Origin: Terriglobia bacterium
GTDB lineage: Bacteria > Acidobacteriota > Terriglobia > Terriglobales > Acidobacteriaceae
Assembly (NCBI GenBank): GCA_020072845.1
Contig: JAIQGF010000001.1
Coordinates: 62,001 to 126,000 of the forward strand
Reading direction: 5' to 3'
DNA length: 64,000 nt
Shown piece after piece: positions 1 to 64,000 of this stretch. Made by a program: the position numbers and the translations under genes. Below the pieces are notes generated by a model, which made no database searches, was not told the DNA's origin, and was given only the letters and a program-made list of their open reading frames with translations. Position 1 is the stretch's first letter. Each line of letters opens with the position of its first letter.

Positions 1-756
1 CGCACCGACATCGTGCTGCGTCATGCCCGGCCGCATCGCCTGATAGACGGCGCGATACACCAGCCAGGTCGCCTGGTTGGCCAGCTTCATCAGCTCCAGT
101 TCGTGCGCCGATTTCACTCCGCGGCAGCCGGCGGTGACCGGAGTCGCGCTCACCATCTTCAGCGCCGGCGCTGCCTGCGCCACGCCGTTGCTGAACGCGA
201 ATGTCACCCGTTCTTCCGTGCCCAGCGTGCCCACCGAGAGGCCGCGGTCCTTCAGTCCTTGCGCGACCAGCCGGTACGGGTCTTCGTCTTCCTGCCAGGT
301 GCGTACGTCGGCGGCCTTGACGTCAAAAGGCCACTTAGCTAGCTGTGGATTGTCAAAGCGATGTTGCTTCGGATCGAGCGGTCCGCCTGCCAGTTGCTCG
401 CGCAAGCGATCCTCTTCAAATGCCGGCACAACGAAGAACGGTTCGCCCTTGACCGGGAGGATGAGCGCACCCAGCCGCTCGCTGTTCCACCAACTGACAT
501 TGGCGAAGTACATGAGCGAACTGCCGCCGATCATGAGGATGGCGTCCATGCTGTTCGCCGCCATCAACCCACGCGCCCGCGCGATGCGCTGCCCGCGCTC
601 GCCAGCCGTGATCGGGCGAGCCTGGTCGCGCATCGACTTGAGCGCCTGGATGGACGCCGGCTGCGCGGCGGTCGGCTCACTACCGGCGGTCAACGGCAGG
701 AAAGATGTTCCTGCGGCGACTGCACCCAACCTCAGAACTTCGCGGCGAGAAACCAT
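1..756 (-). CDS. Tat-exported M24 peptidase (Xaa-Pro aminopeptidase-like), C-terminus beyond window
   Basis: The reverse-strand reading frame is open from an ATG at 756 to the window edge (252 residues visible). The protein begins with a twin-arginine signal (SRREVLRLG, then a hydrophobic AVAAGTSFLPL stretch), so export by the Tat pathway is likely. The rest matches the creatinase/prolidase N-terminal domain: a segment on not knowing the substrate until residues about 65-80 (AILMIGGSSLMYFANVSWW), then the entry to the pita-bread domain (KSAHELELMKLANQATW, RPGMTQHDVG). The metal-binding half lies outside the window, so catalytic residues cannot be checked. It is divergent from the alkylation-repair gene that follows. 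Confidence 0.8.
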   Translation of the reverse strand, partial: MVSRREVLRLGAVAAGTSFLPLTAGSEPTAAQPASIQALKSMRDQARPITAGERGQRIARARGLMAANSMDAILMIGGSSLMYFANVSWWNSERLGALILPVKGEPFFVVPAFEEDRLREQLAGGPLDPKQHRFDNPQLAKWPFDVKAADVRTWQEDEDPYRLVAQGLKDRGLSVGTLGTEERVTFAFSNGVAQAAPALKMVSATPVTAGCRGVKSAHELELMKLANQATWLVYRAVYQAMRPGMTQHDVGA

Positions 757-813
757 GGGGGCAATGTATAGGAGCGGTTGAGCAGAACACAACCGCTCAA
801 CAACCCATTTATT

Positions 814-1557
814 ATGATGAGCAGGATGAAACCTCCTGCCTACATGGCCGACCACGTCCGTCGCGTCATCAAGAACGGAGCTTCGGCGCCGCACTCGGAA
901 GAGGTACAGCGATTTTTCAAGGAGAAGGTCGCCTCTCGCGGCTGGTACACCGCCGAGCTGCGCAAGGTTGCGTACCGCTTCCACCGCGTGCTGCTGAACG
1001 AACACGGGCTCGATTACCTGGTTTCCGTTGCCGACCAGCTCTTTCGCGGCCGCGTGCTGGAAGAAAAAAACATGGCGGTGATGCTGCTGGAAAAATCCGT
1101 GCACGACTTCGGCCCGAGACAATTCCGCCTGTTCGAGCAGTGGCTCGACCGCGTCTCGAGCTGGGCGGACCACGACGCACTCGTGTACTACCTGATCAGT
1201 CCCATGCTCGTGGACGAACCATCGCGGGTGCGCTTCGCCTTCGTCTGGGCGCGCTCGCGCAACCGCTGGCGCCGCCGCGCCTCGGCCGTGGCGCTCATCC
1301 GGGGCGCCCGCCGGCGGATGTTTCGCAGCGAGATTGCCCGGTTGTCGGAAATGCTGCTGAACGACGCCGATGATATGGTGCAGAAAGGTCTCGGGTGGCT
1401 GTTGCGCGAGTACGCCAAGGCCGACGCCGCTAACGCGGTCAAACTGCTGATGAAACTGCGCGCGCGCGCGCCGCGGCTGGTCCTCCGCACCGCTTGCGAA
1501 ACATTGCCGGCGGAAACGCGAGCCAAGGTGCTGGCAAAAGCGGCTGCTGACTTGTAG
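814..1557 (+). CDS. DNA alkylation repair protein, AlkD-like HEAT-repeat glycosylase family
   Basis: About 247 residues, almost entirely amphipathic helices, with the layout of the AlkD/AlkC superfamily (tandem HEAT-like repeats that hold DNA and excise N3/N7-alkylated purines). Recognisable family segments are the helix around WYTAELRKVAYRFHR, the central FGPRQFRLFEQWLDRVSSWADHD (the W-x-x-x-D region) and the C-terminal repeat MLLNDADDMVQKGLGWLLREY. The start is uncertain: ATGs lie at 814, 817, 826 and 844, and a TTG at 778 sits 3 bases after AGGAG. The N-terminal 15-20 residues carry no obvious family signal. It is divergent from the Tat-exported peptidase. Confidence 0.72.
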   Translation: MMSRMKPPAYMADHVRRVIKNGASAPHSEEVQRFFKEKVASRGWYTAELRKVAYRFHRVLLNEHGLDYLVSVADQLFRGRVLEEKNMAVMLLEKSVHDFGPRQFRLFEQWLDRVSSWADHDALVYYLISPMLVDEPSRVRFAFVWARSRNRWRRRASAVALIRGARRRMFRSEIARLSEMLLNDADDMVQKGLGWLLREYAKADAANAVKLLMKLRARAPRLVLRTACETLPAETRAKVLAKAAADL

Positions 1558-1591
1558 GTCGTAGCGAACTTTCAGGTCGTAGCGAGAATAG

Positions 1592-1872
1592 AGCCCCGAA
1601 GGGGCGCTGGAAACCAGCCCGGCATGTAAGAGTCTGTGTGAGAACTCACTTCCGGGAAGCATACTTGTCCGAACGCACCCATAATCCAGCCGCGGAGCGG
1701 CGGTATTCGTTAGCCCAGCGCGGCAGCGCTGGGGAAAGTGGAATAAAATTGTCGAGCGCCAGCGGCGCGACACAGTTCTCACACAGACTCGTAAGTGCCG
1801 GGGATGCTGTTCGAAAAATGTTCAGAGTCCCGCAGAGCCTGCCCTGAGCGCACTCGAAGGGGACGGCGGATA
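1592..1872. repeat. Nested palindromic repeat block filling the intergenic gap
   Basis: There is no credible gene between 1558 and 1899. The gap holds stacked inverted repeats: a small hairpin around 1592-1606 (GCCCC/GGGGC), an outer pair CCCGGCA (1618-1624) with TGCCGGG (1796-1802), a perfect 17-base inverted repeat at 1630-1646 and 1774-1790 (GAGTCTGTGTGAGAACT and its complement), and an inner hairpin CCCAGCG/CGCTGGG (1714-1733). The outer pair looks like one repeat copy split by an inserted structured segment. At 1846-1862 lies a CCTGCCCTGAGCG-type word that recurs near 39674. Confidence 0.75.
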
Positions 1873-1899
1873 GAGAATCCGGGCTGATCAACAAACCCT

Positions 1900-2127
1900 A
1901 TGAATGAATCTGCGATCTACCAACTTCTCCTTGTCCAACAAAAACAAATCCGCGAACTCAAGCTGCACCTCGAAGCGCTCAAGCGCATGATGTTCGAACA
2001 CCGGCCGCTGTTCGTGCCAGCCTTCGAGCAGCAACTCGGCGCGGTCGAATCCTCGGGAATCCTGCGCGAAACAGACGATTCGGTCCGCCGCCTGGAGCGT
2101 CAAGTGCAGGATTCGCAGAAATCGTAA
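1900..2127 (+). CDS. Small hypothetical protein, coiled-coil
   Basis: A 75-residue protein with no recognised family. Residues 5-30 form a charged heptad-like helix (LLLVQQKQIRELKLHLEALK) and the C-terminus has a second helix rich in Arg/Glu/Gln, so a small coiled-coil or helical hairpin is likely. The ATG at 1900 is the only sensible start. The gene is 27 bases upstream of the M24 peptidase on the same strand and may be cotranscribed. Function unknown. Confidence 0.55.
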   Translation: MNESAIYQLLLVQQKQIRELKLHLEALKRMMFEHRPLFVPAFEQQLGAVESSGILRETDDSVRRLERQVQDSQKS

Positions 2128-2154
2128 TGCGTCCGATACAATAGATTTTTGCCC

Positions 2155-3321
2155 ATGAACCTCTCCGCTATTCAGGCCGCCCTGCGCGAGCAGAAGATCG
2201 ATGCGTGGCTGTTTTACGACCACCACCACCGCGACGCCATTGCCTATCGCGTGCTCGGAGTTCCCGAGCACCTGATGGTCACCCGGCGCTGGTATTACGT
2301 TGTGCCCGCCGAGGGCGAGCCGCGCAAGCTGGTGCATCGCATCGAGGCCGGCCATCTCGACACCCTGCCCGGCACCAAGCGCGAGTACTCGGGCTGGCAG
2401 GAGCTGTTCGAAAATCTCAAGTCCATGCTGGCGCCGTACCGCAACGTCGCCATGCAGTATTCGCCCAATAACATCGTTTTCACGATCTCGCTGGTGGACG
2501 CCGGCACGGTCGAACTGGTGCGCAGCTTCGGCAAGAACATCGTCAGCTCCGCCGACCTGGTCTCGCGCTTCGAGGCCACGTTGCTCGACGAACAGATCGA
2601 ATCCCACTTCGCCGCCGGCAAGAAGGTGGACGCCATCACGGCCGCCGCTTTCCAGGAAATCGGGCGCCGCGTGCGCAGCGGCGGCACCAACGAGTTCGAC
2701 ATCCAGAAATTTTTCGCCGAGTCGTTCCAGCGCGAGGACCTGGTCACCGACGACCTGCCCATCGTCGCCGCCAACGCCAACGCCAGCAACCCGCATTACG
2801 GCCCGTCCGCCGAGCATCATTCGCCGATCCGCGAGGGCGACCTGGTGCTGCTCGACGTCTGGGCGAAGCAGAACAAGCCCGGCGCCGTCTACTACGACAT
2901 CACTTGGATGGGCTTCGTCGGCAAGGCGCCGTCGCAGAAGCAGCGCGAAGTTTTTGAGGTGGTGAAACAAGCGCGCGATGCGGGCGTGGAAAAAGTGAAG
3001 GCCGCCATTTCCGCCGGACAGAAGATCGCCGGCTGGGAAGTGGACAAGGCGACGCGCGACGTGATTGAAACCGCCGGCTACGGGAAATATTTCATCCATC
3101 GCACCGGTCATTCCATTGCCACCGAAGTCCACGGCAACGGCGCCAACATGGATAATCTGGAAATCCACGACGAGCGGCAGATCCTGCCCAATACCTGCTT
3201 CTCCGTGGAACCCGGAATTTACCTGCCCGAATTCGGCGTGCGCAGCGAGGTGAATGTGATGGTGCGGAAGGACGCCGCCGAGGTCACCGGGAAAGTGCAG
3301 CGCGAGTTGGTGATCATCTGA
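2155..3321 (+). CDS. M24 family metallopeptidase (Xaa-Pro aminopeptidase/prolidase type)
   Basis: A 388-residue cytoplasmic protein with a creatinase-type N-terminal domain (about 1-150) and a pita-bread catalytic domain. The five dinuclear-metal ligands are visible: Asp in LLDVW, Asp in YYDITW, His in RTGHSI, Glu in SVEPGIY and Glu in RSEVNV, so it should be an active metallohydrolase acting on Xaa-Pro bonds. The ATG at 2155 is preferred to an in-frame TTG 6 bases upstream. The stop overlaps the next start (TGATG), giving translational coupling to a small membrane protein. It is a paralog of the peptidase at the left edge. Confidence 0.88.
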   Translation: MNLSAIQAALREQKIDAWLFYDHHHRDAIAYRVLGVPEHLMVTRRWYYVVPAEGEPRKLVHRIEAGHLDTLPGTKREYSGWQELFENLKSMLAPYRNVAMQYSPNNIVFTISLVDAGTVELVRSFGKNIVSSADLVSRFEATLLDEQIESHFAAGKKVDAITAAAFQEIGRRVRSGGTNEFDIQKFFAESFQREDLVTDDLPIVAANANASNPHYGPSAEHHSPIREGDLVLLDVWAKQNKPGAVYYDITWMGFVGKAPSQKQREVFEVVKQARDAGVEKVKAAISAGQKIAGWEVDKATRDVIETAGYGKYFIHRTGHSIATEVHGNGANMDNLEIHDERQILPNTCFSVEPGIYLPEFGVRSEVNVMVRKDAAEVTGKVQRELVII

Positions 3322-3740
3322 TGGCCGCGAGCAAGCCCACTATCGAGCGCGCCGCAACGGTAGCCGAACCCAACGCCGTCATGGCCGTGGTGGCCCCGGC
3401 GGTGGGATGGCTGATTCCCGGCGCCGGTCACCTGCTGCAGAAACGCTGGACGCGCGGCCTGCTGTTGATGGTTTCGGTGGTCGCCATGTTCGCGCTCGGC
3501 CTGCTGATGGAAGGCAAGCTCTACTCGCCCAACACCGGCGACATCCTCGACGTCCTCGGATTCATTGGCGACATCGGCGCGGGCGCGCTCTACATTGTCA
3601 GCAAGGCGCTCGATGCCGGCACCGGCAACATTGCACGCGCCACCGCCGACTACGGCACTAAGTACCTGATCGTCGCCGGGCTGCTCAACATCATCAGCGC
3701 CGTGGACGCCTACCACATCGCCATCGGGAAGAAACCATGA
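3321..3740 (+). CDS. Integral membrane protein, DUF6677-like
   Basis: A 139-residue protein with two or three predicted membrane segments: around 22-60 (AVVAPAVGWLIPGAGHLL, then GLLLMVSVVAMFALGLLM) and near the C-terminus (YLIVAGLLNIISAVDAYHI). The WLIPGAGHLLQKRWTRG stretch is typical of small acidobacterial membrane proteins grouped as DUF6677; that family call is from memory. The start overlaps the M24 stop by one base and its own stop overlaps the next gene by four, so three genes form a coupled unit. Function unknown. Confidence 0.65.
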   Translation: MAASKPTIERAATVAEPNAVMAVVAPAVGWLIPGAGHLLQKRWTRGLLLMVSVVAMFALGLLMEGKLYSPNTGDILDVLGFIGDIGAGALYIVSKALDAGTGNIARATADYGTKYLIVAGLLNIISAVDAYHIAIGKKP

Positions 3741-3922
3741 GTCCCCTGCACTTGTCGCACTTCACCGCCGCGCTGCTGTTTGCCGTGTTCGCTTCGGTGG
3801 TCTTCGGCATCACGCAACGCAACACCCCGCGCGACATGGTGCGCTACGGCGCCTATTGCTTCACGTTATTTATTGTGGGCGTGATCGGCGCCGGCTGGGC
3901 CATGTGGCTGCTGCGACACTAA
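3737..3922 (+). CDS. Small two-helix membrane protein
   Basis: A 61-residue protein made almost only of two hydrophobic helices (FTAALLFAVFASVVFGI and FTLFIVGVIGAGWAMWLL) joined by a basic loop (TQRNTPRDMVR). Its ATG overlaps the TGA of the preceding membrane protein (ATGA), so it is probably translated by re-initiation and may act with it. No family recognised. Confidence 0.6.
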   Translation: MSPLHLSHFTAALLFAVFASVVFGITQRNTPRDMVRYGAYCFTLFIVGVIGAGWAMWLLRH

Positions 3923-3940
3923 TCCTTCGTCTATCCGAAT

Positions 3941-4228
3941 CTATGCGGCGTCCTTATGCGGCCTGATTTTCGCCAGGTTCGTGGACCTCTGTGCGAGCCG
4001 CAGATCGTAATCCGTCTGCAAATTCATCCAGAACTGCGCCGGCAGGCCAAAGTACTTGCCCAGGCGCAATGCCGTATCGGCGGTGATGGCACGCTTCCCC
4101 CGAACAATGTCATACGTCCCCGGGAAATCGAGTTCCTTGGCCAGCCGATACGCGGTGATGTTCATCGGATCCATGAATTCCGTCTTCAGGATCTCTCCGG
4201 GATGTACCGCAAATACCTTTTGAGACAT
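3941..4228 (-). CDS. higA: HigA family antitoxin / XRE-type repressor
   Basis: A 95-residue protein of the HigA (VapI) group: HPGEIL near the N-terminus, then a helix-turn-helix (ITAYRLAKELDFPGTYDIVRG, recognition helix before KRAITADTALRLGKYFG) and the family ending LPAQFWMNLQTDYDLRLA. It binds the toxin and represses the operon. The ATG at 4228 is preferred over a TTG at 4249 because a GAGGAG sequence, formed partly by the toxin stop codon, precedes it. It is 7 bases downstream of higB. Order toxin-antitoxin is the usual one for higBA. Confidence 0.9.
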   Translation of the reverse strand: MSQKVFAVHPGEILKTEFMDPMNITAYRLAKELDFPGTYDIVRGKRAITADTALRLGKYFGLPAQFWMNLQTDYDLRLAQRSTNLAKIRPHKDAA

Positions 4229-4235
4229 TTGCTCC

Positions 4236-4517
4236 TCAGTGGTAATCAACTATTTCGACATCGTATGCATGGCCGTCTCGCCACAGGAAACAGACGCGAT
4301 ATCGGTCGTTAATCCGAATGCTGTATTGGCCGGCGCGGTCTCCCTTCAGTGCCTCGAGTCGGTTTCCCGGCGGTACGCGCAGGTTTTCCAGTGCGACGGC
4401 AGCGTTCAGAATTGCCAGCTTCTTGAATGCCGAACGGCGCAACGAGGCAGGAAGGCGGCGACTGGTGCCGTACTCCCACAGCCTCCGCGCGTCGGGCTCC
4501 GCGAAGCTCTTGATCAT
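4236..4517 (-). CDS. higB: HigB family toxin (RelE-like mRNA interferase)
   Basis: A 93-residue RelE-superfamily protein starting MIKSFAEPDARRLWEYG, with the family core LAILNAAVALENLRVPPGNRLEAL and the C-terminal strand pair YSIRINDRYRVCFLW...YDVEIVDYH. HigB toxins cut mRNA in the ribosomal A site; the Arg of INDRYRVCF and the terminal His are the usual functional positions. An upstream in-frame extension would run through the promoter palindrome, so the ATG at 4517 is chosen. It lies first in the higBA operon. Confidence 0.9.
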   Translation of the reverse strand: MIKSFAEPDARRLWEYGTSRRLPASLRRSAFKKLAILNAAVALENLRVPPGNRLEALKGDRAGQYSIRINDRYRVCFLWRDGHAYDVEIVDYH

Positions 4518-4524
4518 CGAGAAG

Positions 4525-4566
4525 ATTATACTAATGCTATGCAGTAGTAATGTCAAGCATTAGTAT
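4525..4566 (-). promoter_or_regulatory. higBA promoter with palindromic operator
   Basis: On the minus strand TTGACA lies at 4556-4551 and TATAAT at 4530-4525, both perfect consensus but 20 bases apart; a TAGTAT at normal 17-base spacing is an alternative -10. A perfect 11-base inverted repeat, AGCATTAGTAT (4556-4566) and ATACTAATGCT (4528-4538), brackets the region between the two hexamers. This is the expected layout for HigA autorepression. The HigB start is 8 bases from the -10, so the transcript would be almost leaderless. Confidence 0.7.
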
Positions 4567-4604
4567 TTGCCGACAACGTGGCGTAGCGACCGGACTTCCG
4601 CACT

Positions 4605-4636
4605 TTTCAATCGCCAATCGCAAATTGCCAATACTC
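4605..4636. repeat. Short-period degenerate repeat, word CAATCGC/CAAATTGC
   Basis: Directly after the GNAT stop the sequence reads CAATCGC-CAATCGC-AAATTGC-CAATA. It belongs to the locus-specific repeat class described under findings. Confidence 0.6.
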
Positions 4637-5602
4637 TTAGCCTTCCCACACGAACGCGTCAAACACCCGCTCGATGTGGTAGCCCAGCCGCTTATACAAC
4701 TCCACCGCCGATTTGTTCGCTTCCGTGACCGTCAGCGACAGCATGGAAAATCGCCGGCGCTTCAGGTCCTGCAGGTTCGCCGCCAGCAGCGCCTCGCCGA
4801 TTCCCTTGCCCCGGTGCTCGGGAAGGACGCACACCTGCGTGATGTGTCCGACGTCGTTCTTCACCCGCGAACACAGGATCAATCCGACCGCGGTTCGCGA
4901 AGGGCGGTGATAGGCGATAAAGGAGGAGCCGCCGTCGAACTGCCCGCAGCCGGGAAATCGCACGATATTGTTCAGGAAGCGCAGCGATCCGGCGATGGTG
5001 CGGTACTGGTCGTTGATCTCGGAATCGATGTGCCCGCGGTAGGCCGCCGTGATCACCGCCGCCGCCGCCTGGTAGTCCTGCTCGCTCCAACGCCGGATAT
5101 CAATTCCCTCGGGGACAGAAAGCAGCCTGTCCTGCCCGTTTGTTGCGCTCGACGCCAACGGCAGCACCATGAACAAGCGCGGATGGCGATGGAAGCCGTC
5201 TTCCAGGAACGGCCGCGCCACCGCGCCCGTGGGATGCACCAGCAGTTGCGCCTCGATGCGGTGAATGCCCGGAGACTGCTGCAGCGTCTCGATGACGTGC
5301 GTCAGCAGCCGCGTTTCCACCGGGTGCTCAATCGGACTGGCGTAGCGCACGCCGTCGCCTTCCACAAACAGATCGCCGATGACTCCCTTGCTGCCCTCGT
5401 AGACGAAGAACGAGTACCCGCAGATGCGGCCTTTCTCCAGCGCCGCGTAGCCGGGCAGGATGCGCGCGTCAATGTAGCGCAGGATCATCTCCGCCGAACC
5501 GCTGTAGTCCCACGCCAGCAGCTTGGACCAAAGCTGTGCCTCTTCGTCCAGCAGCGGACGCAGGTCCGACGACGAAAAATGCCTGAGATCGAGAATCTCC
5601 AC
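4637..5602 (-). CDS. GNAT family N-acetyltransferase with two GNAT-like halves
   Basis: About 321 residues from a GTG at 5602; the upstream in-frame sequence runs into a low-complexity repeat and is not credible coding. The C-terminal half carries a clear acetyl-CoA motif A (VCVLPEHRGKGIGEALL) and the end strand LTVTEANKSAVELYKRLGYH typical of GNAT enzymes. The N-terminal half (IDARILPGYAALEKGRICGYSFFVYEG) resembles a degenerate GNAT fold. Substrate unknown. The start is uncertain because no good ribosome site is visible. Confidence 0.75.
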   Translation of the reverse strand: MEILDLRHFSSSDLRPLLDEEAQLWSKLLAWDYSGSAEMILRYIDARILPGYAALEKGRICGYSFFVYEGSKGVIGDLFVEGDGVRYASPIEHPVETRLLTHVIETLQQSPGIHRIEAQLLVHPTGAVARPFLEDGFHRHPRLFMVLPLASSATNGQDRLLSVPEGIDIRRWSEQDYQAAAAVITAAYRGHIDSEINDQYRTIAGSLRFLNNIVRFPGCGQFDGGSSFIAYHRPSRTAVGLILCSRVKNDVGHITQVCVLPEHRGKGIGEALLAANLQDLKRRRFSMLSLTVTEANKSAVELYKRLGYHIERVFDAFVWEG

Positions 5603-5695
5603 GCTCAAGTCCAATACCGCGTGCGATGCCGGCCACGCCCACCGCGGATTGATGCAACGTGGAAGTCTAGACGCGGGGCACGACTGAAGCAATGC

Positions 5696-5770
5696 GAGTT
5701 GTGAGTTCTGAGTTGTGGGTTTTGAGCCGTACCGCTTTTGCTCACAACTCAAAACACACAACTCACAACT
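5696..5770. repeat. Inverted short-period repeat, word GAGTTGTGAGTT
   Basis: The left arm (5696-5726) repeats GAGTTGTGAGTTCTGAGTTG and runs into GTTTTGAG. The right arm (5741-5770) is the reverse-complement version, CTCACAACTCAAAACACACA and onward. It can fold into an imperfect hairpin of about 30 bp. It ends 2 bases from the stop of the glycosyltransferase gene, consistent with a transcript end. Confidence 0.7.
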
Positions 5771-5771
5771 G

Positions 5772-7448
5772 TTACGGTACATGGTGCTGATGGCCGGAAC
5801 CGGACGAAACCCAATAAAACTCGAGGTGCTGGGGCGCAAACCCGCCCACATGCGACAGCCGCCGCGGCGCGAGCAGCGTCTCGAGTTGCGCTTCCGAGCC
5901 GGTGCGCGCGATCAGCAGGTGGTCGCCCGCAGGCACCTCGCCGCGCTCGTAGCGCAACAGCGGCTGGTTGCGGTAAAAATCCAGGCCATACTCCAGCTCG
6001 CGGGTGACGTTGAACGCGGAAAGCTGCGCGCCGCGCGTATCCAGCCGCGCCAGCTCAAGCGCCACCGGCCGCGCCGATTGGGTGCGGTCAATGGCCGGCG
6101 CGCTCACTCGCAGCACGAATGCCAGCCCCAGCACCACCGGCACCAGCGTGACAAAGCGCAGCACGCGCAGGCCCTGCCAGCGCAAACTGGCCAGCATGGC
6201 GACGGCGATCACCGCGGCGGCAACGGCGGCGATGGTGGTCGCCTGCGCCGGCGGATGCAGGCGCACGATGAAGTAGGGCGCCAGCAGCGCTCCTCCGAGC
6301 AGCAGCCCGCACGCCAGCGAATGAAAAATGGCCAACGGCGCAGCCGCGCGCTCGCCCCGGCGCGTTCTCATCCAATCGGCAAGCAGCAGCGCGCACGGTG
6401 GGACGGAAGGCAGAATGTAACCCGGCAGTTTCGAGTGCGAAATCGTGAACACCACCAGCGGCGCCGCGATCCACAGCAGCAGGAACGCGCGCCATTGCCG
6501 GTCGCCAGGTTCCGGCGCTGCCTGATTTCCGGTCGTGCCGCGCAGCGCTGCCACAATTGCCGCCAGTACGTACACCGTCCACGGCAGCGCGCCGAGCAGG
6601 AAAACCGGTACGTAATACCAGTAGGGCTGCTGGTGGCTATACAGGTTGGTCCCGAAGCGCTCCAGGTTGTGCTGCAGGATGAACACCTGGAAAAACTGGT
6701 GCGTCTTCATTTGCACTGCGACATACCAAGGCAGCGCGACGGCGAAAAACAACAACACGCCCGGAATCCACAGTGTTTGCGCGATTACCTGTGTGGCGCG
6801 GGTTTCTGACCCGCGTCCCCGGGTCGAAGACCCGGGCCACACGAACGCAAACACAACGATGATCGCGCCCGCCAGCACCGGCGCGACCGGACCTTTTGCC
6901 AGCGTGCCCAGCGCAACCATGAAATAGAAAATAGCCAGCCACGGTTTGCGTCCGGTCTCCCGCCAGGCGTACCACGCGAGCAGTCCCAGGGTAAGCGTCG
7001 CCGCCAGCGGAATGTCGGTGGACGCGCCGCGGCCAAATCCAATGACGGCCGCAGACGAAGCGGCGATCAGCGCGGCATCGAGCTGCATGCCGGCCTGGAA
7101 ACGCCGCACGAAGCCGTACATAGCCGCGATCATCGCGGTGGCAAACACGGCGGAGGGCACGCGCGCCGCCCAGTCGCTCACCCCGAAGAGTTTGTAGGAA
7201 ACCATGGCGCACCAGTAATACAGCGCCGGTTTTTCCAGCCACGGCAGGCTGTTGAGCGTGGGCGTGATCCAGTCGTTGCGGGCGAGCATCTCGCGCGCGA
7301 TCTGCGCATACCGTGGCTCATCGGCGCCGACCAGCCCGAAACTTCCCAACCCGAAGTAGAAGAGGTAGGCGCAGAAGCCCGCCAGCGTCACCAGTTCGGT
7401 CCAGGCGGCGGCTTGGGCGCGGGCGGCAGGAGAGGCCGTATCGGTCAC
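5772..7448 (-). CDS. ArnT-like membrane glycosyltransferase (GT-C, PMT family)
   Basis: A 558-residue polytopic protein. After the first membrane helix comes the GT-C signature loop GADEPRYAQIAREML (catalytic acidic residue) and WLEKPALYYW, as in ArnT and related undecaprenyl-phosphate-sugar transferases that modify lipid A or cell-surface glycans. About ten further hydrophobic segments follow, with a soluble C-terminal domain (about 440-558). The GTG at 7448 follows AGGGAG. Residues about 203-219 (GSSTRGRGSETRATQ region) are encoded by a palindromic repeat inserted in frame in a loop between two helices. The sugar donor cannot be read from sequence. Confidence 0.82.
   Translation of the reverse strand: MTDTASPAARAQAAAWTELVTLAGFCAYLFYFGLGSFGLVGADEPRYAQIAREMLARNDWITPTLNSLPWLEKPALYYWCAMVSYKLFGVSDWAARVPSAVFATAMIAAMYGFVRRFQAGMQLDAALIAASSAAVIGFGRGASTDIPLAATLTLGLLAWYAWRETGRKPWLAIFYFMVALGTLAKGPVAPVLAGAIIVVFAFVWPGSSTRGRGSETRATQVIAQTLWIPGVLLFFAVALPWYVAVQMKTHQFFQVFILQHNLERFGTNLYSHQQPYWYYVPVFLLGALPWTVYVLAAIVAALRGTTGNQAAPEPGDRQWRAFLLLWIAAPLVVFTISHSKLPGYILPSVPPCALLLADWMRTRRGERAAAPLAIFHSLACGLLLGGALLAPYFIVRLHPPAQATTIAAVAAAVIAVAMLASLRWQGLRVLRFVTLVPVVLGLAFVLRVSAPAIDRTQSARPVALELARLDTRGAQLSAFNVTRELEYGLDFYRNQPLLRYERGEVPAGDHLLIARTGSEAQLETLLAPRRLSHVGGFAPQHLEFYWVSSGSGHQHHVP
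6791..6842. repeat. 52-nt three-stem palindromic element inside a coding sequence
   Basis: The closing stem is GTGTGGC (6791-6797) with GCCACAC (6836-6842). Inside are hairpin GCGGGT-TTCTG-ACCCGC and hairpin CCCGGGTC-GAA-GACCCGGG. A second copy lies at 52594-52647. Here it is read in frame by the glycosyltransferase gene and encodes a hydrophilic loop that includes GSETRATQ. Confidence 0.85.
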
Positions 7449-7634
7449 ATGCTCCCTGCCTGAATCACAAACTTACTCACGCCCCCATTTTACGCATGCG
7501 TGGCAGTAGCGCCGATGCGTGCGCACCGGAATGCATGCAAATAGCGGAATCGGGCACTGGCAGCAATTGGTGACAAACTTGGAGCGGGTGAAAGCGGTGC
7601 AACTAGCATACAGACATTAGCGATGGAAATTGAG

Positions 7635-10283
7635 CTACCGCGTGGAGCCGTGCCCCACCGGCGACTCCATGACATACAGTTCTGAAGTTGCCTGCGTAAA
7701 TGAGTAGGCGTAGTAGTTCAGCTCCGGAGTTACGCTTAGGTTCCAGTCAGCCCTGAGGCCGGCACGGTCGAGCGGGGCAAACCGCCTCCACAAGGCGCGT
7801 TTACCAGTCCTCGGATCGAGCGCAAAGAACTGGAGCGGCCAGCGTCCGTGGCGCGGGCCAACGATCAAACGGCCGTCGCCGGCAAACGCAGCAGGCACGT
7901 CGTCCTCGCTACTTCCCTGCACCTCGCCCAGGTCTTTCCCATTGCTGTCGAACAGGTGGATCTTCGACGCGCCAGCCGGAATCACTGCCACGAGACTTGC
8001 ATCCGATGACAACGCAAAATGCGGACGCAACATGCCGATGAACTGCATTTCAGGGGTGCGTTGGCGTGGCAGCCCACCCGACGCAAGCTGGGAATAGACA
8101 CACATGCCTCGGCCGTGTTCTCGAGCGACGAAACTCAGTGTCTTTCCGTCGCCTGACCACCAACCGGGAAAGTCATACTGCTGGATGGGGCCGGATTCCA
8201 GTTGCCGGGCGCGACCGGCACCCGTCGGCACCAGAGACAACGTGTTGGACGTCAGATCATTGACTGCCGCCCATTTCCCGTCCGGCGAAAGCGCAATGGC
8301 AGCGCCTTTGCCAAGCCGGACAGGAGGGGAACCATCGGTCGGCCGCAGGTAGGGTGCGAATTCGTCCGTTGCAGAGGCTCCTGCTTCGCTGAACAACAGC
8401 AAGCGTCCATCATGAGACAAGCTGCTTCCCATGCTCACGGACCAATCGAGCCACGAGTACGGATGCTCAGCGGCGTCGCCGGGGAAGTACCCGATAAGCT
8501 GATTGCGCCACACTTCACGCGAAAGCAGAACACGACCGTCGGATGCGACGTCGTGTAAGCGAACGATTCCCGGAAAACGAGCGACCGCGCGTACCTCGCC
8601 CTTGAGATTGACGGCGTACACGGTGTCGGACCAGGCACTCTTGTCAATTTCGGCAGATGCGGCGAACCAGACCTCATTCCCGGACGGCGACCATGCCAGT
8701 CCCTCCACGCTGGCAAGTTCGCCCGTCAGATACTGGACATGTCCCTCGCTGTCCACCACTGCAACCTTGCCGCGATCATCGTTGGCCACGTCGTGGTAAG
8801 CAAAGGCAACCCGCTTACCATCGGAAGAGACGCGTGGCGTGGTGATCCAGCCCGAAGTTTCGAACAGGACTCGCCCAATCGGGTACTCGATCCGGTTGCG
8901 CCCGTTGGGGTCCTGCACTACGACCGCGAGGCTGTTGCCGGCGGGGGACCAATCGGCATAGTGGACATGCTCCAGCAGCGCGCGTGGCGCTCCTCCTCCC
9001 GGCGGCACTTGGGCCAGCGTGCCCCCGCAATCGGAGACAAAGAATGGCTCGCAACCGAGCAGCATGGCGATGCCGCCCTGGGAAGATACGGCGGCAATCG
9101 TTCCCGCAGGCAGCCCCAGGGAGCGGAATTCGCTGTCGCCGATACGGCTGGTTTGAATCTGCGGAGGGTCACCTTCCCATTGCGCACTGTAGAGGATGCT
9201 GGTGGCGTCGGAGGCAAACCGGGCAGCCTGGAGCGATCCACGCCGGAACGTGATTTGCCGGAAAGTGGCCGGTTCGCGCGCTCCGCGACTTCCGATCGCG
9301 AACCAGCCGATTGCTAGTACCGCAACCAGTATGGCAGCGGCAAAGATGACGAAGGACGCCCGGCGTGCCGGCACAGCCGGTTGGGGGAGCGACACGCTCG
9401 ACACACTCACTGCTTCCAGGGCAAACGTAATGTCCTTTGCCGACTGAAACCGGCGCTCCGGCGGTTTCTCCAGACAGCGCCGCAAAATGCTATCCAAGGC
9501 CGGAGGCACGCTTAAGGCTGGCTCGGCAGGCGCCGGCGGGTCGTCCTTGAGGATCGCGTTCATGGTTTCGACACTCGTGGTGCCTTTGAACGCGCGCTTC
9601 CCGGACAGGACTTCGTAGAGCACCGCGCCAAAACTGAAGATGTCGGATCGGAAGTCGACAGCCTCCAGACGAATCTGCTCCGGTGACATGTAGCCAACGG
9701 TTCCCACCATCACGCCGGGCGTGGTTTGTGTCGTGGCGGCCGAGGCGGGTCCTGCTCCCGCCGCTGCGCCCGCCTGCGCCGGTATCAGTTTCGCCAGTCC
9801 GAAGTCCAGGATCTTCACTCGCGAGTCGCGCGTGATGAAGATGTTCTCCGGCTTCAGATCGCGGTGTATCACGCCCTTTTCGTGCGCCGCCGCCAGCCCT
9901 TCCGCCACCTGCGCCAGCAACTCCACTGCCTTGCGCGCCGGCACCGGACCGCCGAGCAACCGATCGCGCAGCGTCTCCCCGTCCAGCAATTCGGATACGA
10001 GGTACGGCGAGCCATCGTGACTGCCGACGTCAAACACGGCCAGGATGTTGGGATGGTTCAGCGCCGCCACCGCGCGCGCTTCCTGTTCGAAGCGCCGCAG
10101 GCGGTCAGTGTCGCGCGCCAAGGACTCTGGAAGCACTTTCACGGCGACATCGCGGCCGAGACGGGCGTCGCGCGCGCGGTACACCTCGCCCATGCCGCCG
10201 GCGCCCACCGCGGCGACGATTTCGTAGGGACCGAGGCGCGTTCCAGGAGACAGGCCCATTTCTTGTACCCGGATGCGACGCAT
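7635..10283 (-). CDS. Membrane Ser/Thr protein kinase with PD40/WD40-like C-terminal propeller
   Basis: An 882-residue protein. The N-terminal kinase domain spans about residues 18-290: glycine loop GAGGMGEVY (27-35), Lys49 in VAVKV, catalytic HRDLKPEN (140-147) and DFG (161-163 region), APE-like MSPEQ. A single transmembrane helix follows at about 310-330, then about 550 residues with repeated blades (WSPAGNSLAVV, VSSDGKRVAF, WSPSGNEVWF, LSPDGKWAAV, WWSGDGKTLSF) typical of TolB/PD40 propellers. This kinase-propeller layout is abundant in Acidobacteriota; the propeller is presumably the periplasmic sensor. An alternative ATG at 10259 (MGLSPGTRLGPYEI) fits family members better. It lies 15 bases after nrnA on the same strand. 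Confidence 0.9.
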   Translation of the reverse strand: MRRIRVQEMGLSPGTRLGPYEIVAAVGAGGMGEVYRARDARLGRDVAVKVLPESLARDTDRLRRFEQEARAVAALNHPNILAVFDVGSHDGSPYLVSELLDGETLRDRLLGGPVPARKAVELLAQVAEGLAAAHEKGVIHRDLKPENIFITRDSRVKILDFGLAKLIPAQAGAAAGAGPASAATTQTTPGVMVGTVGYMSPEQIRLEAVDFRSDIFSFGAVLYEVLSGKRAFKGTTSVETMNAILKDDPPAPAEPALSVPPALDSILRRCLEKPPERRFQSAKDITFALEAVSVSSVSLPQPAVPARRASFVIFAAAILVAVLAIGWFAIGSRGAREPATFRQITFRRGSLQAARFASDATSILYSAQWEGDPPQIQTSRIGDSEFRSLGLPAGTIAAVSSQGGIAMLLGCEPFFVSDCGGTLAQVPPGGGAPRALLEHVHYADWSPAGNSLAVVVQDPNGRNRIEYPIGRVLFETSGWITTPRVSSDGKRVAFAYHDVANDDRGKVAVVDSEGHVQYLTGELASVEGLAWSPSGNEVWFAASAEIDKSAWSDTVYAVNLKGEVRAVARFPGIVRLHDVASDGRVLLSREVWRNQLIGYFPGDAAEHPYSWLDWSVSMGSSLSHDGRLLLFSEAGASATDEFAPYLRPTDGSPPVRLGKGAAIALSPDGKWAAVNDLTSNTLSLVPTGAGRARQLESGPIQQYDFPGWWSGDGKTLSFVAREHGRGMCVYSQLASGGLPRQRTPEMQFIGMLRPHFALSSDASLVAVIPAGASKIHLFDSNGKDLGEVQGSSEDDVPAAFAGDGRLIVGPRHGRWPLQFFALDPRTGKRALWRRFAPLDRAGLRADWNLSVTPELNYYAYSFTQATSELYVMESPVGHGSTR

Positions 10284-10298
10284 TCTATAGCAACACGA

Positions 10299-11279
10299 CT
10301 AATGCGTTGCGCGCGAGCTCGATTCGTGGGACTTGCGCTGGAGTCGAAGTTGGGCGAGGATGCGTTCGGCGGCGACGGAGACGGGGCCGTCGAGAGCGCA
10401 GCCGCTGGCGCAGAAGTGGCCTCCGCCGCCGAAGCGGGCGGCGACGTGCGAGACATCCACCGCGCCTTTGCTGCGCAGGCTGACGCGCCAGCGCCGGTCG
10501 GCCAGTTCGCGGAAGAAAACCGCGACCTCCACGCCTTCGATTCCGAGGGCGTAATTCACCAGCCCTTCACAATCTTCGTCAATCGCACCGCAGCGCTCCA
10601 TTTGTTCGCGATTGACGGCCATCCATGCCAGGTCGCCATCGCGATGCAGGCCGGAAAGCGCGGCGCCGAGCAGGCGAATCTTCGACGTGGGCACGGAAAA
10701 ATAAATACTCTGCGCGATGCGCGCGGGATCGGCGCCGGCGCGCACCAGCTCCTGCGCCAGGGCAAAGGTCCGTTCGCTGGTGCCGACGTAGCAGAACGCG
10801 CCGGTGTCGGTGAGGACGGCGGTGTAGAGGCAGGTGGCGACGTTGGGGCAGATGGGCACATTGGCGGCGCGCGCCAGCCGGTAAATCAACTCGGCGGTGG
10901 AGCAGGCGCTGGGATCGATCCAGTTGACGTGCGCAAACGGCTGCCCGCTGACGTGGTGATCAATGTTGATGAGAAACTGTTTTTCCAGTCCTTCCAGGTT
11001 GGCGCGCTGGATGCTGTCGCACTCCAGCACGATCGCGGCTTCGTAGTGGCCATTGATGGCCTGCGCGTTGATGACGGAATCGGCGAAAGGAAGCGGGCGG
11101 TAGATGTGCGGCACGGCGCCGTTGAGCACGACTTCCGCCTGCTTGCCCATGCGGCGGAGGATCTCGCAGCAGGCGAGCACGGAGCCGATGGCATCGCCGT
11201 CGGGGCGCGCATGGGAGGTGAGGACAAAGCGGTCTCGCCGTCCGATCTCCGCCAGAATCGCGTTGAGCGTCTCTCCCAC
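10299..11279 (-). CDS. nrnA: DHH-DHHA1 phosphoesterase, NrnA-type oligoribonuclease/pAp phosphatase
   Basis: 326 residues with the DHH family motifs: HARPDGDAIGS (23-33), the DHH triad at about 107-109 (NIDHHVSG), LTDTGAF, and the DHHA1 C-terminal glycine motif FGGGGHFCASGC. NrnA removes nanoRNAs from the 3' end and dephosphorylates 3'-phosphoadenosine 5'-phosphate, using Mn2+. It lies 28 bases downstream of rbfA, a common neighbour (rbfA-nrnA-truB), and is the last recognisable member of the rimP-nusA-infB group here. Confidence 0.9.
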   Translation of the reverse strand: MGETLNAILAEIGRRDRFVLTSHARPDGDAIGSVLACCEILRRMGKQAEVVLNGAVPHIYRPLPFADSVINAQAINGHYEAAIVLECDSIQRANLEGLEKQFLINIDHHVSGQPFAHVNWIDPSACSTAELIYRLARAANVPICPNVATCLYTAVLTDTGAFCYVGTSERTFALAQELVRAGADPARIAQSIYFSVPTSKIRLLGAALSGLHRDGDLAWMAVNREQMERCGAIDEDCEGLVNYALGIEGVEVAVFFRELADRRWRVSLRSKGAVDVSHVAARFGGGGHFCASGCALDGPVSVAAERILAQLRLQRKSHESSSRATH

Positions 11280-11307
11280 GGGCCGAATCGTCCTGAATCC
11301 CGGCGGG

Positions 11308-11670
11308 TTACCTGCTCCGCTTCTTTAGTCGCCGGAGTAACTCGTCAATTCTAGTCTCCAACTGTTGCGACCTGTCCAGATGAAAAAACAGATCGGGCGC
11401 ATGACGAATCCTTAATCGGTCCAAAAGCTCGTGCCGGATATAGTTACGGGCGGCCTCCAAGCCCTCCAGGGTCTGCTCCGCCTCTTGGTCGTCGCCCGCT
11501 ACGTTGACGGAGACGTGGGCGGACTTGCCGTCGGGCGACATCCTGACGTCGGTGACCGTGGCCAGTCCGATACGGGGGTCGGTGAGCTCGCCCTCGATCA
11601 TGGCGGAGATCTCCTCGCGCAGGGTCTCGCCGAGGCGATCGTAATGATGTTGTGCGTTGCGGTGTTCCAT
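11308..11670 (-). CDS. rbfA: Ribosome-binding factor A
   Basis: 120 residues from the ATG at 11670 (MEHRNAQHHYDRLGETLREEISAM). It shows the KH-type fold with the family core LTDPRIGLATVTDVRMSPDGKSAHVSVNV and the end HELLDRLRIRHAPDLFFHLD. RbfA binds the 30S subunit near helix 1 of 16S rRNA during late maturation. An in-frame upstream extension to 11694 runs into the short repeat that precedes the gene and was not used. Confidence 0.93.
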   Translation of the reverse strand: MEHRNAQHHYDRLGETLREEISAMIEGELTDPRIGLATVTDVRMSPDGKSAHVSVNVAGDDQEAEQTLEGLEAARNYIRHELLDRLRIRHAPDLFFHLDRSQQLETRIDELLRRLKKRSR

Positions 11671-11677
11671 AAGACAG

Positions 11678-11707
11678 CTATTAGCTTTTAGCAATTAGCA
11701 ATTAGCC
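11678..11707. repeat. Short-period degenerate repeat, word TTAGCAA
   Basis: GCTATTAGC-TTTTAGCAA-TTAGCAA-TTAGCC lies just upstream of rbfA. It is a non-inverted member of the locus-specific repeat class. The remaining gap to 11800 shows no gene. Confidence 0.55.
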
Positions 11708-11800
11708 AGACCGGGATTGCGAGGGGCCCCAGCCTTATGTGCACGTCTCCACCGTGCCAATCAGCCGTTCGCACTTGGCCGCCAAGCAAACTGCCAAGTG

Positions 11801-12091
11801 CTAGAAGTATTCGATGAAGGAATCGGTGATTTCCGCTCCGGCATTATTGGCAATTCTGGTGGCCGAGCGCTCCACTTTTTCCATCAGGCCGCGCAGGTAA
11901 TCGCGCGAGCCGGAAATACTTACCACACCCACGGTCGCTCGCTGCCAAAGATCGGCCGCGTCAAGTTCCGCCACCGACACGTTGAAGCTGGCGCGCAGGC
12001 GGTCTTTCAGGCTGCGCAGCACCTGGCGCTTGTCCTTAAGGGAGTGCGCCGCTTCGATGCGAAGTTCGATAGTAAGGAACGCTATCGCCAT
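11801..12091 (-). CDS. ylxP: DUF503 (YlxP-like) protein
   Basis: A 96-residue protein matching the DUF503/YlxP family: LTIELRIEAAHSLKDKRQVLRSLKDRLRASFNVSVAELD and VGVVSISGSRDYL. Members sit between infB and rbfA in many bacteria and are assumed to work in ribosome or translation-related processes. The ATG at 12091 overlaps the stop of the preceding PIN-like gene by one base (TGATG), so the two are translationally coupled. Confidence 0.85.
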   Translation of the reverse strand: MAIAFLTIELRIEAAHSLKDKRQVLRSLKDRLRASFNVSVAELDAADLWQRATVGVVSISGSRDYLRGLMEKVERSATRIANNAGAEITDSFIEYF

Positions 12092-12420
12092 CACATGATC
12101 GTGAGCAGGGTCGCGTCCGTATCGTCCCAGAAACTCTGAATACGAATTGCGTGACGACGCAGAACATCATGTACCTGCGCCGTGCTGCAGTTTTGCAGGC
12201 GGAGCCAAATCACCTTTGCCTGCATCCTGCCATGAGCATGAAAGAGGAAATCAGAGTCTTTGGTCACCACCGCAAAGCCATTCTGCTTTGCGTAGGCGGC
12301 GATGGCCTGATCCCCTGCCGCGCCCATGCCGAGTTCAAACACGTGCTCACTTCCAGGAAACAGATCCTGCAATCGACGTACCAGGACAGGCGAGAGGTTC
12401 TGATCGTAAAGGAGCTTCAC
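12091..12420 (-). CDS. DUF5615 PIN-like protein, probable toxin
   Basis: 109 residues with the DUF5615/Mut7-C PIN-like layout: LLYDQNLSPVLVRRLQDLFPGSEHV at the start (acidic Asp6), a central VVTKDSDFLF (second acidic cluster) and a short C-terminal part. PIN-fold proteins are Mg2+-dependent ribonucleases and this family pairs with DUF433 proteins. The GTG start overlaps the antitoxin stop (GTGA) and its own stop overlaps ylxP. Assignment as a toxin rests on the pairing and fold; activity is inferred. Confidence 0.8.
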   Translation of the reverse strand: MKLLYDQNLSPVLVRRLQDLFPGSEHVFELGMGAAGDQAIAAYAKQNGFAVVTKDSDFLFHAHGRMQAKVIWLRLQNCSTAQVHDVLRRHAIRIQSFWDDTDATLLTIM

Positions 12421-12647
12421 GCTGGCAGATGGGCCGTGCCGCGAATCATGTCGGCGATATACGCAAGCGCAGCCTGGATGTCATCTTTAGTCAGGTACGG
12501 GAAATCGGCCAAGATCTGGTCGACGGTCATTCCGGAAGCAAGGTAGTCGAGCACGTCGTAAACCGTGAATCGCATCCCGCGGATACACGGTTTGCCACCC
12601 ATTTTGTCGGGCTCCACCGTAATGTACTGACGCCAATCCACGAGCAA
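12417..12647 (-). CDS. DUF433 protein, probable antitoxin
   Basis: A 76-residue DUF433 protein (VEPDKMGGKPCIRGMRFTVYDVLDYLASGMTVDQILADFPYLTKDDIQAAL), a winged-helix-like domain related to VapB antitoxins. The TTG at 12647 is chosen because GGAG lies 6 bases upstream; a GTG two codons later is possible. It starts 62 bases after infB and is coupled to the PIN-like gene, so this pair sits inside the infB-rbfA interval. Confidence 0.83.
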   Translation of the reverse strand: MLVDWRQYITVEPDKMGGKPCIRGMRFTVYDVLDYLASGMTVDQILADFPYLTKDDIQAALAYIADMIRGTAHLPA

Positions 12648-12709
12648 AACTTACTCCAGCCGACAGCGCGAAACAAGAGACATTCCCGAGTCGTAAGCCT
12701 TCCGTCGAA

Positions 12710-15622
12710 CTACGCCGTCATCTCCGCGGCCACGCGCTCGGTGACAAAGGCCTCGATGACGTCGCCGACTTTGACGTCGCCGTAATTCTGGATGGCGATG
12801 CCGCATTCCAGGCCGTTATGCACCTCGGAGGCGTCTTCCTTGAAGCGGCGCAGCGAGGAAATCTTGCCCTTGAAGACGACCACGTTGTCGCGCAGCAGCC
12901 GGACCTCGGAATCGCGCTTGATGATGCCGTCCTGCACGAAGCATCCGGCGACCGTGCCGACCTTCGGGATGCGGAAGGTGTCGCGCACCTCGGCGCGCCC
13001 ATGGTAGGTCTCCTTGATGACCGGCTCCAGCATGCCGGTGATGGCCTTGCGGATTTCGTCCTGCAGCTCGTAGATGATGGAGTGCAGGCGGATGTCCACC
13101 TTCTCCTGCTCGGCGATTTCCGAGGCCTTGCGTTCCGGCCGGACGCTGAAGCCGATGATGATGGCGTTCGACGCCGAGGCCAGCAGCACGTCGGTTTCGG
13201 TGATGGCGCCGACGCCGCTGTGCAGAAGCTTCACCTTCACCAGGTCGGTGGACTGCTTGGCGAGCAGGTCGCTCAGGACTTCGACGGAGCCCTGCACGTC
13301 GGCCTTGAGGATGACGTTGAGGTCCTTGATGCCGGCGGTCTTGAGCTGCTCGGCCAGTCCTTCCAGCGAGACGCGCGAGCTCTTGGCCAGCGCGGCTTCG
13401 CGCGCCTTCTGCTCGCGGTACTCGGAGATGCCGCGGGCTTTTTCGCGATCGGCGACCACCACGAACTGGTCGCCCGCCTGCGGCAGGCCTTCCAAGCCGA
13501 GCAGTTCGACCGGCGTCGAAGGCGGCGCTTCCTCGAGCGCGTTCGCCCGATCGTCGAACATGGCGCGGACCTTGCCAAAGGTGTTGCCGACGACAAAGTT
13601 GTCGCCGGTGCGCAGCGTACCGTCGGCGACCAGCACGGTGGCCACGCTGCCGCGGCCGCGGTCGAGCTTGGCCTCCATCACCGTGCCGGTGGCGGAACGC
13701 TCGGGATTGGCCTTCAGTTCCTGCAGGTCGGCGACCAGGCAGATCATCTCCATCAGCAGATTCAGGTTCTTCTTCTGCTTGGCGGAGACGTCCACGAAAA
13801 CCGTGGTGCCGCCCCAGTCTTCCGGCATCAGGCCGCGATCCGCCAGTTGCTTCTTGACGCGCTCGGGCAAGGCGTCGGGCTTATCGATCTTGTTGACCGC
13901 CACGATGATGGGCACTTCGGCGGCCTTGGCGTGGTCAATGGCCTCCAGCGTCTGGGGCATGACGCCGTCATCGGCGGCGACCACCAGCACGACAATATCG
14001 GTGACCTTGGCGCCGCGGGCGCGCATGCGGGTGAAGGCCTCGTGGCCGGGCGTGTCGATGAACACGATCTGGCGGCCATACGCAGGCGAGTTGGTGTCGG
14101 TGATGGTGACCTTGTAGGCGCCGATGTGCTGAGTGATGCCGCCGGCCTCGCCTTCGGCGACATTGGCGTGGCGGATGGAATCCAGCAGCGTAGTCTTGCC
14201 ATGGTCCACGTGGCCCATGATGGTGACCACCGGGGAACGCGGCACGGCGCCGACGCTGCCCTGGTCGGCGGTGGCGGCTTCGGCCTGCGCAACCTCGGCG
14301 GCGGCCTGCTGCTCGAAGGTGATGATGTTGGTGTCGGCGCCGAACTGCCGGGCCATGTCGCCGGCCAGGTTGGCGTCCAGCGTCTGGTTCACGGTGGCGA
14401 AGACGCCGCGCGCGAGCAGGCGCGTGATCAGGTCCTTGGCGCGAATGCCGAGCTTCTCCGCCAGGTCCTTCACGCTGATGCCTTCGGTGATCGTGATCTC
14501 GCGCGTGATGGGCAGCGGCTCGTTGGAAATCGTCAGCCGCGGCGGAGGCACGAAGCCCTTCATCGGGCCTTCCTTCACCCCGCGAGGAACGTAGCGCTGA
14601 CCGGGACGGCGCGAGGGCGCGGGACGTCCCGCGGGACGTCCGCTCGGCGGCGCGGCGGGAGCACCCGGGCCAACGCCCAGGGGACGCGCACCGGTAGGAG
14701 ACTGGCGCGTGGGATGCATCGGGCGGCGTTCGCCCGGACGCAGCGGCGGACGCGATCCCGGCGCGGCGGGACGCGGACGCTGGAAAATCGGTTGACCGGG
14801 CACCGGGCGGCCGGGCGCAGGGCGCGGAGTGCTGGCCGCGGGCCGGTCGGCCTGCGGCGGCGCGGTGTAAACCGGGCGCGGGCCGGTCTGCGGAACGATG
14901 ACACGCCGCGGCGGTGCAGCCGGCGGCTTCGGGTGCGCGGCTTGTGGCGGCGCAACGTGCATCGGCGGAGCCTGGGCGACAGGCGGCGCAACTGGAGGAG
15001 CGCTTACGGGTGGCGTGGACACAGAGGCAGCGGGCCTTTCTACTTCGGCAAAGATGGGCTCGGAGATGACTTCCGGAATTTCAACCTCAGGCTCCGGTTC
15101 CGCCGCCGGCGGCGGTTCCGGAGCGCGGTAGACCGGGCGCACCGGGGCCTCGGCAGGCTTCACCAAACGCGGCGGCGCCGCCACCGGCTCGGGCGGCGCG
15201 GCCGGCTTCGGCGGCGGAGGCACTGCGACCGGCGCTTTGGCGGCCGGGGTCTGGATGGCAGGCTTCGCAATCTCGGGAGCGCGCGGCGGAACCGCCGTGG
15301 GACGCGGCGCAGCCGGGGCGGCGGGGTGCGCTTTTTGCTGCAGCGCCTTCAGAACATCGCCGGGCTTGGAGATGTGCGAGAGATCAACCTTGGTCTTGAT
15401 GTCGTCCGGCCGCGCGCGTGCGGCACGCGCCGCACCGCCCTGCCCGTTGTTCTCCGCTTCAAAGTGCTGGCGCACTTTTTCCGCTTCTTCGACGGAGATG
15501 GAACTGGAATGCGTTTTCTTTTCGGTGACGCCAACCTTCGGCAGAACATCGAGAATCGCCTTGCTCTTGACTTCCAGTTCCCTGGCCAGGTCGTTGATTC
15601 GAATCTTAGAGGTGTCTACCAT
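12710..15622 (-). CDS. infB: Translation initiation factor IF-2
   Basis: A 970-residue GTPase that brings initiator tRNA to the 30S subunit. Order: an N-terminal helical IF2_N domain ([19 protein letters not shown]), a long Pro/Ala/Arg-rich linker (about 70-370), a second IF2_N domain ([22 protein letters not shown]), the G domain from about 468 ([25 protein letters not shown]), then the two beta-barrel domains and the IF2 C-terminal domain. The G domain carries a short insertion (TNSPAYGRQ) before the DTPG motif. The linker makes it longer than E. coli IF2, as usual in high-GC relatives. It is third in the rimP-nusA-infB operon. Confidence 0.97.
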
Positions 15623-15686
15623 CCGAGCTTGTTTTTTCCTCCGTGCGCCGCGCTATGTCCTCATAGCTACCTCACGGTTTGAATTT

Positions 15687-15778
15687 GGTTGTTCGTCGTC
15701 AGTCGTTGGCCGTTGGCCGTCAGCAAATTTCTCATCGCGCGAAATTGCGAACGACGAACGGCTAGCAACGAACGGCGC
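15687..15778. repeat. Inverted short-period repeat between nusA and infB, word GTTCGTCGT
   Basis: The left arm reads GTTGTTCGTCGTCAGTCGTTG followed by GCCGTTGGCCGTCAGC. The right arm (15741-15778) reads GCGAACGACGAACGGC and AGCAACGAACGGC. Complementary arms give an imperfect hairpin in the gap between two genes of one operon. Confidence 0.65.
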
Positions 15779-15780
15779 TG

Positions 15781-17364
15781 TCACTGCTCATCCTTGGGAA
15801 CATTCTCTGCGTCAGGCTGCTGATCGTGCGTCGTGACTTCCGCCTCGCCGGCAGGAGGAACGTTCTCCACCACGCTGACGGTTCCCGCTTCCAGGTCCTG
15901 GCCTTCTTCCACCAACTCGCTCGCGCTCTGCGGTGACGCGGCAGAATCCTGCGCCAAGCCCTCGGTATCGCCTGCCTCACCGCCGGCATCGGGGCCGACA
16001 TCGTCCGGCGGCATGGCGCCCTGCTCGCCCGGGACAGGGAGCTCGTCAGACGCTTCTAAATCGGGCGCGGCCGACGGAACCTCTCCGGTTTCCAGGCTGG
16101 AAAAATAATTATTGACCGCAATGCTGATTTTTTCCACTGTCTTGGGCCCGATGCCGGGAATGGCCTCGAGCTGCTCCGGCGTCATGTCGGCCAACTGCTC
16201 GACGGTGGAAACGCCGGCGGCCGTCAGCTTCTCCAGCAGGCCCTCGCCGAGATCAGGCACCACCGACAGCGGCGTGGCCTGGGCTCCGACCAGCGCCGAC
16301 ATCTGCTGCTCGACCTCCTGGCGCTTCTCTTCCTCGCTCTTGATATCAATCTTCCAGCCGAGCAGCTTGGCGGCCAGGCGAACGTTCTGCCCCTTCTTGC
16401 CGATGGCGAGCGAGAGCTGGCTGTCGTCCACAATGACTTCCAGGTGCTTCTCGCCGGTATCGAGCACGGTAACGCGGCTGACCTTGGCGGGCTGCAAGGC
16501 CTTTTCGGCGAAGGTGACCGCGTCTTCGTGGTACTCGATGATGTCAATCTTCTCGCCGCGCAGCTCGCGAATGATGGACTGCACGCGCATGCCCTTCATG
16601 CCCACGCAGGCGCCGACGGCGTCCACGTCCTTGTCCTTCGACATCACCGCAATCTTGGTGCGCTCGCCGGCTTCGCGCGCAATGGCGCGGATGACCACGG
16701 TGCCGTCGTAGATTTCCGGCACCTCGGTCTGGAAAAGGTGCTGCACCAGGTCGGGCGCGGCGCGCGAGACGATCACCTGCGGGCCCTTGGCGGCCTTTTC
16801 CACGCGGGTGATGACGGCGCGGACGCGCTCGCCGGGAGCGAACGATTCCAGCCGCGACTGCTCCTTGCGCGGCATGCGGGCTTCGGCTTTACCGATATCA
16901 AAGATGAGGTCCGGCCCTTCGACGCGCTTGACGGTGGCGTTGACGACCTCGTTCACGCGGCCGATGTACTCGTTGTAAACCGTGTCGCGCTCGGCCTCGC
17001 GCACTTTTTGGAAGATAACTTGTTTGGCCAGTTGGGCGGCAATGCGGCCCAGCACGTCGGTGGCTTTGGGAATGCGCAACTCGCCGCCGACCTCGGCTTT
17101 GGGATCGAGCCGGCGGGCGTCATCAATCGTGATCTGGTTGGTCGCATCTTCGATCTGCGCGGCGCTTTCCACCACCTGCTTGACCACGAAGGCGCGGATC
17201 TGGCCGGTGTCCTTGTCCAGCTCGGCGCGCAAGTTTTCCTGCGTCTTGTAGTACTTGCGGGTGGCGACCACAATGGCGTCTTCCACCGCGCTGACCACAA
17301 TCTGCGGGTCGATGCCCTTCTCACGGCTGAGTGCGTCAATGGTGTTGAAAAGCTCGCTTGCCAT
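15781..17364 (-). CDS. nusA: Transcription termination/antitermination factor NusA
   Basis: 527 residues with the full NusA order: N-terminal RNAP-binding domain (1-125), S1 domain (about 135-200), KH1 and KH2 (about 200-345, including GACVGMKGMRVQSIIREL and LAIGKKGQNVRLAAKL), then a helix-hairpin-helix domain (LADMTPEQLEAIPGIGPKTVEKI) instead of the E. coli AR2 repeats. A 90-residue acidic tail follows. It binds paused RNA polymerase and nascent RNA. It is 85 bases downstream of rimP. Confidence 0.96.
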   Translation of the reverse strand: MASELFNTIDALSREKGIDPQIVVSAVEDAIVVATRKYYKTQENLRAELDKDTGQIRAFVVKQVVESAAQIEDATNQITIDDARRLDPKAEVGGELRIPKATDVLGRIAAQLAKQVIFQKVREAERDTVYNEYIGRVNEVVNATVKRVEGPDLIFDIGKAEARMPRKEQSRLESFAPGERVRAVITRVEKAAKGPQVIVSRAAPDLVQHLFQTEVPEIYDGTVVIRAIAREAGERTKIAVMSKDKDVDAVGACVGMKGMRVQSIIRELRGEKIDIIEYHEDAVTFAEKALQPAKVSRVTVLDTGEKHLEVIVDDSQLSLAIGKKGQNVRLAAKLLGWKIDIKSEEEKRQEVEQQMSALVGAQATPLSVVPDLGEGLLEKLTAAGVSTVEQLADMTPEQLEAIPGIGPKTVEKISIAVNNYFSSLETGEVPSAAPDLEASDELPVPGEQGAMPPDDVGPDAGGEAGDTEGLAQDSAASPQSASELVEEGQDLEAGTVSVVENVPPAGEAEVTTHDQQPDAENVPKDEQ

Positions 17365-17372
17365 AACAATCC

Positions 17373-17448
17373 TGTCGTTGGTCGTTCGTCGTTAGTCAGT
17401 CACCGGAATGTTGCGCGATGCGGCCAACGACCAGCGACTAACGACTGC
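17373..17448. repeat. Inverted short-period repeat between rimP and nusA, word GTCGTTGGTCGTT
   Basis: The left arm GTCGTTGGTCGTTCGTCGTT (from 17374) is mirrored by the right arm GGCCAACGACCAGCGACTAA (17422 on). The word resembles the one between nusA and infB but differs in detail. Confidence 0.65.
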
Positions 17449-17449
17449 T

Positions 17450-17920
17450 TCAGAACTCCGGAACCAGGTTCGCCCGTTCGACGTTGCCCAATTCGATCTC
17501 GACCGCGTGCGCCGGCGCCTTCTTGCTGCCTACCTCCAGCGCGACGCGTCCCTCGCGCAGGCCCTGCAACCGTCCTTCAAAGTGACGGCTGCCCTCCACC
17601 GGCTCGCACGTGCTCAGGCGAACCCGGCTGCCGGCGAAGCGCTCGTAATCAGCCGCCTTCACCAGCTTGCGATCCAGCCCCGGCGAAGAAACCTCCAGCG
17701 TATACGAACCGGGGATCGCGTCCTCGACATCGAGGATGGTCCCCAGCTCGCGGCTGACGAATGCGCAATCCTCGTGCGTTACCCCGCCCGGCTTATCAAT
17801 GAACAAGCGCAGCAGGCGGGCCTTGCCGCCGCCCCGGAACTCGACATCCACCAGTTCGAGACCTTGGGATGCGGTGACGCGCTCGGCAATTTGCCGCACG
17901 TGCTCCAGCTCGATCGCCAT
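17450..17920 (-). CDS. rimP: Ribosome maturation factor RimP
   Basis: 156 residues from the ATG at 17920 (MAIELEHVRQIAERVTASQGLELVDVEF). The family core LLRLFIDKPGGVTHEDCAFVSRELGTILD and the GSYTLEVSSPGLDRKL motif are clear, followed by the C-terminal Sm-like barrel. RimP is needed for 30S maturation and is the usual first gene of rimP-nusA-infB. A longer in-frame reading from 18004 would translate the leader hairpin and was rejected. Confidence 0.94.
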   Translation of the reverse strand: MAIELEHVRQIAERVTASQGLELVDVEFRGGGKARLLRLFIDKPGGVTHEDCAFVSRELGTILDVEDAIPGSYTLEVSSPGLDRKLVKAADYERFAGSRVRLSTCEPVEGSRHFEGRLQGLREGRVALEVGSKKAPAHAVEIELGNVERANLVPEF

Positions 17921-17950
17921 TTTCGTGTTCGGACCGGCTGGGGACAGCTC

Positions 17951-17976
17951 AAATAAAAAGTGGGCTCGCGCCCACT
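17951..17976 (-). promoter_or_regulatory. Terminator-like hairpin in the rimP leader (possible attenuator)
   Basis: On the minus strand AGTGGGC, a GCGA tetraloop and GCCCACT form a 7-bp stem at 17976-17959, followed at once by a U-rich run (TTTTATTT on the coding strand). It has the form of an intrinsic terminator, yet the rimP ATG is 30 bases further downstream. A leader terminator ahead of nusA would be a natural attenuation point; this role is inferred. Confidence 0.6.
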
Positions 17977-18160
17977 GGTTATCGTCGCCGAAGCTGTCCG
18001 ACACAGCAGTCGCTTACAAATATACGCCTCGAAGGGGCAAAAGACAAACCGGGCTGGAACTCCAAATTGCGCTCTATCTATAAGATGCGCGAGGTGCCTT
18101 GCGCGATTCGGAAGCCACAAGGTCACGGCGTTAGGCTTCAGGCTTAAGCATGAGACGAAT

Positions 18161-18215
18161 AGGGGCCCCTCGACTCGGCGTCGCCAACACCGGACGACGC
18201 CTCGCTAGGATGACA
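18161..18215. repeat. Dispersed GAGCGAGG/GAGTCGAGG repeat with hairpin insert
   Basis: Read on the minus strand it runs TGTCATCCTAGCGAGG, an insert containing CGTCG and CGACG, then CCGAGTCGAGGGGCCCC. The same two outer halves occur at 36581-36656 with a different insert. It lies in the 515-base gap between rimP and argC. Confidence 0.65.
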
Positions 18216-18310
18216 TCTGTGTTGATCCCGCTTACCCTCCGTGACTCCGTGGCGAAGCTTCAGCTTCCAGATCCATCCAGTTTGAGGCCTAAGTCCGAAA
18301 CCTGCAGCCC

Positions 18311-18364
18311 TGCCTTGCGCCTTGTGCCGTGCGCCGTGCGCCGCGAGCCTTGCCCCTTGTCCCT
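18311..18364. repeat. Short-period degenerate repeat, word TGCGCCTTG/TGCGCCG
   Basis: A pyrimidine-rich run of CCTTGCGCCTTGTGCCGTGC type units occurs upstream of the arg promoter. A shorter unit, GGCTTCAGGCTTAAGC, lies at about 18133-18148. No gene is seen in the gap 17921-18435. Confidence 0.5.
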
Positions 18365-18374
18365 GTTTTTTCGG

Positions 18375-18427
18375 TTGACACCGCCCGCAATGAGTGCATA
18401 AATATTCATTGCATGCATAATTATTCC
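18375..18427 (+). promoter_or_regulatory. arg operon promoter with two ARG-box-like sites
   Basis: TTGACA at 18375-18380 is followed after 17 bases by an AT-rich -10 region (ATAAAT, 18398-18403). Two similar 14-base sites overlap and follow the -10: TGCATAAATATTCA (18395-18408) and TGCATAATTATTCC (18414-18427), 19 bases apart. They resemble the ARG box bound by ArgR/AhrC (TGAAT/ATTCA half-sites around an AT centre). Repression by arginine is inferred. Confidence 0.55.
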
Positions 18428-18435
18428 GGAAGGTT

Positions 18436-19572
18436 ATGGGCCCGCTTATGAGCGCAGAACTGCAATCCGCCGTCGTCGGCGCCACCGGGTATTCCGGGCA
18501 GGAGCTTACCCGCATCCTGTTTCAGCACCCGCGCATGAGACCGCCGCTGCTGCTCGCGCGGGAGAGCGACAACGGCAGCGCCACCGCCGAGATCATCTCG
18601 CCGGTGGACGGCACCACGGTGCCCATCCATCCTTTCTCCTGGCGGCTGCTGCACCAGCGCGGTGTTGACCTGCTGTTCCTGGCCACGCCGCACGAAGTTT
18701 CGCGCGCCTGGGTGCCGGAGGCAATGGAGCGCGGGCTGCGCGTGATTGACCTGAGCGGCGCGTGGCGGCTGCGCACCCACCAGTACGCCGCCGTGTACGG
18801 CTTCAAAGACATTGGCTCGCCCGCCTCCGAGGCGGTGATGGACAAGGCGCTATACGGGCTGCCGGAACTCTGCCGCGCCCAGCTGCCCGACGCGCAACTG
18901 GTCGCCAATCCCGGCTGCTATCCGACGTCGGCCATCCTGGCGCTGGCGCCGCTGATCGAAGCCGGGCTGCTCGACGTGGAGCACGGCGTGGTGTGCGATT
19001 CGAAATCCGGCGTCTCCGGCGCGGGCAAGTCGCCGACGGCGGAAACGCATTTCGTCGAGACCGCGGAAAATTTTCGCGCCTACTCGGCATTCACCCACCG
19101 GCACGCCGGCGAGATTTTGGAACAATTGCAACTCGCGCCCGAGCAACTGACGTTCAGCACGCACCTGCTGCCCATCCGCCGCGGGATTTTGTCGAGCATT
19201 TACGCCCACTTGAAGCGGGTGGTCACGGCATCGGAGTTGGAAGAGCTGATTCGCGACTTTTACGCGAGCAGCCCCTTCGTAAGGATTTTCGCGCCGCCGC
19301 GTCTGCCCGAGGTGCAGCACTCGCAGCACTCGAATTTTTGCGACATCGGTTGGGTGCTGGCGCCCGACGGCAAGCGCGTGATGCTGGTCTCCTGCCTCGA
19401 CAACCTGATCAAGGGCGCGGCCGGGCAGGCGGTGCAGAGCATGAACCTGATGTACGGCTGGGACGAGCGCGAGGGACTGATCCCGGTACCGGCCACGCGC
19501 AGCCGCTTCCCGCGCGCTGCCTACGTAGCGGCGGCAACGCAGGCGAGCTACGTTGCGGGGACGGTCCATTGA
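18436..19572 (+). CDS. argC: N-acetyl-gamma-glutamyl-phosphate reductase
   Basis: 378 residues; NADPH-dependent third step of arginine synthesis. The Rossmann motif AVVGATGYSGQEL opens the protein, and the catalytic cysteine is in VANPGCYPTSAI. Family segments LVSCLDNLIKGAAGQAVQ and HLLPIRRGILSSIY follow. Starts at 18436 (GGAAGG just upstream) or 18448 (MSAELQS) are both possible. It heads a coupled arginine operon; its TGA overlaps the argB start. Confidence 0.95.
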   Translation: MGPLMSAELQSAVVGATGYSGQELTRILFQHPRMRPPLLLARESDNGSATAEIISPVDGTTVPIHPFSWRLLHQRGVDLLFLATPHEVSRAWVPEAMERGLRVIDLSGAWRLRTHQYAAVYGFKDIGSPASEAVMDKALYGLPELCRAQLPDAQLVANPGCYPTSAILALAPLIEAGLLDVEHGVVCDSKSGVSGAGKSPTAETHFVETAENFRAYSAFTHRHAGEILEQLQLAPEQLTFSTHLLPIRRGILSSIYAHLKRVVTASELEELIRDFYASSPFVRIFAPPRLPEVQHSQHSNFCDIGWVLAPDGKRVMLVSCLDNLIKGAAGQAVQSMNLMYGWDEREGLIPVPATRSRFPRAAYVAAATQASYVAGTVH

Positions 19573-20351
19573 GGCTGGTCATCAAAATTGGCGGCGCCCT
19601 GCTGGATGATGCCACCCTGGTGGACCGTTGCGCGCGCTGCGTTGCCGGCCTGGTCGAGAGCGGCGACCAGGTGGCGGTGGTGCATGGCGGTGGCAAAGCA
19701 CTGACGCGGCTTCTGGAACGCCTGGGCAAGAAAAGCGAGTTCGTTCACGGCTTGCGCGTTACCGACGCCGAAACGCGCGATGCCGCGTTGATGGTGCTCG
19801 CCGGCGGGATCAACAAGAAACTTGTGGGCGCGCTGGGCAAGCTGGGACAGCCGGCGATCGGTATGTGCGGTGGCGACGGCCTCAGTTTCCGCGCTCGCAA
19901 GCGCGTCAACGGCGGCACGGACCTGGGATTCGTGGGCGAGATTTCGTCGGTGGATCCGCATTGGCTGAACGCGATCTGGAACGCCGGCGCGGTGCCGGTG
20001 ATCGCCAGCCTGGCGCTGGGCGCGGACGGCGAGTATTACAACATCAACGCCGACCAGATGGCGGCGGCGTGCGCGGTGGCGTGCCAGGCAGCGCGGTTGG
20101 CGTTCTTGACCGACGTGAACGGGGTCCTGGACGCGTACCGGTGCGTCATTCGTGTGCTGCCGGCGCACAATATCGCGGTACTGCGGGAGGCGGGGGTCAT
20201 CACCGGCGGCATGCTGCCGAAGCTGGAAGCGTGCGAGCGCGCGCTGGCCGGCGGCGTCGCTTCGGTGCACATCCTGCCGGGCGCGCAGATGGAAGCGCTC
20301 AACCAGTTTGCGAGGGGTGAAATCCAGGTGGGAACGGAGTTGATCGCGTGA
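19569..20351 (+). CDS. argB: Acetylglutamate kinase
   Basis: 260 residues from a TTG overlapping the argC stop (TTGA). The amino-acid kinase fold is clear: VIKIGGALLDD at the start, VVHGGGKALTRLLE, the NAG-binding NINADQMAAACA and the lysine-containing GGMLPKLEACERAL near the end. It phosphorylates N-acetylglutamate. No N-terminal extension of the arginine-sensing hexameric type is visible. The start codon is weak and coupling with argC probably drives initiation. Confidence 0.94.
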   Translation: MRLVIKIGGALLDDATLVDRCARCVAGLVESGDQVAVVHGGGKALTRLLERLGKKSEFVHGLRVTDAETRDAALMVLAGGINKKLVGALGKLGQPAIGMCGGDGLSFRARKRVNGGTDLGFVGEISSVDPHWLNAIWNAGAVPVIASLALGADGEYYNINADQMAAACAVACQAARLAFLTDVNGVLDAYRCVIRVLPAHNIAVLREAGVITGGMLPKLEACERALAGGVASVHILPGAQMEALNQFARGEIQVGTELIA

Positions 20352-21625
20352 ATCTCGAGGCGGTGGCACGGGCGGAAGCCAGACTTCTGCTGCCCACCTA
20401 CGATCGTAAGCGCGTGCTGTTTCGCCGCGGCCAGGGTTGCTATCTCTGGGACGACCGTGGCCGGCGGTACCTGGATTGGCTCAGCGGGATCGGGGTGTGC
20501 GCGCTCGGCTACAACCACCCGGCGGTGCTGGCGGCCATCCGCAAGCAAGCGCCGCGATTGGTGCACATTTCCAATCTCTTTTACCACGACTATCAGGCCG
20601 CTTTGGCCGAGCGCCTGGCCAGGATCTCCGGCCTCGACCGCGCGTTTTTCTGCAACAGCGGCAGCGAGGCCATCGAGGGAGCGCTGAAGCTGGCGCGCGC
20701 CTACGCGCGACTCCATAACAAGAACGGAAGCAAGGCGCCGTGGCGGTTCCTCGCCATGGAAAATTCGTTCCATGGCCGCACCGCGGGCGCTCTGGCGGCA
20801 ACCGCGACGAAAAAATATCGCGAGCCGTTCGAGCCCTTGCTGCCCGGCGTGCGCTTCGTCAAATTCAACAACGCCGCCGACCTGGAAAAGAAGTTCGATG
20901 GCAGCGTGTGCGCGGTCCTCCTCGAGCCCATCCAGGGCGAGGGCGGCATCAACCCGGTGACGCCGGAATTCTTTTCGCTTGCGCGCAAGCTGGCCGAGCG
21001 TCACGGCGCGCTGCTGATCGCCGATGAGATCCAATGCGGTCTGGGGCGCACCGGAGAATACTTCGCGTTCCAGAAATACGGCGTCACGCCCGACATTCTG
21101 GCTCTGGCAAAGCCGCTGGCGTCGGGCCTGCCGCTGGGCGCCATCGTGACCCGCGAACACGTCGCCGCCGCCATCAAGCCGGGCCTGCACGGCACCACCT
21201 TCGGCGGCGGGCCGCTGGCCTGCGCCGTGGCCATCACCTTCCTCGATACTTTGCAGCGCGAAAACGTGATCGCGAACGTGCGGCGAGTGGGAAAGTATTT
21301 TCGCGAGAAGCTGGAGACGGTGAAGCGGCAGCATCCCTCGGTGGTGGAGGCGCGCGGAATCGGACTGATGCTGGCGCTGCAACTGGGAGTCCCGGGAAAA
21401 GACGTGGTGGACGCCTGCCTGGCGCGCGGGCTGGTGATCAATTGCACGCACGACACGGTGCTGCGCTTCCTTCCGCCTTTCATCATTACGGAAAAACAGG
21501 TGGACGAGGGCATGAAGCTGCTCGACCAGGCGCTCACCGAAGTCGAATCGAAAAACGGATCGCGGGTGCCCCATCCTAGCCCGGGTTTGGCTAGGGTGGG
21601 TGTGACGACAGGCAAAAAACGCTAA
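20348..21625 (+). CDS. argD: Acetylornithine aminotransferase (class III)
   Basis: 425 residues from a GTG overlapping argB (GTGA). PLP-enzyme features: SGSEAIEGALKLARAY, the ADEIQCGLGRTGEYFAF motif and the Schiff-base lysine in ALAKPLASGLPLG. It makes N-acetylornithine. The last about 22 residues (after SKNGS) come from a palindromic repeat and are not part of the family fold. The stop overlaps the next ATG by one base (TAATG). Confidence 0.93.
   Translation: MNLEAVARAEARLLLPTYDRKRVLFRRGQGCYLWDDRGRRYLDWLSGIGVCALGYNHPAVLAAIRKQAPRLVHISNLFYHDYQAALAERLARISGLDRAFFCNSGSEAIEGALKLARAYARLHNKNGSKAPWRFLAMENSFHGRTAGALAATATKKYREPFEPLLPGVRFVKFNNAADLEKKFDGSVCAVLLEPIQGEGGINPVTPEFFSLARKLAERHGALLIADEIQCGLGRTGEYFAFQKYGVTPDILALAKPLASGLPLGAIVTREHVAAAIKPGLHGTTFGGGPLACAVAITFLDTLQRENVIANVRRVGKYFREKLETVKRQHPSVVEARGIGLMLALQLGVPGKDVVDACLARGLVINCTHDTVLRFLPPFIITEKQVDEGMKLLDQALTEVESKNGSRVPHPSPGLARVGVTTGKKR
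21569..21602. repeat. Palindromic repeat encoding the ArgD C-terminal tail
   Basis: CCCATCCTAGCC (21570-21581) pairs with GGCTAGGGTGGG (21589-21600) around CGGGTTT, with a single G-T pair. A related element with different stem letters is at 54097-54134. It lies before the argD stop, so it is translated. Confidence 0.75.
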
Positions 21626-22209
21626 TGGGGTTCGGCAAAGGAAAAATTCGCACGCGGAAGGCGGCCCTGCCGGACGCACCGGCGATTCACGCGCTGATCG
21701 CGCACTACGCTGATCAGGACGTCCTGCTGCCACGCACCATCGGCGAGATCTGCGAAAACGTGCGCGACTTCACCGTGGTCGAGCAGAACGGGCGCGTGAT
21801 CGGCTGCGGCGCGCTGCACCTCTATGGCCAGCACCTGGCGGAGGTGCGATCCATCGCGGTGGCGCGCGAGGCGCAAGGCCGGGGCGCCGGGAGCAAGCTG
21901 GTGGAAGCGCTGCTGAAGGAATCGCGCCAGCACCAGGTCGCGCAGGTGTGCCTGTTCACGCGCTCGCCGGAGTATTTCGGGCGGCTGGGGTTTGTCGAAG
22001 TGCCGCACGCCGTGCTGCCGGACAAGATTTTCAAGGACTGCCGCAACTGTCCGCTGTTCACCCGCTGCGACGAGAAGGCGATGATTTATGCGGGCGCAGC
22101 GGCGCTCGCCGAAATTCCCGAATGCACCCGTGAAATTGACGCCGTGCTCCGCCCGGAGCGGCAGCCGGCCGTCGCCACCCTGGTCCGTATCGGCCGCGCT
22201 GAATCATGA
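21625..22209 (+). CDS. argA: GNAT N-acetyltransferase, short ArgA-type amino-acid acetyltransferase
   Basis: 194 residues. A GNAT domain fills about 8-150 with the acetyl-CoA loop SIAVAREAQGRGAGSKL and the ending YFGRLGFVEVPHAVLPDKIFKDCRNCPLF, which matches the short, kinase-free glutamate acetyltransferases found in arg operons of several phyla. It would supply N-acetylglutamate. Position between argD and argJ, coupled to both (TAATG upstream, ATGA downstream), supports the role. The cysteine pair CRNC...C is typical of this group. Confidence 0.8.
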   Translation: MGFGKGKIRTRKAALPDAPAIHALIAHYADQDVLLPRTIGEICENVRDFTVVEQNGRVIGCGALHLYGQHLAEVRSIAVAREAQGRGAGSKLVEALLKESRQHQVAQVCLFTRSPEYFGRLGFVEVPHAVLPDKIFKDCRNCPLFTRCDEKAMIYAGAAALAEIPECTREIDAVLRPERQPAVATLVRIGRAES

Positions 22210-23384
22210 AGCTCGCCGCCGAGATCCTCGTACCGCGGGGATTTGAATTCTCCTCCGCCACCGCCGGCATCAAGCTCTCGGGCTCCCCCGACATGGCGCT
22301 GGCGCTCGCTCCGCACGGCGCCAATGCGGTGGCGATGTTCACCACCAATCGCGTGATTGCCGCTCCGCTGATATGCGGGCGCGAGCATCTGCGCCGAACC
22401 CGGGGACGCGTGCACGCCGTGGTGGTGAATTCCGGCAACGCAAACTGCGCAACAGGAGAAGCGGGCCGGCGCGCGTGCGAGCAGGTCTGCCGCAGGGTCG
22501 CCAAGGCGGCGGGATGCAAGCAGGACGAAGTCTTCCCTGCTTCCACCGGCATCATCGGCGTGCCGCTGCCCGCCGACAAGCTGATCAGCGCAATACCACG
22601 ATTGTTCGCTGCCCGTTCAACCGCCGTCGCCGGGGCAGAAAATTTCGCGCGCGCCATCATGACCACCGACACGCGCATGAAAACCGCTTCAGCGCGCTTC
22701 GGCGACGTCACGCTGTTCGGGACATGCAAAGGCGCCGGGATGATTCATCCCCGGCTGGCGACCATGCTGGTGTACCTGTTCACCGACGCCGAGGCGAGTC
22801 CGCGCGAACTGGGCGCATTGCTGCGCGACACCGTGCATGTCACCTTCAACCGCATGAACGTGGATACCGACACTTCCACCAACGACACCGTGCTCCTGCT
22901 GGCGAGTGGCGAAGCGGGCAAGGTGAAGAAAAAAGACTTTGGCGCGGGGTTGCAGGCGGTGTGCGAGTCACTGGCGAAGCAGATTGTCAGCGACGGCGAA
23001 GGCGTGAAGCACGTGGTGAATTTGCGCATCGAGGGCGCGCGCTCCGATGCCGAGGCGTCGCAGGTGGCGAAGGCGATCGGCAATTCCATGCTGGTGAAGA
23101 CGGCATGGGCGGGCGCCGATCCCAACTGGGGCCGCGTGCTGGCGGCGGTTGGCTACTCCGGCGTGGCGATTGATCCCGCGAAGGTGGATATTTTTTTCGG
23201 GAAACACCAGGTCTGCCGTCGCGGCGTCGCGGCGCGGTTCGACGCAAAGAAAGTGCACGCCTATCTCACCCAGCCGGTGTTCGATGTCCGCGTGCAACTA
23301 GGCCGCGGCAAGGTGGGCGCGACGTTCTGGACGTGCGACCTGACCAGCGAGTACGTGCACATCAACGCCGATTACCACACGTAA
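22206..23384 (+). CDS. argJ: Glutamate N-acetyltransferase / ornithine acetyltransferase
   Basis: 392 residues of the ArgJ/OAT family, which recycles the acetyl group from N-acetylornithine to glutamate. The protein self-cleaves before the threonine in the motif KGAGMIHPRLATML; that Thr is present. Other family blocks are NSGNANCATGEAG, FPASTGIIG, NRMNVDTDTSTNDT and the C-terminal WTCDLTSEYVHINADYHT. It ends the operon. With argA upstream the pathway has both a supply and a recycling enzyme. Confidence 0.95.
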   Translation: MKLAAEILVPRGFEFSSATAGIKLSGSPDMALALAPHGANAVAMFTTNRVIAAPLICGREHLRRTRGRVHAVVVNSGNANCATGEAGRRACEQVCRRVAKAAGCKQDEVFPASTGIIGVPLPADKLISAIPRLFAARSTAVAGAENFARAIMTTDTRMKTASARFGDVTLFGTCKGAGMIHPRLATMLVYLFTDAEASPRELGALLRDTVHVTFNRMNVDTDTSTNDTVLLLASGEAGKVKKKDFGAGLQAVCESLAKQIVSDGEGVKHVVNLRIEGARSDAEASQVAKAIGNSMLVKTAWAGADPNWGRVLAAVGYSGVAIDPAKVDIFFGKHQVCRRGVAARFDAKKVHAYLTQPVFDVRVQLGRGKVGATFWTCDLTSEYVHINADYHT

Positions 23385-23387
23385 GAT

Positions 23388-23427
23388 ATTTGGTGATTTC
23401 TTAAGTTTTGTAATTTGGTAATTTACC
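23388..23427. repeat. AT-rich short-period repeat after argJ
   Basis: The run of ATTTGGTGATTTCTTAAGTT and TTGTAATTTGGTAATTTACC follows the argJ stop by 3 bases. The same TTCTTAAGTT word appears at 31110-31121. Confidence 0.5.
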
Positions 23428-23479
23428 GTGCACCATTGGTTGGAAATGTTGGACCTGCCGGGGATGGAGCCCGCAGGGC

Positions 23480-23520
23480 GGCAGAACCTAGCCCGGCACG
23501 TCAGTGCCGAGTTCACGGCT
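23480..23520. repeat. CCCGGCAC/GTGCCG palindromic repeat
   Basis: AGCCCGGCAC-GTCA-GTGCCGAGTT forms a 6-bp hairpin (23494-23509). It looks like an uninterrupted copy of the outer element seen split at 1618-1802. Confidence 0.6.
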
Positions 23521-23554
23521 GAAAACAAAAGCGATTACGCGGACCATTCGTCCC

Positions 23555-24616
23555 TTAGTGCGCCGAATGTTGCTGTGCATTCTTGTCTTTCGACCGTTCC
23601 AGGCGGGCTGCTTCCTCAAGAATTGGCCTCACCTGTGTTTTCAGCGTTTTGAATTCGTCGTCCGTCATTCCGTCGGGCGGCTCTTGTTCTTTCCGTAATA
23701 CCTCCAACCCTTGGTGGCCGTACTTCGCTGCATTATCCGAACACTTCCTTGCGTCGGAGCCATTCCGCGCGGCACACTCGTGATAGGTGTACGCGACCAG
23801 CGCCAAGGCTCGCAGATTCGCCGGTTCGCACTCCAATAGGCGCTCAGCCGTGCGCACAGCTTCATCTTCGTTCTTAAGTTGCTGGTATGCCATCATGAGG
23901 AGCTTGAGCGCCTCTGCCTTAACCACACTGTTTGGATACTGCCGAAGGAATCGTTCTACGGCCTGCACCCTTTCCGTAGGATTCGGCGTTTGGACAACCT
24001 TGACGTAGGCGTCGTATTCCGCCGGATCTTTGATGGTCATTTGCTGCGACGGGCTACTTCCTGCCACCACAGTTACTGCGATCGTGTTCGACTTGACCAC
24101 TCCCTTGCCGAGTTCCGGTGGGAGGTCTCGTTCTAGTTGTACCGTGTACTCGCCCGGTTCGACTACGTCATAGAGATAGCTGATTTCAATTGTGTCCTGG
24201 CACGTTTCATGCGGCTTTAGTTCGACGAGGATGTTGCGGGTTGTAATCCCGAAAGGGCTTCGCAGACTCTCTCGCATCTTGCGGAAGACTTCTGTCTCCG
24301 GCACCGCGTTTCCTTTGGAGTCGAGGACGATGGCCCGGTAATTGAACGCTGGATTGGTGAGAGCAAAGTGGAGAACATGCTCCGAATTGTTCTTCATCGT
24401 GATAATGAAAAACACTGGAGCCCCGGCCTTCCATGTCGCACCTCCCGGCGTTATCGCATTTTGCGAGAGGGCAATCTCCAGAACAAACGACGATTCTCCT
24501 TCCGCGAGGGCGCTGCTGACGCCAATGGCGGCTAGGAAGAGAGCACAAATCACGCATGCTATGCGCGGTACGGCGGGTCTTCTACTGGTCGCAACCCTTT
24601 TCAAATTCTCGCTCAT
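23555..24616 (-). CDS. Secreted protein with beta-sandwich N-half and TPR-like C-half
   Basis: 353 residues. A basic N-terminus and hydrophobic stretch (IACVICALFLAAIGVSSALA) form a signal peptide. Residues about 40-185 look like an Ig/CARDB-type beta domain (FIITMKNNSEHVLHFAL, GEYTVQLERDLP). Residues about 200-330 are helical with a tetratricopeptide pattern (ERFLRQYPNSVVKAEALKLLMMAYQQLKNEDEAVRTAERLL, then CEPANLRALALVAYTY). No family name is certain. GC content is lower than in the neighbours, and the gene stands alone. Confidence 0.7.
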   Translation of the reverse strand: MSENLKRVATSRRPAVPRIACVICALFLAAIGVSSALAEGESSFVLEIALSQNAITPGGATWKAGAPVFFIITMKNNSEHVLHFALTNPAFNYRAIVLDSKGNAVPETEVFRKMRESLRSPFGITTRNILVELKPHETCQDTIEISYLYDVVEPGEYTVQLERDLPPELGKGVVKSNTIAVTVVAGSSPSQQMTIKDPAEYDAYVKVVQTPNPTERVQAVERFLRQYPNSVVKAEALKLLMMAYQQLKNEDEAVRTAERLLECEPANLRALALVAYTYHECAARNGSDARKCSDNAAKYGHQGLEVLRKEQEPPDGMTDDEFKTLKTQVRPILEEAARLERSKDKNAQQHSAH

Positions 24617-24739
24617 GCCGATGCCTCAGCCGGATTATGCTCCCGCTCAACGAGTGATAACAGCCCTTATCGTAACTTATGCTCTTGCACCGGATATGAC
24701 GTAACTCAAACAGCTTAGCTTACGGTAAAGGCAATTCGT

Positions 24740-26842
24740 TCACTCCCCGCCTGTCGCCGGTTTCACCGCGTCGCTCTTGACCAGCAACGCCAAGCGCGGG
24801 AACGCGAACGTGCCGGCGGCGTCGTCAATCACGGTCACCTGGCAGGTGTACAGCCCCGGCTTGAGTTGGCTGAGCGGCACGTCAAACTGGAAGACGGCGG
24901 CCTTGCGGTCGGGCGCGGTGAGCTGGTGCGCCTCCACCAGCGGTGTTTCGAACGCCTTCACCCTTCCCTGGAAAAACTGGATGCTGGTCAGCAGCCGGAT
25001 TTGTTTTGTCTTGTCAGCCGCGTGCGTGTCCTTCACCGGCTCATAAACTTCGTAATAAAAATATAGGTGCTGGCTGGGCGAGAAGACGTGCAGCACGTTG
25101 GGAATCAGCTCCTCGCCATCTTTGGCCAGGACGTTTTCCGAATTACGCTTGCCCGCATTCTGGATCTGTGTGCCCATCACCACCGAGCTGAGCTTCAGCG
25201 GCGCCTTTTCCCGCTTGTAATCGGGAATGACGACATCGGTCTCGAACGAGCCCAGCCGCCCGCTCTGGTTTTCGCGCAGCACGAACTTCAAGTGGAACTT
25301 GCCGGGCGGCAGCGTGAAGCCGGCCTGGTACTGCACGTTCTTGCGGCGCACCTGCTGCGATTCGTCGAGATTGAGCTTGACGGTGTCGCGCACGTTGCCG
25401 ACGGGACGCTGCAGTTCGTCGCGCACCACGCCGATGATGTCAAGCGTCGCCTTGTCCTTGTCGCCCGATTGGGTGAACGGAATTTCCGACCCCGGCACCA
25501 CCAGCGATACCGGCACGTAGAAGCGCGAATCGCTGAGGCGGAAGTAAGCGGCGGAGAGAAAGACGTCGAGGTCGGTGGACGACAGCTCCGAACTCAATTC
25601 ATCCAGCAACTGCTGCTCGCGGTCGTCCTTGTTGGAATGCGCAAAGTCGCGTGGCGCGTAGTAGCCCTTGCGGAATTCGATCTTGACGTTCGGCACCGAG
25701 GTCTTCACGGTGATCTTGCGGAAACGCCCGTCGCGCGCGGGATTCGAGCTGCGATAGCCGAGCACGTAGTACGCGGAAGTGTCTTCCTGGACTTTCTTGA
25801 AGACGGCGCCGAAGTCGTTGGAATCGAGGAAGGCGCGCCCGCCGGTGTCGGCGGCCAGGGTGACCAGCGTTTCCTGGGTGGAGAAATTGGAATCGAAGGC
25901 ATTGCGCACCGACGCGCCCGAGTAAGGCGAGGTTCCGCGCAGGCTGGCCTGCTGCGCCTCGCCGCCGGGAATAATGGCCTGCAAGCCGCGCATGTCCATC
26001 GGATAAATGGCGACGTTGCCGCGCACCGCGCGGTTGATGGCGTTGCGCAACTGCGACTGGTTCTCGATCCCGGTCTTGTCCATGCCGCTGCTGAAATAAA
26101 TGACCGACTTTTTTTGCTCGATGCGGGAGAGCGAGTCGGCCAGCGACTGCAGCGCTTCCAGCCGCCGGTCGGTGTTGAAGATGTTGTATTCGGTGTCGTC
26201 CGGCGTGAAGGGCTGCGCGGTATCGGCGGTGCCCTCGGTGTCGCCGGTTATCCCGGCGTCGAATCCTCCTCCGCTCGATGGATTCATTCGTGCCAGCGCT
26301 TTGACCAATAGGTCGTGGTCCGATGTAAGGTCCTGGTTCACTTGCAGCGATGACGCCAGCGAGATCACGGCGACCATGTCGGAGGGCGTCATCTGCTTGT
26401 CCACGAACTTCTGCGCCGCCTGCACCGCGCGCTCGATCTCCTCCGGCTGCATGGAGGTGAGATCGAAGAACAGCACGACGATCCGATGGTCGCGGAATTC
26501 CAGCTTGTCGGTGGGCTTCACCACGGGCACTGACGGGGTGGTGCGAGGCGCGACCAGCACCGCTTGCGCCGGCTGCGGGACCGCCTGGGTATCCGTCTGC
26601 TCGAAATCGAAGCTGTCGATGCGCTGCTGCTTGCCGTCCTCGTACAGCGTGAAGTCTTCTTTCTTCAGGCCGCGGACGATGGCGCCGCTCTTGTCGCGCA
26701 CGACGACGTTGGCCAGCACCACGTCGGTCTCAACGCGGAAGCGGTAGAGCGCTCCGCCCTGCTGTTGCCCCGGAAGCGGCGGCACAAGCATGGCCGCGAT
26801 CAGCGCGATAGCCGCGACACGAAATGTGAAACTGTTTTTCAA
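24740..26842 (-). CDS. VWFA-related acidobacterial domain protein (TIGR03436-like), secreted
   Basis: 700 residues with an N-terminal signal peptide (AAIALIAAMLVPPLPGQ). The front part matches the acidobacterial VWFA-related domain: VDVVLANVVVRDKSGAIVRGLKKEDFTLYEDGKQQ-type segment, then a von Willebrand A fold (IVVLFFDLTSMQPEEI, KSVIYFSSGMDKTG, the adhesion-like DSNDFGAVFKKVQEDTSAYYVLGY). The C-terminal 300 residues are beta-rich. These proteins are expanded in Acidobacteriota; function is unknown. It is upstream of the TonB-dependent receptor's end on the same strand. Confidence 0.88.
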   Translation of the reverse strand: MKNSFTFRVAAIALIAAMLVPPLPGQQQGGALYRFRVETDVVLANVVVRDKSGAIVRGLKKEDFTLYEDGKQQRIDSFDFEQTDTQAVPQPAQAVLVAPRTTPSVPVVKPTDKLEFRDHRIVVLFFDLTSMQPEEIERAVQAAQKFVDKQMTPSDMVAVISLASSLQVNQDLTSDHDLLVKALARMNPSSGGGFDAGITGDTEGTADTAQPFTPDDTEYNIFNTDRRLEALQSLADSLSRIEQKKSVIYFSSGMDKTGIENQSQLRNAINRAVRGNVAIYPMDMRGLQAIIPGGEAQQASLRGTSPYSGASVRNAFDSNFSTQETLVTLAADTGGRAFLDSNDFGAVFKKVQEDTSAYYVLGYRSSNPARDGRFRKITVKTSVPNVKIEFRKGYYAPRDFAHSNKDDREQQLLDELSSELSSTDLDVFLSAAYFRLSDSRFYVPVSLVVPGSEIPFTQSGDKDKATLDIIGVVRDELQRPVGNVRDTVKLNLDESQQVRRKNVQYQAGFTLPPGKFHLKFVLRENQSGRLGSFETDVVIPDYKREKAPLKLSSVVMGTQIQNAGKRNSENVLAKDGEELIPNVLHVFSPSQHLYFYYEVYEPVKDTHAADKTKQIRLLTSIQFFQGRVKAFETPLVEAHQLTAPDRKAAVFQFDVPLSQLKPGLYTCQVTVIDDAAGTFAFPRLALLVKSDAVKPATGGE

Positions 26843-26876
26843 ATCACTAAATCACAAATCACTAAATCACAAATTG
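26840..26876. repeat. Short-period repeat, word AAATCACT/AAATCACA
   Basis: CAAATCACTAAATCACAAAT is repeated nearly twice in the 34-base gap between the receptor stop and the VWFA start. Confidence 0.6.
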
Positions 26877-29800
26877 CTAGAACCTGTACCTCGCCAAAAA
26901 TTGCAGCTGCCTCATCCCGCCGGGCAAGATCACGTGCCCGAAAGTAGGTGAATTCACGACCGTGTCAATGGTCGTGAACTGCGGGTTGTTGAACACGTTG
27001 GTCGCCTGCAGGCGCACTTCGAACCCTTTCGTATCGCCCATGGTGAACGTCTTGGCGATTGCCATGTTCACGGAAAACGTATGCGGGCCTTCGATGGTGT
27101 TGCGCCCGGCATCGCCGAAGGTTCCGGCCGGAGGAATGACGAACGCCGCCGTGTTGAACCATTCCGCCACGGTGGGATCGGACAGCGGTACCGGCTGGCC
27201 GGTGACATTGGCGCGCAGCGTGCCGTTCACGCCGCTGGCCACGTCGGTAAAGCTGCCCAGCACGCGAGCGGTGAATGGCATCCCGGTAGCAAAGGCGATA
27301 TTGCCGCTCCATTGCCAGTCGCCGAAGATGCGCGAGGCCAGCGTGGTGGTCGAAAGCCAGCGCTTGTTCGTGCCCCAGGGAAGTTCGTACACGTAATCCG
27401 CCGTGAGCCGGTGCCGCTGGTCGAAGCTGGAAAGCCCGCGCTCGGCCGCCAGGTCCTGATCGTTCTGCGCCACCACGACCGCCCCGCCGCCGATGGTGGA
27501 AGCATTGTCAATCGACTTCGAATAGGTATAGCGGCCGCCGACGGAAAGTCCGCCGGACATTCTCTTGTTCAGCCGCACCGAGGCGCTGTGCATGATGGAA
27601 TCCGCATTCGACGACTCCCACAGGAACGGCTGCACTCCGGCGATGCTCAAGCCGCCGCTCGGCGTCCGGTTGGGCGCGCGGAACAGGTCAAGGTGCGTTC
27701 CCTTGCTGCCGTTGTAATCCAGGTTTAGCACCAGGGTGCGCGTCAGCTCGCGCTGCACGTCGAGGTTCCAAATCTGCACATAACCGAGGCGGTAATAGCG
27801 GTCCACACCGTAGTTGTTGGTGGTGGTGGCGGAAGGCGCGCTGGTGAACGCGTTCTGCAGCAGGAGCGGGCTCGCGGTGGTTCCGATGTTGGTCTGCGTG
27901 AAATCGAACGGCGGCTGGAACGACAAGTTCTGCACGATCGCGGAATACTGCGTGGTGTTGTAGTTGATCCCGTAACCGGCGCGCACCACGGTCTTTGCCA
28001 TTGGTTTCCAGGCGATGCCGATGCGTGGCGCCAGATTGTTGCGATCGGGATTGACCAGCGTTGCCGGAAACGCGCCGCTGTAAGGCCCCGCCGAACTGCA
28101 TGCGCCGATTGTGGCCGCGCACACCGGCGCCACCGCCACGAATCCAGGCGCGGCGTCCAGGTTGGCGAGTTGATGGTTTTGTTCCGTGAACGGCGAGACG
28201 TATTCATAGCGCAAGCCAACGTTGATGGTCAGGTTACCGCGCACGCGCCAGTCGTCCTGGATAAACAAGTCCCACGAATTCGCCGCGAAATGATAGTCGT
28301 TGACGCCGTACTGCACCGAGGCCTGCTGCGGCAGGCCGAGGAGGAAGTCGGCAAAATCGAATCCCGTGCCCGGCACCGCCACGCCATTCACGTATTGCGC
28401 GGTGTACAGGCCAGTGAAAACGAAGCTGCCGCGCGCGTTCTTGTCGGTCTGCGGGTTCTGGTGGATGCGGCGGAAATCGCCGCCCCAGCGCACATTGTGC
28501 TTGCCGTGGTTCCAGATCACGGTATCGGACAGCGACCAGGTGCTATCGTGGCGCGCCAGCGGCGTGATGTCGTTCACGCCGACGAAGTCGGTAAACGAAA
28601 GCCCCGGCACGCCCCAGTCGAACGGGTTCTGCGAAACACCGAGAATTCCTGCTTCGGCCGCGATGTTCTCGACACCCGCGTACAAATTGTTGGTGGAGAA
28701 ATTCCGGCGATTGAAATCGAAGCGCAGATTGTTGGTCAGGTGGCCCTTGCCATAAACCCAACCGGCGGGAACGTCCAGCGCGCTGGTTTTCGACCGCCCT
28801 GCGATGGTCGGCGAGAGGTTGCTCTGCACGTCCGCGCGCTGCCAGTGAATCCCGAAATTCAAGTTGTTGCGCGGCCCGCGCCCGCCGCGCCCGCCTCCGC
28901 CGCCGCCCATCGGGAACGGCATGTTGGACGACGCTCCGAAATTGTGAATGATGCGCAGATTCAAGTTGTCGTTGTTGTTCTCCGTCGAGGTGACGTAGTG
29001 AAAATTCTGGAAACTGGGACTGCCCAGCACATTGGGCTTCGGAATGAAATTCTTCAATAACTCCTGCGCCGCAGAATTGATTCGGATGGTGGGAATCTGG
29101 TTACCGGCGAAATGCTGGCCCGTGACCGGATCGAAGATCTGCACCGGAATCTGCACCCCAGCGGCGTTGCGCGTGGTCGCTTCGGAAAAATCGCCCGCGC
29201 GTTCCTCCAGCGTGGGCACGGTGGAGAGCACGTCGTACGGACTGGTCGAACGATTGCCGGAATAGTTGAGGAAGAAGAAGGTCTTGGCGCCGCCGTTATA
29301 GATGTGCGGGATTTTCAGCGGCCCGCCCAAGGTGGCGCCGAAGCGTTGCTGCAAGTAACCCGGCTGCGTTGTGGGCAGGCCATTCAGCGAATAGGGCTTG
29401 GCGTCGAAGACACCGTCACTGGCGGAGTAAAACAGCGCTCCATGCGGCTTGTTGAGGTTGAAGCCGCGGCGGCCGCCGATCCTGATGATTTGTCCGCCGC
29501 CTCCGCCGGGGCCTCCGCGCCCTCCCGGGCCTCCTCCGGGTCCGCCCATACCGCCGCCCATGTTTCCGAATTCGCCGCGGGCGGCGCGGTCGCGGAACTC
29601 CTGGATGCGTTCGCGCATCTGCTCGTCATTGCCGCCAAACATCATGTCGTTGGTCTGCGCGGCATTGTTGGAGGAGGCAATCGCCACCGACTCGGTGGCG
29701 GCGTCCGGGTTCAGCGCCTGCGACGGCATGCCGGTCATGTCCGTCGCACCGCCGCCGTTCCCGTTGCCCTCGCTCTGCCCCATGCCGGAAGGATCGGTGG

Positions 29801-30254
29801 CCAGCGCAAGGTTCTGGAAACCGCGGCTCGCCAGGCCGGCAACCTGCTGCTGTGTCTGCTGTTGCTGGCGCTGCTCTTCCGCCTGCGCGCGCGACTGCAA
29901 CATCATTTCCAGGTCGGCGCGCGGATGGCAGTTGGCGGCATTGACCACCACTTCCTTGGTCACGGGTGCGAAACCCGCCAGTTCAGCGCGGATGACGTAG
30001 CGCCCATTCGACGGCGCAACCAGGAAGTAGGCGCCGTCCACCCCGGTGGAGGTCGCGGCCCTCTTGCCGGTCAAGGAATTGGAAGCCGCGATGGCGACGC
30101 CGGGCAGCGGGACCGCGCCGGCGACCGCCCTTCCCGCCACGTCGCAGGATGCCGGCGCTTGCGCGAACCCGTGCGACGCCGCGGCCAACAGCAGCACCAT
30201 GGCCGCAAGCCGGCCGCGTCTGGAGAATGTCGGAAGCACTGGGACAAACTTCAT
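26877..30254 (-). CDS. Oar-like TonB-dependent outer-membrane receptor
   Basis: 1125 residues from the ATG at 30254 (MKFVPVLPTFSRRG), with signal peptide ending at SHGFAQ. An N-terminal carboxypeptidase-regulatory-like beta domain (about 30-120: GVAIAASNSLTGKRAATSTGVDGAYFLV) is followed by a Gln- and Gly-rich region, plug-like segment and a C-terminal beta-barrel ending LQFLARYRF with terminal aromatic residue. The region around residue 230-260 is very Gly-rich with RGG-type repeats, and no standard plug signature is obvious, as in acidobacterial Oar-like receptors. Transport substrate unknown. Confidence 0.88.
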   Translation of the reverse strand: MKFVPVLPTFSRRGRLAAMVLLLAAASHGFAQAPASCDVAGRAVAGAVPLPGVAIAASNSLTGKRAATSTGVDGAYFLVAPSNGRYVIRAELAGFAPVTKEVVVNAANCHPRADLEMMLQSRAQAEEQRQQQQTQQQVAGLASRGFQNLALATDPSGMGQSEGNGNGGGATDMTGMPSQALNPDAATESVAIASSNNAAQTNDMMFGGNDEQMRERIQEFRDRAARGEFGNMGGGMGGPGGGPGGRGGPGGGGGQIIRIGGRRGFNLNKPHGALFYSASDGVFDAKPYSLNGLPTTQPGYLQQRFGATLGGPLKIPHIYNGGAKTFFFLNYSGNRSTSPYDVLSTVPTLEERAGDFSEATTRNAAGVQIPVQIFDPVTGQHFAGNQIPTIRINSAAQELLKNFIPKPNVLGSPSFQNFHYVTSTENNNDNLNLRIIHNFGASSNMPFPMGGGGGGRGGRGPRNNLNFGIHWQRADVQSNLSPTIAGRSKTSALDVPAGWVYGKGHLTNNLRFDFNRRNFSTNNLYAGVENIAAEAGILGVSQNPFDWGVPGLSFTDFVGVNDITPLARHDSTWSLSDTVIWNHGKHNVRWGGDFRRIHQNPQTDKNARGSFVFTGLYTAQYVNGVAVPGTGFDFADFLLGLPQQASVQYGVNDYHFAANSWDLFIQDDWRVRGNLTINVGLRYEYVSPFTEQNHQLANLDAAPGFVAVAPVCAATIGACSSAGPYSGAFPATLVNPDRNNLAPRIGIAWKPMAKTVVRAGYGINYNTTQYSAIVQNLSFQPPFDFTQTNIGTTASPLLLQNAFTSAPSATTTNNYGVDRYYRLGYVQIWNLDVQRELTRTLVLNLDYNGSKGTHLDLFRAPNRTPSGGLSIAGVQPFLWESSNADSIMHSASVRLNKRMSGGLSVGGRYTYSKSIDNASTIGGGAVVVAQNDQDLAAERGLSSFDQRHRLTADYVYELPWGTNKRWLSTTTLASRIFGDWQWSGNIAFATGMPFTARVLGSFTDVASGVNGTLRANVTGQPVPLSDPTVAEWFNTAAFVIPPAGTFGDAGRNTIEGPHTFSVNMAIAKTFTMGDTKGFEVRLQATNVFNNPQFTTIDTVVNSPTFGHVILPGGMRQLQFLARYRF

Positions 30255-30370
30255 CGGCAGAATGTAGATGAGTGTGCTAACCCGAAGGTAAGCGATTCGA
30301 CTGCGTTCGCGGCGCAAAAGCCACGTAAAATTTTGTCAATCCAGGGTGCTCTCGGCGGAACTCGGTACGA

Positions 30371-31063
30371 TTATTTCGGCGGCTGAGGCGGCGCTTGCGG
30401 GCGTTCTCCGCCCATCATCATGCGCATGTCGCCCGCGTTGAATGTGGATGGCACAAATACGCCCGCCGCATTTAACGCGCCGCGCCCGAATACATGATCG
30501 CCCACTTTGATGTCGGGCAGCGTGATGCTGTCGCGCCCTTTGCGAAATGAAGTGTTCTCGTCCACCTCGATGGTCTGGGTTTGGCCATCCGGGCGCGCGA
30601 TCGCCAGCTTGGTGCCATCAATCGCCTTCACTTCGCCGGCGATGAACTGCTTGCCCATGCCCTCACGCAGCGCCTGCATGTCGCCCTGGCCCACGCCCTG
30701 GCGTGACGCCACGAACCGCGCCGTCCAAGCGTCGTTGCCTGCCGGCTCGCCGCCGACCATCACCATGTCGCCGGGCTTGAAATCGGCAAGCTTCGCCTCC
30801 TGACGGTCTTTTCTGAAGCGCGTTTCGCTCGTGACCTTCACCGTCACCGTCTTGCCCTGCATGGTTTTGACGGTAAATCCGTCTTTCTTGATTTCACCGA
30901 TCGTCCCGGCAATCCCCGGCCCTTGGCGCATGCCGCGGCCTTCGCGCCGCGCTTGAGCTTCGTTACTGGCGGGCTTGTCGCTCGGAGCAGGTTTATCGCT
31001 GGTTTGCGCGCTGCACAGCAATGGCGCGGCGAGCAGGAGAAGAACGGCGCAACTGCGTTTCAT
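30371..31063 (-). CDS. Secreted DUF5666-type protein
   Basis: 230 residues: signal peptide (SCAVLLLLAAPLLCSA), a charged linker with a repeated DKPA motif, then two related beta domains, IAGTIGEIKKDGFTVKTMQG and FIAGEVKAIDGTKLAIARPD, each followed by a TRFRKDRQ / TSFRKGRD strand. The repeated domain fits DUF5666. The C-terminus is Met/Pro-rich. It is divergent from the DUF5916 gene and 116 bases downstream of the receptor start. Function unknown. Confidence 0.72.
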   Translation of the reverse strand: MKRSCAVLLLLAAPLLCSAQTSDKPAPSDKPASNEAQARREGRGMRQGPGIAGTIGEIKKDGFTVKTMQGKTVTVKVTSETRFRKDRQEAKLADFKPGDMVMVGGEPAGNDAWTARFVASRQGVGQGDMQALREGMGKQFIAGEVKAIDGTKLAIARPDGQTQTIEVDENTSFRKGRDSITLPDIKVGDHVFGRGALNAAGVFVPSTFNAGDMRMMMGGERPQAPPQPPK

Positions 31064-31082
31064 GAAAACCTCGCGTCGATTA

Positions 31083-31121
31083 CCGAAAACCGAGAACCGA
31101 GAACCGATGACTTCTTAAGTT
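31083..31121. repeat. Short-period repeat, word CCGAGAA
   Basis: CCGAAAA-CCGAGAA-CCGAGAA-CCGATGA runs into CTTCTTAAGTTCTAG. It sits between divergent DUF5666 and DUF5916 genes, in the probable promoter region. Confidence 0.5.
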
Positions 31122-31212
31122 CTAGACACCCGTGCCTGTAAAAAGTTGTTACCTGCGGCCATAGCACTGTGGTTTGGATCACCGCTGCTGTATTCTTTCT
31201 CGTCATTTTGCC

Positions 31213-33441
31213 ATGATGCGCGGGATTCTGCTCGTCCTCATCTTCGCCATTCTTCCGCTGGCTGTCACGCCCCTTCACGGACAACTGGCCGCGAATACCG
31301 GGGACCACACAATCCGCGTGCGCCGCATCAACAACGCGCACCTAAAAATTGACGGCAAGCTTGACGAACCGGTTTGGACGACGATCGAACCGATCACCAA
31401 CTTCACTCAAACGCAGCCCCACGAAGGCGCGCCCGTCAGCCGCCGCACCGAAGCCCGCATTTTCTACGACGACAACAACATCTACTTCGGTTTCCGCTTC
31501 GAGGACGACCCCGACAAGATCAACTACCACTTCGTCGCCCGAGATGTCTCCAGCGGCTCCGACAGCGCCGACATCCTGCTCGACACCTTCCACGACCGCC
31601 GCACCGGCTACTTCTTCAGCATCACCGCCGCCGGCGTGCAGTTCGACGGCACCTTCGACGAATCGCGCGGCGGCCAGGGCTTCGGCACGATTGACCTGAC
31701 CTGGGACGGCATCTGGTACAGCGGCGTCTCGCGCGAGTCCTGGGGCTGGTCGGCGGAAGTTGTGATTCCGTTCAAGTCCATCCGCATCGCGCAGGGCTCC
31801 TCGCAGGAATGGGGCATCAACATCGGGCGCGAGCGGCTGCGGGAGAACGAATTCGCATTCTGGGTTCCGGTGCCGCTCTTCGAAGGCTTCATGAAGCCCT
31901 CGCGCGCCGGCGTGCTGACCGGGCTGGAAAACGTACACGTCGGGCGCAATCTCGAGCTGGTTCCGTTCGCCGGCGGCGCCGACCGCAGCGGCGGACGCCA
32001 GCCCCAGCTCAACAAGGTCACCGCCAACGGCGGACTCAACGCGCGCTACGGTCTGCGGCAGAACCTGACCGCCAACCTCGCCATCAATCCCGACTTCGGC
32101 GAAACCGAGGCCGACCAGTTCACCGCCGAGGTCTCCCGCTTCGAAATCTTCTTCCCTGAAAAGCGCCAGTTCTTCACCGAGGGCGCCAACTATTTCCAGA
32201 CGCCGCTGCAACTGTTCTTCTCGCGCCGCATCGGCTCGCCCATGCCCGACGGCGAACCGCAGCGCATCCTGGAGGGCGGCAAGATCACCGGCAAGAGCGG
32301 CGGATGGACCATCGGGGCGCTGGAAGCCGTCACGCAGTCGCAAGACTACGTCGATCCCGCAACCCAAACCCTGCAGCAAGCGCCGGGAGCGTTTTTCGGC
32401 GTCCTGCGCCTGCAGCATGATTTGTTTCAGAAGTCCGCCTTCGGTTTCATGACCGTGAATCGCCGGCAGGAGCCGGGCAGCGTCGGCCAGAGCGAGAGCA
32501 CGCACGCGGTGGACCTCAGCATCCTCTCCGGCCCGCATATTCGCTGGGTTTCGCAGGCCATGGTCAATACCAACGACGCCCATCCCGGCGTGGACGCGCA
32601 GCATCTGGGGTGGACCTCGGAGTTTATCTACGATTCCGACAAGTTCACCTACGATACCGGCGGCAAGTTCCTCGGCAACAAGGTCGACCTCAGCCACACC
32701 GGCTTCGAACCCGAGGTAGACCGCTGGATCGGCTGGGTGAACGCGACCTGGAAACCGTTCATCAACCGCTATGGCGTCCGCCAGCTCTTCTTCAATTGGA
32801 ATTACGACGAAAGCAACGGCACTCACGGCGAACTGGAAGACTCCAACGCCTATTTCGATTTCAAGGCGCAGTTCAAGAATTTCTGGACCGTGCACTTCCG
32901 CGGCAATTACGACCGCACCCGATTTTTTTTCTTCACGCCGGACTTCCAGCGCCTGCCCAACACCCGCGGCTACGAGGTGCCGACTTATATCGTGGAGCTC
33001 TCCTCCAACCAGAGCCGGCGCGTGTATTTTGATCTGCTGTTCCAGACGCAAAAGATGGTGCAGTACAACGAGAATTTCTACGGCTCCAAGCGCGAGCTGC
33101 AACTTCAGTCCACGGCGCGACTGGGTCGCCACCTGCGCGCTGAACTCAGCGCCATTCTCATTGACGAACATCTCCAGAACGACCGCCACTTCCAGTACCG
33201 CCGCTTTTTCATCTCGCGTTGGACCTACCAGTTCAACACCAAGGCGCGCGCCCGCGTCTTCGCGCAGTACGCCAGCGACCGCCACGGCAACGACCTCAGC
33301 ATCAACTCGCTGTTCGCCTACGATTTCACCGCCCGCAGCGCGCTTTATATCGGCTACAACCGCCAGCGCCGCTCGCCGTTCGACGTCACCGATCTTGGCA
33401 ACCAGGTGTTCGTGAAGCTTTCGTACTTGTTTGCGTTCTAG
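31213..33441 (+). CDS. DUF5916 outer-membrane protein with N-terminal CBM9-like domain
   Basis: About 742 residues. The signal peptide is ILLVLIFAILPLAVTPLHGQ. A carbohydrate-binding family 9-like domain fills about 35-235 (IDGKLDEPVWTTIEPITNF, ARIFYDDNNIYFGFRFED, WSAEVVIPFKSIRI). The rest matches DUF5916: FGETEADQFTAEVSRFEIFFPEKRQFF and a set of amphipathic strands ending VKLSYLFAF, a typical outer-membrane terminal aromatic. The start was moved from an in-frame codon at 31174 to the ATG at 31213 in front of the signal peptide (31216 is equally possible). Function unknown. Confidence 0.85.
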   Translation: MMRGILLVLIFAILPLAVTPLHGQLAANTGDHTIRVRRINNAHLKIDGKLDEPVWTTIEPITNFTQTQPHEGAPVSRRTEARIFYDDNNIYFGFRFEDDPDKINYHFVARDVSSGSDSADILLDTFHDRRTGYFFSITAAGVQFDGTFDESRGGQGFGTIDLTWDGIWYSGVSRESWGWSAEVVIPFKSIRIAQGSSQEWGINIGRERLRENEFAFWVPVPLFEGFMKPSRAGVLTGLENVHVGRNLELVPFAGGADRSGGRQPQLNKVTANGGLNARYGLRQNLTANLAINPDFGETEADQFTAEVSRFEIFFPEKRQFFTEGANYFQTPLQLFFSRRIGSPMPDGEPQRILEGGKITGKSGGWTIGALEAVTQSQDYVDPATQTLQQAPGAFFGVLRLQHDLFQKSAFGFMTVNRRQEPGSVGQSESTHAVDLSILSGPHIRWVSQAMVNTNDAHPGVDAQHLGWTSEFIYDSDKFTYDTGGKFLGNKVDLSHTGFEPEVDRWIGWVNATWKPFINRYGVRQLFFNWNYDESNGTHGELEDSNAYFDFKAQFKNFWTVHFRGNYDRTRFFFFTPDFQRLPNTRGYEVPTYIVELSSNQSRRVYFDLLFQTQKMVQYNENFYGSKRELQLQSTARLGRHLRAELSAILIDEHLQNDRHFQYRRFFISRWTYQFNTKARARVFAQYASDRHGNDLSINSLFAYDFTARSALYIGYNRQRRSPFDVTDLGNQVFVKLSYLFAF

Positions 33442-33474
33442 ATTCCCGCGAAAATCGCAGTGGGCCTCGTCGCT

Positions 33475-33514
33475 CCAGTTCTTAAACTGAAACTGAAACT
33501 CGAAACTGAAACTT
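33475..33514. repeat. Short-period repeat, word GAAACT
   Basis: AAACTGAAACTGAAACTCGA and AACTGAAACT precede the permease start by 5 bases. A complementary version (AGTTTC units) is at 63945-63966. Confidence 0.6.
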
Positions 33515-33519
33515 TCTCC

Positions 33520-34752
33520 ATGCACCACGCCTTCACAGAAGCGCAGTTCGTCGCCGGGTACCTGATTTTTCTCGCCAGCTACCTGGTGTTCGCCATCGGC
33601 AAATTTCCTGGCTGGAAAATTGACCGCCCCGGCATGGCGATTATCGGCGCCGTACTGATGTTCGCCTTCCGCATCCTCGGCCCCGGCGACGCGCTGCGCT
33701 ACATCAACTTCGCCACCATCGTGCTGCTGTTCTCCATGATGCTGATCGTCGGCAACCTGCACCTGGCGGGCTTCTTCGACCGCGTCGCCGAGTTCGCCGT
33801 CGCCCGCATGGGACGGCATCACCTGCTCCCGGCAATCATTTTCACCAGCGGCATTCTCTCCGCATTCTTTGTGAACGACATCATCTGCCTGGTCATGGTC
33901 CCCTTCGTGCTGACCATCACTCGACGGATGAACGTTCCCCCGGCTCGCTACCTGCTCGCGGTGGCCACCGCCTCGAACATCGGCAGCGTCGCCACCATCA
34001 CCGGTAACCCGCAGAACATCCTGATCGGCTCGTTCTCCGGCATTCCCTACCGTTCTTTTCTCGCCCACCTCGGACCTGTTGCCATTATTGGCCTGTTGCT
34101 CGACTGGCTGGTGCTGCACTTCGTCGGCGACAGGCAAACGCCGGACGACAACAACGGCGTCGTCGTGGAAGTCACGCAGGGCGCTGCACGCTCGCTCGGC
34201 AAGCCGGTTGTGGTGACTGCAGCCGTGCTCGCAGGATTCATGGCCGGTGCGCCGCCCCCTCTGGTAGCGGCCGTGGGCGCAGCGATCTTGCTGATCACGC
34301 GCTCGCTGGAGCCGCGCCTGGTTTACGACGAGGTGGACTGGGGCCTGCTGGTATTTTTCATCGGGCTGTTTCTGATTGTCGGCGGCGCCGAGCAGGTGGG
34401 GCTCACGTCGTTGCTGCTGGAGGTGGCCCAGCGGTGGAACCTGCACAATGCGGCCATTCTCACCATCGTGACCGCCGCGCTGTCGAACCTGGTCAGCAAC
34501 GTGCCCGCCGTTATGCTGCTGAAGTCGTTGGCACCCGGATTTCAAAATCCACGCCACGCCTGGCTCGTCCTCGCCATGGCCAGCACGCTCGCCGGGAACC
34601 TCACCATCACCGGCTCGATCGCGAACATCATCGTCGTCGAACGGTCGCGCCCGGCGGTGCACATCGGGTTTTGGGACTATTTCCGGGTCGGGCTGCCGGT
34701 CACCGCCGCGACGCTGCTATTCGGATGGCTTTGGCTAAGCTGGGTCCCGTGA
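33520..34752 (+). CDS. SLC13/ArsB-NhaD superfamily membrane transporter
   Basis: 410 residues with about eleven hydrophobic segments. Two inverted-repeat signature regions of the ion-transporter superfamily are visible: FFVNDIICLVMVPFVL with TASNIGSVATITGNPQNILIG, and ALSNLVSNVPAVMLLKSL with GNLTITGSIANIIVVE. These SNP/TGNPQN motifs bind substrate in CitT/ArsB/NhaD proteins. Substrate (anion, arsenite or Na+/H+) cannot be told. The ATG at 33520 was chosen because the upstream frame is a GAAACT repeat. Confidence 0.85.
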   Translation: MHHAFTEAQFVAGYLIFLASYLVFAIGKFPGWKIDRPGMAIIGAVLMFAFRILGPGDALRYINFATIVLLFSMMLIVGNLHLAGFFDRVAEFAVARMGRHHLLPAIIFTSGILSAFFVNDIICLVMVPFVLTITRRMNVPPARYLLAVATASNIGSVATITGNPQNILIGSFSGIPYRSFLAHLGPVAIIGLLLDWLVLHFVGDRQTPDDNNGVVVEVTQGAARSLGKPVVVTAAVLAGFMAGAPPPLVAAVGAAILLITRSLEPRLVYDEVDWGLLVFFIGLFLIVGGAEQVGLTSLLLEVAQRWNLHNAAILTIVTAALSNLVSNVPAVMLLKSLAPGFQNPRHAWLVLAMASTLAGNLTITGSIANIIVVERSRPAVHIGFWDYFRVGLPVTAATLLFGWLWLSWVP

Positions 34753-34785
34753 GGTCATTGCGAAACTCTGCTATCCTTCCGCGCC

Positions 34786-36564
34786 ATGCGACATCTCCTC
34801 TGGTTCCTGCTTTTGATTTCCGCCGCCCCGCTCGCAGCGCAAACTCCGGCCAGCGACGCCACGCACACCCTGCACGCGCTCTTCGACCGCGAATGGGACT
34901 ACCAGATGCAGCAGCACCCGACGCGCGCTTCGTCGCTGGGCGACCGCCGCTGGAACGATCGCTGGGAAGACGACAGCCTCACCGCCATCGAAGCGCGCTA
35001 CCAGCACACGCTCGCCGTGCTGGACGAGATCAAGCGCGTGGATCGCGCCCGCCTCTCGCCCCCGGAGCAGATCAACTATGACCTCTTCCAGCGCCAGCAC
35101 GAGCTTGCCGCCGAGGGCCACGCGTTTCATTGGTACCTGGTTCCGCTGAACCAGCGCGGCGGCATCCAGACCGCCAACGAACTCGGCGACGCCCTGCGCT
35201 TCACCACCGTCAAGGATTACGAAGACTGGATCGCCCGCCTGCAGCGTTTTCCCGAGCACATGGACCAGACCATCGCGCTGATGCGCCAGGGAATTCGCGA
35301 ACGCATCGTGCTGCCCAAGGTCATCATGGAGCGCGTCCCCGCCCAAATCGAAAAGCAGATCGTGCAGGACCCGCAGGCGAGCGCTTTCTACAAGCCGTTC
35401 CGGAATTTTCCCGCTGCCATCGCCGAAGCTGACCGCCAGCGCCTAGCCACCGCGGCTCAGAAGGCGATCCGCGAGCAGCTAGTCCCGTCGTTCCAGCGCT
35501 TCCACGATTTCTTTGTGAAGGATTACCTGCCGGCGTGCTACGACCAGGTCGGCATCTGGCAACTCCCGCGCGGCGGCGAGATGTATGCCTACTTCGTGCG
35601 CGAATACACCACCACCGGCCTGACGCCGCAGCAGGTGCACCAGATGGGTCTGGATGAGGTGAAACGCATCCGCGGCGAGATGGAGGCCATCAAGGAAATA
35701 GCCGGATTCAAGGGTTCGATGGCGGAATTTTTTCAGTTCCTGCGGAGCGATCCGCGCTTTTTCTATAAGAACCCAGCCGAACTCCTGGAAGCCTACAAGG
35801 CGCTGGCCAAGACCATTGATCCCAACCTGGTGAAGGTCTTCCGCACGCTGCCGCGCGCGCCCTATGGCGTCGAACCGATCCCCGAAATCTCCGCCCCCGA
35901 CACCACCACCGCGTACTACCGCCAGCTCAGCGCCGACGGCTCGCGTCCGGGCACGTTTTTCGTCAACCTCTACAAGCCGGAGACGCGGCCCAAATGGGAG
36001 ATGATGGCGCTTACGCTGCATGAGGCGGTTCCCGGTCATCACTTGCAGATTGCGCTCGCTTACGAAGCCGGCGAGCAGCCCAAATTCCGGCGCTACGGCG
36101 GCTACGGCGCCTTCGTCGAAGGCTGGGGACTCTACGCCGAGTCGCTTGGCGACGACATGGGCTTGTACACCGACCCGTACTCGAAATTCGGCCAACTGAC
36201 GTATGAAATGTGGCGTGCCGTGCGCCTGGTGGTGGATACCGGCATGCATTCCATGCACTGGACCCGCCAGCAGGCGATTGACTATTTCATGCAGAACGCG
36301 CCCAAAGCGGAACTCGACATCGTCAACGAGATTGACCGCTACATCGCCTGGCCCGGACAGGCGCTCGGCTACAAGATTGGCCAGATGAAAATCCGGGAAT
36401 TGCGGGAGCGCGCCCGCCGCCGGCTCGGACCGCAATTCGACCTCAAGGAATTCCACGAAGTCGTGCTGCGCAACGGCGCTCTTCCGCTCGATGTGCTGGA
36501 GCAGAACGTGAACGCCTGGCTGGCGGAAAAATCGAAAGCTGCAACGCAACCGGTGGCGCAGTAA
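34786..36564 (+). CDS. Secreted DUF885 family metallopeptidase-like protein
   Basis: 592 residues with a signal peptide (LLWFLLLISAAPLAAQ). DUF885 features: LGDRRWNDRWEDDSL near residue 50, the zinc-type motif LTLHEAVPGHHLQIAL (HExxxxHH-like) at about 410, FVEGWGLYAESLGDDMG and the C-terminal YIAWPGQALGYKIGQMKI. Such proteins are regarded as gluzincin-like peptidases. It is 33 bases after the transporter on the same strand. Confidence 0.86.
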   Translation: MRHLLWFLLLISAAPLAAQTPASDATHTLHALFDREWDYQMQQHPTRASSLGDRRWNDRWEDDSLTAIEARYQHTLAVLDEIKRVDRARLSPPEQINYDLFQRQHELAAEGHAFHWYLVPLNQRGGIQTANELGDALRFTTVKDYEDWIARLQRFPEHMDQTIALMRQGIRERIVLPKVIMERVPAQIEKQIVQDPQASAFYKPFRNFPAAIAEADRQRLATAAQKAIREQLVPSFQRFHDFFVKDYLPACYDQVGIWQLPRGGEMYAYFVREYTTTGLTPQQVHQMGLDEVKRIRGEMEAIKEIAGFKGSMAEFFQFLRSDPRFFYKNPAELLEAYKALAKTIDPNLVKVFRTLPRAPYGVEPIPEISAPDTTTAYYRQLSADGSRPGTFFVNLYKPETRPKWEMMALTLHEAVPGHHLQIALAYEAGEQPKFRRYGGYGAFVEGWGLYAESLGDDMGLYTDPYSKFGQLTYEMWRAVRLVVDTGMHSMHWTRQQAIDYFMQNAPKAELDIVNEIDRYIAWPGQALGYKIGQMKIRELRERARRRLGPQFDLKEFHEVVLRNGALPLDVLEQNVNAWLAEKSKAATQPVAQ

Positions 36565-36580
36565 TACACCTACAGTGTGT

Positions 36581-36656
36581 GTCATCCCGAGCGAGGTCCA
36601 ATGTGCCCCGCTTTTGGGCACGTTGGACCGAGTCGAGGGACCTGCTGTCATTTCAC
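36581..36656. repeat. Dispersed GAGCGAGG/GAGTCGAGG repeat with 14-bp hairpin insert
   Basis: TGTCATCCCGAGCGAGG is followed by hairpin GGTCCAATGTGCCC (36595-36608) and GGGCACGTTGGACC (36616-36629), then CGAGTCGAGGGACCTGCTGT. It is the same family as 18161-18215 and 51072-51117. Confidence 0.7.
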
Positions 36657-36686
36657 GGGGATGTAGGCCCCAGTGCCTTCGCGTGC

Positions 36687-36772
36687 GCTCAATCGACAAT
36701 CGGCAATCGACAATCGGCAATGGTTTGGAACCGATCGACGACTACGGACTACCAGCTACCAACAACCAGTTG
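36687..36772. repeat. Short-period repeat, words ATCGACAATCGGCA and ACTACCAGCTACCAAC
   Basis: Two adjacent phrase tracts: ATCGACA-ATCGGCA twice (36691-36722) and CGACTACGGACTACCAGCTA with following CCAACAACCAG. Both lie upstream of the alcohol dehydrogenase start. Confidence 0.55.
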
Positions 36773-36795
36773 CCGCTCTTTGTTACACTCCGCGC

Positions 36796-37797
36796 ATGCG
36801 CGCCATGGTGCTCGATCAGCCCCGCCCGGCGGAACAAAACGCGCTGACCTTGCGCGACGTGCCTTTGCCCGAACCGCGCGCGGGGGAGATTCGCGTGCGC
36901 GTGCGCTGTTGCGGCGTGTGCCGGACCGACCTTCACATCGTCGAAGGCGATCTCAAGCTGCCGAAGTTACCCGTGGTTCCGGGCCACCAGATTGTGGGAA
37001 CAGTGGACGCAGCCGGTCCCGCGGTCAAGCTCTTCCGCGAGGGTGATCGCGTTGGCGTTCCCTGGTTGTATTCCACCGACGGAGATTGCCCGTACTGCCG
37101 TCGCGGCCAGGAGAACCTGTGCGAAACCGGCCGCTTTACCGGGTTCCACGTAGACGGTGGGTATGCCGAAGCTGTCATCGTACGCGAGGATTTTGCCTAC
37201 TCCATTCCTGCGCAATTCGACGACGAGCACGCCGCGCCGCTGCTCTGTGCCGGGGTGATCGGCTACCGCTCATTGCGCCTTAGCAATGTGCGCCCCGGGG
37301 AGCGGCTCGGGATGTATGGTTTCGGCGGCTCGGCGCATATCGTGCTGCAAATCGCGCGCCATCTCGGCTGCGAGGTTTTGGTCTTTACCCGCGCTGCGGC
37401 GCACCGCGAACTCGCGCTAAAACTCGGCGCATCATGGGCCGGAAGCGCGCAAGACCCTGCACCGGGGCCGCTCGATGCCGCCATCATCTTTGCCCCTGCG
37501 GGTTCGCTGGTCCCTGAAGCGCTGCGCGCGGTGCGCAAGGGCGGAACCGTAGCGCTGGCCGGCATCACGATGAGCCAGATTCCGGCGATGGATTACGACT
37601 TGCTGTACCAGGAACGCGTGTTGCGCTCAGCCGCCAACAGCACCCGTGAAGATGTGCGCGAGTGCCTGCGCCTGGCGGCCGAAGTCCCAGTCAAAACAGA
37701 GGTTGAAGTGTTTCCGCTGGAGCAGGCGAATCAGGCGTTGCAAGCGCTCAAGCACAGCCGCATCGAAGGCGCCGCCGTGCTGCAAATTTCCGCCTAG
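36796..37797 (+). CDS. Zinc-dependent alcohol dehydrogenase family protein
   Basis: 333 residues of the medium-chain dehydrogenase superfamily. The catalytic zinc site is shown by CGVCRTDLHIVEGDL and VVPGHQIVG; the structural zinc by CPYCRRGQENLC (three of the usual cysteines plus a spacing change). The nucleotide motif is MYGFGGSAHIVLQIARHLG. The N-terminus was set at the ATG of MRAMVLDQPRP because the in-frame sequence upstream is repeat. It converges with DUF169 (9 bases between stops). Confidence 0.85.
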   Translation: MRAMVLDQPRPAEQNALTLRDVPLPEPRAGEIRVRVRCCGVCRTDLHIVEGDLKLPKLPVVPGHQIVGTVDAAGPAVKLFREGDRVGVPWLYSTDGDCPYCRRGQENLCETGRFTGFHVDGGYAEAVIVREDFAYSIPAQFDDEHAAPLLCAGVIGYRSLRLSNVRPGERLGMYGFGGSAHIVLQIARHLGCEVLVFTRAAAHRELALKLGASWAGSAQDPAPGPLDAAIIFAPAGSLVPEALRAVRKGGTVALAGITMSQIPAMDYDLLYQERVLRSAANSTREDVRECLRLAAEVPVKTEVEVFPLEQANQALQALKHSRIEGAAVLQISA

Positions 37798-37806
37798 CGG
37801 CTCGTT

Positions 37807-38514
37807 CTATCTCACGCTCAGCAGCTCCGCCTTGCGCTGGCGGTGGTAATCGTTCAACTTCGCATTGGCATCGAGGATAGTGTCCAGCTCGGCGGCGATC
37901 TTCTCGATGTCGGCGCCCGGAACCATGATGTAGAGCTCGTCATCGGCAAGATCGGTATAGACGCGATTCCCCACGCACCCACTGGAGGCGGTCGTGCCGC
38001 CCGCAAGCGCCGCCGGAATCGCCATGCACGTCGGACGCGCGAACAGCGACGGCTGAGTTTGCACGCCGGCCCGCGCCGCCGCTTCCTGCAGCAGCATCAG
38101 TTTCCCCGGCTTACCGACCAGGATCACCACCTCCGGCGTAAACGATGCGTCGGCCAGCGGCGCATACGCCATGGTCCCTGGCGAGTTCGTCAGGCGCGCG
38201 ATGCCGGGAATGTCTTCCGGCCGGATGTACCCAATCGAGGTCATGAAGGCGATGGTCGCGCCCAGTTCCGCCTCGCGCTCCGGCGGCAGAGGGATGTTGT
38301 GCGTGTAGCAACCGATGGCGCAGTTGTAGTGGTCGCCGGCTTCGGTGTAGAACGAGCGGCCTTCGGCGGCCAGGCGCCAGAAGCTGCAGCCCGCGGGCAC
38401 GCTGCCGGAAAATTTCGGGATTCCCGGCTGCGGCGACGTGCTGACCGCCACCGGCCGGCGGGTCAGGCCCAGAACTTCGGTCAATTGCGATTCGAGAGAG
38501 GAATTGCGCGTCAT
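37807..38514 (-). CDS. DUF169 family protein
   Basis: 235 residues matching DUF169 (COG2043): LTRRPVAVSTSPQPG at the start, CSFWRLAAEGRSFYTEAGDHYNCAIGCYTHNI (conserved cysteines), the SIGYIRPEDIPGIARL block and ARPTCMAIPAALAGG near the middle. Family function is not established; conserved Cys residues suggest a bound cofactor or metal. It is divergent from the FAA-family gene, so may share its control region. Confidence 0.8.
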   Translation of the reverse strand: MTRNSSLESQLTEVLGLTRRPVAVSTSPQPGIPKFSGSVPAGCSFWRLAAEGRSFYTEAGDHYNCAIGCYTHNIPLPPEREAELGATIAFMTSIGYIRPEDIPGIARLTNSPGTMAYAPLADASFTPEVVILVGKPGKLMLLQEAAARAGVQTQPSLFARPTCMAIPAALAGGTTASSGCVGNRVYTDLADDELYIMVPGADIEKIAAELDTILDANAKLNDYHRQRKAELLSVR

Positions 38515-38614
38515 AAGCTCAAACTAGATGTGCGGCGTGCCGCAGCGGATGCAACAAAACGCGGGTTGGACAAGCCCTCCCGCTTCACATACACTGCCGC
38601 ACCAGAACGGCTCT

Positions 38615-39616
38615 ATGCGTCTTGTCACCTTTGAAAATCCCTTGCAGATGCGCCGCGCGGGAGCTATCGCCAGCGATGGCATCGTAGATCTTAACCTCGC
38701 CTGCGCCGCCCAACATTCCTCGCAAGGCGCCGCCGCCTACCGAATCGCCGACGCGCTGGTGCCTTCCGATCTCCGCTTGCTGTTCGAGGGCGGCGACGCG
38801 AGCCTGGACGCCGCGCGCGAGGCAATGGCATACGCGATGGCGGAGGGAGCCGCGCTGCGCGGACCGTCGGGCGAACCGGTCGTATTTCGTCGTGACCAGG
38901 TGAAGCTGAAGGCGCCCATCATCCCGCGCAAGTTCTTCCACACCGCCGGCAACTTCCGCGAGCATCACGAGGAAGCCACCAAAGCCGGATTTTCGCACCC
39001 GGTGCTGCCCTGGATCGTTTTCTTTCAGAACATTGACGCCATCATCGGGCCCGATGAGCCGGTGGTGTATCCGTCGCACCTGACGCGAGAACTCGATTAC
39101 GAGCTTGAACTGGCGGTAGTCACCAAAAAAGCAGGCAAGCACTTCACCGCCGAGCAGGCCGGCGATTACATCGGCGGCTACGTCATCTTCAACGACATCA
39201 CCGCGCGCGACATCCAGCGGACGGAGATGAAGTCGGGCGTGTTCAGCTTCTGCAAGGGCATTGACACGTTCTGCCCGCTGGGACCGTGGATCGTGACCGC
39301 CGATGAGATCCCTGACCCGCACAACCTCGCGATGGAGCTGCGCGTCAACGGCCAGCCGCGCCAGAAATCGCATTCCAGCAAGATGTCGGTAAAGATTCCG
39401 GAGATCCTGGCGCATTATTCCCCCATGGGCTACAGCGCCGGCGACGTGATTTCGACGGGAACAGTGTCGGGCGTGGCGGCATTTTCCGGCGATCCCAAGG
39501 CCTGGTACCTGAAGCCCGGCGACGTCATGGAATGTGAGATCGAGCGGATCGGAGTGCTGCGCAATCCGGTGATCGCGTGGGAACAGGCGCACGGAAAGAC
39601 AGAGGCCAGTAGCTAG
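38615..39616 (+). CDS. Fumarylacetoacetate hydrolase family protein
   Basis: 333 residues. An N-terminal beta domain (MRLVTFENPLQMRRAGAI) is followed by the FAH catalytic domain: KFFHTAGNFREHHEEA, YPSHLTRELDYELELAVV (metal-binding Glu residues), VIFNDITARDIQ (Asp) and ISTGTVSGVAAF. Family members hydrolyse or decarboxylate C-C bonds of diketo acids in aromatic and heterocycle breakdown. The start at 38615 is the ATG before the conserved domain. It lies 140 bases before the homocitrate-synthase-like gene on the same strand. Confidence 0.87.
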   Translation: MRLVTFENPLQMRRAGAIASDGIVDLNLACAAQHSSQGAAAYRIADALVPSDLRLLFEGGDASLDAAREAMAYAMAEGAALRGPSGEPVVFRRDQVKLKAPIIPRKFFHTAGNFREHHEEATKAGFSHPVLPWIVFFQNIDAIIGPDEPVVYPSHLTRELDYELELAVVTKKAGKHFTAEQAGDYIGGYVIFNDITARDIQRTEMKSGVFSFCKGIDTFCPLGPWIVTADEIPDPHNLAMELRVNGQPRQKSHSSKMSVKIPEILAHYSPMGYSAGDVISTGTVSGVAAFSGDPKAWYLKPGDVMECEIERIGVLRNPVIAWEQAHGKTEASS

Positions 39617-39745
39617 TGGCTAGTGGCTGGAAGCTATCGCATAAATGATTTTGGGTAGGGCACGGCGGAACCTGTCCTGAGCGGAGTCGAAGGAGCCGTG
39701 CCGCCAAGAGCCGCCAAAAATGCGGGCTTTAGCCCCTGAGGAAAA
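39605..39745. repeat. Compound repeat block in the gap before the homocitrate-synthase-like gene
   Basis: Three parts: AGTAGCTAGTGGCTAGTGGC phrase (39609-39628); inverted pair GGCACGGC (39658-39665) and GCCGTGCC (39692-39699) around CCTGTCCTGAGCGGAGTCGA; and hairpin GGGCTTTAGCCC (39723-39734). Confidence 0.65.
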
Positions 39746-39756
39746 ACATAGCAGCG

Positions 39757-40953
39757 ATGAACAACAACAAAGTCTGGGTCAGTGAGCTGAATGAGCACGG
39801 CCGGTTCCAGGTCGCCGAGCCGATTCGTTTCTACGACACCACGCTGCGCGACGGCGAGCAGACGGTCGGCGTGGTGCTCAGCCCCGAGCAGAAGCTGGAG
39901 ATCGCGCGCAAGCTGGACGTGCTCGGCATCTCGCGCATCGAAGCCGGCTTTCCGCGCGTCAGCCCGGAAGACGCGGAGGCGATCCGGCTGATCTTGCGCG
40001 CCGGGCTGAAAGCAGAGATCTGGGGATTTTCGCGCGCCCAGAAGGCCGACATCGAGGCGCTGGTAGCACTCGGTGTCAAAGCTACTGTCATTGAGGTACC
40101 GACCAGCGACATCAAGCTGAAGGCGTACGGCCTGACGCGCGAGGAATCGCAGAAGCGTTTGGTCAACGCCGTCTTGCTGGCGCAGCAGAATGGCATTCGC
40201 GTCGCGTTCTTTCCCGTGGACTGCACGCGTACCAACTTGGAATTTCTCCAGCAGATCTACCTCGCTGCCCTGGAAGCGGGCGCGGCGGAGCTGGTGGTGG
40301 TGGATACGATCGGCGTCTGCGGGCCGGAAGCGGTGGACTTCCTGGTCGCCGAGGTAAAGCGCTGGGTCGGCGACAGCGTGCCCATCCACTGGCACGGGCA
40401 CAACGATTTCGGGTTCGGAACGGCGTGCTCGGTGGCGGCGGTGCGCGCCGGCGCCACCTGGGTGCAGGGCACCATCAACGGCATGGGCGAGCGCGCCGGG
40501 AATTGCGACCTCGGCGAAACCGCCCTGGCGTTGAGCTGCCTGTATGGCGTCCCGGTTGAGATCAACCTGGCCAAGCTGCGCGAAACTTCCGAGACCGTGC
40601 AGCGGCTTTCGGGATACCAGATGGAACCATGGAAACCGGCGGTCGGAAATAATCTCTTCAATCGCGAGAGTGGCGCGGTGGCCACCCAGTTTCACATTCC
40701 CGAAGCCATCGAGCCCTACGCTGCCGACCTGGTGGGCGCGACGCGCAGCATCGTGCTTGGCAAGAAGAGCGGCCTGGATTCCATCGATTTGAAATGCCGC
40801 GAATTGAAACTGGAGATCGCGCCGGAACAGCGCGCCGCCTTGCTCGCGGAAGTGAAAAAGATGTCCATTGCCAAGCGCGGCCTGGTCACCGACGACGAAT
40901 TCCGCGCCATCTATCGTGAAGTGCTGCAGAAGAAAGAAACTGTTGGCCACTAG
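39757..40953 (+). CDS. Homocitrate synthase / isopropylmalate synthase family enzyme
   Basis: 398 residues of the DRE-TIM metallolyase family. Signatures: YDTTLRDGEQTVGVVLS, EAGFPRVSPED, HWHGHNDFGFGTA (metal-binding HxH) and GTINGMGERAGNCDL. It lacks the C-terminal regulatory domain of LeuA. It condenses an acyl-CoA, usually acetyl-CoA, with a 2-oxo acid. No leu or nif genes are near, so the 2-oxo acid may be an intermediate of the catabolic cluster. Confidence 0.85.
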   Translation: MNNNKVWVSELNEHGRFQVAEPIRFYDTTLRDGEQTVGVVLSPEQKLEIARKLDVLGISRIEAGFPRVSPEDAEAIRLILRAGLKAEIWGFSRAQKADIEALVALGVKATVIEVPTSDIKLKAYGLTREESQKRLVNAVLLAQQNGIRVAFFPVDCTRTNLEFLQQIYLAALEAGAAELVVVDTIGVCGPEAVDFLVAEVKRWVGDSVPIHWHGHNDFGFGTACSVAAVRAGATWVQGTINGMGERAGNCDLGETALALSCLYGVPVEINLAKLRETSETVQRLSGYQMEPWKPAVGNNLFNRESGAVATQFHIPEAIEPYAADLVGATRSIVLGKKSGLDSIDLKCRELKLEIAPEQRAALLAEVKKMSIAKRGLVTDDEFRAIYREVLQKKETVGH

Positions 40954-40959
40954 CGATAG

Positions 40960-41048
40960 ATTGCGGAATTGCCGAACTGCAGAACTGCCGAATTGTCGCG
41001 GCTGCGGTGTTCAATTCTGCAATTCCGCAGTTCCGCAATTCGGCAATG
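40960..41048. repeat. Inverted short-period repeat between convergent genes, word GCCGAACTGC/GCGGAATT
   Basis: Left arm ATTGCGGAATTGCCGAACTG, continuing CAGAACTGCCGAATTG. Right arm (41011-41048) CAATTCTGCAATTCCGCAGT, continuing TCCGCAATTCGGCAATG. The arms are complementary over about 35 bases. The position between two convergent stops fits a bidirectional terminator. Confidence 0.75.
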
Positions 41049-41052
41049 CTCG

Positions 41053-42141
41053 CTACTTTCCAGTTGCACGCTGATGTTCCTTGAAATGCGGCAGCACGGC
41101 TTCGCCGAACAGCTTGACCTGCTGCTCCCGGTCCTCGCCCCAGACTTCCAGCATGATGTGGGAGCAGCCCGCGTCGCGGTACTCCTGGATGCGCGCGATG
41201 CACTCCTCGGGCGTGCCGGCGATCGGCTTCACCTTCTCGAACACTTCATCGGACACCGCGCGCGCCGCGGCTTTGCGCCCGCCCTGCTCCATGGCATCCG
41301 CGATCGGGCGAATGTCGTCGAAGGTGAGTCCCGCCGATTGCAGCAGCACGTCGGCCGAGCCCTTGATGTTCTGCACCTTGTTGGCGAGATACATGGCCGC
41401 CATTTCGCGGGCGCCTTCACGGCCGCGGCGCGAATCGCGCCCGATGCTTCCGACAATCACCGACCCGAGATCGAGTTGCGCCGGATCGCGGCCTGCCTGG
41501 CGCGCGCCCTCTTCCATGTTGTGCCGCGAGTAGCGCACGAATTCCGGCGTGGTGATGCTGGCCGTCAACAGGCCATCCGTGTGGCTGCCCGCCATGCGTT
41601 GCAGCACCGGACCTGTGCCCGCAAAGTACATCGGGGTGCGTACGCGCGAAACGTGCGCGTCAGGTTTGAGCGGCGGGACCTCGGCGGAGAACACTTTGCC
41701 GTCGTAACCAAACGCGCCGCCGTCGAGCGTGCCGCGAATGATCTCCAGGCTTTCGCGCATCACGGTCGCCGGACCGGCGCCGGGTTTGCCTTCGCCTTCG
41801 CCGATTTCCTTCATGAAGATCTTTGAGGCGCCCAGGCCGAGCAAAAAGCGCTCGCCGCAGAGGTCCTGCATGACGCGCGCTTCCATGGCGATCTGCACCG
41901 GATGGCGGGTGTACGGCGAGATGATTCCCCACCCGATGTTGATCCGCTTGGTTTCGTGCGCGACCAGCGCGGTGATCGCGGTGGAAGAGCGCGCTTCGTA
42001 GGCATGCTTGCGCCACCAAGGGTAGGCCTCGGCAAGCCAGAAGGTGTCGAAACCGGCTTGTTCGCAGGCGTGCGCCATGCGCACCGTCTCGCGCGCGGGT
42101 TCCATGCTGAGCTGCAAGACGCCGATACGGAATGGAATCAC
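41053..42141 (-). CDS. LLM class flavin-dependent oxidoreductase (luciferase-like)
   Basis: 362 residues with the bacterial-luciferase/F420 TIM barrel: ACEQAGFDTFWLAEAY, INIGWGIISPYTRHPVQIAMEARVMQDL, FLLGLGASKIFM and the late GTPEECIARIQEYRDAGCSHIML, which is typical of methylene-H4MPT reductase-like LLM enzymes. It would use FMNH2 or F420H2 for an oxidation or reduction. It is the last gene of the minus-strand catabolic series. Confidence 0.87.
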   Translation of the reverse strand: MIPFRIGVLQLSMEPARETVRMAHACEQAGFDTFWLAEAYPWWRKHAYEARSSTAITALVAHETKRINIGWGIISPYTRHPVQIAMEARVMQDLCGERFLLGLGASKIFMKEIGEGEGKPGAGPATVMRESLEIIRGTLDGGAFGYDGKVFSAEVPPLKPDAHVSRVRTPMYFAGTGPVLQRMAGSHTDGLLTASITTPEFVRYSRHNMEEGARQAGRDPAQLDLGSVIVGSIGRDSRRGREGAREMAAMYLANKVQNIKGSADVLLQSAGLTFDDIRPIADAMEQGGRKAAARAVSDEVFEKVKPIAGTPEECIARIQEYRDAGCSHIMLEVWGEDREQQVKLFGEAVLPHFKEHQRATGK

Positions 42142-42143
42142 GT

Positions 42144-42216
42144 TGTCTCTCGGTCTCTCGGTCGGTCGGTCTATCGGTCTCTCAATGACTGATAGACCGA
42201 TAGACTGAAAGACCTT
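42144..42216. repeat. Inverted short-period repeat, word TCGGTCTC/TCGGTCTA
   Basis: Left arm TGTCTCTCGGTCTCTCGGTC and onward (42145-42185); right arm (42191-42216) GATAGACCGATAGACTGAAA. The two can pair. A very similar word fills the next gap upstream at 43136. Confidence 0.75.
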
Positions 42217-43135
42217 AAGGATTGATCCAAGAATGCTCTAAACCCCTAATCAACTGCCACACGGCGCGGTTCAGCGGCGTCGGCACGCCGGTCTTCTCGC
42301 CCCAGCGCACGATGGCGCCGTTCATGAAATCCACTTCGGTGGGACGCTTGGCCAGAATATCCTGCAGCATGCTCGCCTTGTGCATGCCCGGTGCGTTCGC
42401 CGCTTTCTTCACCAGCGCCTTGGGATCGCCGTCGAGGGTGATGCCGAGCGCCTTCGCTACCGCGATACCTTCGTCAATGAGCGCGTCAAACAGTTCGCCG
42501 GTGGGCGGGAAAAACACCGCCGCACCGTGGTGCAACTGTGTTAATGCGCCGACCGCGTTCGTGCCCGCGTTGAAGATCAGCTTGGCCCACTGTGCGCCGC
42601 GCGCGTCGGCCATGGCGATGGTATTCATCCCGGCGCGCGTGATCAGCCCGGCAAGCTCTTCAACTTTCTGCATCGGCGTGGAGGTCGGCTCAAAAGGACC
42701 GATCCAGGTGTCGCCGCGGATGTCGAAGCCGACGTGGCCGGGTTCGATCACGTGTCCGGCAGGAAACGTGGTGCCGCGGATGACGTAGTGCACGTGCTCG
42801 GCGACGATCTCTTCGTTTCCCACGCCGTTCTGCACCGAGCACACGGCGCTCCGCTCGTCGAAGATGCGTGCCGCTGCGGCGATGGCGGGACGCGTGTGCG
42901 TGCTCTTGGTGGCGACGATGCCGAAATCGCAGCGCGGAATTTCGGCGGCATCGGTCGAGGCTTGCAGGCGCGCGGTGAAGTCGGCCTCGCCGGAGATGCG
43001 CAGGCCGCGCTGCTGGATGGCGCAGACGTGGTCGCGGGAAACGTCGAAGGCGAAAACCTCAGCCTCGCCGGCACGCGCCAGGTGGGCGGCGAACAGGCTG
43101 CCGATGGCGCCGCAACCGATGATGCAAATTCTCAT
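42215..43135 (-). CDS. 2-dehydropantoate 2-reductase family protein (first copy)
   Basis: 306 residues of the ApbA/PanE family: NADP motif IIGCGAIGSLFAAHLA, IVATKSTHTRPAI, the active-site lysine region QWAKLIFNAGTNAVGALT and C-terminal helical domain. A paralog with similar motifs lies at 46875-47825 in the same cluster. Location with catabolic genes points to reduction or oxidation of a 2-oxo or 3-hydroxy acid other than ketopantoate. Confidence 0.85.
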   Translation of the reverse strand: MRICIIGCGAIGSLFAAHLARAGEAEVFAFDVSRDHVCAIQQRGLRISGEADFTARLQASTDAAEIPRCDFGIVATKSTHTRPAIAAAARIFDERSAVCSVQNGVGNEEIVAEHVHYVIRGTTFPAGHVIEPGHVGFDIRGDTWIGPFEPTSTPMQKVEELAGLITRAGMNTIAMADARGAQWAKLIFNAGTNAVGALTQLHHGAAVFFPPTGELFDALIDEGIAVAKALGITLDGDPKALVKKAANAPGMHKASMLQDILAKRPTEVDFMNGAIVRWGEKTGVPTPLNRAVWQLIRGLEHSWINP

Positions 43136-43250
43136 GGTCTCTCGATCTTTCGGTCACTCGGTCTGTCGGTCTTTCGGTCTTTCGGTCTGTCGGTCTACCG
43201 GCGGTCATGCGCAGGCTGAGAGACCGATGGACCGATGGACTGAGAGACCC
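43136..43250. repeat. Long inverted short-period repeat, word TCGGTCTTTCGGTCTG
   Basis: The left arm (43136-43200) has about eight 8-base units of the TCGGTCTK type; the right arm (43216-43250) has GAGAGACCGATGGACCGATG and onward. The right arm is part of the M24 coding sequence and encodes its last residues. Confidence 0.75.
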
Positions 43251-44403
43251 GGATCTCTTCTCCGCCCTGATAAAACTTCCACTCCACGTCGGCGAGGTTT
43301 TCGCCTTCACTCTTGCCGACGCGGAATGTGTCTTGGGTGTAAAGGCAAACTTGGCCGTCACGGTCGATGACCTGCGGGTGCAGCGAGAAAATCATGCCCT
43401 CGCGCAACTCGACCTCGCTGCGCGCGCCAATCGCGGGATGCTCCAGCATGGTCAGCCCGATTGAGTGACCCGAGAGATGGCCGAGGCTGAAGCCGTGGGC
43501 GGCGAAGGTTTCGGCAACCACGCGATGTACGTTGCTGGCCCGCTCCCCTTCGCGCAGGACGCGGCGCGCGGCCTCCATCGCTTCGGGATAGGCAGCAGCC
43601 ATCTGCTGGATGCGCGGGCTCGGCTTGCCGCGAATGAGGGCGCGCGAGAATTCCACCCAGTAACCCTCGTACCCGCCGATTTCCAGCGAGTAAAGCATCA
43701 GGTCGCCGGGCTCGACGACACGGTCGCCGGGAACTTTGAAGTGCGCTTCGGCCTCGCCGTGCGGGCCGGAAAGCACGATGTTCATCATGCGCGGCCCGGC
43801 GCCGCCGGCGAAGAAGCGTTCGACGGCAGGCGCCATGATCTCGGCCTCGGTCTTGCCGGGTTCAAAGTTGCGCACCAGCGCGTCGAAGCCGTGGAGAATG
43901 ACTTCCATGCTCTGCCCGATGTGCGCCAGTTCCCAGTCGCTCTTGACGGCGCGCACCATGTCGAACGGGAAATCCCATGTGACCATTTCGCACGCGGATT
44001 GGGCGAGCTCGCGGTAGTCGCGCACCGCCATGACAAAATCCATGCCGACAACGCCCAGGCGCTTCCAGCCGTGCTCGCGTGCGCGGTCGCGTAACCAGCG
44101 GCCGGGAACTTCAGGCCAGACCTGCTCGCGCACCCAGGGTTTCTTTTTGTCGCCGATCCAGCGCGCCTCGGCGGGAAACACCAGCGTGGGCTCACCCGCG
44201 AGCGGCAGCAGGACGTAGGCGTAGCGATGCACGATCTCGAAGCCGGAGACATAGCGAACCGCGCCTTCGAAGCCCGCGTACTGGTTCCCGCATACCAGCA
44301 GCGCGTCCAGATGGTCGCGCTCCATGGCGGCGCGCAGCGCGGCATGGCGGCGCTCGATTTCTGCCGGCGTGATCGGCGGGCCGTTCTGGCAACGCGGGGT
44401 CAT
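43195..44403 (-). CDS. Creatinase-like M24 family protein lacking canonical metal ligands
   Basis: 402 residues with the creatinase/prolidase two-domain fold. Where metal-dependent members have Asp, Asp, His, Glu, Glu, this protein shows Glu241/Glu251 (SLEIGGYEGYWVEFSRA), His313 (SGHSIG), His342 (SLHPQV) and Gln357-Asp358. Creatinase and ectoine hydrolase-type enzymes also work without the metal pair, so an amidine or amide hydrolase is likely. The last about 15 residues (VSQSIGPSVSQP) are repeat-encoded. The ATG overlaps the M20 stop (ATGA). Confidence 0.82.
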   Translation of the reverse strand: MTPRCQNGPPITPAEIERRHAALRAAMERDHLDALLVCGNQYAGFEGAVRYVSGFEIVHRYAYVLLPLAGEPTLVFPAEARWIGDKKKPWVREQVWPEVPGRWLRDRAREHGWKRLGVVGMDFVMAVRDYRELAQSACEMVTWDFPFDMVRAVKSDWELAHIGQSMEVILHGFDALVRNFEPGKTEAEIMAPAVERFFAGGAGPRMMNIVLSGPHGEAEAHFKVPGDRVVEPGDLMLYSLEIGGYEGYWVEFSRALIRGKPSPRIQQMAAAYPEAMEAARRVLREGERASNVHRVVAETFAAHGFSLGHLSGHSIGLTMLEHPAIGARSEVELREGMIFSLHPQVIDRDGQVCLYTQDTFRVGKSEGENLADVEWKFYQGGEEIRVSQSIGPSVSQPAHDRR

Positions 44404-45674
44404 GCGGTCCGCCCGCCACACAGCTCGGCGGCGGTCAGGGCGTAGATGCGCGTGATGTCCACGAACGTCCGGATCGCGACCTTTTCTCCTTCGGCGTCGC
44501 GCGGACCGCTGGACGGCCCGTAATTGACGGTGGGAATGCCGTAGCGCGAGAGCACAGAGGCGTCTGAGCACCAGGTGACCACGTCACGCCGCGGAGTGTC
44601 GCCGGTCACACGCCGGTGGTTGGCCTCGATGGCGCGCACCATCTCGTGATCGCCGCTGATGGTGGCGCCCGGAACCGAGACGTAGGTTTCAAATTCCAGG
44701 CCGAAGTTCGCGTTCTGCCGGCGGAGCTTGAGGAAGAGCTGCTGGATCTCGCGGCGCGCCTCGGCCATTTCCATCGCTGGAGGAACGCGCAGGTCGAGAA
44801 AAAGGTCGGTGCGCTCGGGTGTGCGGCTGGCGCGCCACGGGTGGCCGCCGCGGATTCCGCCGACATTCACGATTCCCTTGTGCCCGCCGTGCGCCGCCAT
44901 CGTCTGCCAGCGCGGCATCCATTCGCGCACGGCTTCCAGCACGCCGGCCATGCGCAAAATGCAATTCTCATCTTCCTTGCCTTCGGCGAACGCCGTGTGG
45001 ACGTAGTTGCCGGCGACGGAAATGCGCGCCCACAGCGACCCGAAGTGCTCGAGCACGACGGCCATGTCGGTGGGCTCGCCGAGAATGCACATGTCGGGTA
45101 CGACGCCATGGGTGACAAGATGGTGTGAGCCGACGCCGTAACCGCGGTATTCCTTGCCGTTAAATTCGCCCCACTGTGCCTTCTCGATTTCGCCGACGAC
45201 CGCGGCCAGGATAACGTCGCCCTCAACCGCGACTCCGGCACGCTGCAACGCCCGCACCGCCTGCGTATAGCAGACGAGCGCGCCTTTCATGTTATAGATG
45301 CCGAGGCCGTAGATCATTCCGTTCTTGACCACGGCGCTGGGCTTGTAACCGATGCCGGCGAGAAACGGCTCCCGCCCGGTGTTGGAGGTGTCCATGTGGC
45401 CGTTGAACATCAGGTTGCGCCCAGCGCCGCGGCCTTCGTATCGTGCCACGATATTTGCCCGGCCCTCCTCCACCTCCTGGCGCACCACCCGCAGGCCCAT
45501 CTCTTCCCAGCGCCGTTGCAGGTAGTTGCCCATGGCGAGCTCGTCGCCGGTGGGGCTGGGAATGTTGATGACCTCGCAGGCCATGGAGACAATTTCGTCC
45601 TCGCGCACTTCGGCGACGATGCGCTCGGCGACATCGTGCGGCAGCTTCGAAGGTTCCACGCCGGGTTGAGTCAT
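44400..45674 (-). CDS. M20 (ArgE/DapE/acetylornithine deacetylase-like) family protein with altered metal site
   Basis: 424 residues with a two-domain M20 layout: NGHMDTSNTG (His93, Asp95), YGLGIYNMKGAL at 122-132, VVGEIEKAQ (Glu162, Glu164) and LGEPTDM (Glu200). The bridging Asp of the usual DMKG motif is Asn128, and the final His of the usual GPxxxxxHxxxE motif is missing (GPSSGPRDAEGE). Full dinuclear zinc binding is therefore doubtful. Members hydrolyse amide bonds of N-acyl or N-carbamoyl amino acids. It is coupled to both neighbouring M24 genes by 4-base overlaps. Confidence 0.82.
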   Translation of the reverse strand: MTQPGVEPSKLPHDVAERIVAEVREDEIVSMACEVINIPSPTGDELAMGNYLQRRWEEMGLRVVRQEVEEGRANIVARYEGRGAGRNLMFNGHMDTSNTGREPFLAGIGYKPSAVVKNGMIYGLGIYNMKGALVCYTQAVRALQRAGVAVEGDVILAAVVGEIEKAQWGEFNGKEYRGYGVGSHHLVTHGVVPDMCILGEPTDMAVVLEHFGSLWARISVAGNYVHTAFAEGKEDENCILRMAGVLEAVREWMPRWQTMAAHGGHKGIVNVGGIRGGHPWRASRTPERTDLFLDLRVPPAMEMAEARREIQQLFLKLRRQNANFGLEFETYVSVPGATISGDHEMVRAIEANHRRVTGDTPRRDVVTWCSDASVLSRYGIPTVNYGPSSGPRDAEGEKVAIRTFVDITRIYALTAAELCGGRTA

Positions 45675-46867
45675 GGAGTACCCGCGGAGAAGACGCGGAA
45701 ATCATCGGGATAGCTGCACAATTTTTCGCAACCGTTTTCCGTGACCAGAAAATTGTCCTCCAGACGCAAGCCGCCGCCGCCGGGCCAGTAACATCCGGGC
45801 TCGATGGCCAGCACCATGCCCCGGCGGATGGTGCCCGTACCCGCCTGGTGCGCGTAGGGCGGCTCGTGGGCGCGTGCGCCGACGCCGTGCGCCACCGGAT
45901 GCGACGGCTGGCCGGGATATCCTCCGGCGGCAATGCCGGCGCGGATGCGGCGATCGAGTTCCGGCAAGCTGGCGCCGTCGCGCACGTAATCAGCCGCATC
46001 GTTAAAGACGCCGAGCAGCATCTCCAGCAGTTGGTTGTATTCCGGCGTAAGGCGGCCCGGGCAGATGTTTTTTGTCAGGTCGTTCCAGTATCCATCGGCG
46101 CAAACCCAGATTTCCACCAGCGTTGGCTCGTGCTCCTGAATGGGATTCGCTTTGGTGGCGGTGAAGGTGGCGATGCCCTTGCCCGACCAGACCAGGGTGA
46201 AGGCGCGCGCCATTTCGACCTTGTTCTTGTAGCCGATCCCGGCAGCGTGAATGCGGCCTTCGATCATGGCGGCGACGTCGCTCTCCTTGTGCTCGCCGGG
46301 TCTCATGTGGTCGCGCGCGTACTCCATGCCGATGGCCGCCAGCTCGTTGGCCAGCCGCATGCGCTCGATTTCCTGCGCGGTCTTGATGGCGCGCGCTTCA
46401 ATCAGCACCGGCATGGCATCGGCAAGATCGTGGCAGGCGCCACGGAACGCGTCGAAATACGGCTGCGTGTACACGGTCGGCTCGCCAACCATGCGGTCGG
46501 CGGCCTGCGAGCCGTTGGTCAGCTCGATTCCGATTCGCTCGGTCAATCCGCGCTCGCGCAGGACCTGCAGCGCCAGGTCGAGGGAGCGCGCGGTCGGCGG
46601 GCGCGGGTCGCGCTCGTCGTAGAACCTGAACGGGCGGATGTCGCGCGTCCAGGCGGTGCGGTGCGCGTCGCCGAGTTGCGGCTCGATGACGATGAGCGTC
46701 GGTTCGCCCTGGCGCGGGAATACCACTGCGTCGTAGCCCTTCATGCACCAATAGTTGGTGAGGTACATCACATTGTCGGGTGCGCGCGCCACGATGGCGT
46801 CGAGACGGTGCTCGTTCATCAGCGCGCGAACACGGTCGAGCTTGGCGGTGTCGATTGGATACGGCAT
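45671..46867 (-). CDS. M24 family peptidase (Xaa-Pro dipeptidase-like)
   Basis: 398 residues from the ATG at 46867 (MPYPIDTAKLDRVRALM). N-terminal creatinase domain about 1-165, catalytic domain to the end. Metal ligands are mostly kept: LVEIWVCADGYWNDLTKN (Glu in place of the first Asp, second Asp present), HGVGARAHEPPY, LAIEPGCY and LRLEDNFLV. It is a paralog of the upstream-lying metal-free member. Its stop overlaps the M20 start. Confidence 0.86.
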   Translation of the reverse strand: MPYPIDTAKLDRVRALMNEHRLDAIVARAPDNVMYLTNYWCMKGYDAVVFPRQGEPTLIVIEPQLGDAHRTAWTRDIRPFRFYDERDPRPPTARSLDLALQVLRERGLTERIGIELTNGSQAADRMVGEPTVYTQPYFDAFRGACHDLADAMPVLIEARAIKTAQEIERMRLANELAAIGMEYARDHMRPGEHKESDVAAMIEGRIHAAGIGYKNKVEMARAFTLVWSGKGIATFTATKANPIQEHEPTLVEIWVCADGYWNDLTKNICPGRLTPEYNQLLEMLLGVFNDAADYVRDGASLPELDRRIRAGIAAGGYPGQPSHPVAHGVGARAHEPPYAHQAGTGTIRRGMVLAIEPGCYWPGGGGLRLEDNFLVTENGCEKLCSYPDDFRVFSAGTP

Positions 46868-46874
46868 GCCTTTG

Positions 46875-47825
46875 CTACGCCCTCTGCGTAGCCTTCTTGT
46901 GTTTCTCCTGCTGCCAGGAAACTTCCAAGCCCCGGACCAACCGCCACATCGCGGAGTGCAGCGGAGCCGCGACGCCGGCGCGTTCCGCCTCGCACGCGAT
47001 GGCGCCGCAAAGATAATCCACCTCGGTCGGCAGCTCGTGGTCCACATCGAAGAGCATGGAGGTCGGGTGATTGGTTTGCGCGCCAATCTTGTTCATCTCC
47101 CACGGATCTTCGTGCAGCGCAACGCCACACGCCTGTGCCACGCGCTTGCCTTCGTCGATCAACTCGTGAAGCAGGCGGCCGAGCGCCTCGGGCGAGCGCT
47201 CGTCGGCAAACTCGGGCGAGTGCGGCAACCGGGTGAGCGCGGAAACCGCATTGACCGAGGCATTGAAGATCAGCTTCGACCATTGCGCCGGGCGCGCATC
47301 TTCCAGCGCCACCGCCTTGAGACCGCCGGCGACGATCAGGTCCGCCGCCGCCTTCACCACCGCGAACGGCGTTCCGGACGGCTCGAACGGCCCGAGCCAT
47401 GTGTACTGGTCGAGTTCGAGTTCAACGTCGCAATCGCTGTGGCGCGTTCCGCTCATGAACGTCGTGCCGCGGATGACGTATCCGCGGGTGAGTTCCGCCA
47501 GCACTTCCTCGCTGCCGAGGCCGTTCTGCGCGGAAATAACGGCGGCGCGGTCGCAGCGCTTTCCCACCGGGGCAAAGGCCTGGCGGGTGTGGGTGGCCTT
47601 GGTGGCGACGATGGCGAAGTCGAATTCGGGGAGTTGTTGCGGATCGCCGGTGGCATGGACGTGCGCGACAAAACCGCGCTGGCCGGTGACGCGAATTCCG
47701 CGCTCGTTCAAGACACGCGCGTGGTCGTCCCGGCGGACCAGCGCCCACACCTCGGCGACGCGCGCCAAGTGCGCGGCGTAGAGCGAGCCGATAGCCCCGC
47801 AGCCGACGATGAGAACTTTTTTCAT
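46875..47825 (-). CDS. 2-dehydropantoate 2-reductase family protein (second copy)
   Basis: 316 residues: VGCGAIGSLYAAHLA, FAIVATKATHTRQAF, NGLGSEEVLAELTRGYVIRGTTF and QWSKLIFNASVNAVSALTRL with the catalytic lysine. It is clearly homologous to the copy at 42215 (shared YVIRGTTF, WLGPFEP/WIGPFEP). Two copies in one cluster suggest two oxidation or reduction steps, or a heteromer. It is 12 bases after the molybdenum subunit gene. Confidence 0.86.
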   Translation of the reverse strand: MKKVLIVGCGAIGSLYAAHLARVAEVWALVRRDDHARVLNERGIRVTGQRGFVAHVHATGDPQQLPEFDFAIVATKATHTRQAFAPVGKRCDRAAVISAQNGLGSEEVLAELTRGYVIRGTTFMSGTRHSDCDVELELDQYTWLGPFEPSGTPFAVVKAAADLIVAGGLKAVALEDARPAQWSKLIFNASVNAVSALTRLPHSPEFADERSPEALGRLLHELIDEGKRVAQACGVALHEDPWEMNKIGAQTNHPTSMLFDVDHELPTEVDYLCGAIACEAERAGVAAPLHSAMWRLVRGLEVSWQQEKHKKATQRA

Positions 47826-47837
47826 CCCGTGATCTTG

Positions 47838-50339
47838 CTACATCAGGTCCTGGCCTCCCTCCCATTTGGTTTCCGTGCCGGCGCTGGAATGCTGGATGCG
47901 AACGCCGCGTGCGTGCGCGCCCGATTGCGCCGACTGGATGGCGGCAAACAAGCTGTCGGCAGTGTTGTGCGAATCGCTGACAAACACCTTCAGGGGATAC
48001 ACCGCGTCCTGGATGGCGGCGCACATGGTGTGCAGCGGCGCGGCCCCGCCTTCGCCCATTCCTTTGGCGCCGTTGAAGGTAAACGGCGAGGGCGTTTCGA
48101 TGTGGCCGTAGCGCAGGCGCGGCATGTTGAGGGCGGTGATGGGCGTGTAGTCGCTGAAAGTGCTGGTGAGCAGGTTTCCGGCGGGATCGTAGGCGCAGGT
48201 CTCCATGATGGCGGCGCCGATGCCGTGCGCGGTGCAGCCGTGCACCTGGCCTTCGACGATGCGCGGGTTGACGGCGCGCCCGCAATCGTCCACGCAGGCA
48301 TAGGCGAGGATGCGCGGGACGAAGGTGTCGCGCTCCACCTCGACCACCGCGATGTGCAATTGTGCGGCATAGGTCAGCGTCAGGTTGCCGTATTTCCTCC
48401 CGAGGTCGGGAAGCTTGAATGGCGGACGATACACGTAACGGCAGTTGAGCGTGACGTCGAGATCCTCCGGCAGCCCGGCGTTGTTGACGTTCACAATGTT
48501 GGCGAGGCCGCCATACGGAATCGCCTTATCGGAGCCCTTGACGCGAACCTCGGGACCATCCTTGCCCACACCGAATTCCAGATCGTCAATGCTCGCGTCG
48601 AGCACGAAGGCGGCAAGCTGCGCGAGTTCTTTTTTCAGCTTCACCGCGGCGCCGTAAATCGCCGACAGGCCGGTGACCGCGAATTGGCTGGCGTAGGTGC
48701 CGGTGTGGCCGGTATGGACGTTGAAATCGGTGTCGAAGCCGGGGCGAACGTGCACCGTCTCGGGCAGGATATTGAGGACGTCGGCGACCACTTGCGAAGC
48801 AGTGGTCTCGTGTCCCTGGCCCTGGGGCACGGAGCCAAGCAAGACGACGACCTCGCCGTAGATGTCGATTTTCACCATCGCTGCCTTCGAATTCCCGGAG
48901 AACGGCGCGAGCGGGTTGATGATGCGCGCCTGGCCGAAATTGTTGGTGCCGGAATCGAGCGTGGTGCCGATGCCGATGCCGACCGCGCGCCCTTGCTGGC
49001 GCATCTCGGGAATTTTCTTCTGCCAGTCGTCCCAGCCGATCAGCTCCTGCGCTTTTTTCAGCATCGCCGGATAATTGCCGGAGTCGTACACGCAGCCGTT
49101 GGGCGTGGTGTACGGCATCTCAGTCGGCTGAATGTAATTGCGCAGGCGCATCTCGACGGGGTCGATGCCGAGTTCACGCGCGCAAGTGTCGAGCACGCGC
49201 TCCAGGAACCAGAGGTGCTGCATGCGCGAGTAGCCGCGGTTGGGGCCGACCGGACACTTGTTGGTCGCCACCTGCTTGAAATCAATGCGCAGGTTGCGGA
49301 AGCGATACGCGCCCGGCAGCACCTGCGCCCAGATGATGCAGCCCAGCGGCTCGTAGCGCGGGTAGGCGCCGCAATCGTCGATGTGCCGCGATTCGATGGC
49401 GGTGATCACGCCGTTCTTGTCGAGCGCGACGCGCGTGTTCAGGAAGGTGCGCTCGTTGCCGTGAGCGCTGGCCATCAGGTGCTCGGTGCGGGTTTCGCTC
49501 CATTTGACGGGACGGCCGCCGGCCTTGCGCGAAGCCAGCGCGCACAGCGCCATGTACGGATAATTCGTGATCTTGATTCCGAAGCTGCCGCCGATGTCGT
49601 AGCTCTGTGTCCGGATGGCGTCAATGTGCACTCCGAGGTGCGGCGCCAGGAACTGGATGGCGAATGCGGGAAAGCTGTTGTTGCTCCAGTATTGGATGGT
49701 GTTGTCGTCCGCATCCCATTGCCCGATGACGGCGTTGTTCTCCAGCGGCGTCGAAGAGAAACGGTGGAAGTGCATCCGGTCGATCGTGACGACGGACGCC
49801 GCCTCGGCGAACGCCTTGTCCACTTCGCCGTACTCGAATTGTCCCTGCCAGACCAGATTCGTGCCGGCTTCGTCGTGGAGGATGCTGCGGTCGGCGAGCG
49901 CTGCATCGCAGGTGACCACCGGCTCGAGCGCTTCGTAGTCCACCTGCACCAGTTCGGCGGCATCTTCGGCAGTGAGGCGGGAATCGGCGATCACGGCGGC
50001 AACCGGCTCGCCCTGGAAACGAACTTTCGAAACCGCCAGCGGATAGTCCTGGATTTTTGCGCCAGCGCCCGAAGCGATCTCGGGGAAGGGCTGCGTAAGT
50101 TTCGCGACCTCGGCGCCGGTCAGCGTGCAAACCACTCCGGGGTGAGCTTCGGCGGCGCTGACGTCCACGTTGTTGAGGCGCGCGTGTGCGTACGGCGAGC
50201 GCACCAGGCGCATGTAGAGCATGCCCTCGAGCTTGTAATCGTCAATGAACTTGCCCTTGCCGCGGACCAGGCGGTCTTCTTCCTTGCGGCGCAGCGGCTG
50301 GCCGGTCCATGTCGTCTTGACGTCGTCCTTGGTCGCCAT
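47838..50339 (-). CDS. Molybdenum hydroxylase large (molybdopterin-binding) subunit, CoxL/XdhB-like
   Basis: 833 residues of the xanthine oxidase family large subunit: RRKEEDRLVRGKGKFIDD start, GGSFGIKI, the loop CPVGPNRGYSRMQ where CO dehydrogenases have AYRCSFR or AYRGAGR, GSVPQGQGHETTASQVVADVL and the catalytic Glu in GAKGMGEGGAAP. The loop rules against CO oxidation; hydroxylation of an N-heterocycle or aldehyde fits better. Together with the FeS and FAD subunits and CoxG it forms a complete enzyme. Confidence 0.9.
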   Translation of the reverse strand: MATKDDVKTTWTGQPLRRKEEDRLVRGKGKFIDDYKLEGMLYMRLVRSPYAHARLNNVDVSAAEAHPGVVCTLTGAEVAKLTQPFPEIASGAGAKIQDYPLAVSKVRFQGEPVAAVIADSRLTAEDAAELVQVDYEALEPVVTCDAALADRSILHDEAGTNLVWQGQFEYGEVDKAFAEAASVVTIDRMHFHRFSSTPLENNAVIGQWDADDNTIQYWSNNSFPAFAIQFLAPHLGVHIDAIRTQSYDIGGSFGIKITNYPYMALCALASRKAGGRPVKWSETRTEHLMASAHGNERTFLNTRVALDKNGVITAIESRHIDDCGAYPRYEPLGCIIWAQVLPGAYRFRNLRIDFKQVATNKCPVGPNRGYSRMQHLWFLERVLDTCARELGIDPVEMRLRNYIQPTEMPYTTPNGCVYDSGNYPAMLKKAQELIGWDDWQKKIPEMRQQGRAVGIGIGTTLDSGTNNFGQARIINPLAPFSGNSKAAMVKIDIYGEVVVLLGSVPQGQGHETTASQVVADVLNILPETVHVRPGFDTDFNVHTGHTGTYASQFAVTGLSAIYGAAVKLKKELAQLAAFVLDASIDDLEFGVGKDGPEVRVKGSDKAIPYGGLANIVNVNNAGLPEDLDVTLNCRYVYRPPFKLPDLGRKYGNLTLTYAAQLHIAVVEVERDTFVPRILAYACVDDCGRAVNPRIVEGQVHGCTAHGIGAAIMETCAYDPAGNLLTSTFSDYTPITALNMPRLRYGHIETPSPFTFNGAKGMGEGGAAPLHTMCAAIQDAVYPLKVFVSDSHNTADSLFAAIQSAQSGAHARGVRIQHSSAGTETKWEGGQDLM

Positions 50340-50390
50340 AGCTGTTTCGGTCTATCGGTCGTCGATCCGAGTAGAACTCCGCTGAGTATT

Positions 50391-50494
50391 CACCACCGAG
50401 GCACCGAGGTCACCGAGGTACACCGAGCTTATCCGTTCCTGTTGTCGCATCTGGTTGTTCGGTGGTCCCCTGTGTTCTTGGTGTCTCGGTGGTG
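50391..50494. repeat. Inverted CACCACCGAGGCACCGAG repeat (copy 1)
   Basis: Left arm CACCACCGAGGCACCGAGGT and onward to 50427; right arm (50471-50494) ending GGTGTCTCGGTGGTG. A second copy is at 60352-60435. The right arm overlaps the 3' end of the CoxG-like gene. Confidence 0.75.
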
Positions 50495-50946
50495 CGATTC
50501 CTCTCCCCATTCATCGCCTGCTGCAGGCTCGCGACCACTTTCTGAATATTCTTGCGCGCCAGCGGCTCCAGCAGCCCGCCGGCGATGGATGTCAGACGGC
50601 CGAACACCTGCGCCTCGCCTTTCCAACTCACCACCGTGCCGACGCCGTCAGGACGCAGATCGAAACGTGCATTCAGGTCCACGTTCCCTCCCGCCATGGT
50701 GGCCTTGCCGGTGTAAAGGGCGTGGGAAGGACGAGTGTGCTCGGCCAGATGCAGCTTCACCGTGGCCGTACCGCGGATGTGCGAGATGCCGACCTTCACA
50801 TCCACCATGAAATTCTCCGCGTCGCGCACGTCCACTTTCTGGTAGTCGGGCAGCAGCGGGCAGAACCGGTTCGGGTCGGTAAGGAAATCGTAGGTCTCCT
50901 CGGGCGTGCGCTGCACCGTGAATTCGCCGCCAAAGCTAAAGGCCAT
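50410..50946 (-). CDS. CoxG/SRPBCC family protein
   Basis: 178 residues from an ATG preceded by GAGGAGGGGGA. The SRPBCC fold of CoxG is evident: FTVQRTPEETYDFLTDPNRF, CPLLPDYQKVDV, GISHIRGTATVKLHL and VSWKGEAQVFGRLTSIAGGLLEPLARKN. CoxG-type proteins help mature or anchor molybdenum hydroxylases. The C-terminal about 25 residues (TTETPRTQGTTEQ region) are encoded by the inverted repeat and are not conserved family sequence. Confidence 0.83.
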   Translation of the reverse strand: MAFSFGGEFTVQRTPEETYDFLTDPNRFCPLLPDYQKVDVRDAENFMVDVKVGISHIRGTATVKLHLAEHTRPSHALYTGKATMAGGNVDLNARFDLRPDGVGTVVSWKGEAQVFGRLTSIAGGLLEPLARKNIQKVVASLQQAMNGERNRTTETPRTQGTTEQPDATTGTDKLGVPR

Positions 50947-51030
50947 TCCCCCTCCTCGTCGCCGCGATAGGTCGTGCATCGTCGACGCGATTGACAGACT
51001 GCCTACGTATCGTGCTTCGCCTTGTATCCG

Positions 51031-51117
51031 GGCACGACTTTAGTCGTGCCGAACCCGCGCATTTTCTCTCTTGTCATTCCGAGCGGGGTTTCAACCCCGC
51101 GAGGAATCTGCTGTTCC
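51031..51117. repeat. Two stacked hairpin repeats between coxS- and coxG-like genes
   Basis: First GGCACGAC-TTTA-GTCGTGCC (51031-51050). Then the TGTCATTCCGAGCG family copy (51072-51117) with insert hairpin GCGGGGTT-TC-AACCCCGC (51083-51100) and ending CGAGGAATCTGCTGTTC. The second supplies the stop codon of the FeS-subunit gene. Confidence 0.7.
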
Positions 51118-51597
51118 CGCCGCCGCCCGGATTGCCTTCAAGATGTTCTGGTACCCGGTACAGCGGCACGTGTTCCCTGCGATTCCCTTGAGAATTTCCT
51201 CGTCGGAGGGCCGTGGATGCGACGCCAGCAGTTCGGTGGCGGCCAGCAGGAAGCCCGGCGTGCAGTAACCGCATTGCAAGCCATGGTTGCCGGCAAACGC
51301 TTCTTGCAATGGATTGAGATTGCCGCCCGCCGCCAGCCCTTCGACGGTCGTGATTTCGGCGCCATCAGCCTGCACGGCAAACACCGTGCACGACTTCACC
51401 GCTTTGCCGTCCAGAAGCACGGTACAGGCGCCGCAATAGCTGGTGTCGCATCCGATGTGCGTGCCGGTAAGGTCGAGCGTCTCGCGCAAGAAATCCACGA
51501 GCAGCGTGCGCCCCTCGATCCTCTCGGTGTACGACTTCCCGTTCACCTTGAGCGTGATTGCCACGCGGTCCGTCGGTTTCGAGATCACGTCAGGCAT
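51091..51597 (-). CDS. Molybdenum hydroxylase small [2Fe-2S] subunit
   Basis: 168 residues with both clusters: plant-ferredoxin type C-x4-C-x2-C ([22 protein letters not shown]) and the second C-x2-C...C-x-C ([20 protein letters not shown]). It transfers electrons from the Mo site to FAD. Its start overlaps the FAD-subunit stop by 8 bases. The last residues (GTADSSRG) come from the dispersed repeat. Confidence 0.92.
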
Positions 51598-52486
51598 AGA
51601 TGTGGCCGCCTTGCACGGCCCCGCCCTGGCTGCGGCGCAGCGCAGCCTCCAGGGCGCGCCGGGTGAGCGAACCTACCAGGGTGCGCTTGTAACCCACCGA
51701 GCCGCGCATGTCGGGTTGGGGATCGGCGGCAGCCATGGCGGCCTCGGCGGCGCGCGCGATGGTCTGCGAGTTCAGCTCCTTGCCGGCGAGCTCGTCTTCA
51801 GCGGTGCGGGCGCGGATTGCGGTGAGCCCGACGCAGCCGAGCACGATGTGCGCCTCGCGGCAGGTGGCGCGGTCGTTCATGGTCAATTGCGTGGCGACGC
51901 TGGCGGTGGCATACACGGGAGCGCAGCGCTTGAAGGCAACGTAGGCTCCGCCGGCGGCGCCTTGCGGAACGTGCACCAGGATTTCGCGCACCACCTCGCC
52001 GGGCGCGAGCGCGGTGGTGTAGGCGTCAAGAAAAAAATCGGAAATCGAAATGCTCCGTTCGCCTGCCGGGCCAACGCAGCGCACCTCGGCGGGAAGCGCC
52101 AGCAGCGCGGCGCCCCAATCGCCGCTGGGATCGGCCTCGGCGAGCGATCCGCCGATGGTGCCGCGGTTCCGCACCTGCACGTCGGCAATGCCAGCGGCGC
52201 AATCGTGCAGCAGCGGGATGGCGCGCACGGCGGCGGAGGCGGCAAGGTCAGCGTGCCTCGCCATCGCGCCCAGGCGCAGGTCGCCATTGGCGCGGTGGAT
52301 GTACGAAACGCCGGGAACGAAGTTCAGGTCCACCAGGTGCGAAGGCGAGGACAGCCGCAGCTTCATCAGCGGAATCAGGCTCTGGCCGCCGGCGAGCAGC
52401 TTGGCGTCCTCGCCCAGTTCGGCAATCATGGACGCGGCTTCCTCAAGCGAAGCGGCGCGATGGTAACGGAAGGCGTGCGGATACAT
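51590..52486 (-). CDS. Molybdenum hydroxylase FAD-binding subunit
   Basis: 298 residues of the CoxM family: FAD-binding [25 protein letters not shown], then [23 protein letters not shown] and the C-terminal CO_deh_flav_C domain ([26 protein letters not shown]). It is the first gene of the minus-strand molybdenum hydroxylase series (order FAD, FeS, CoxG, Mo). 93 bases separate it from the permease stop upstream. Confidence 0.92.
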
Positions 52487-52579
52487 GAATGAGCCCCACT
52501 CTCATTCCGACCGCCGGAGCAAGACTCCGGGCGCACCAATTTATCAGAAACCCCGGCTGGTACGGCAAGGGCAGCTCCA

Positions 52580-54088
52580 TCACGGAGCCGGCTGTGTGGC
52601 ACGGGTCTCTGACCCGTGGCCTCCCGGGTCGTAGACCCGGGCCACACGGCTCGCGCGTCGCCACAGGACGTAACACAGCGAAATAAACGCCAGCCATGGA
52701 ATGCCCGCGAGCAGCGTCACGCGCATTCCCTCCACCCACCACGTGGTCAGCAGGATGGCGATGATCGAGGCCGCTCCCAGCAGCGTGGTAAACGGATATC
52801 CCGGCATGCGCACCGGTAGCGGCGGCGCGCCACTCTGTTCCCAGCGGCGGCGAAAGGGCAGGTGAGTCAGGAAAATCATCAGCCAGATGAAAAGCCCGCC
52901 GAACAGCGCGATCCCGAACATGTAGACATACGCCGTGCGCGGGTACAATGCGGCCATCACGGTAGCCAGCGCCAGTCCGAAGGTGGACATGAGCAGGGCG
53001 TTGACCGGCGTGCCCTGGCGCGAGACCTTTCCAAACACGCCGGGCGCATAGCCGCCGCGCGCGAGCGAAAACATCATGCGCGTGACCAGGTAGAAGTTGC
53101 AATTGATGCTGGAGAGTGCGGCGGTGAGCACGACAAAGTTAACCACGTGCGCTGCGGCTGGGATCCCCATGACTTGAAAAACGGTGACAAACGGGCTGGC
53201 GGTGACGTCGGCGCCCGGCTGAATGCGGTCCCAGGGCACCACGCCGATGAGGACAATCATCGCTCCGATGTAGAAGAGGATGAGCCGGCCGACCATGGAA
53301 CGCATGGCGCGGGGCACGGCACGCTCCGGGTCCTTGGCTTCTCCGGCGGTCACCGCGACAATCTCGGCGCCAATGTAACCGTAGATGACAAACACGATCG
53401 CCATCCACATTCCGGACAAGCCGCGCGGGAAAAATCCGCCGTGCGCGGTGAAATTGCGCGCGCCAATTGCCGGGTGACCGGCGCCCAGCGGCATGGCCGC
53501 CCCAAACACGATGAAGAGAACAATCGCGACCACCTTGATCATCGCAAACCAGTACTCAAACGTGCCGAAGCTGCCCACGCTGCGGGCGTTCACCCACAGC
53601 AGCCCCGCCGAAAATCCGACGATCCACAGCCACGAGGGCACGTTGGGGAACCACCAGCGGCAGTACACCGCGACTGCGGTGGCTTCGCCTCCGATGGCAA
53701 TCGCCTGTACCGCCCAGTAGGTGTAACGAACCACGAAGCCGGCCCAGCGGCCGAGATAAATTTCGGCATGAACGCCGAACGACCCGGCGGTGGGATGCGC
53801 CACCGACATTTCCGAGAGCGCGCCCATCAGCAGCAACGTGATCGCCGCGCCGAGCACGAAGGTGAGGATCACGGCCGGCCCGGCGGCGCGCACGGCCAGC
53901 GAACTGCCGAGGAACAATCCGGTGCCGATGGCGCCGCCAATCGCGATCATCGCCAACTGCCGCGACGACAGCTGGCGATGCAGGCCGGCTTCCTTGTCCA
54001 CCACCACAGACGAAATGTCGGCGAGCGAGCGGCTTTCGGCCTTCAAAGAGTTCCCCACGGGTGCCGAGAGTATATCCCGCAGGCCCAC
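52580..54088 (-). CDS. APC family amino acid permease
   Basis: 502 residues with twelve hydrophobic segments. The amino-acid permease signature starts at LSSRQLAMIAIGGAIGTGLFLGS; other family blocks are EMSVAHPTAGSFGVHAEIYLG and GYIGAEIVAVTAGEAKDPERAVPRA. It would import an amino acid or related N-compound by proton symport. The last about 18 residues (VYDPGGHGSETRATQ) derive from the palindromic repeat. It sits directly upstream of the Mo-hydroxylase genes and may import their substrate. Confidence 0.88.
   Translation of the reverse strand: MGLRDILSAPVGNSLKAESRSLADISSVVVDKEAGLHRQLSSRQLAMIAIGGAIGTGLFLGSSLAVRAAGPAVILTFVLGAAITLLLMGALSEMSVAHPTAGSFGVHAEIYLGRWAGFVVRYTYWAVQAIAIGGEATAVAVYCRWWFPNVPSWLWIVGFSAGLLWVNARSVGSFGTFEYWFAMIKVVAIVLFIVFGAAMPLGAGHPAIGARNFTAHGGFFPRGLSGMWMAIVFVIYGYIGAEIVAVTAGEAKDPERAVPRAMRSMVGRLILFYIGAMIVLIGVVPWDRIQPGADVTASPFVTVFQVMGIPAAAHVVNFVVLTAALSSINCNFYLVTRMMFSLARGGYAPGVFGKVSRQGTPVNALLMSTFGLALATVMAALYPRTAYVYMFGIALFGGLFIWLMIFLTHLPFRRRWEQSGAPPLPVRMPGYPFTTLLGAASIIAILLTTWWVEGMRVTLLAGIPWLAFISLCYVLWRRASRVARVYDPGGHGSETRATQPAP
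52594..52647. repeat. 54-nt three-stem palindromic element (second copy)
   Basis: Closing stem GTGTGGC (52594-52600) with GCCACAC (52641-52647); inner hairpins ACGGGT-CTCTG-ACCCGT and CCCGGGTC-GTA-GACCCGGG. Same orientation and same GSETRATQ-coding frame as the copy at 6791-6842; here it forms the C-terminus of the permease. Confidence 0.85.
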
Positions 54089-54096
54089 TAACGATG

Positions 54097-54134
54097 GTGC
54101 CCCACATCTGCCCGCCTTTGGCAGACGTGGGTGA
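54097..54134. repeat. Palindromic repeat CCCACATCTGCC/GGCAGACGTGGG
   Basis: Arms 54101-54112 and 54120-54131 around a CGCCTTT-like loop. It shares the GGTGCCCCA start, CTTT loop and GTGGGTG end with the copy in argD. It lies just upstream of the permease gene. The rest of the gap (54135-54308) shows no gene. Confidence 0.65.
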
Positions 54135-54308
54135 CTGTAGGGATTTGCCCTGGCTGCGACGGGAGCCTTCGCATGGCGGGAGGATCACTTCCAAGCGTGA
54201 TGTGCATCACGCCCCACTGTAATCGACTCCCTATCCGGCGCGCCGCCATACATCAGAGACTGTTCGCGGGGCGACCGCCCACCATTGGGTCTGCCCCGGT
54301 ATAGCACC

Positions 54309-55178
54309 ATGGCTGCGACCTTCAATGACGGCCTGAAACTGCGGCGCATCCTCTTTGCCACTGATTTCTCGGCGTCCGCGCTGGCTGCCCTGCCGCAGGC
54401 CGCGCGCCTGGCAAGGAATTCAGGGGCCCGGCTTTACCTCGCCCATATCATTGAGATTCATGCGTGGAAAATCTCGACCGAAGCGGCTCTGCAACTCCGT
54501 ATTGATGCCACCCGCCGGCTCGATTACACCCTCGCCCTGCCGGAATTGCGCGGCATCAGCAGCCAGATGGTCGTGGGCGACGGCGCAGTAACCGCTGAAA
54601 TCCTGCGCATCGCCCAGGAATACGCGGCGGACCTGGTGGTGACCGGGACGCGTTCGCGTCACGGCCTCATCCACTATTTTGCCCACTCGGTCGCCGAGCA
54701 GCTCGCGGAATCCGCGCCGTGCCCGGTTCTGACTGTCGGCCCCCGTGCTCGCCCGGTGGCCGTCGACGCGCCAATCCGCAATATTGTCCTGGCGACCGGC
54801 CTTAACCCCGGCGCGGCCGCCGGAATCTCCTATGCGCACTGGTTTGCGCAAGCGCAGGGCGCCAAGCTATGGGTAGCCCACTCCCTGCATCCGCATTCTC
54901 CGCTCAGCGAAACCGACTCGGCGGAAAGGTGGCTGAGCAAGCTCGTTCCCGGCCAACCGGGGGTCGAGCGTGTGGCCGAGGTGGGAAGCGTGGAGCAGGT
55001 CACGGTCATGCTGGCCGAAAGAGAAGGCGCCGATCTGGTGATGTTGGCGCCGGGATTGGGCTCACGGCTGCCGCAGATCGCGCGTTACGTCGCCTGCCCG
55101 GTCATGGCCGTGCGCTATGCCATCCCGATGATCCGCCCGAGAAGTTTCGGGGCGGAACTTACTGGAAGCCAGAAGTAA
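54309..55178 (+). CDS. Universal stress protein with two Usp domains
   Basis: 289 residues. First Usp domain about 10-145: RRILFATDFSASALAALPQAARLA, and the ATP-binding type VVTGTRSRHGLIHYFAHSVAEQLAESAPCPVLTV. Second, shorter domain about 155-280 with NIVLATGLNPGAAAGI and LVMLAPGLGSRLPQIARYVACPVMAVRY. The ATG at 54309 is used; an in-frame TTG 24 bases upstream is less likely. Convergent with the aminotransferase (7 bases between stops). Confidence 0.87.
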   Translation: MAATFNDGLKLRRILFATDFSASALAALPQAARLARNSGARLYLAHIIEIHAWKISTEAALQLRIDATRRLDYTLALPELRGISSQMVVGDGAVTAEILRIAQEYAADLVVTGTRSRHGLIHYFAHSVAEQLAESAPCPVLTVGPRARPVAVDAPIRNIVLATGLNPGAAAGISYAHWFAQAQGAKLWVAHSLHPHSPLSETDSAERWLSKLVPGQPGVERVAEVGSVEQVTVMLAEREGADLVMLAPGLGSRLPQIARYVACPVMAVRYAIPMIRPRSFGAELTGSQK

Positions 55179-55185
55179 TCTTCAG

Positions 55186-56502
55186 TTACCTCGCTGCTGC
55201 GGTCGCCGGCTGCGCGGCGGTCACCGCCGCAAATGCCTGGTCGAGCATGCGGATGGCTTCATCCACGTCCGCCTTGCTGATATTCAGCGGCGGCGACATG
55301 CGAATGGCGTTGCCGTAGAGCCCGCCCTTGCCGATGATCAATCCCGCGCGGCGCGCCTCGTCGAGCACGCGGTTGGTTTCCTGCGGCGCCGGTTCCTTGG
55401 TGTTGCGGTCTTTGACCAGTTCGAGCGCCTGCATCAGGCCCATGCCGCGCACGTCGCCGATCAGGTCGTACTTGTCTTTCAGTCCTTCCAGTCCTTCGCG
55501 AAAATGTTGGCCGACGGTGTGCGCGTTGTCCATCAGCCTGTCTTCTTCGATCAGGTCAATCACCGCCTTGGCCGCGACCGAGGTCACGGGATTGCCGCCG
55601 AAGGTCGAGATTTGCAGGCCCTTGAAGCTGTTGGCGATCTCCGGGCGCGTCATGGTGACACCCACCGGCACGCCGTTACCCAGACCCTTGGCGGAAGTCA
55701 TGATGTCGGGTGTGACCTCCCAGTGCTCGATGCCGAACCATTTCTTTCCGGTGCGGCCCCAGGCGGTCTGCACTTCGTCGCTGATGAAGTCGCCGCCATA
55801 CTTCTTGACGATCTTGAACACGATCTTGAAGTACTCCGGCGGCGGCGTGATAAATCCGCCCAGCCCCTGGATGGGTTCGGCCAGCATGCCGGCAATCGCG
55901 CCCGAAGTCGAGGTCTGGATCACGCTCTCCACATCTTCGGCGCACTTCACGCCGCAGTCCGGATACTTCAGTCCGAAGGGACAGCGGTAGCAGTACGGAT
56001 TCATGGCGTGCACCACGCCGAAGGCAGCCGGCAATGACGCGCGCCAGCTATGCATGCCGGTCATGGACTGCGCCGCCTGCGACCGGCCGCTGTATCCGTG
56101 GCGCAAAGCCACAATCTCGAAATGCCCGGTGTGCATGCGGGCGAACTGGACGGCGGTCTCGTTCGCCTCCGTGCCGCTGTTGGTGAAATACGTTTTGCTG
56201 ATCTCGCCGGGCGCAATCTTTGCCAGCTTCTCCGCCAGCGCGACAATGGCTTCATTGGGCAGCACCGTCGAAGCGTGCTGGATTTTGTCAATCTGCGCCT
56301 TGATCTTGGTGGTGACGCGCGGGTTCGAGTGCCCCACCGAGATGGTCACGATGCCGCCGAAGAAATCCAGGTACTTCTTGCCTTCGGTGTCCCACAGGTA
56401 CTGCATGCTGGCGTGCTCGGTCACCAGCGGGTCGGTGAAGTAGGTGGTAACGGAGGGGAACAGGTACTGCTTGTATTTGGCGATGATTTCGTCGCGAGTC
56501 AT
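55186..56502 (-). CDS. Class III aminotransferase (PLP-dependent, AGXT2-like)
   Basis: 438 residues from the ATG at 56502. PLP-enzyme landmarks: YFTNSGTEANETAVQFARMHTG, SDEVQTAWGRTGKKWFG and the Schiff-base lysine in MTSAKGLGNGVPVG. The insert with NPYCYRCPFGLKYPDCGVKCAEDV is typical of alanine-glyoxylate aminotransferase 2-like and omega-amino acid aminotransferases. Substrate probably an omega-amino acid; it could serve the catabolic cluster. Confidence 0.87.
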   Translation of the reverse strand: MTRDEIIAKYKQYLFPSVTTYFTDPLVTEHASMQYLWDTEGKKYLDFFGGIVTISVGHSNPRVTTKIKAQIDKIQHASTVLPNEAIVALAEKLAKIAPGEISKTYFTNSGTEANETAVQFARMHTGHFEIVALRHGYSGRSQAAQSMTGMHSWRASLPAAFGVVHAMNPYCYRCPFGLKYPDCGVKCAEDVESVIQTSTSGAIAGMLAEPIQGLGGFITPPPEYFKIVFKIVKKYGGDFISDEVQTAWGRTGKKWFGIEHWEVTPDIMTSAKGLGNGVPVGVTMTRPEIANSFKGLQISTFGGNPVTSVAAKAVIDLIEEDRLMDNAHTVGQHFREGLEGLKDKYDLIGDVRGMGLMQALELVKDRNTKEPAPQETNRVLDEARRAGLIIGKGGLYGNAIRMSPPLNISKADVDEAIRMLDQAFAAVTAAQPATAAAR

Positions 56503-56544
56503 GGGCGCCTCACAGAAGGAATTGCAGACCGGGAAATATAGCAC

Positions 56545-57072
56545 CGTGATTGGCTGTTAGCCATTGGCCGTCGGCAATTAGTGGGGGCCAAGCGTGCGGT
56601 AACTGATGTGGTAATAACTCTGGCTGGTTGCTGTTGCGGCCCCCCCCTCCCCCTCCCCGAACGAAGGATCAACAACATAGGCCCGGGATACCGGCCAGTA
56701 ACCCAAGGTTACCTGGAGGATCGGGCGTGTACTGCGAGGACAACTTTGACGGGCGCTAACGGGCAGCATTTGTTACCAAGTCAGTAAACGAGCTTATAGA
56801 GACACCACAAACTCGCGCGCACTGGGCACAGAACCAGAGTAGGAGTTGTCAACGGTTTTGTCTGTGACAAGAGCAGGAAAATTTGTGAGATGCTGCCAAA
56901 TTGGGATGGCGGCGGGGGCATAGATAATGATAAGGGCCGTTCACGCCAGTTGACACAGAGCATAACGCGCTGAGGTTACGACGGCAGGGATTGCCTTATC
57001 GCAGATTACCCGGAAGATGAAGTCTTCCCGCGCTGTGATCTGGAAACGGATGAAGCTGCCAGCTCGGAATGG
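56545..57072. other. Gene-free stretch with low-complexity segments
   Basis: 528 bases with no credible gene on either strand. It contains a short phrase repeat (GGCTGTTAGCCATTGGCCGT, 56552-56571) and a pyrimidine tract (C7-T-C5-T-C4 type, about 56640-56658). Base composition falls compared with the flanks. Nothing else is recognised. Confidence 0.5.
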
Positions 57073-57594
57073 ATGGTGAGGCACGTGAGGCTAAGGAAAC
57101 GCGTAGGAAAACTCAGACACAGGCCAACGCCGGACGAACTTAAGAGGATGCTCCGCAAGCACGTGAGCTTTGAAATAAATAGATTTCGTGCAGCAGCCTC
57201 GCTTTGGGGTAAGTCCAGGTATGGAGTACCTGCAGACGCGATGATCCGGGAGTCGGCTTTGATCCATTTCCGGTTGCTCCTTGACTTTTTCTATCCGCGC
57301 GGCGGAGCGGCTAGCGGGAAACACAGGGATGTGATCTGGTCTGACTACTTGCCCGACCCCGGTCTGCTGAGCCCGGGATTTCGTGCATTGCTCATGCAGC
57401 CGTCTTGGCTCCAACACCATCGGGACCAGCTTGACTGGCGACTCGCTCACCTGACGATGTATAGGTTCGACTTCGAACAGCAACCTGCGTGGCAACCCGA
57501 CGAACAATTCACTCATATCGAGCAACTCATAACCCACTTCCTTGCCGCGTTGCCTACGGAGATGCGGGCACTCTTTGACTGTAAGCGCCAGTAG
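57073..57594 (+). CDS. Hypothetical protein
   Basis: 173 residues, mostly helical, no signal peptide. The first part is basic (HVRLRKRVGKLRHR), followed by helices with RESALIHFRLLLDFFYPR and QLDWRLAHLTMYRF. No family is recognised. A 169-residue frame on the other strand covers the same bases; the plus frame was preferred because it has a more protein-like composition and ordered helices. It is in a lower-GC segment between two unusual gaps. Confidence 0.5.
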   Translation: MVRHVRLRKRVGKLRHRPTPDELKRMLRKHVSFEINRFRAAASLWGKSRYGVPADAMIRESALIHFRLLLDFFYPRGGAASGKHRDVIWSDYLPDPGLLSPGFRALLMQPSWLQHHRDQLDWRLAHLTMYRFDFEQQPAWQPDEQFTHIEQLITHFLAALPTEMRALFDCKRQ

Positions 57595-57703
57595 GCGCAA
57601 CTGCTGAGGAATCTACCCGCGCTGAAGGGATGGTGAGGCGGTGCGCGGCGAAGAGCGGGCGAAAGATTGACGGATGCCCCTATTCATGGCAGCGTTCGCT
57701 GGT

Positions 57704-58462
57704 ATGAAGCGCCACGTAATTGCAGCCGTGTTCATATTATCAGCCGTCGTAGCCGTAGAGTCCCAGCAAACCTGCCCGGTTCAAATCGAGAAGATCGGAA
57801 ACGGAGCCAAAGCTGGGATGATGGCTGGACTTCTTGGTGCTGGCCCTTTGGGGCACCCACTTGAAATCCGATATGCCAATCGCTCGGACAAGCCAGTTGC
57901 GGCCATTCGATTTGGGGTTGGTTACCTAAATTCCATGCACGAGCTGTCATACGTGGGAACTGTCGACACAAAGGACAGCCACCTTTTGAAACCAGGGAAG
58001 AGCTATGGCGTCGTTAGTTCAGAAATTTTTGGCACCGAGAAGAAGCCGATGGCATGGGTGGAAAAGGTAAGATTTTCGGACGACACCTACTGGAGCGATG
58101 ACGGATCCAGGAGCTGCGGCAATTTTCAACCGCCACCAGAAATTCCATCGAACACTGATTCAACAAAATCACTAAGAACCCCTGCTCCTAGACTGGTTTC
58201 ATCTCTGCCGTCAACAGAAGTCGCACGCATGATACGAGCCGGCGCGCGGACGACCTACATTTCGTCATACCCAATCGGTGCAGAAGTCATGATGGAGGGG
58301 AAGTCGCTAGGGTTGACTCCGCTGATTTTCGTCCTACAGCCCAGTGAGCAGTACGATGTGTCCGTTATCGCCGATGGCTATAAGCCAGTGACCGCCAAGC
58401 TAAGGGCAGGGCTAGTTCTGGTCGTGCAAATGGAAAAAGGGGACCCTCAGAAACCGAACTAA
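57704..58462 (+). CDS. Secreted PEGA-domain protein
   Basis: 252 residues from the ATG at 57704 with signal peptide (HVIAAVFILSAVVAVES). The C-terminal about 60 residues form a PEGA-like beta domain (SSYPIGAEVMMEGKSLGLTPL, VSVIADGYKPVTAKLRAG). The middle part (ANRSDKPVAAIRFGVGYLN) looks like a beta-sandwich of unknown type. Function unknown; PEGA domains are surface-layer or wall-related. Lower GC than neighbours. Confidence 0.68.
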   Translation: MKRHVIAAVFILSAVVAVESQQTCPVQIEKIGNGAKAGMMAGLLGAGPLGHPLEIRYANRSDKPVAAIRFGVGYLNSMHELSYVGTVDTKDSHLLKPGKSYGVVSSEIFGTEKKPMAWVEKVRFSDDTYWSDDGSRSCGNFQPPPEIPSNTDSTKSLRTPAPRLVSSLPSTEVARMIRAGARTTYISSYPIGAEVMMEGKSLGLTPLIFVLQPSEQYDVSVIADGYKPVTAKLRAGLVLVVQMEKGDPQKPN

Positions 58463-58529
58463 CTTTGGCTGCTTGATGCGTAACTGGCGATAAATCGTCT
58501 TATCACAAGTTGCGTCCTGGAGCGGGAGT

Positions 58530-60272
58530 CTAAGGCGACGAGGCGCTGGCGGTCTGCACCAGCGCTGATTTGACAATATCCTCCAGCCGCAGTTCCAGCC
58601 CGCCGTATTCCGGATGGTCGTTGAGTTCCAGCGTAAACGCCACATCCACCGCGTCGCCGGCGAGAATCGAGGCTTGCTGCACCCGTTCCGCCATGCGCCA
58701 TCCGAGCGCATCAATCCCGCGCGCGAATTTCCCGGGACCATTGGCCAGCCGCATCTTCACGTGCTTCTCTTTCAGAATCTTGGGCGCCAGGGCGACGCGC
58801 GCGCCGCGGGCGGCAAACACCGGCTCGGGATTGCTCATGCCGAACGGATTCAACTGCTGCACACATTCATAGAAGGCGGGCGTGACCTGGCTTAGCGGCA
58901 GGTCGCCGTCATATTCCAGAACGCGTTCGAAATCGGCAGGCGTGAGCCGCTCGCGTGCGTAGCGATCGAGCGCCGCCCGCAGCGCCGGGACGCGGTCGCA
59001 GGGCAGCGAGAAGCCGACCGCATGCGCGTGTCCGCCGAAGCGCGTAAACATCTTCCGGCAGGATTCCAGCGCGTCCAGCAAGTGGAAAGCGGGAATCGAT
59101 CGCCCGGAACCGTACGCCTCGCCATCTTCGCGCGAGAGCACCAGCGCCGGACGGCCGTAGCGCTCCACCACGCGCGTGGCGGCGATACCGATCACGCCGC
59201 GATGCCACTGGTCGCCGTCCACCACCAGGCAAAATGAGTCGCGCACCTCGGGCGCGCTCGCCAGCCGCTCCTCGACCGCTTCGAATATCCGCTTTTCCTC
59301 CAGTTGGCGGTCGGCATTGAGCTGGTTCAGCCGCGCCGCAATTTCCTGGGCGCGTCTAGCGTCTTTGACGCTGAATAATTCAATGACGTCCTGTGCGACA
59401 TCCATTCTTCCCGCCGCGTTTAACCGCGGCGCGATGCGGAAGGCCACGTCGGTCGCGCTCAGCTTTTTTGCGCTCAGCGCCGCAACCTCCAACAGCGCCT
59501 TCAAGCCCGCATTCACCGGATGCCGCAGGCCGTCGAGTCCGAGCGAGGCGAACACGCGATTCTCGCCCACCAGCGGCACCGCGTCGGCGATGGTGGCGAT
59601 GGCAACCATCTTCAGAAACGACGGCAGCAGGCGCGCCCGCCCGCTTTCCTCCAGCAGCAATTGCGCCAGCTTGAACGCTACCCCCGCTCCGCACAGCGCT
59701 TTGCAGGGATACGCGCAACCCGCCTGGTTGGGATTCAGCACCGCCAGCGCCGGCGGCACGCCCTGCCCTTCCGGCAGGTGATGGTCGGTGACGATCAGGT
59801 CCACGCCGAGACGCCGCGCGGTTTCGGCGGCGGCAAAGGCGCGAATGCCGGTGTCCACGCTGATGATCAGCGACACTCCGGCGGAGGCGGCGCGCTCGAT
59901 GACGTCGTCCTGCATGCCGTAGCCCTCGCGGATGCGGTGCGGGACGTGGAAGTCGGCGCTGCCGCCGCACAGCTCGATCGCGGTTTTCAGGATCACGATC
60001 GCGGTGGTGCCGTCCACATCGTAGTCGCCGTAGATGAGGACCTGCTCGTGGTTGGCAATGGCGCGGCGCAGACGCTCGGCGGCCGTGTCCATCCCGAGCA
60101 TCAGGTGCGGCGAGTGAAGCTGGTCGAGACTCGGGTGCAAGAAGTTGTGCGCTTGTTCGCCGGTCGTGATGCCGCGGGCAACCAGCAGGCGGCCAATGAC
60201 AGGGGGAAGTTTGAGATCGGCCGCGAGTCGGGTTGCTTGCTGCTCATCGGCGGTTCGCAGTTGCCAGCGCAC
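58530..60272 (-). CDS. recJ: Single-stranded-DNA-specific exonuclease RecJ
   Basis: 580 residues with all RecJ motifs: GDYDVDGTTA (motif I), the SVDTGI region (motif II), VTDHHLPEG (motif III, DHH), the C-terminal DHHA1 motif SGRSIPAFHLLDALESC and FGGHAHAVGFSL. A C-terminal OB-like domain follows (ILKEKHVKMRLANG). It degrades ssDNA 5'-3' in recombination and mismatch repair. It is a single-gene unit here. Confidence 0.95.
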   Translation of the reverse strand: MRWQLRTADEQQATRLAADLKLPPVIGRLLVARGITTGEQAHNFLHPSLDQLHSPHLMLGMDTAAERLRRAIANHEQVLIYGDYDVDGTTAIVILKTAIELCGGSADFHVPHRIREGYGMQDDVIERAASAGVSLIISVDTGIRAFAAAETARRLGVDLIVTDHHLPEGQGVPPALAVLNPNQAGCAYPCKALCGAGVAFKLAQLLLEESGRARLLPSFLKMVAIATIADAVPLVGENRVFASLGLDGLRHPVNAGLKALLEVAALSAKKLSATDVAFRIAPRLNAAGRMDVAQDVIELFSVKDARRAQEIAARLNQLNADRQLEEKRIFEAVEERLASAPEVRDSFCLVVDGDQWHRGVIGIAATRVVERYGRPALVLSREDGEAYGSGRSIPAFHLLDALESCRKMFTRFGGHAHAVGFSLPCDRVPALRAALDRYARERLTPADFERVLEYDGDLPLSQVTPAFYECVQQLNPFGMSNPEPVFAARGARVALAPKILKEKHVKMRLANGPGKFARGIDALGWRMAERVQQASILAGDAVDVAFTLELNDHPEYGGLELRLEDIVKSALVQTASASSP

Positions 60273-60351
60273 TGAAGAAAAGTATCACGAGTTGCGAGTC
60301 CCGAGTCCCGGGCAATTACCCGAGGGAACCGTGTGTTCTCGGGTCAAACGT

Positions 60352-60435
60352 CACCACCGAGGCACCGAGTTCACCGAGTCACACCGAGAAGATTATTCCT
60401 CGGTGTTGCTCTGTGGCCTCGGTGTCTCGGTGGTG
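60352..60435. repeat. Inverted CACCACCGAGGCACCGAG repeat (copy 2)
   Basis: Left arm 60352-60388 (CACCACCGAGGCACCGAGTT and onward), right arm 60399-60435 ending GGTGTCTCGGTGGTG. The arms pair over about 37 bases with mismatches. The same element lies 10 kb away at 50391-50494. Confidence 0.8.
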
Positions 60436-60470
60436 AATATTAGAGGTCGCCGGGGACTCGCGTCTCGCGA

Positions 60471-60938
60471 CTATCTTTCCTCGTCGGGATCGTCGGGCTC
60501 GTCAATCATGATGCCGCCATACTCCTCGGCGACGTCCAGCAGGCGCTGGTAGCGGTCGTACCACTCGGTGGAAACCTCGCACAGGAACATCGCTCCCTGG
60601 TACGGCCAGCCCAGTTGCAGAAACCCGGTCTTGCCGATGTAGGTGCGCAGCCAGCGGGCTTCGTCAACGTCTTCTTCGTTGGTGTAATTGGAATTGCGCA
60701 GGCGCTCGACCATGAAGTCCACATCTTCGCGGTCGAGCACCACGTCGTTCATGGTGAGGAAAGCCGCGCCCGATGCTTTGGCGAGTTCGACAAAATCCTT
60801 CCAGGCGTCCACGTTGCCGTGCGGGTCCCACATCACGCTGGTGACTTCGTCGTTGACATAACCGTGGAAGCGGCGCATGCCGTGGCCTTCGATGAAGGCG
60901 GTCATGTCGTCCTTCAGGCTGGTAAGGTCGTCTAGCAT
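60471..60938 (-). CDS. Conserved hypothetical protein next to microcompartment genes
   Basis: 155 residues, acidic, no signal peptide or membrane segment. It has helix-rich sequence with several Trp/Tyr (VMWDPHGNVDAWKDFVELAK, RWLRTYIGKTGFLQLGW, EWYDRYQRLLDVAEEYGG). The family was not recognised. The ATG at 60938 is used; it lies 18 bases after the aldehyde dehydrogenase stop, suggesting cotranscription with the microcompartment pair. Confidence 0.62.
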   Translation of the reverse strand: MLDDLTSLKDDMTAFIEGHGMRRFHGYVNDEVTSVMWDPHGNVDAWKDFVELAKASGAAFLTMNDVVLDREDVDFMVERLRNSNYTNEEDVDEARWLRTYIGKTGFLQLGWPYQGAMFLCEVSTEWYDRYQRLLDVAEEYGGIMIDEPDDPDEER

Positions 60939-60956
60939 GACTGACAAGTGTCGCAC

Positions 60957-62774
60957 TTAATCCACTCTAACCAGTACATCATACTCCGCGGCAAGGTCGC
61001 GTGCGGCGGGCGTGATGATGGTTTTCGGACCTACGAAAATTTTCGCCTTGCGCTTCACCGCGGCGCGAATCTCCGCCTCGCTCACGAAATCCACCGCGCG
61101 CGGCTTGGGAGGAGGCGCAGCCGATGGCGGCGCGTCGGTCTTTGCCGGCGCGGCTTGCGTTGGGATCGCTGCCGGCTTCGCGGCTGGCGGCGCAACTTGC
61201 TTGCCGGCCAGGAAGCGGTCCACGGCGCGCGCTACCGACCAGTTGACGCCCGTCCCGGCTGCCGGCGCAGCCGTTTCCGCAGGTGTTGCGCACACGCCGC
61301 AGGTTGTCGCCGTGCTTGCGGGTGGGGCCGCACTAGCCACTGGCCACTGGCCACCGACCACTGAAGTCACCGGCCTGGCCTCGTAGGCGATCCGCCGCAG
61401 GTTGATCAGGTGTAGCGGTGAAATGTTGTCGGAGGTAATGTTGCCGCCGGCGGCGCCGCAGCCCAGCGTCATCGCGGGAAACAAATTGGTGGACGAGCCG
61501 ATTGAGCCCTGTGGCGCCGGGCTGTTCACCACCACCCGGTACGCGGGCATCTTCATGCCGTACTCGCGGATGACGGCATCGTCCTTGGCGTGAATGGCGC
61601 AGGTGTGCCCCAAGCCGCCGAAGCGCAGCAGTTCGGCGCAGCGCGCCATGGCCGCCGCGCGGTCTTTTTCAAAATAGAGTGCCAGCACCGGCGAAAGCTT
61701 TTCCGCCGACAGCGGCTCATCGCGTCCGACCTTGTCCAACGGCGCGACCAGCACGCGCACGCCCGCGGGCACCTGCAATCCCGCCAGCTCAGCGACTTTC
61801 ACCGCGCTCTTGCCGACGAATTTCGGACAGATGGTATGCGTCTCGGTGTTGACCATCTGTTTCCCGAGTTTTTGGATTTCGTCGCGGCTCAGCATGTGCG
61901 CGCCATTTTTCGCCAGCTCTTTCAGGATCGGCCCGCGCACCGATTCCTCGGCGACAATCGCCTGCTCCGACGAGCAGATGGTCCCGTTGTCGAACGTCTT
62001 GCCGAACACCACGTCGGCGACGGCCTTGGGCAGATCGGCGCTGCTGTCAATCATGGCCGGAACATTCCCCGGCCCGACGCCAAACGCCGGCTTGCCCGAG
62101 CTGTACGCCGCGCGCACCATCGCCATCCCGCCGGTAGCCAGGATCACGCTGGTGCGCCGGTGCTTCATCAATTCCTGCGTGCCCGGAAGGCTGGGAGTAT
62201 TGAAGCAGCAGATCACGTCCGCCGGCGCGCCCGCCTTTACTGCCGCATCCTTCATGATCGCCGCCGCCTCGCAACTGCAGCGCAGAGCGGTCGGGTGCGG
62301 GCTGAGCACGATGGCGTTCCGCCCCTTGATGGCGATCAGAATTTTGTAAATCGCGGTGGAAGTCGGGTTGGTGGACGGCAGGATCGCCGCCACCACGCCC
62401 GCCGGTACGGCAACTTCGATGATGCCCTGCGCCTTGTCCTCGCGCACCACGCCGACCGTCTTCAACGGGCGGATGGCCTCATACACCCGCTGCGACGAAA
62501 ACAGGTTCTTGATTACTTTGTGCTCGACCACGCCATAGGTGGTCTCTTCCACCGCGATGCGTGCCAGTTTTTCCGCATTGGCGGTGGCCGCGGCCGCTAC
62601 CGCGTCCACGATGCGGTCCACCTGCTCCTGGGTAAAGGTCTGGAATTCGAGAAAGGCCTTGTAGGCGCGCTCGATCAGATCGCGCGCCTCGGCGACGGAG
62701 CGCTCGTCCTTGGTTTGCCCCGGGGACTGCGCCGCCGGGGCGACAGCAACGGCTGATGTGGGATCGTGGGCCAC
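60957..62774 (-). CDS. CoA-acylating aldehyde dehydrogenase of microcompartment type, with C-terminal extension
   Basis: About 605 residues. The catalytic part (about 30-455) resembles PduP/Eut[53 protein letters not shown] and the nucleophile cysteine in [13 protein letters not shown] Pro/Ala-rich linker (with one repeat-derived stretch) joins a C-terminal module ([32 protein letters not shown]) of a kind seen as encapsulation or cargo segments in BMC proteins (from memory). There is no ATG near the family start; a GTG at 62774 or TTG at 62813 must serve. The N-terminal repeat would be translated from the latter. Confidence 0.82.
61329..61363. repeat. Short-period repeat within the aldehyde dehydrogenase linker, word CACTGGCC
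   Basis: CACTAGCCACTGGCCACTGG and CCACCGACCACTG encode the [12 protein letters not shown] part of the linker. It shows a phrase repeat kept in frame in a coding region. Confidence 0.6.
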
Positions 62775-62778
62775 GGAG

Positions 62779-62881
62779 GAATTTGGTAATTGGGCAATTT
62801 GGCAATTGGGCAATTTGGTGAGTAACGAGCGGCTGCAAAGCGGCCTGCAATTACCAAATTACGAAATTACCAAATTACAAA
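62779..62881. repeat. Inverted AT-rich short-period repeat, word AATTGGGCAATTTGG
   Basis: Left arm (62779-62818) GAATTTGGTAATTGGGCAAT and onward; right arm (62847-62880) GCAATTACCAAATTACGAAA and onward. It fills the gap between the shell protein stop and the aldehyde dehydrogenase start. Confidence 0.7.
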
Positions 62882-62887
62882 ATCAGT

Positions 62888-63199
62888 TTAGTCGGCGCTT
62901 CCCTTTTTCGCTTTCGGGGCGGCGCCGCTGATCATCGGCATCGAAGTTTCCAGGTCGCCGTGCGGACGCGGAATCACGTGCACCGCAACCAGTTCGCCGA
63001 CGCGGCGTGCGGCAGCAGCGCCGGCATCGGTGGCGGCCTTCACGCTGGCCACGTCGCCGCGCACGATCACCGTCACGAATCCCGCGCCGATATATTCCTT
63101 GTGAACCAACTGCACGTTGGCGGCCTTGACCGCGGCATCGGCGGCTTCAATCGAGCCGACCAGGCCCTTGGTTTCGATCATTCCCAGCGCATCCATCAT
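62888..63199 (-). CDS. Bacterial microcompartment shell protein, BMC-H
   Basis: 103 residues with a full BMC fold: [55 protein letters not shown] and the exposed [11 protein letters not shown]. Hexamers of this family tile microcompartment facets. The ATG at 63199 follows GGGAG at 5 bases. It is followed by the CoA-acylating aldehyde dehydrogenase. No BMC-P (pentamer) or BMC-T gene is in the window. The 160-base gap to the divergent DUF507 gene holds no gene. Confidence 0.94.
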
Positions 63200-63359
63200 G
63201 TTCGCTCCCTGGAACCCGCGCGGACACGGGCCGCGCGCAACAGTTACGAGTGCCTGCGTACCTTACTACGCAGACCGCCATGGGTCAACGCTCCCTCCCG
63301 CGCGCCCGCGTTTCCGTGTGTTAAACTTCAGTGCTTAACGCCACCAACTTTTACGCTCT

Positions 63360-63638
63360 ATGGTCCTGTCCAAAGAATATGTGGGCTACCTGGCCCGCGA
63401 GATCTCGAAAAAACTGCTCAAGGGCGAATTCATCGAAACCAAGAATCTGCCCGCCGTCACCGAGCGCGTCCACGGGGCCATGCTCGACGAAATGACGCTG
63501 GAAGACCGCATCAACGACGAAGTCCGCATCATTCTGGAAACCTACTCCGAGGAAATGCGCCGCACCGGCGCCAATTACCAGGAAATGTTCAAGAAAGTGA
63601 AGAACGAACTGGTGCGCAAGTACAAGGCGGTGCTGTAG
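63360..63638 (+). CDS. DUF507 family protein (first)
   Basis: 92 residues, wholly helical, matching DUF507 (LSKEYVGYLAREISKKLLKGEFIE, DRINDEVRIILETYSEEMRRTGANYQEMFKKVKNELVRK). Family function unknown. Its stop overlaps the next start (TAGTG). The divergent neighbour is the BMC-H gene. Confidence 0.85.
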   Translation: MVLSKEYVGYLAREISKKLLKGEFIETKNLPAVTERVHGAMLDEMTLEDRINDEVRIILETYSEEMRRTGANYQEMFKKVKNELVRKYKAVL

Positions 63639-63943
63639 TGCGGGTGGACATCAGGTCGGAAGAGCCGTATCGCGTCAGCCGCGACAAGATGAACGTGCTG
63701 GCGCGGGCTGTCACCGAAGCTCTGGCCGCCATGGAAGGCGTGAAGTTGCTCAAGGAAAAGAACACCGTCCGCCTGGAAGTCCGCCGGCTGCTGGAGGAAC
63801 TGCTGGCGCAGGAGAAGAAGATCGACCTGGAAGCACGCCGCAAGATCGAGTCCCAGAAGCGTACGATCCTGGAAGGCAGCCAGGAGTGGGACATCCTCTA
63901 CCGCAAGTACTACAACGAGGCGGTCAAGAAGCTCGGAATTTAG
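63638..63943 (+). CDS. DUF507 family protein (second)
   Basis: 101 residues from a GTG overlapping the previous TAG. It is helical with the DUF507 pattern (SRDKMNVLARAVTEALAAMEGVKL, EEKKIDLEARRKIESQKR-type, GSQEWDILYRKYYNEAVKKL). It is the paralog and partner of the preceding gene; a GTG two codons later is an alternative start. Confidence 0.82.
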   Translation: MRVDIRSEEPYRVSRDKMNVLARAVTEALAAMEGVKLLKEKNTVRLEVRRLLEELLAQEKKIDLEARRKIESQKRTILEGSQEWDILYRKYYNEAVKKLGI

Positions 63944-63944
63944 A

Positions 63945-63990
63945 GAGTTTCAGTTTCAGTTTCAGTTCGAGTTGTGAGTTCTCAGCTCTG
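63945..63990. repeat. Short-period repeat, word AGTTTC/GAGTT
   Basis: AGTTTCAGTTTCAGTTTCAG is followed by TTCGAGTTGTGAGTTCTCAG, directly after the DUF507 stop. Only the start of the gap is in the window. Confidence 0.55.
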
Positions 63991-64000
63991 AGGAACCAGC

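Follow-up and report, generated by a model that had tools for sequence, protein, structure and literature searches.

A co-inherited 12-gene unit of uncultured soil Acidobacteriota and Actinomycetota that may degrade a nitrogen-containing ring compound

Gene content of the locus

The window analyzed here, a stretch of 64,000 nucleotides from contig JAIQGF010000001.1 of a member of the Acidobacteriaceae (assembly GCA_020072845.1), contains a series of genes for a molybdenum hydroxylase, M20 and M24 hydrolases, and several other enzymes, which raises the question of whether they form one unit and which process they serve. By means of a Pfam scan of 28 proteins of the window, we confirmed that all the genes named in an earlier note on this DNA are present, with the families given there. 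The features are as follows.

37807-38514, minus strand: DUF169 gene, start of the examined span (Pfam scan)
38615-39616, plus strand: FAH-family C-C hydrolase/decarboxylase (FAH; Pfam FAA_hydrolase, 2.4e-66)
39757-40953, plus strand: DRE-TIM condensing enzyme, homocitrate/isopropylmalate-synthase-like, short form (Pfam HMGL-like, 2.3e-68)
41053-42141, minus strand: LLM oxidoreductase, Mer-like, probably F420-dependent (Pfam Bac_luciferase)
42215-43135, minus strand: KPR2, ketopantoate-reductase-like dehydrogenase (TIGR00745)
43195-44403, minus strand: M24b, creatinase/prolidase fold, altered active site (Pfam, residue conservation, AF2/Foldseek)
44400-45674, minus strand: M20, 5-nitroanthranilate-aminohydrolase-like hydrolase (PDB profile, conservation, tree, AF2/Foldseek)
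45671-46867, minus strand: M24a, creatinase/prolidase-like, full but D-to-E ligand set (Pfam, ligand residues)
46875-47825, minus strand: KPR1, ketopantoate-reductase-like dehydrogenase (TIGR00745)
47838-50339, minus strand: molybdenum hydroxylase large subunit (MoL; Pfam, nearest structure, signature loop)
50410-50979, minus strand: CoxG-like protein (Pfam COXG, 8.1e-24)
51091-51597, minus strand: molybdenum hydroxylase [2Fe-2S] subunit (FeS; Pfam Fer2_2, 5.7e-30)
51590-52486, minus strand: molybdenum hydroxylase FAD subunit (Pfam FAD_binding_5, 1.5e-47)
52580-54088, minus strand: APC permease, outside the unit (Pfam scan)
55186-56544, minus strand: class III aminotransferase, outside the unit (Pfam scan)

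The start of the FAH gene was set at 38615 by the conserved MRLVTF, and the DUF169 gene was absent from the earlier description. Most junctions had been described as overlapping or shorter than 15 bases, which holds for five of the nine junctions in the ten-gene run, while the other four measure 59 to 111 bases. A promoter and terminator scan gave counts at chance level.

Conservation and limits of the unit

The core unit consists of 12 genes (FAD, FeS, CoxG, Mo, KPR1, M24a, M20, M24b, KPR2, LLM, FAH, and DRE-TIM), and the 12 families are co-inherited across two phyla, where they are lost and rearranged together. The cluster hosts are uncultured soil bacteria of the Acidobacteriota, whose gene order is mostly conserved among relatives, and of the Actinomycetota, in which the order differs and the set is retained. 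The neighborhood comparison that the earlier note had suggested found the gene set conserved in 8 loci of the window's family, in a wider set of 80 loci, and in long acidobacterial loci, where the ten-gene set is present in 26 of the 28 loci of at least 20 kb, which indicates that the grouping is not due to chance. The 80 loci are the best 80 of 181 relatives, all from the Acidobacteriota or Actinomycetota, and five records are common to the 8-locus and 80-locus sets. Even though many of them are truncated by contig ends, the 80 loci contain M20 in 80 cases, M24a in 72, LLM in 66, MoL in 65, KPR1 in 63, M24b in 61, KPR2 in 57, FeS in 52, FAD in 51, CoxG in 47, FAH in 44, and DRE-TIM in 41. One of the 65 MoL counted is a 31% paralogue, and the CoxG matches in Actinomycetota are weak (20 to 25%). 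The ORF clustering of the relatives' loci was noisy, and clusters resembling shadow ORFs were left unused.

The limits of the unit are indicated by a genome of the same genus as the window (G001), in which 11 of the 12 core genes are missing at this locus and the scars fall inside the outermost genes of the unit. The genome-wide search of G001 covered M20, FAH, DRE-TIM, and the KPR family, the remaining losses being defined at the level of the locus. The APC permease and the class III aminotransferase, previously taken as members, are retained in place in this cluster-free genome and occur in none of the 8 and 80 relatives' loci, many of which extend only about 3 kb past FAD or stop at a contig edge; they are thus ordinary neighbors. 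USP, DUF169, and ADH are likewise found in 0 of the 80 loci. The proposed unit is real, with FAH and DRE-TIM, which converge on the run, among its members, but its edges differ from the span first assigned to it.

In some genomes, FAH/DRE-TIM, KPR1-KPR2-M24b, or KPR1-M24a sit apart from the remaining genes, as would be expected if independent modules lay side by side by chance. However, the separated parts still co-occur. FAH is encoded elsewhere in the genome in 12 of the 12 cluster genomes without FAH nearby, compared to none of the 4 genomes without the cluster; for DRE-TIM the corresponding figures are 10 of 12 and 0 of 4, with no DRE-TIM found genome-wide in the other 2 cluster genomes. 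Furthermore, 16 of the 17 actinobacterial genomes with M20 also carry M24b, and M20 is missing from none of the 10 genomes matched by M24b in two samples of 396. Seven of these ten were tested for M20, and three (G000, G013, and G430) were known beforehand; two of the seven (G184 and G208) correspond to loci already known through their M20 (L073 and L076). Together with the loss of 11 of the 12 genes in G001, these observations leave the chance explanation nearly refuted, and we regard it as extremely improbable. In one genome (G562), DRE-TIM was not found within 40 kb of the cluster.

Predicted functions of the hydrolases and of the molybdenum hydroxylase

The view that the conserved and uncharacterized set is probably catabolic and probably acts on an N-containing ring is supported by our analysis. 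More specifically, we consider it an even chance that the 12 genes together encode a single, hitherto undescribed pathway in which an imported, electron-poor, N-containing ring compound is catabolized.

The M20 protein is the most informative element in this respect. Its closest solved relative, both by sequence and by fold, is 5-nitroanthranilate aminohydrolase (5NAA-A): the profile search against the PDB gave 3.5e-53, followed by DapE with 6.5e-26, and the top 12 Foldseek matches of the AF2 model are all 5NAA-A, even though the identity is only about 27%. In the tree, M20 is grouped with 5NAA-A with a split support of 99/96; L010, a row in the wrong frame, was left out when the second tree was built. 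Among the conserved residues (N128, E162, I163, E200, and R284), the canonical Asp is replaced by Asn (N128) and GEE by GEI (I163) in 91 of 91 rows, 84 of which are distinct (the duplicate records are L014/L034, L016/L045, L017/L079, L018/L051, L020/L055, L085/L131, and L088/L132). R284, invariant over 31 rows, aligns in 16 of 16 cluster rows with R289 of 5NAA-A, the residue mutated in 5k8p. Thus, as judged from sequence and modeled fold, M20 is kin of 5NAA-A, an aromatic deaminase. H226 is kept in all 91 rows and is His in most other M20 rows as well, whereas 5NAA-A has Tyr, which marks M20 as a sister branch rather than the same enzyme. The amide hydrolysis originally assigned to M20 is doubtful, because the protein falls beside an aromatic aminohydrolase and, like that enzyme, has lost the second metal site usual in the family; nevertheless, given the identity of about 27% and the retained H226, it could still be an amidase. 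In the proposed pathway, M20 would put water in place of a ring amino (or similar leaving) group, by addition-elimination on the ring with one metal.

A point against the aromatic reading is that the M20 of P. graminis groups with 5NAA-A yet does not have the R289 match. This protein, which adjoins an LLM, a cysteine hydrolase, and a flavin reductase, was all that the plasmid collection yielded; that collection contained no close relative of M20 (429 records) or M24b (97 records), all matches being below 60% identity.

Classical M24 peptidases coordinate their metals through five ligands (D, D, H, E, and E). In M24a the corresponding places are E, D, H, E, and E in 80 of 80 rows, so that metal binding appears possible. 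In M24b they are S/G, E, H, H, and Q, which are conserved, and four of the five classical ligands are replaced (E251, H313, H342, and Q357 in alignment numbering are the active-site residues). The two M24 enzymes would open the ring through hydrolysis of a C-N bond.

The molybdenum hydroxylase would place a hydroxyl next to the ring nitrogen. The nearest solved structure to MoL is quinoline 2-oxidoreductase (1t3q, 3.8e-120), with CoxL close behind (1.3e-117), and the best NCBIfam models for the three subunits are those of CO or glyceraldehyde dehydrogenase, none above its cut-off; this narrow lead and these models make an aldehyde substrate possible. Aerobic CO dehydrogenase, whose active-site loop is AYRCSFR, was rejected, since nearly all the rows holding the region have a PNRGYSRMQH-type loop and the large-subunit models score 506 and 422 bits versus cut-offs of 950 and 991.

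It is also possible to hypothesize, in the reading nearest to the earlier note's view, that the substrate of the unit is a non-aromatic nitrogen compound, either cyclic or N-acylated (a lactam, or a betaine- or dipeptide-like molecule). In this case, M24a, M24b, and M20 would hydrolyze amides, amidines, or lactams, and the molybdenum enzyme would oxidize an intermediate aldehyde. M24a, with its full ligand set, has prolidases as its nearest solved structures and aligns over its full length with ectoine hydrolase, the fold matches of the M24b model (pLDDT 91) include creatinase and EutD, and the NCBIfam models of the molybdenum subunits and the retained H226 point the same way. However, the canonical second metal site has disappeared from M20 just as it has from 5NAA-A, and the ligand replacements in M24b do not favor such a role; we consider this reading possible but doubtful.

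The LLM enzyme, cofactor F420, and the accessory enzymes

Returning to the ring-degrading pathway, the LLM protein has Mer as its nearest solved structure (1ezw, 3e-35), and its best NCBIfam model, TIGR03555 (F420_mer), gives 143 bits versus a cut-off of 349, from which it follows that the protein is Mer-like but not Mer. It is probably F420-dependent and would transfer hydride between F420 and the ring. Genes for F420 biosynthesis are present in the cluster hosts of the window's family: cofG and cofD both exceed their cut-offs in 9 of the 9 genomes with the cluster and in 5 of the 13 without it, a comparison uncorrected for kinship that covers 22 of the 25 family genomes (three of 76 to 84% completeness were left out). 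In one genome (G006), the KPR1 and M24a genes adjoin cofD-cofG on one contig.

Both KPR proteins exceed the TIGR00745 cut-off of 141 bits (199 for KPR1 and 231 for KPR2), a subfamily model that does not fix the substrate, and are 47% identical to each other; they may interconvert hydroxy acids and oxo acids. The substrate of FAH (nearest solved structures 6iym, 8sky, and 8gsr) would be a dioxo acid, to be cleaved or decarboxylated; the DRE-TIM enzyme (nearest solved structures 6ktq and 3rmj) would join a 2-oxo acid to an acyl-CoA.

Both the condensing enzymes of the DRE-TIM type and the ketopantoate reductases usually serve anabolism, and the unit might instead be biosynthetic, with these enzymes building a branched acid that the molybdenum hydroxylase, LLM, and M20 tailor into a cofactor or specialized metabolite. 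F420-LLM enzymes also function in biosynthesis, according to a review (PMC8498797). On the other hand, the actinobacterial operons have, within or beside them, a GntR/FCD regulator and an ABC importer of the Liv type, the latter a sign of catabolism, hydrolases of the FAH and M20 types are present, and no NRPS, PKS, or exporter is among the genes identified, so we judge biosynthesis unlikely. The Liv binding protein gives no ligand, since the one structure related to it, a binding protein for branched-chain amino acids, matches weakly (4e-13). A candidate importer was recognized only in Actinomycetota, and none is known for Acidobacteriota.

A more detailed version of the catabolic reading, which we advance tentatively, is a new aerobic breakdown of N-heteroarenes without a ring-cleaving dioxygenase, wide in uncultured soil Acidobacteriota and Thermoleophilia. 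It would combine molybdenum-dependent hydroxylation, hydride transfer from F420H2 to the ring, substitution of a ring amino group by a metal hydroxide in M20 as a natural sister of 5NAA-A, and M24 ring opening at a conserved Glu/His/His site that has taken the place of the dinuclear one. The Pfam scan detected no ring-cleaving dioxygenase among the 28 window proteins.

Relation to known systems and significance

As the earlier note had stated, no pathway with this set appears to have been described: the literature searched, with most subscription journals outside its coverage, contained no account of the 12 genes. The quinoline and quinaldine pathways likewise employ a three-subunit molybdenum hydroxylase, MoL being nearest to quinoline 2-oxidoreductase, but, to our knowledge, are without M20, M24, KPR, and LLM genes. 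The picrate degradation gene set is different from the 12-gene set, and, unlike for picrate, a natural substrate is expected for the unit. Picrate is degraded in Rhodococcus and Nocardioides with F420H2-dependent LLHT hydride transferases, thus likewise with an LLM-type enzyme, F420, and an electron-poor ring (PMC8498797).

The 5-nitroanthranilate pathway of Bradyrhizobium sp. JS329 features an M20 hydrolase (NaaA/5NAA-A) whose fold and altered metal site match those of the M20 in the window. We know of no Mo, LLM, M24, KPR, or DRE-TIM genes in that pathway. It opens the ring with 5-nitrosalicylate dioxygenase (PMC10306065), and this pathway as such was rejected because the family of this cupin was not found among the 28 window proteins scanned. 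Ectoine degradation (doeABCD/eutDE) likewise involves an M24 hydrolase of the EutD/DoeA fold, but its DoeB is an M14-family relative of the desuccinylase/aspartoacylase type (PMC3187862), different from the M20 enzyme of the window. It was rejected as well, since the M24 proteins score at most 71 bits against the ectoine hydrolase models (DoeA/EutD), with cut-offs of 575 to 613, and the aminotransferase lies outside the unit.

According to a 2021 review (PMC8498797), the role of F420 had not been studied experimentally in bacterial species outside the Actinobacteria; if our proposal is true, the unit would provide a concrete, testable job for this cofactor in Acidobacteriota, outside the Actinomycetota. 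In addition, the family around 5-nitroanthranilate aminohydrolase would become broader, twelve linked enzymes would be available for assays, and the binding protein of the importer would lead directly to the substrate. Finally, a whole pathway, likely for a natural soil substrate, would be added to two phyla rich in uncultured soil members.

Organization of the gene cluster

Family searches of the window proteins placed each of the gene families named in the earlier note where that note had located it, and also revealed a DUF169 gene inside the span, which it had not mentioned. The following features are referred to below:

52486 down to 41053, minus strand: FAD, FeS, CoxG, Mo large subunit (MoL), KPR1, M24a, M20, M24b, KPR2 and LLM
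46867: most likely start of M24a (N terminus MPYPID)
42145-42208, 43136-43235 and 50347-50360: cluster spacers with short tandem repeats, unit of 8 bases (GACCGAGA-like)
43195-43240: 3' end of M24b, entered by a repeat array
60957-62813: long aldehyde dehydrogenase (618 aa), acetylating acetaldehyde dehydrogenase-like

As described previously, FAH and DRE-TIM come from the left and converge with the minus-strand run. The statement that most junctions of this run overlap or span less than 15 bases holds by a narrow majority (five of nine). The repeat array seems to add to M24b a repetitive tail, VSQSIGPSVSQ, absent from eight aligned orthologues. A 14-base repeat probe gave 15 matches in the window versus 0.65 expected, and further arrays with units of 7 to 8 bases are dispersed across it. 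The aldehyde dehydrogenase scores slightly under the cut-off of the acetylating acetaldehyde dehydrogenase model (590 versus 620 bits).

Conservation and loss of the twelve genes as a unit

The twelve genes form a unit, and a neighbourhood comparison of the kind proposed in the earlier note found the set conserved in Acidobacteriota and Actinomycetota. Among the 41 genomes searched, close M20 orthologues (66 to 91% identity) occur in the genome of the window and in eight others of its family, and all twelve genes are present in five of the eight family loci fetched. As for the other three, a contig edge cuts DRE-TIM in L014; FAH and DRE-TIM are not nearby in L020; and in L018 a contig edge falls within the Mo gene, with no KPR1 or M24a between the Mo subunit and M20. 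In locus L019, FAH and DRE-TIM are inserted into the run and share its strand. A scan of a collection with one genome per species yielded 181 M20 relatives, the best 80 of which were kept (63 from Acidobacteriota and 17 from Actinomycetota, by record title). In the loci of these 80, many of them truncated by contig ends, the twelve families are recurrent, while no recurrence was found for the APC permease, aminotransferase, USP, DUF169 and ADH genes. In the acidobacterial loci of at least 20 kb, the ten-gene core is present in 26 of 28 and the whole set in 13. Several acidobacterial relatives also carry a flavin reductase, a second LLM and a Pfam-less membrane protein upstream of FAD (L021:2-2777 and similar); the first two recur in some actinobacterial loci too.

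The gene order in Actinomycetota differs from the acidobacterial one. In G619 and G555, a single run of about 20 kb comprises, in this order, FAD-FeS-MoL, LLM-M20-FAH-M24a-DRE-TIM and KPR1-LivKGFH-KPR2-M24b. The genes of G755 are the same; there KPR1 follows the importer, and FAD lies at or past the end of the stretch; in G562 the importer lies past M24b, and DRE-TIM was not found within 40 kb. A second LLM, a flavin reductase, an amine-oxidase-like flavoprotein, a xylose-isomerase-like protein and a GntR/FCD regulator are recurrent beside the actinobacterial cluster.

Parts split over contigs still co-occur, M24b being found in 16 of the 17 actinobacterial M20 genomes. In even samples of 396 genomes each from Acidobacteriota and Actinomycetota, M24b occurred in five genomes per phylum, and M20 was present in all ten (three with M20 known before and seven tested, among them G184 and G208, genomes of loci already seen). 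For 12 cluster genomes, the stretch at the cluster contains neither FAH nor DRE-TIM; FAH was found elsewhere in 12 of them and DRE-TIM in 10. The two adjoin each other wherever both were found, and at least two of these pairs seem to lie on the contig that carries the cluster. Neither was found in four genomes without the cluster.

The edges of the set are marked by G001, a genome of the same genus, which retains ADH, DUF169, APC, USP and the aminotransferase in order, with KPR1 as the sole intact gene of the twelve at the locus. Its homology to the window stops about 50 bases inside FAH and restarts within FAD, about 20 bases from the start of that gene: the break is a deletion scar, at both ends of the twelve-gene set. 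The deletion spares the APC permease and the aminotransferase, and thereby also shows them to be neighbours of the set and not part of it. Because G001 keeps KPR1, and G002 also has a KPR1-like gene (by score) beside the aminotransferase, this gene may also be of use beyond the pathway. In G012, G013, G014 and G017, no ketopantoate-reductase-family match other than the cluster KPR1 and KPR2 appears at E values up to 1e-20, so these two might additionally serve pantothenate synthesis there.

The M20 protein and 5-nitroanthranilate aminohydrolase

The M20 protein is kin to 5-nitroanthranilate aminohydrolase (5NAA-A). Against solved structures, its family profile matched 5NAA-A at 3.5e-53, the next match being a DapE at 6.5e-26. 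With the AlphaFold model (pLDDT 91.6), the first 12 Foldseek matches were all 5NAA-A chains (E values of 3e-36 to 5e-35; next, 4e-29). In a tree containing several long branches, a split with 99/96 support separates 5NAA-A and the cluster M20s from the other M20 enzymes. Both share an insertion, GEI in place of GEE, and Asn in place of the metal-bridging Asp; N128, E162, I163 and E200 are present in 91 of 91 rows (84 distinct). However, identity to 5NAA-A is 27%, and the cluster M20s keep H226 where 5NAA-A has Tyr. R284 aligns with R289 of 5NAA-A, a mutant of which, according to the structure title, was solved with a tetrahedral intermediate (5k8p). A passage of PMC11903332 on metal-hydroxide intermediates presents an SNAr-type path as thought for 5NAA-A.

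The Paraburkholderia graminis plasmid pPHS1_P (L138:8228-11801) carries four genes in a row, for an LLM, a cysteine hydrolase, an M20 similar to 5NAA-A (annotation: hypothetical) and a flavin reductase. This row may represent another pathway, simpler than the first, in which this branch of M20 takes part.

Other enzymes and the association with F420

The ligand places of M24a hold E, D, H, E and E in 80 of 80 rows; those of M24b hold S/G, E, H, H and Q, with E251 in 81 of 81 rows. Wherever a residue is present at the position, H342 and Q357 are invariant, and H313 is conserved in all such rows but one. Judged from these residues, the E, H, H pattern could correspond to a single-metal site, or to none as in creatinase and EutD, which have no metal site. 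The M24b model (pLDDT 91.1) is similar to prolidases, creatinase, EutD and DddP alike.

The closest relative of LLM by sequence is the F420-dependent Mer, with a score under the cut-off of the Mer model. The cluster is associated with F420: in the 22 of 25 family genomes tested, cofG and cofD exceeded the cut-off in 14, namely in 9 of 9 cluster-bearing genomes and in 5 of the 13 that lack it (probability of 0.004 assuming independent genomes, which these are not). In G006, the genome of L018, KPR1 and M24a have departed from the cluster to a separate contig, within 3 kb of cofD-cofG (L168:1-4557, G006:C172), which places genes of the cluster directly beside those for making F420; in G017, the contig of the cluster also carries cofG-cofD.

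MoL is nearest to quinoline 2-oxidoreductase, with CoxL close behind, and the catalytic Glu general to such enzymes is present in its GxGE motif. In place of the active-site loop of CO dehydrogenase, MoL presents PNRGYSRMQH or a near variant. The best NCBIfam models for the three Mo-hydroxylase subunits are CO or glyceraldehyde dehydrogenases, all under cut-off.

Proposed pathway

The earlier note knew of no described pathway with this gene set, and in the literature searched we likewise found no description of the twelve genes together. The comparisons establish no more than the unit, the kinships of the proteins and the F420 association; the reactions, their order and the substrate are inferred. 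A compound would be imported by the Liv-type transporter and hydroxylated; an F420-linked reduction would follow, then hydrolytic removal of a ring substituent and C-N ring opening, with KPR, FAH and DRE-TIM carrying out the clean-up. Such a sequence of steps agrees with the parts of the cluster.
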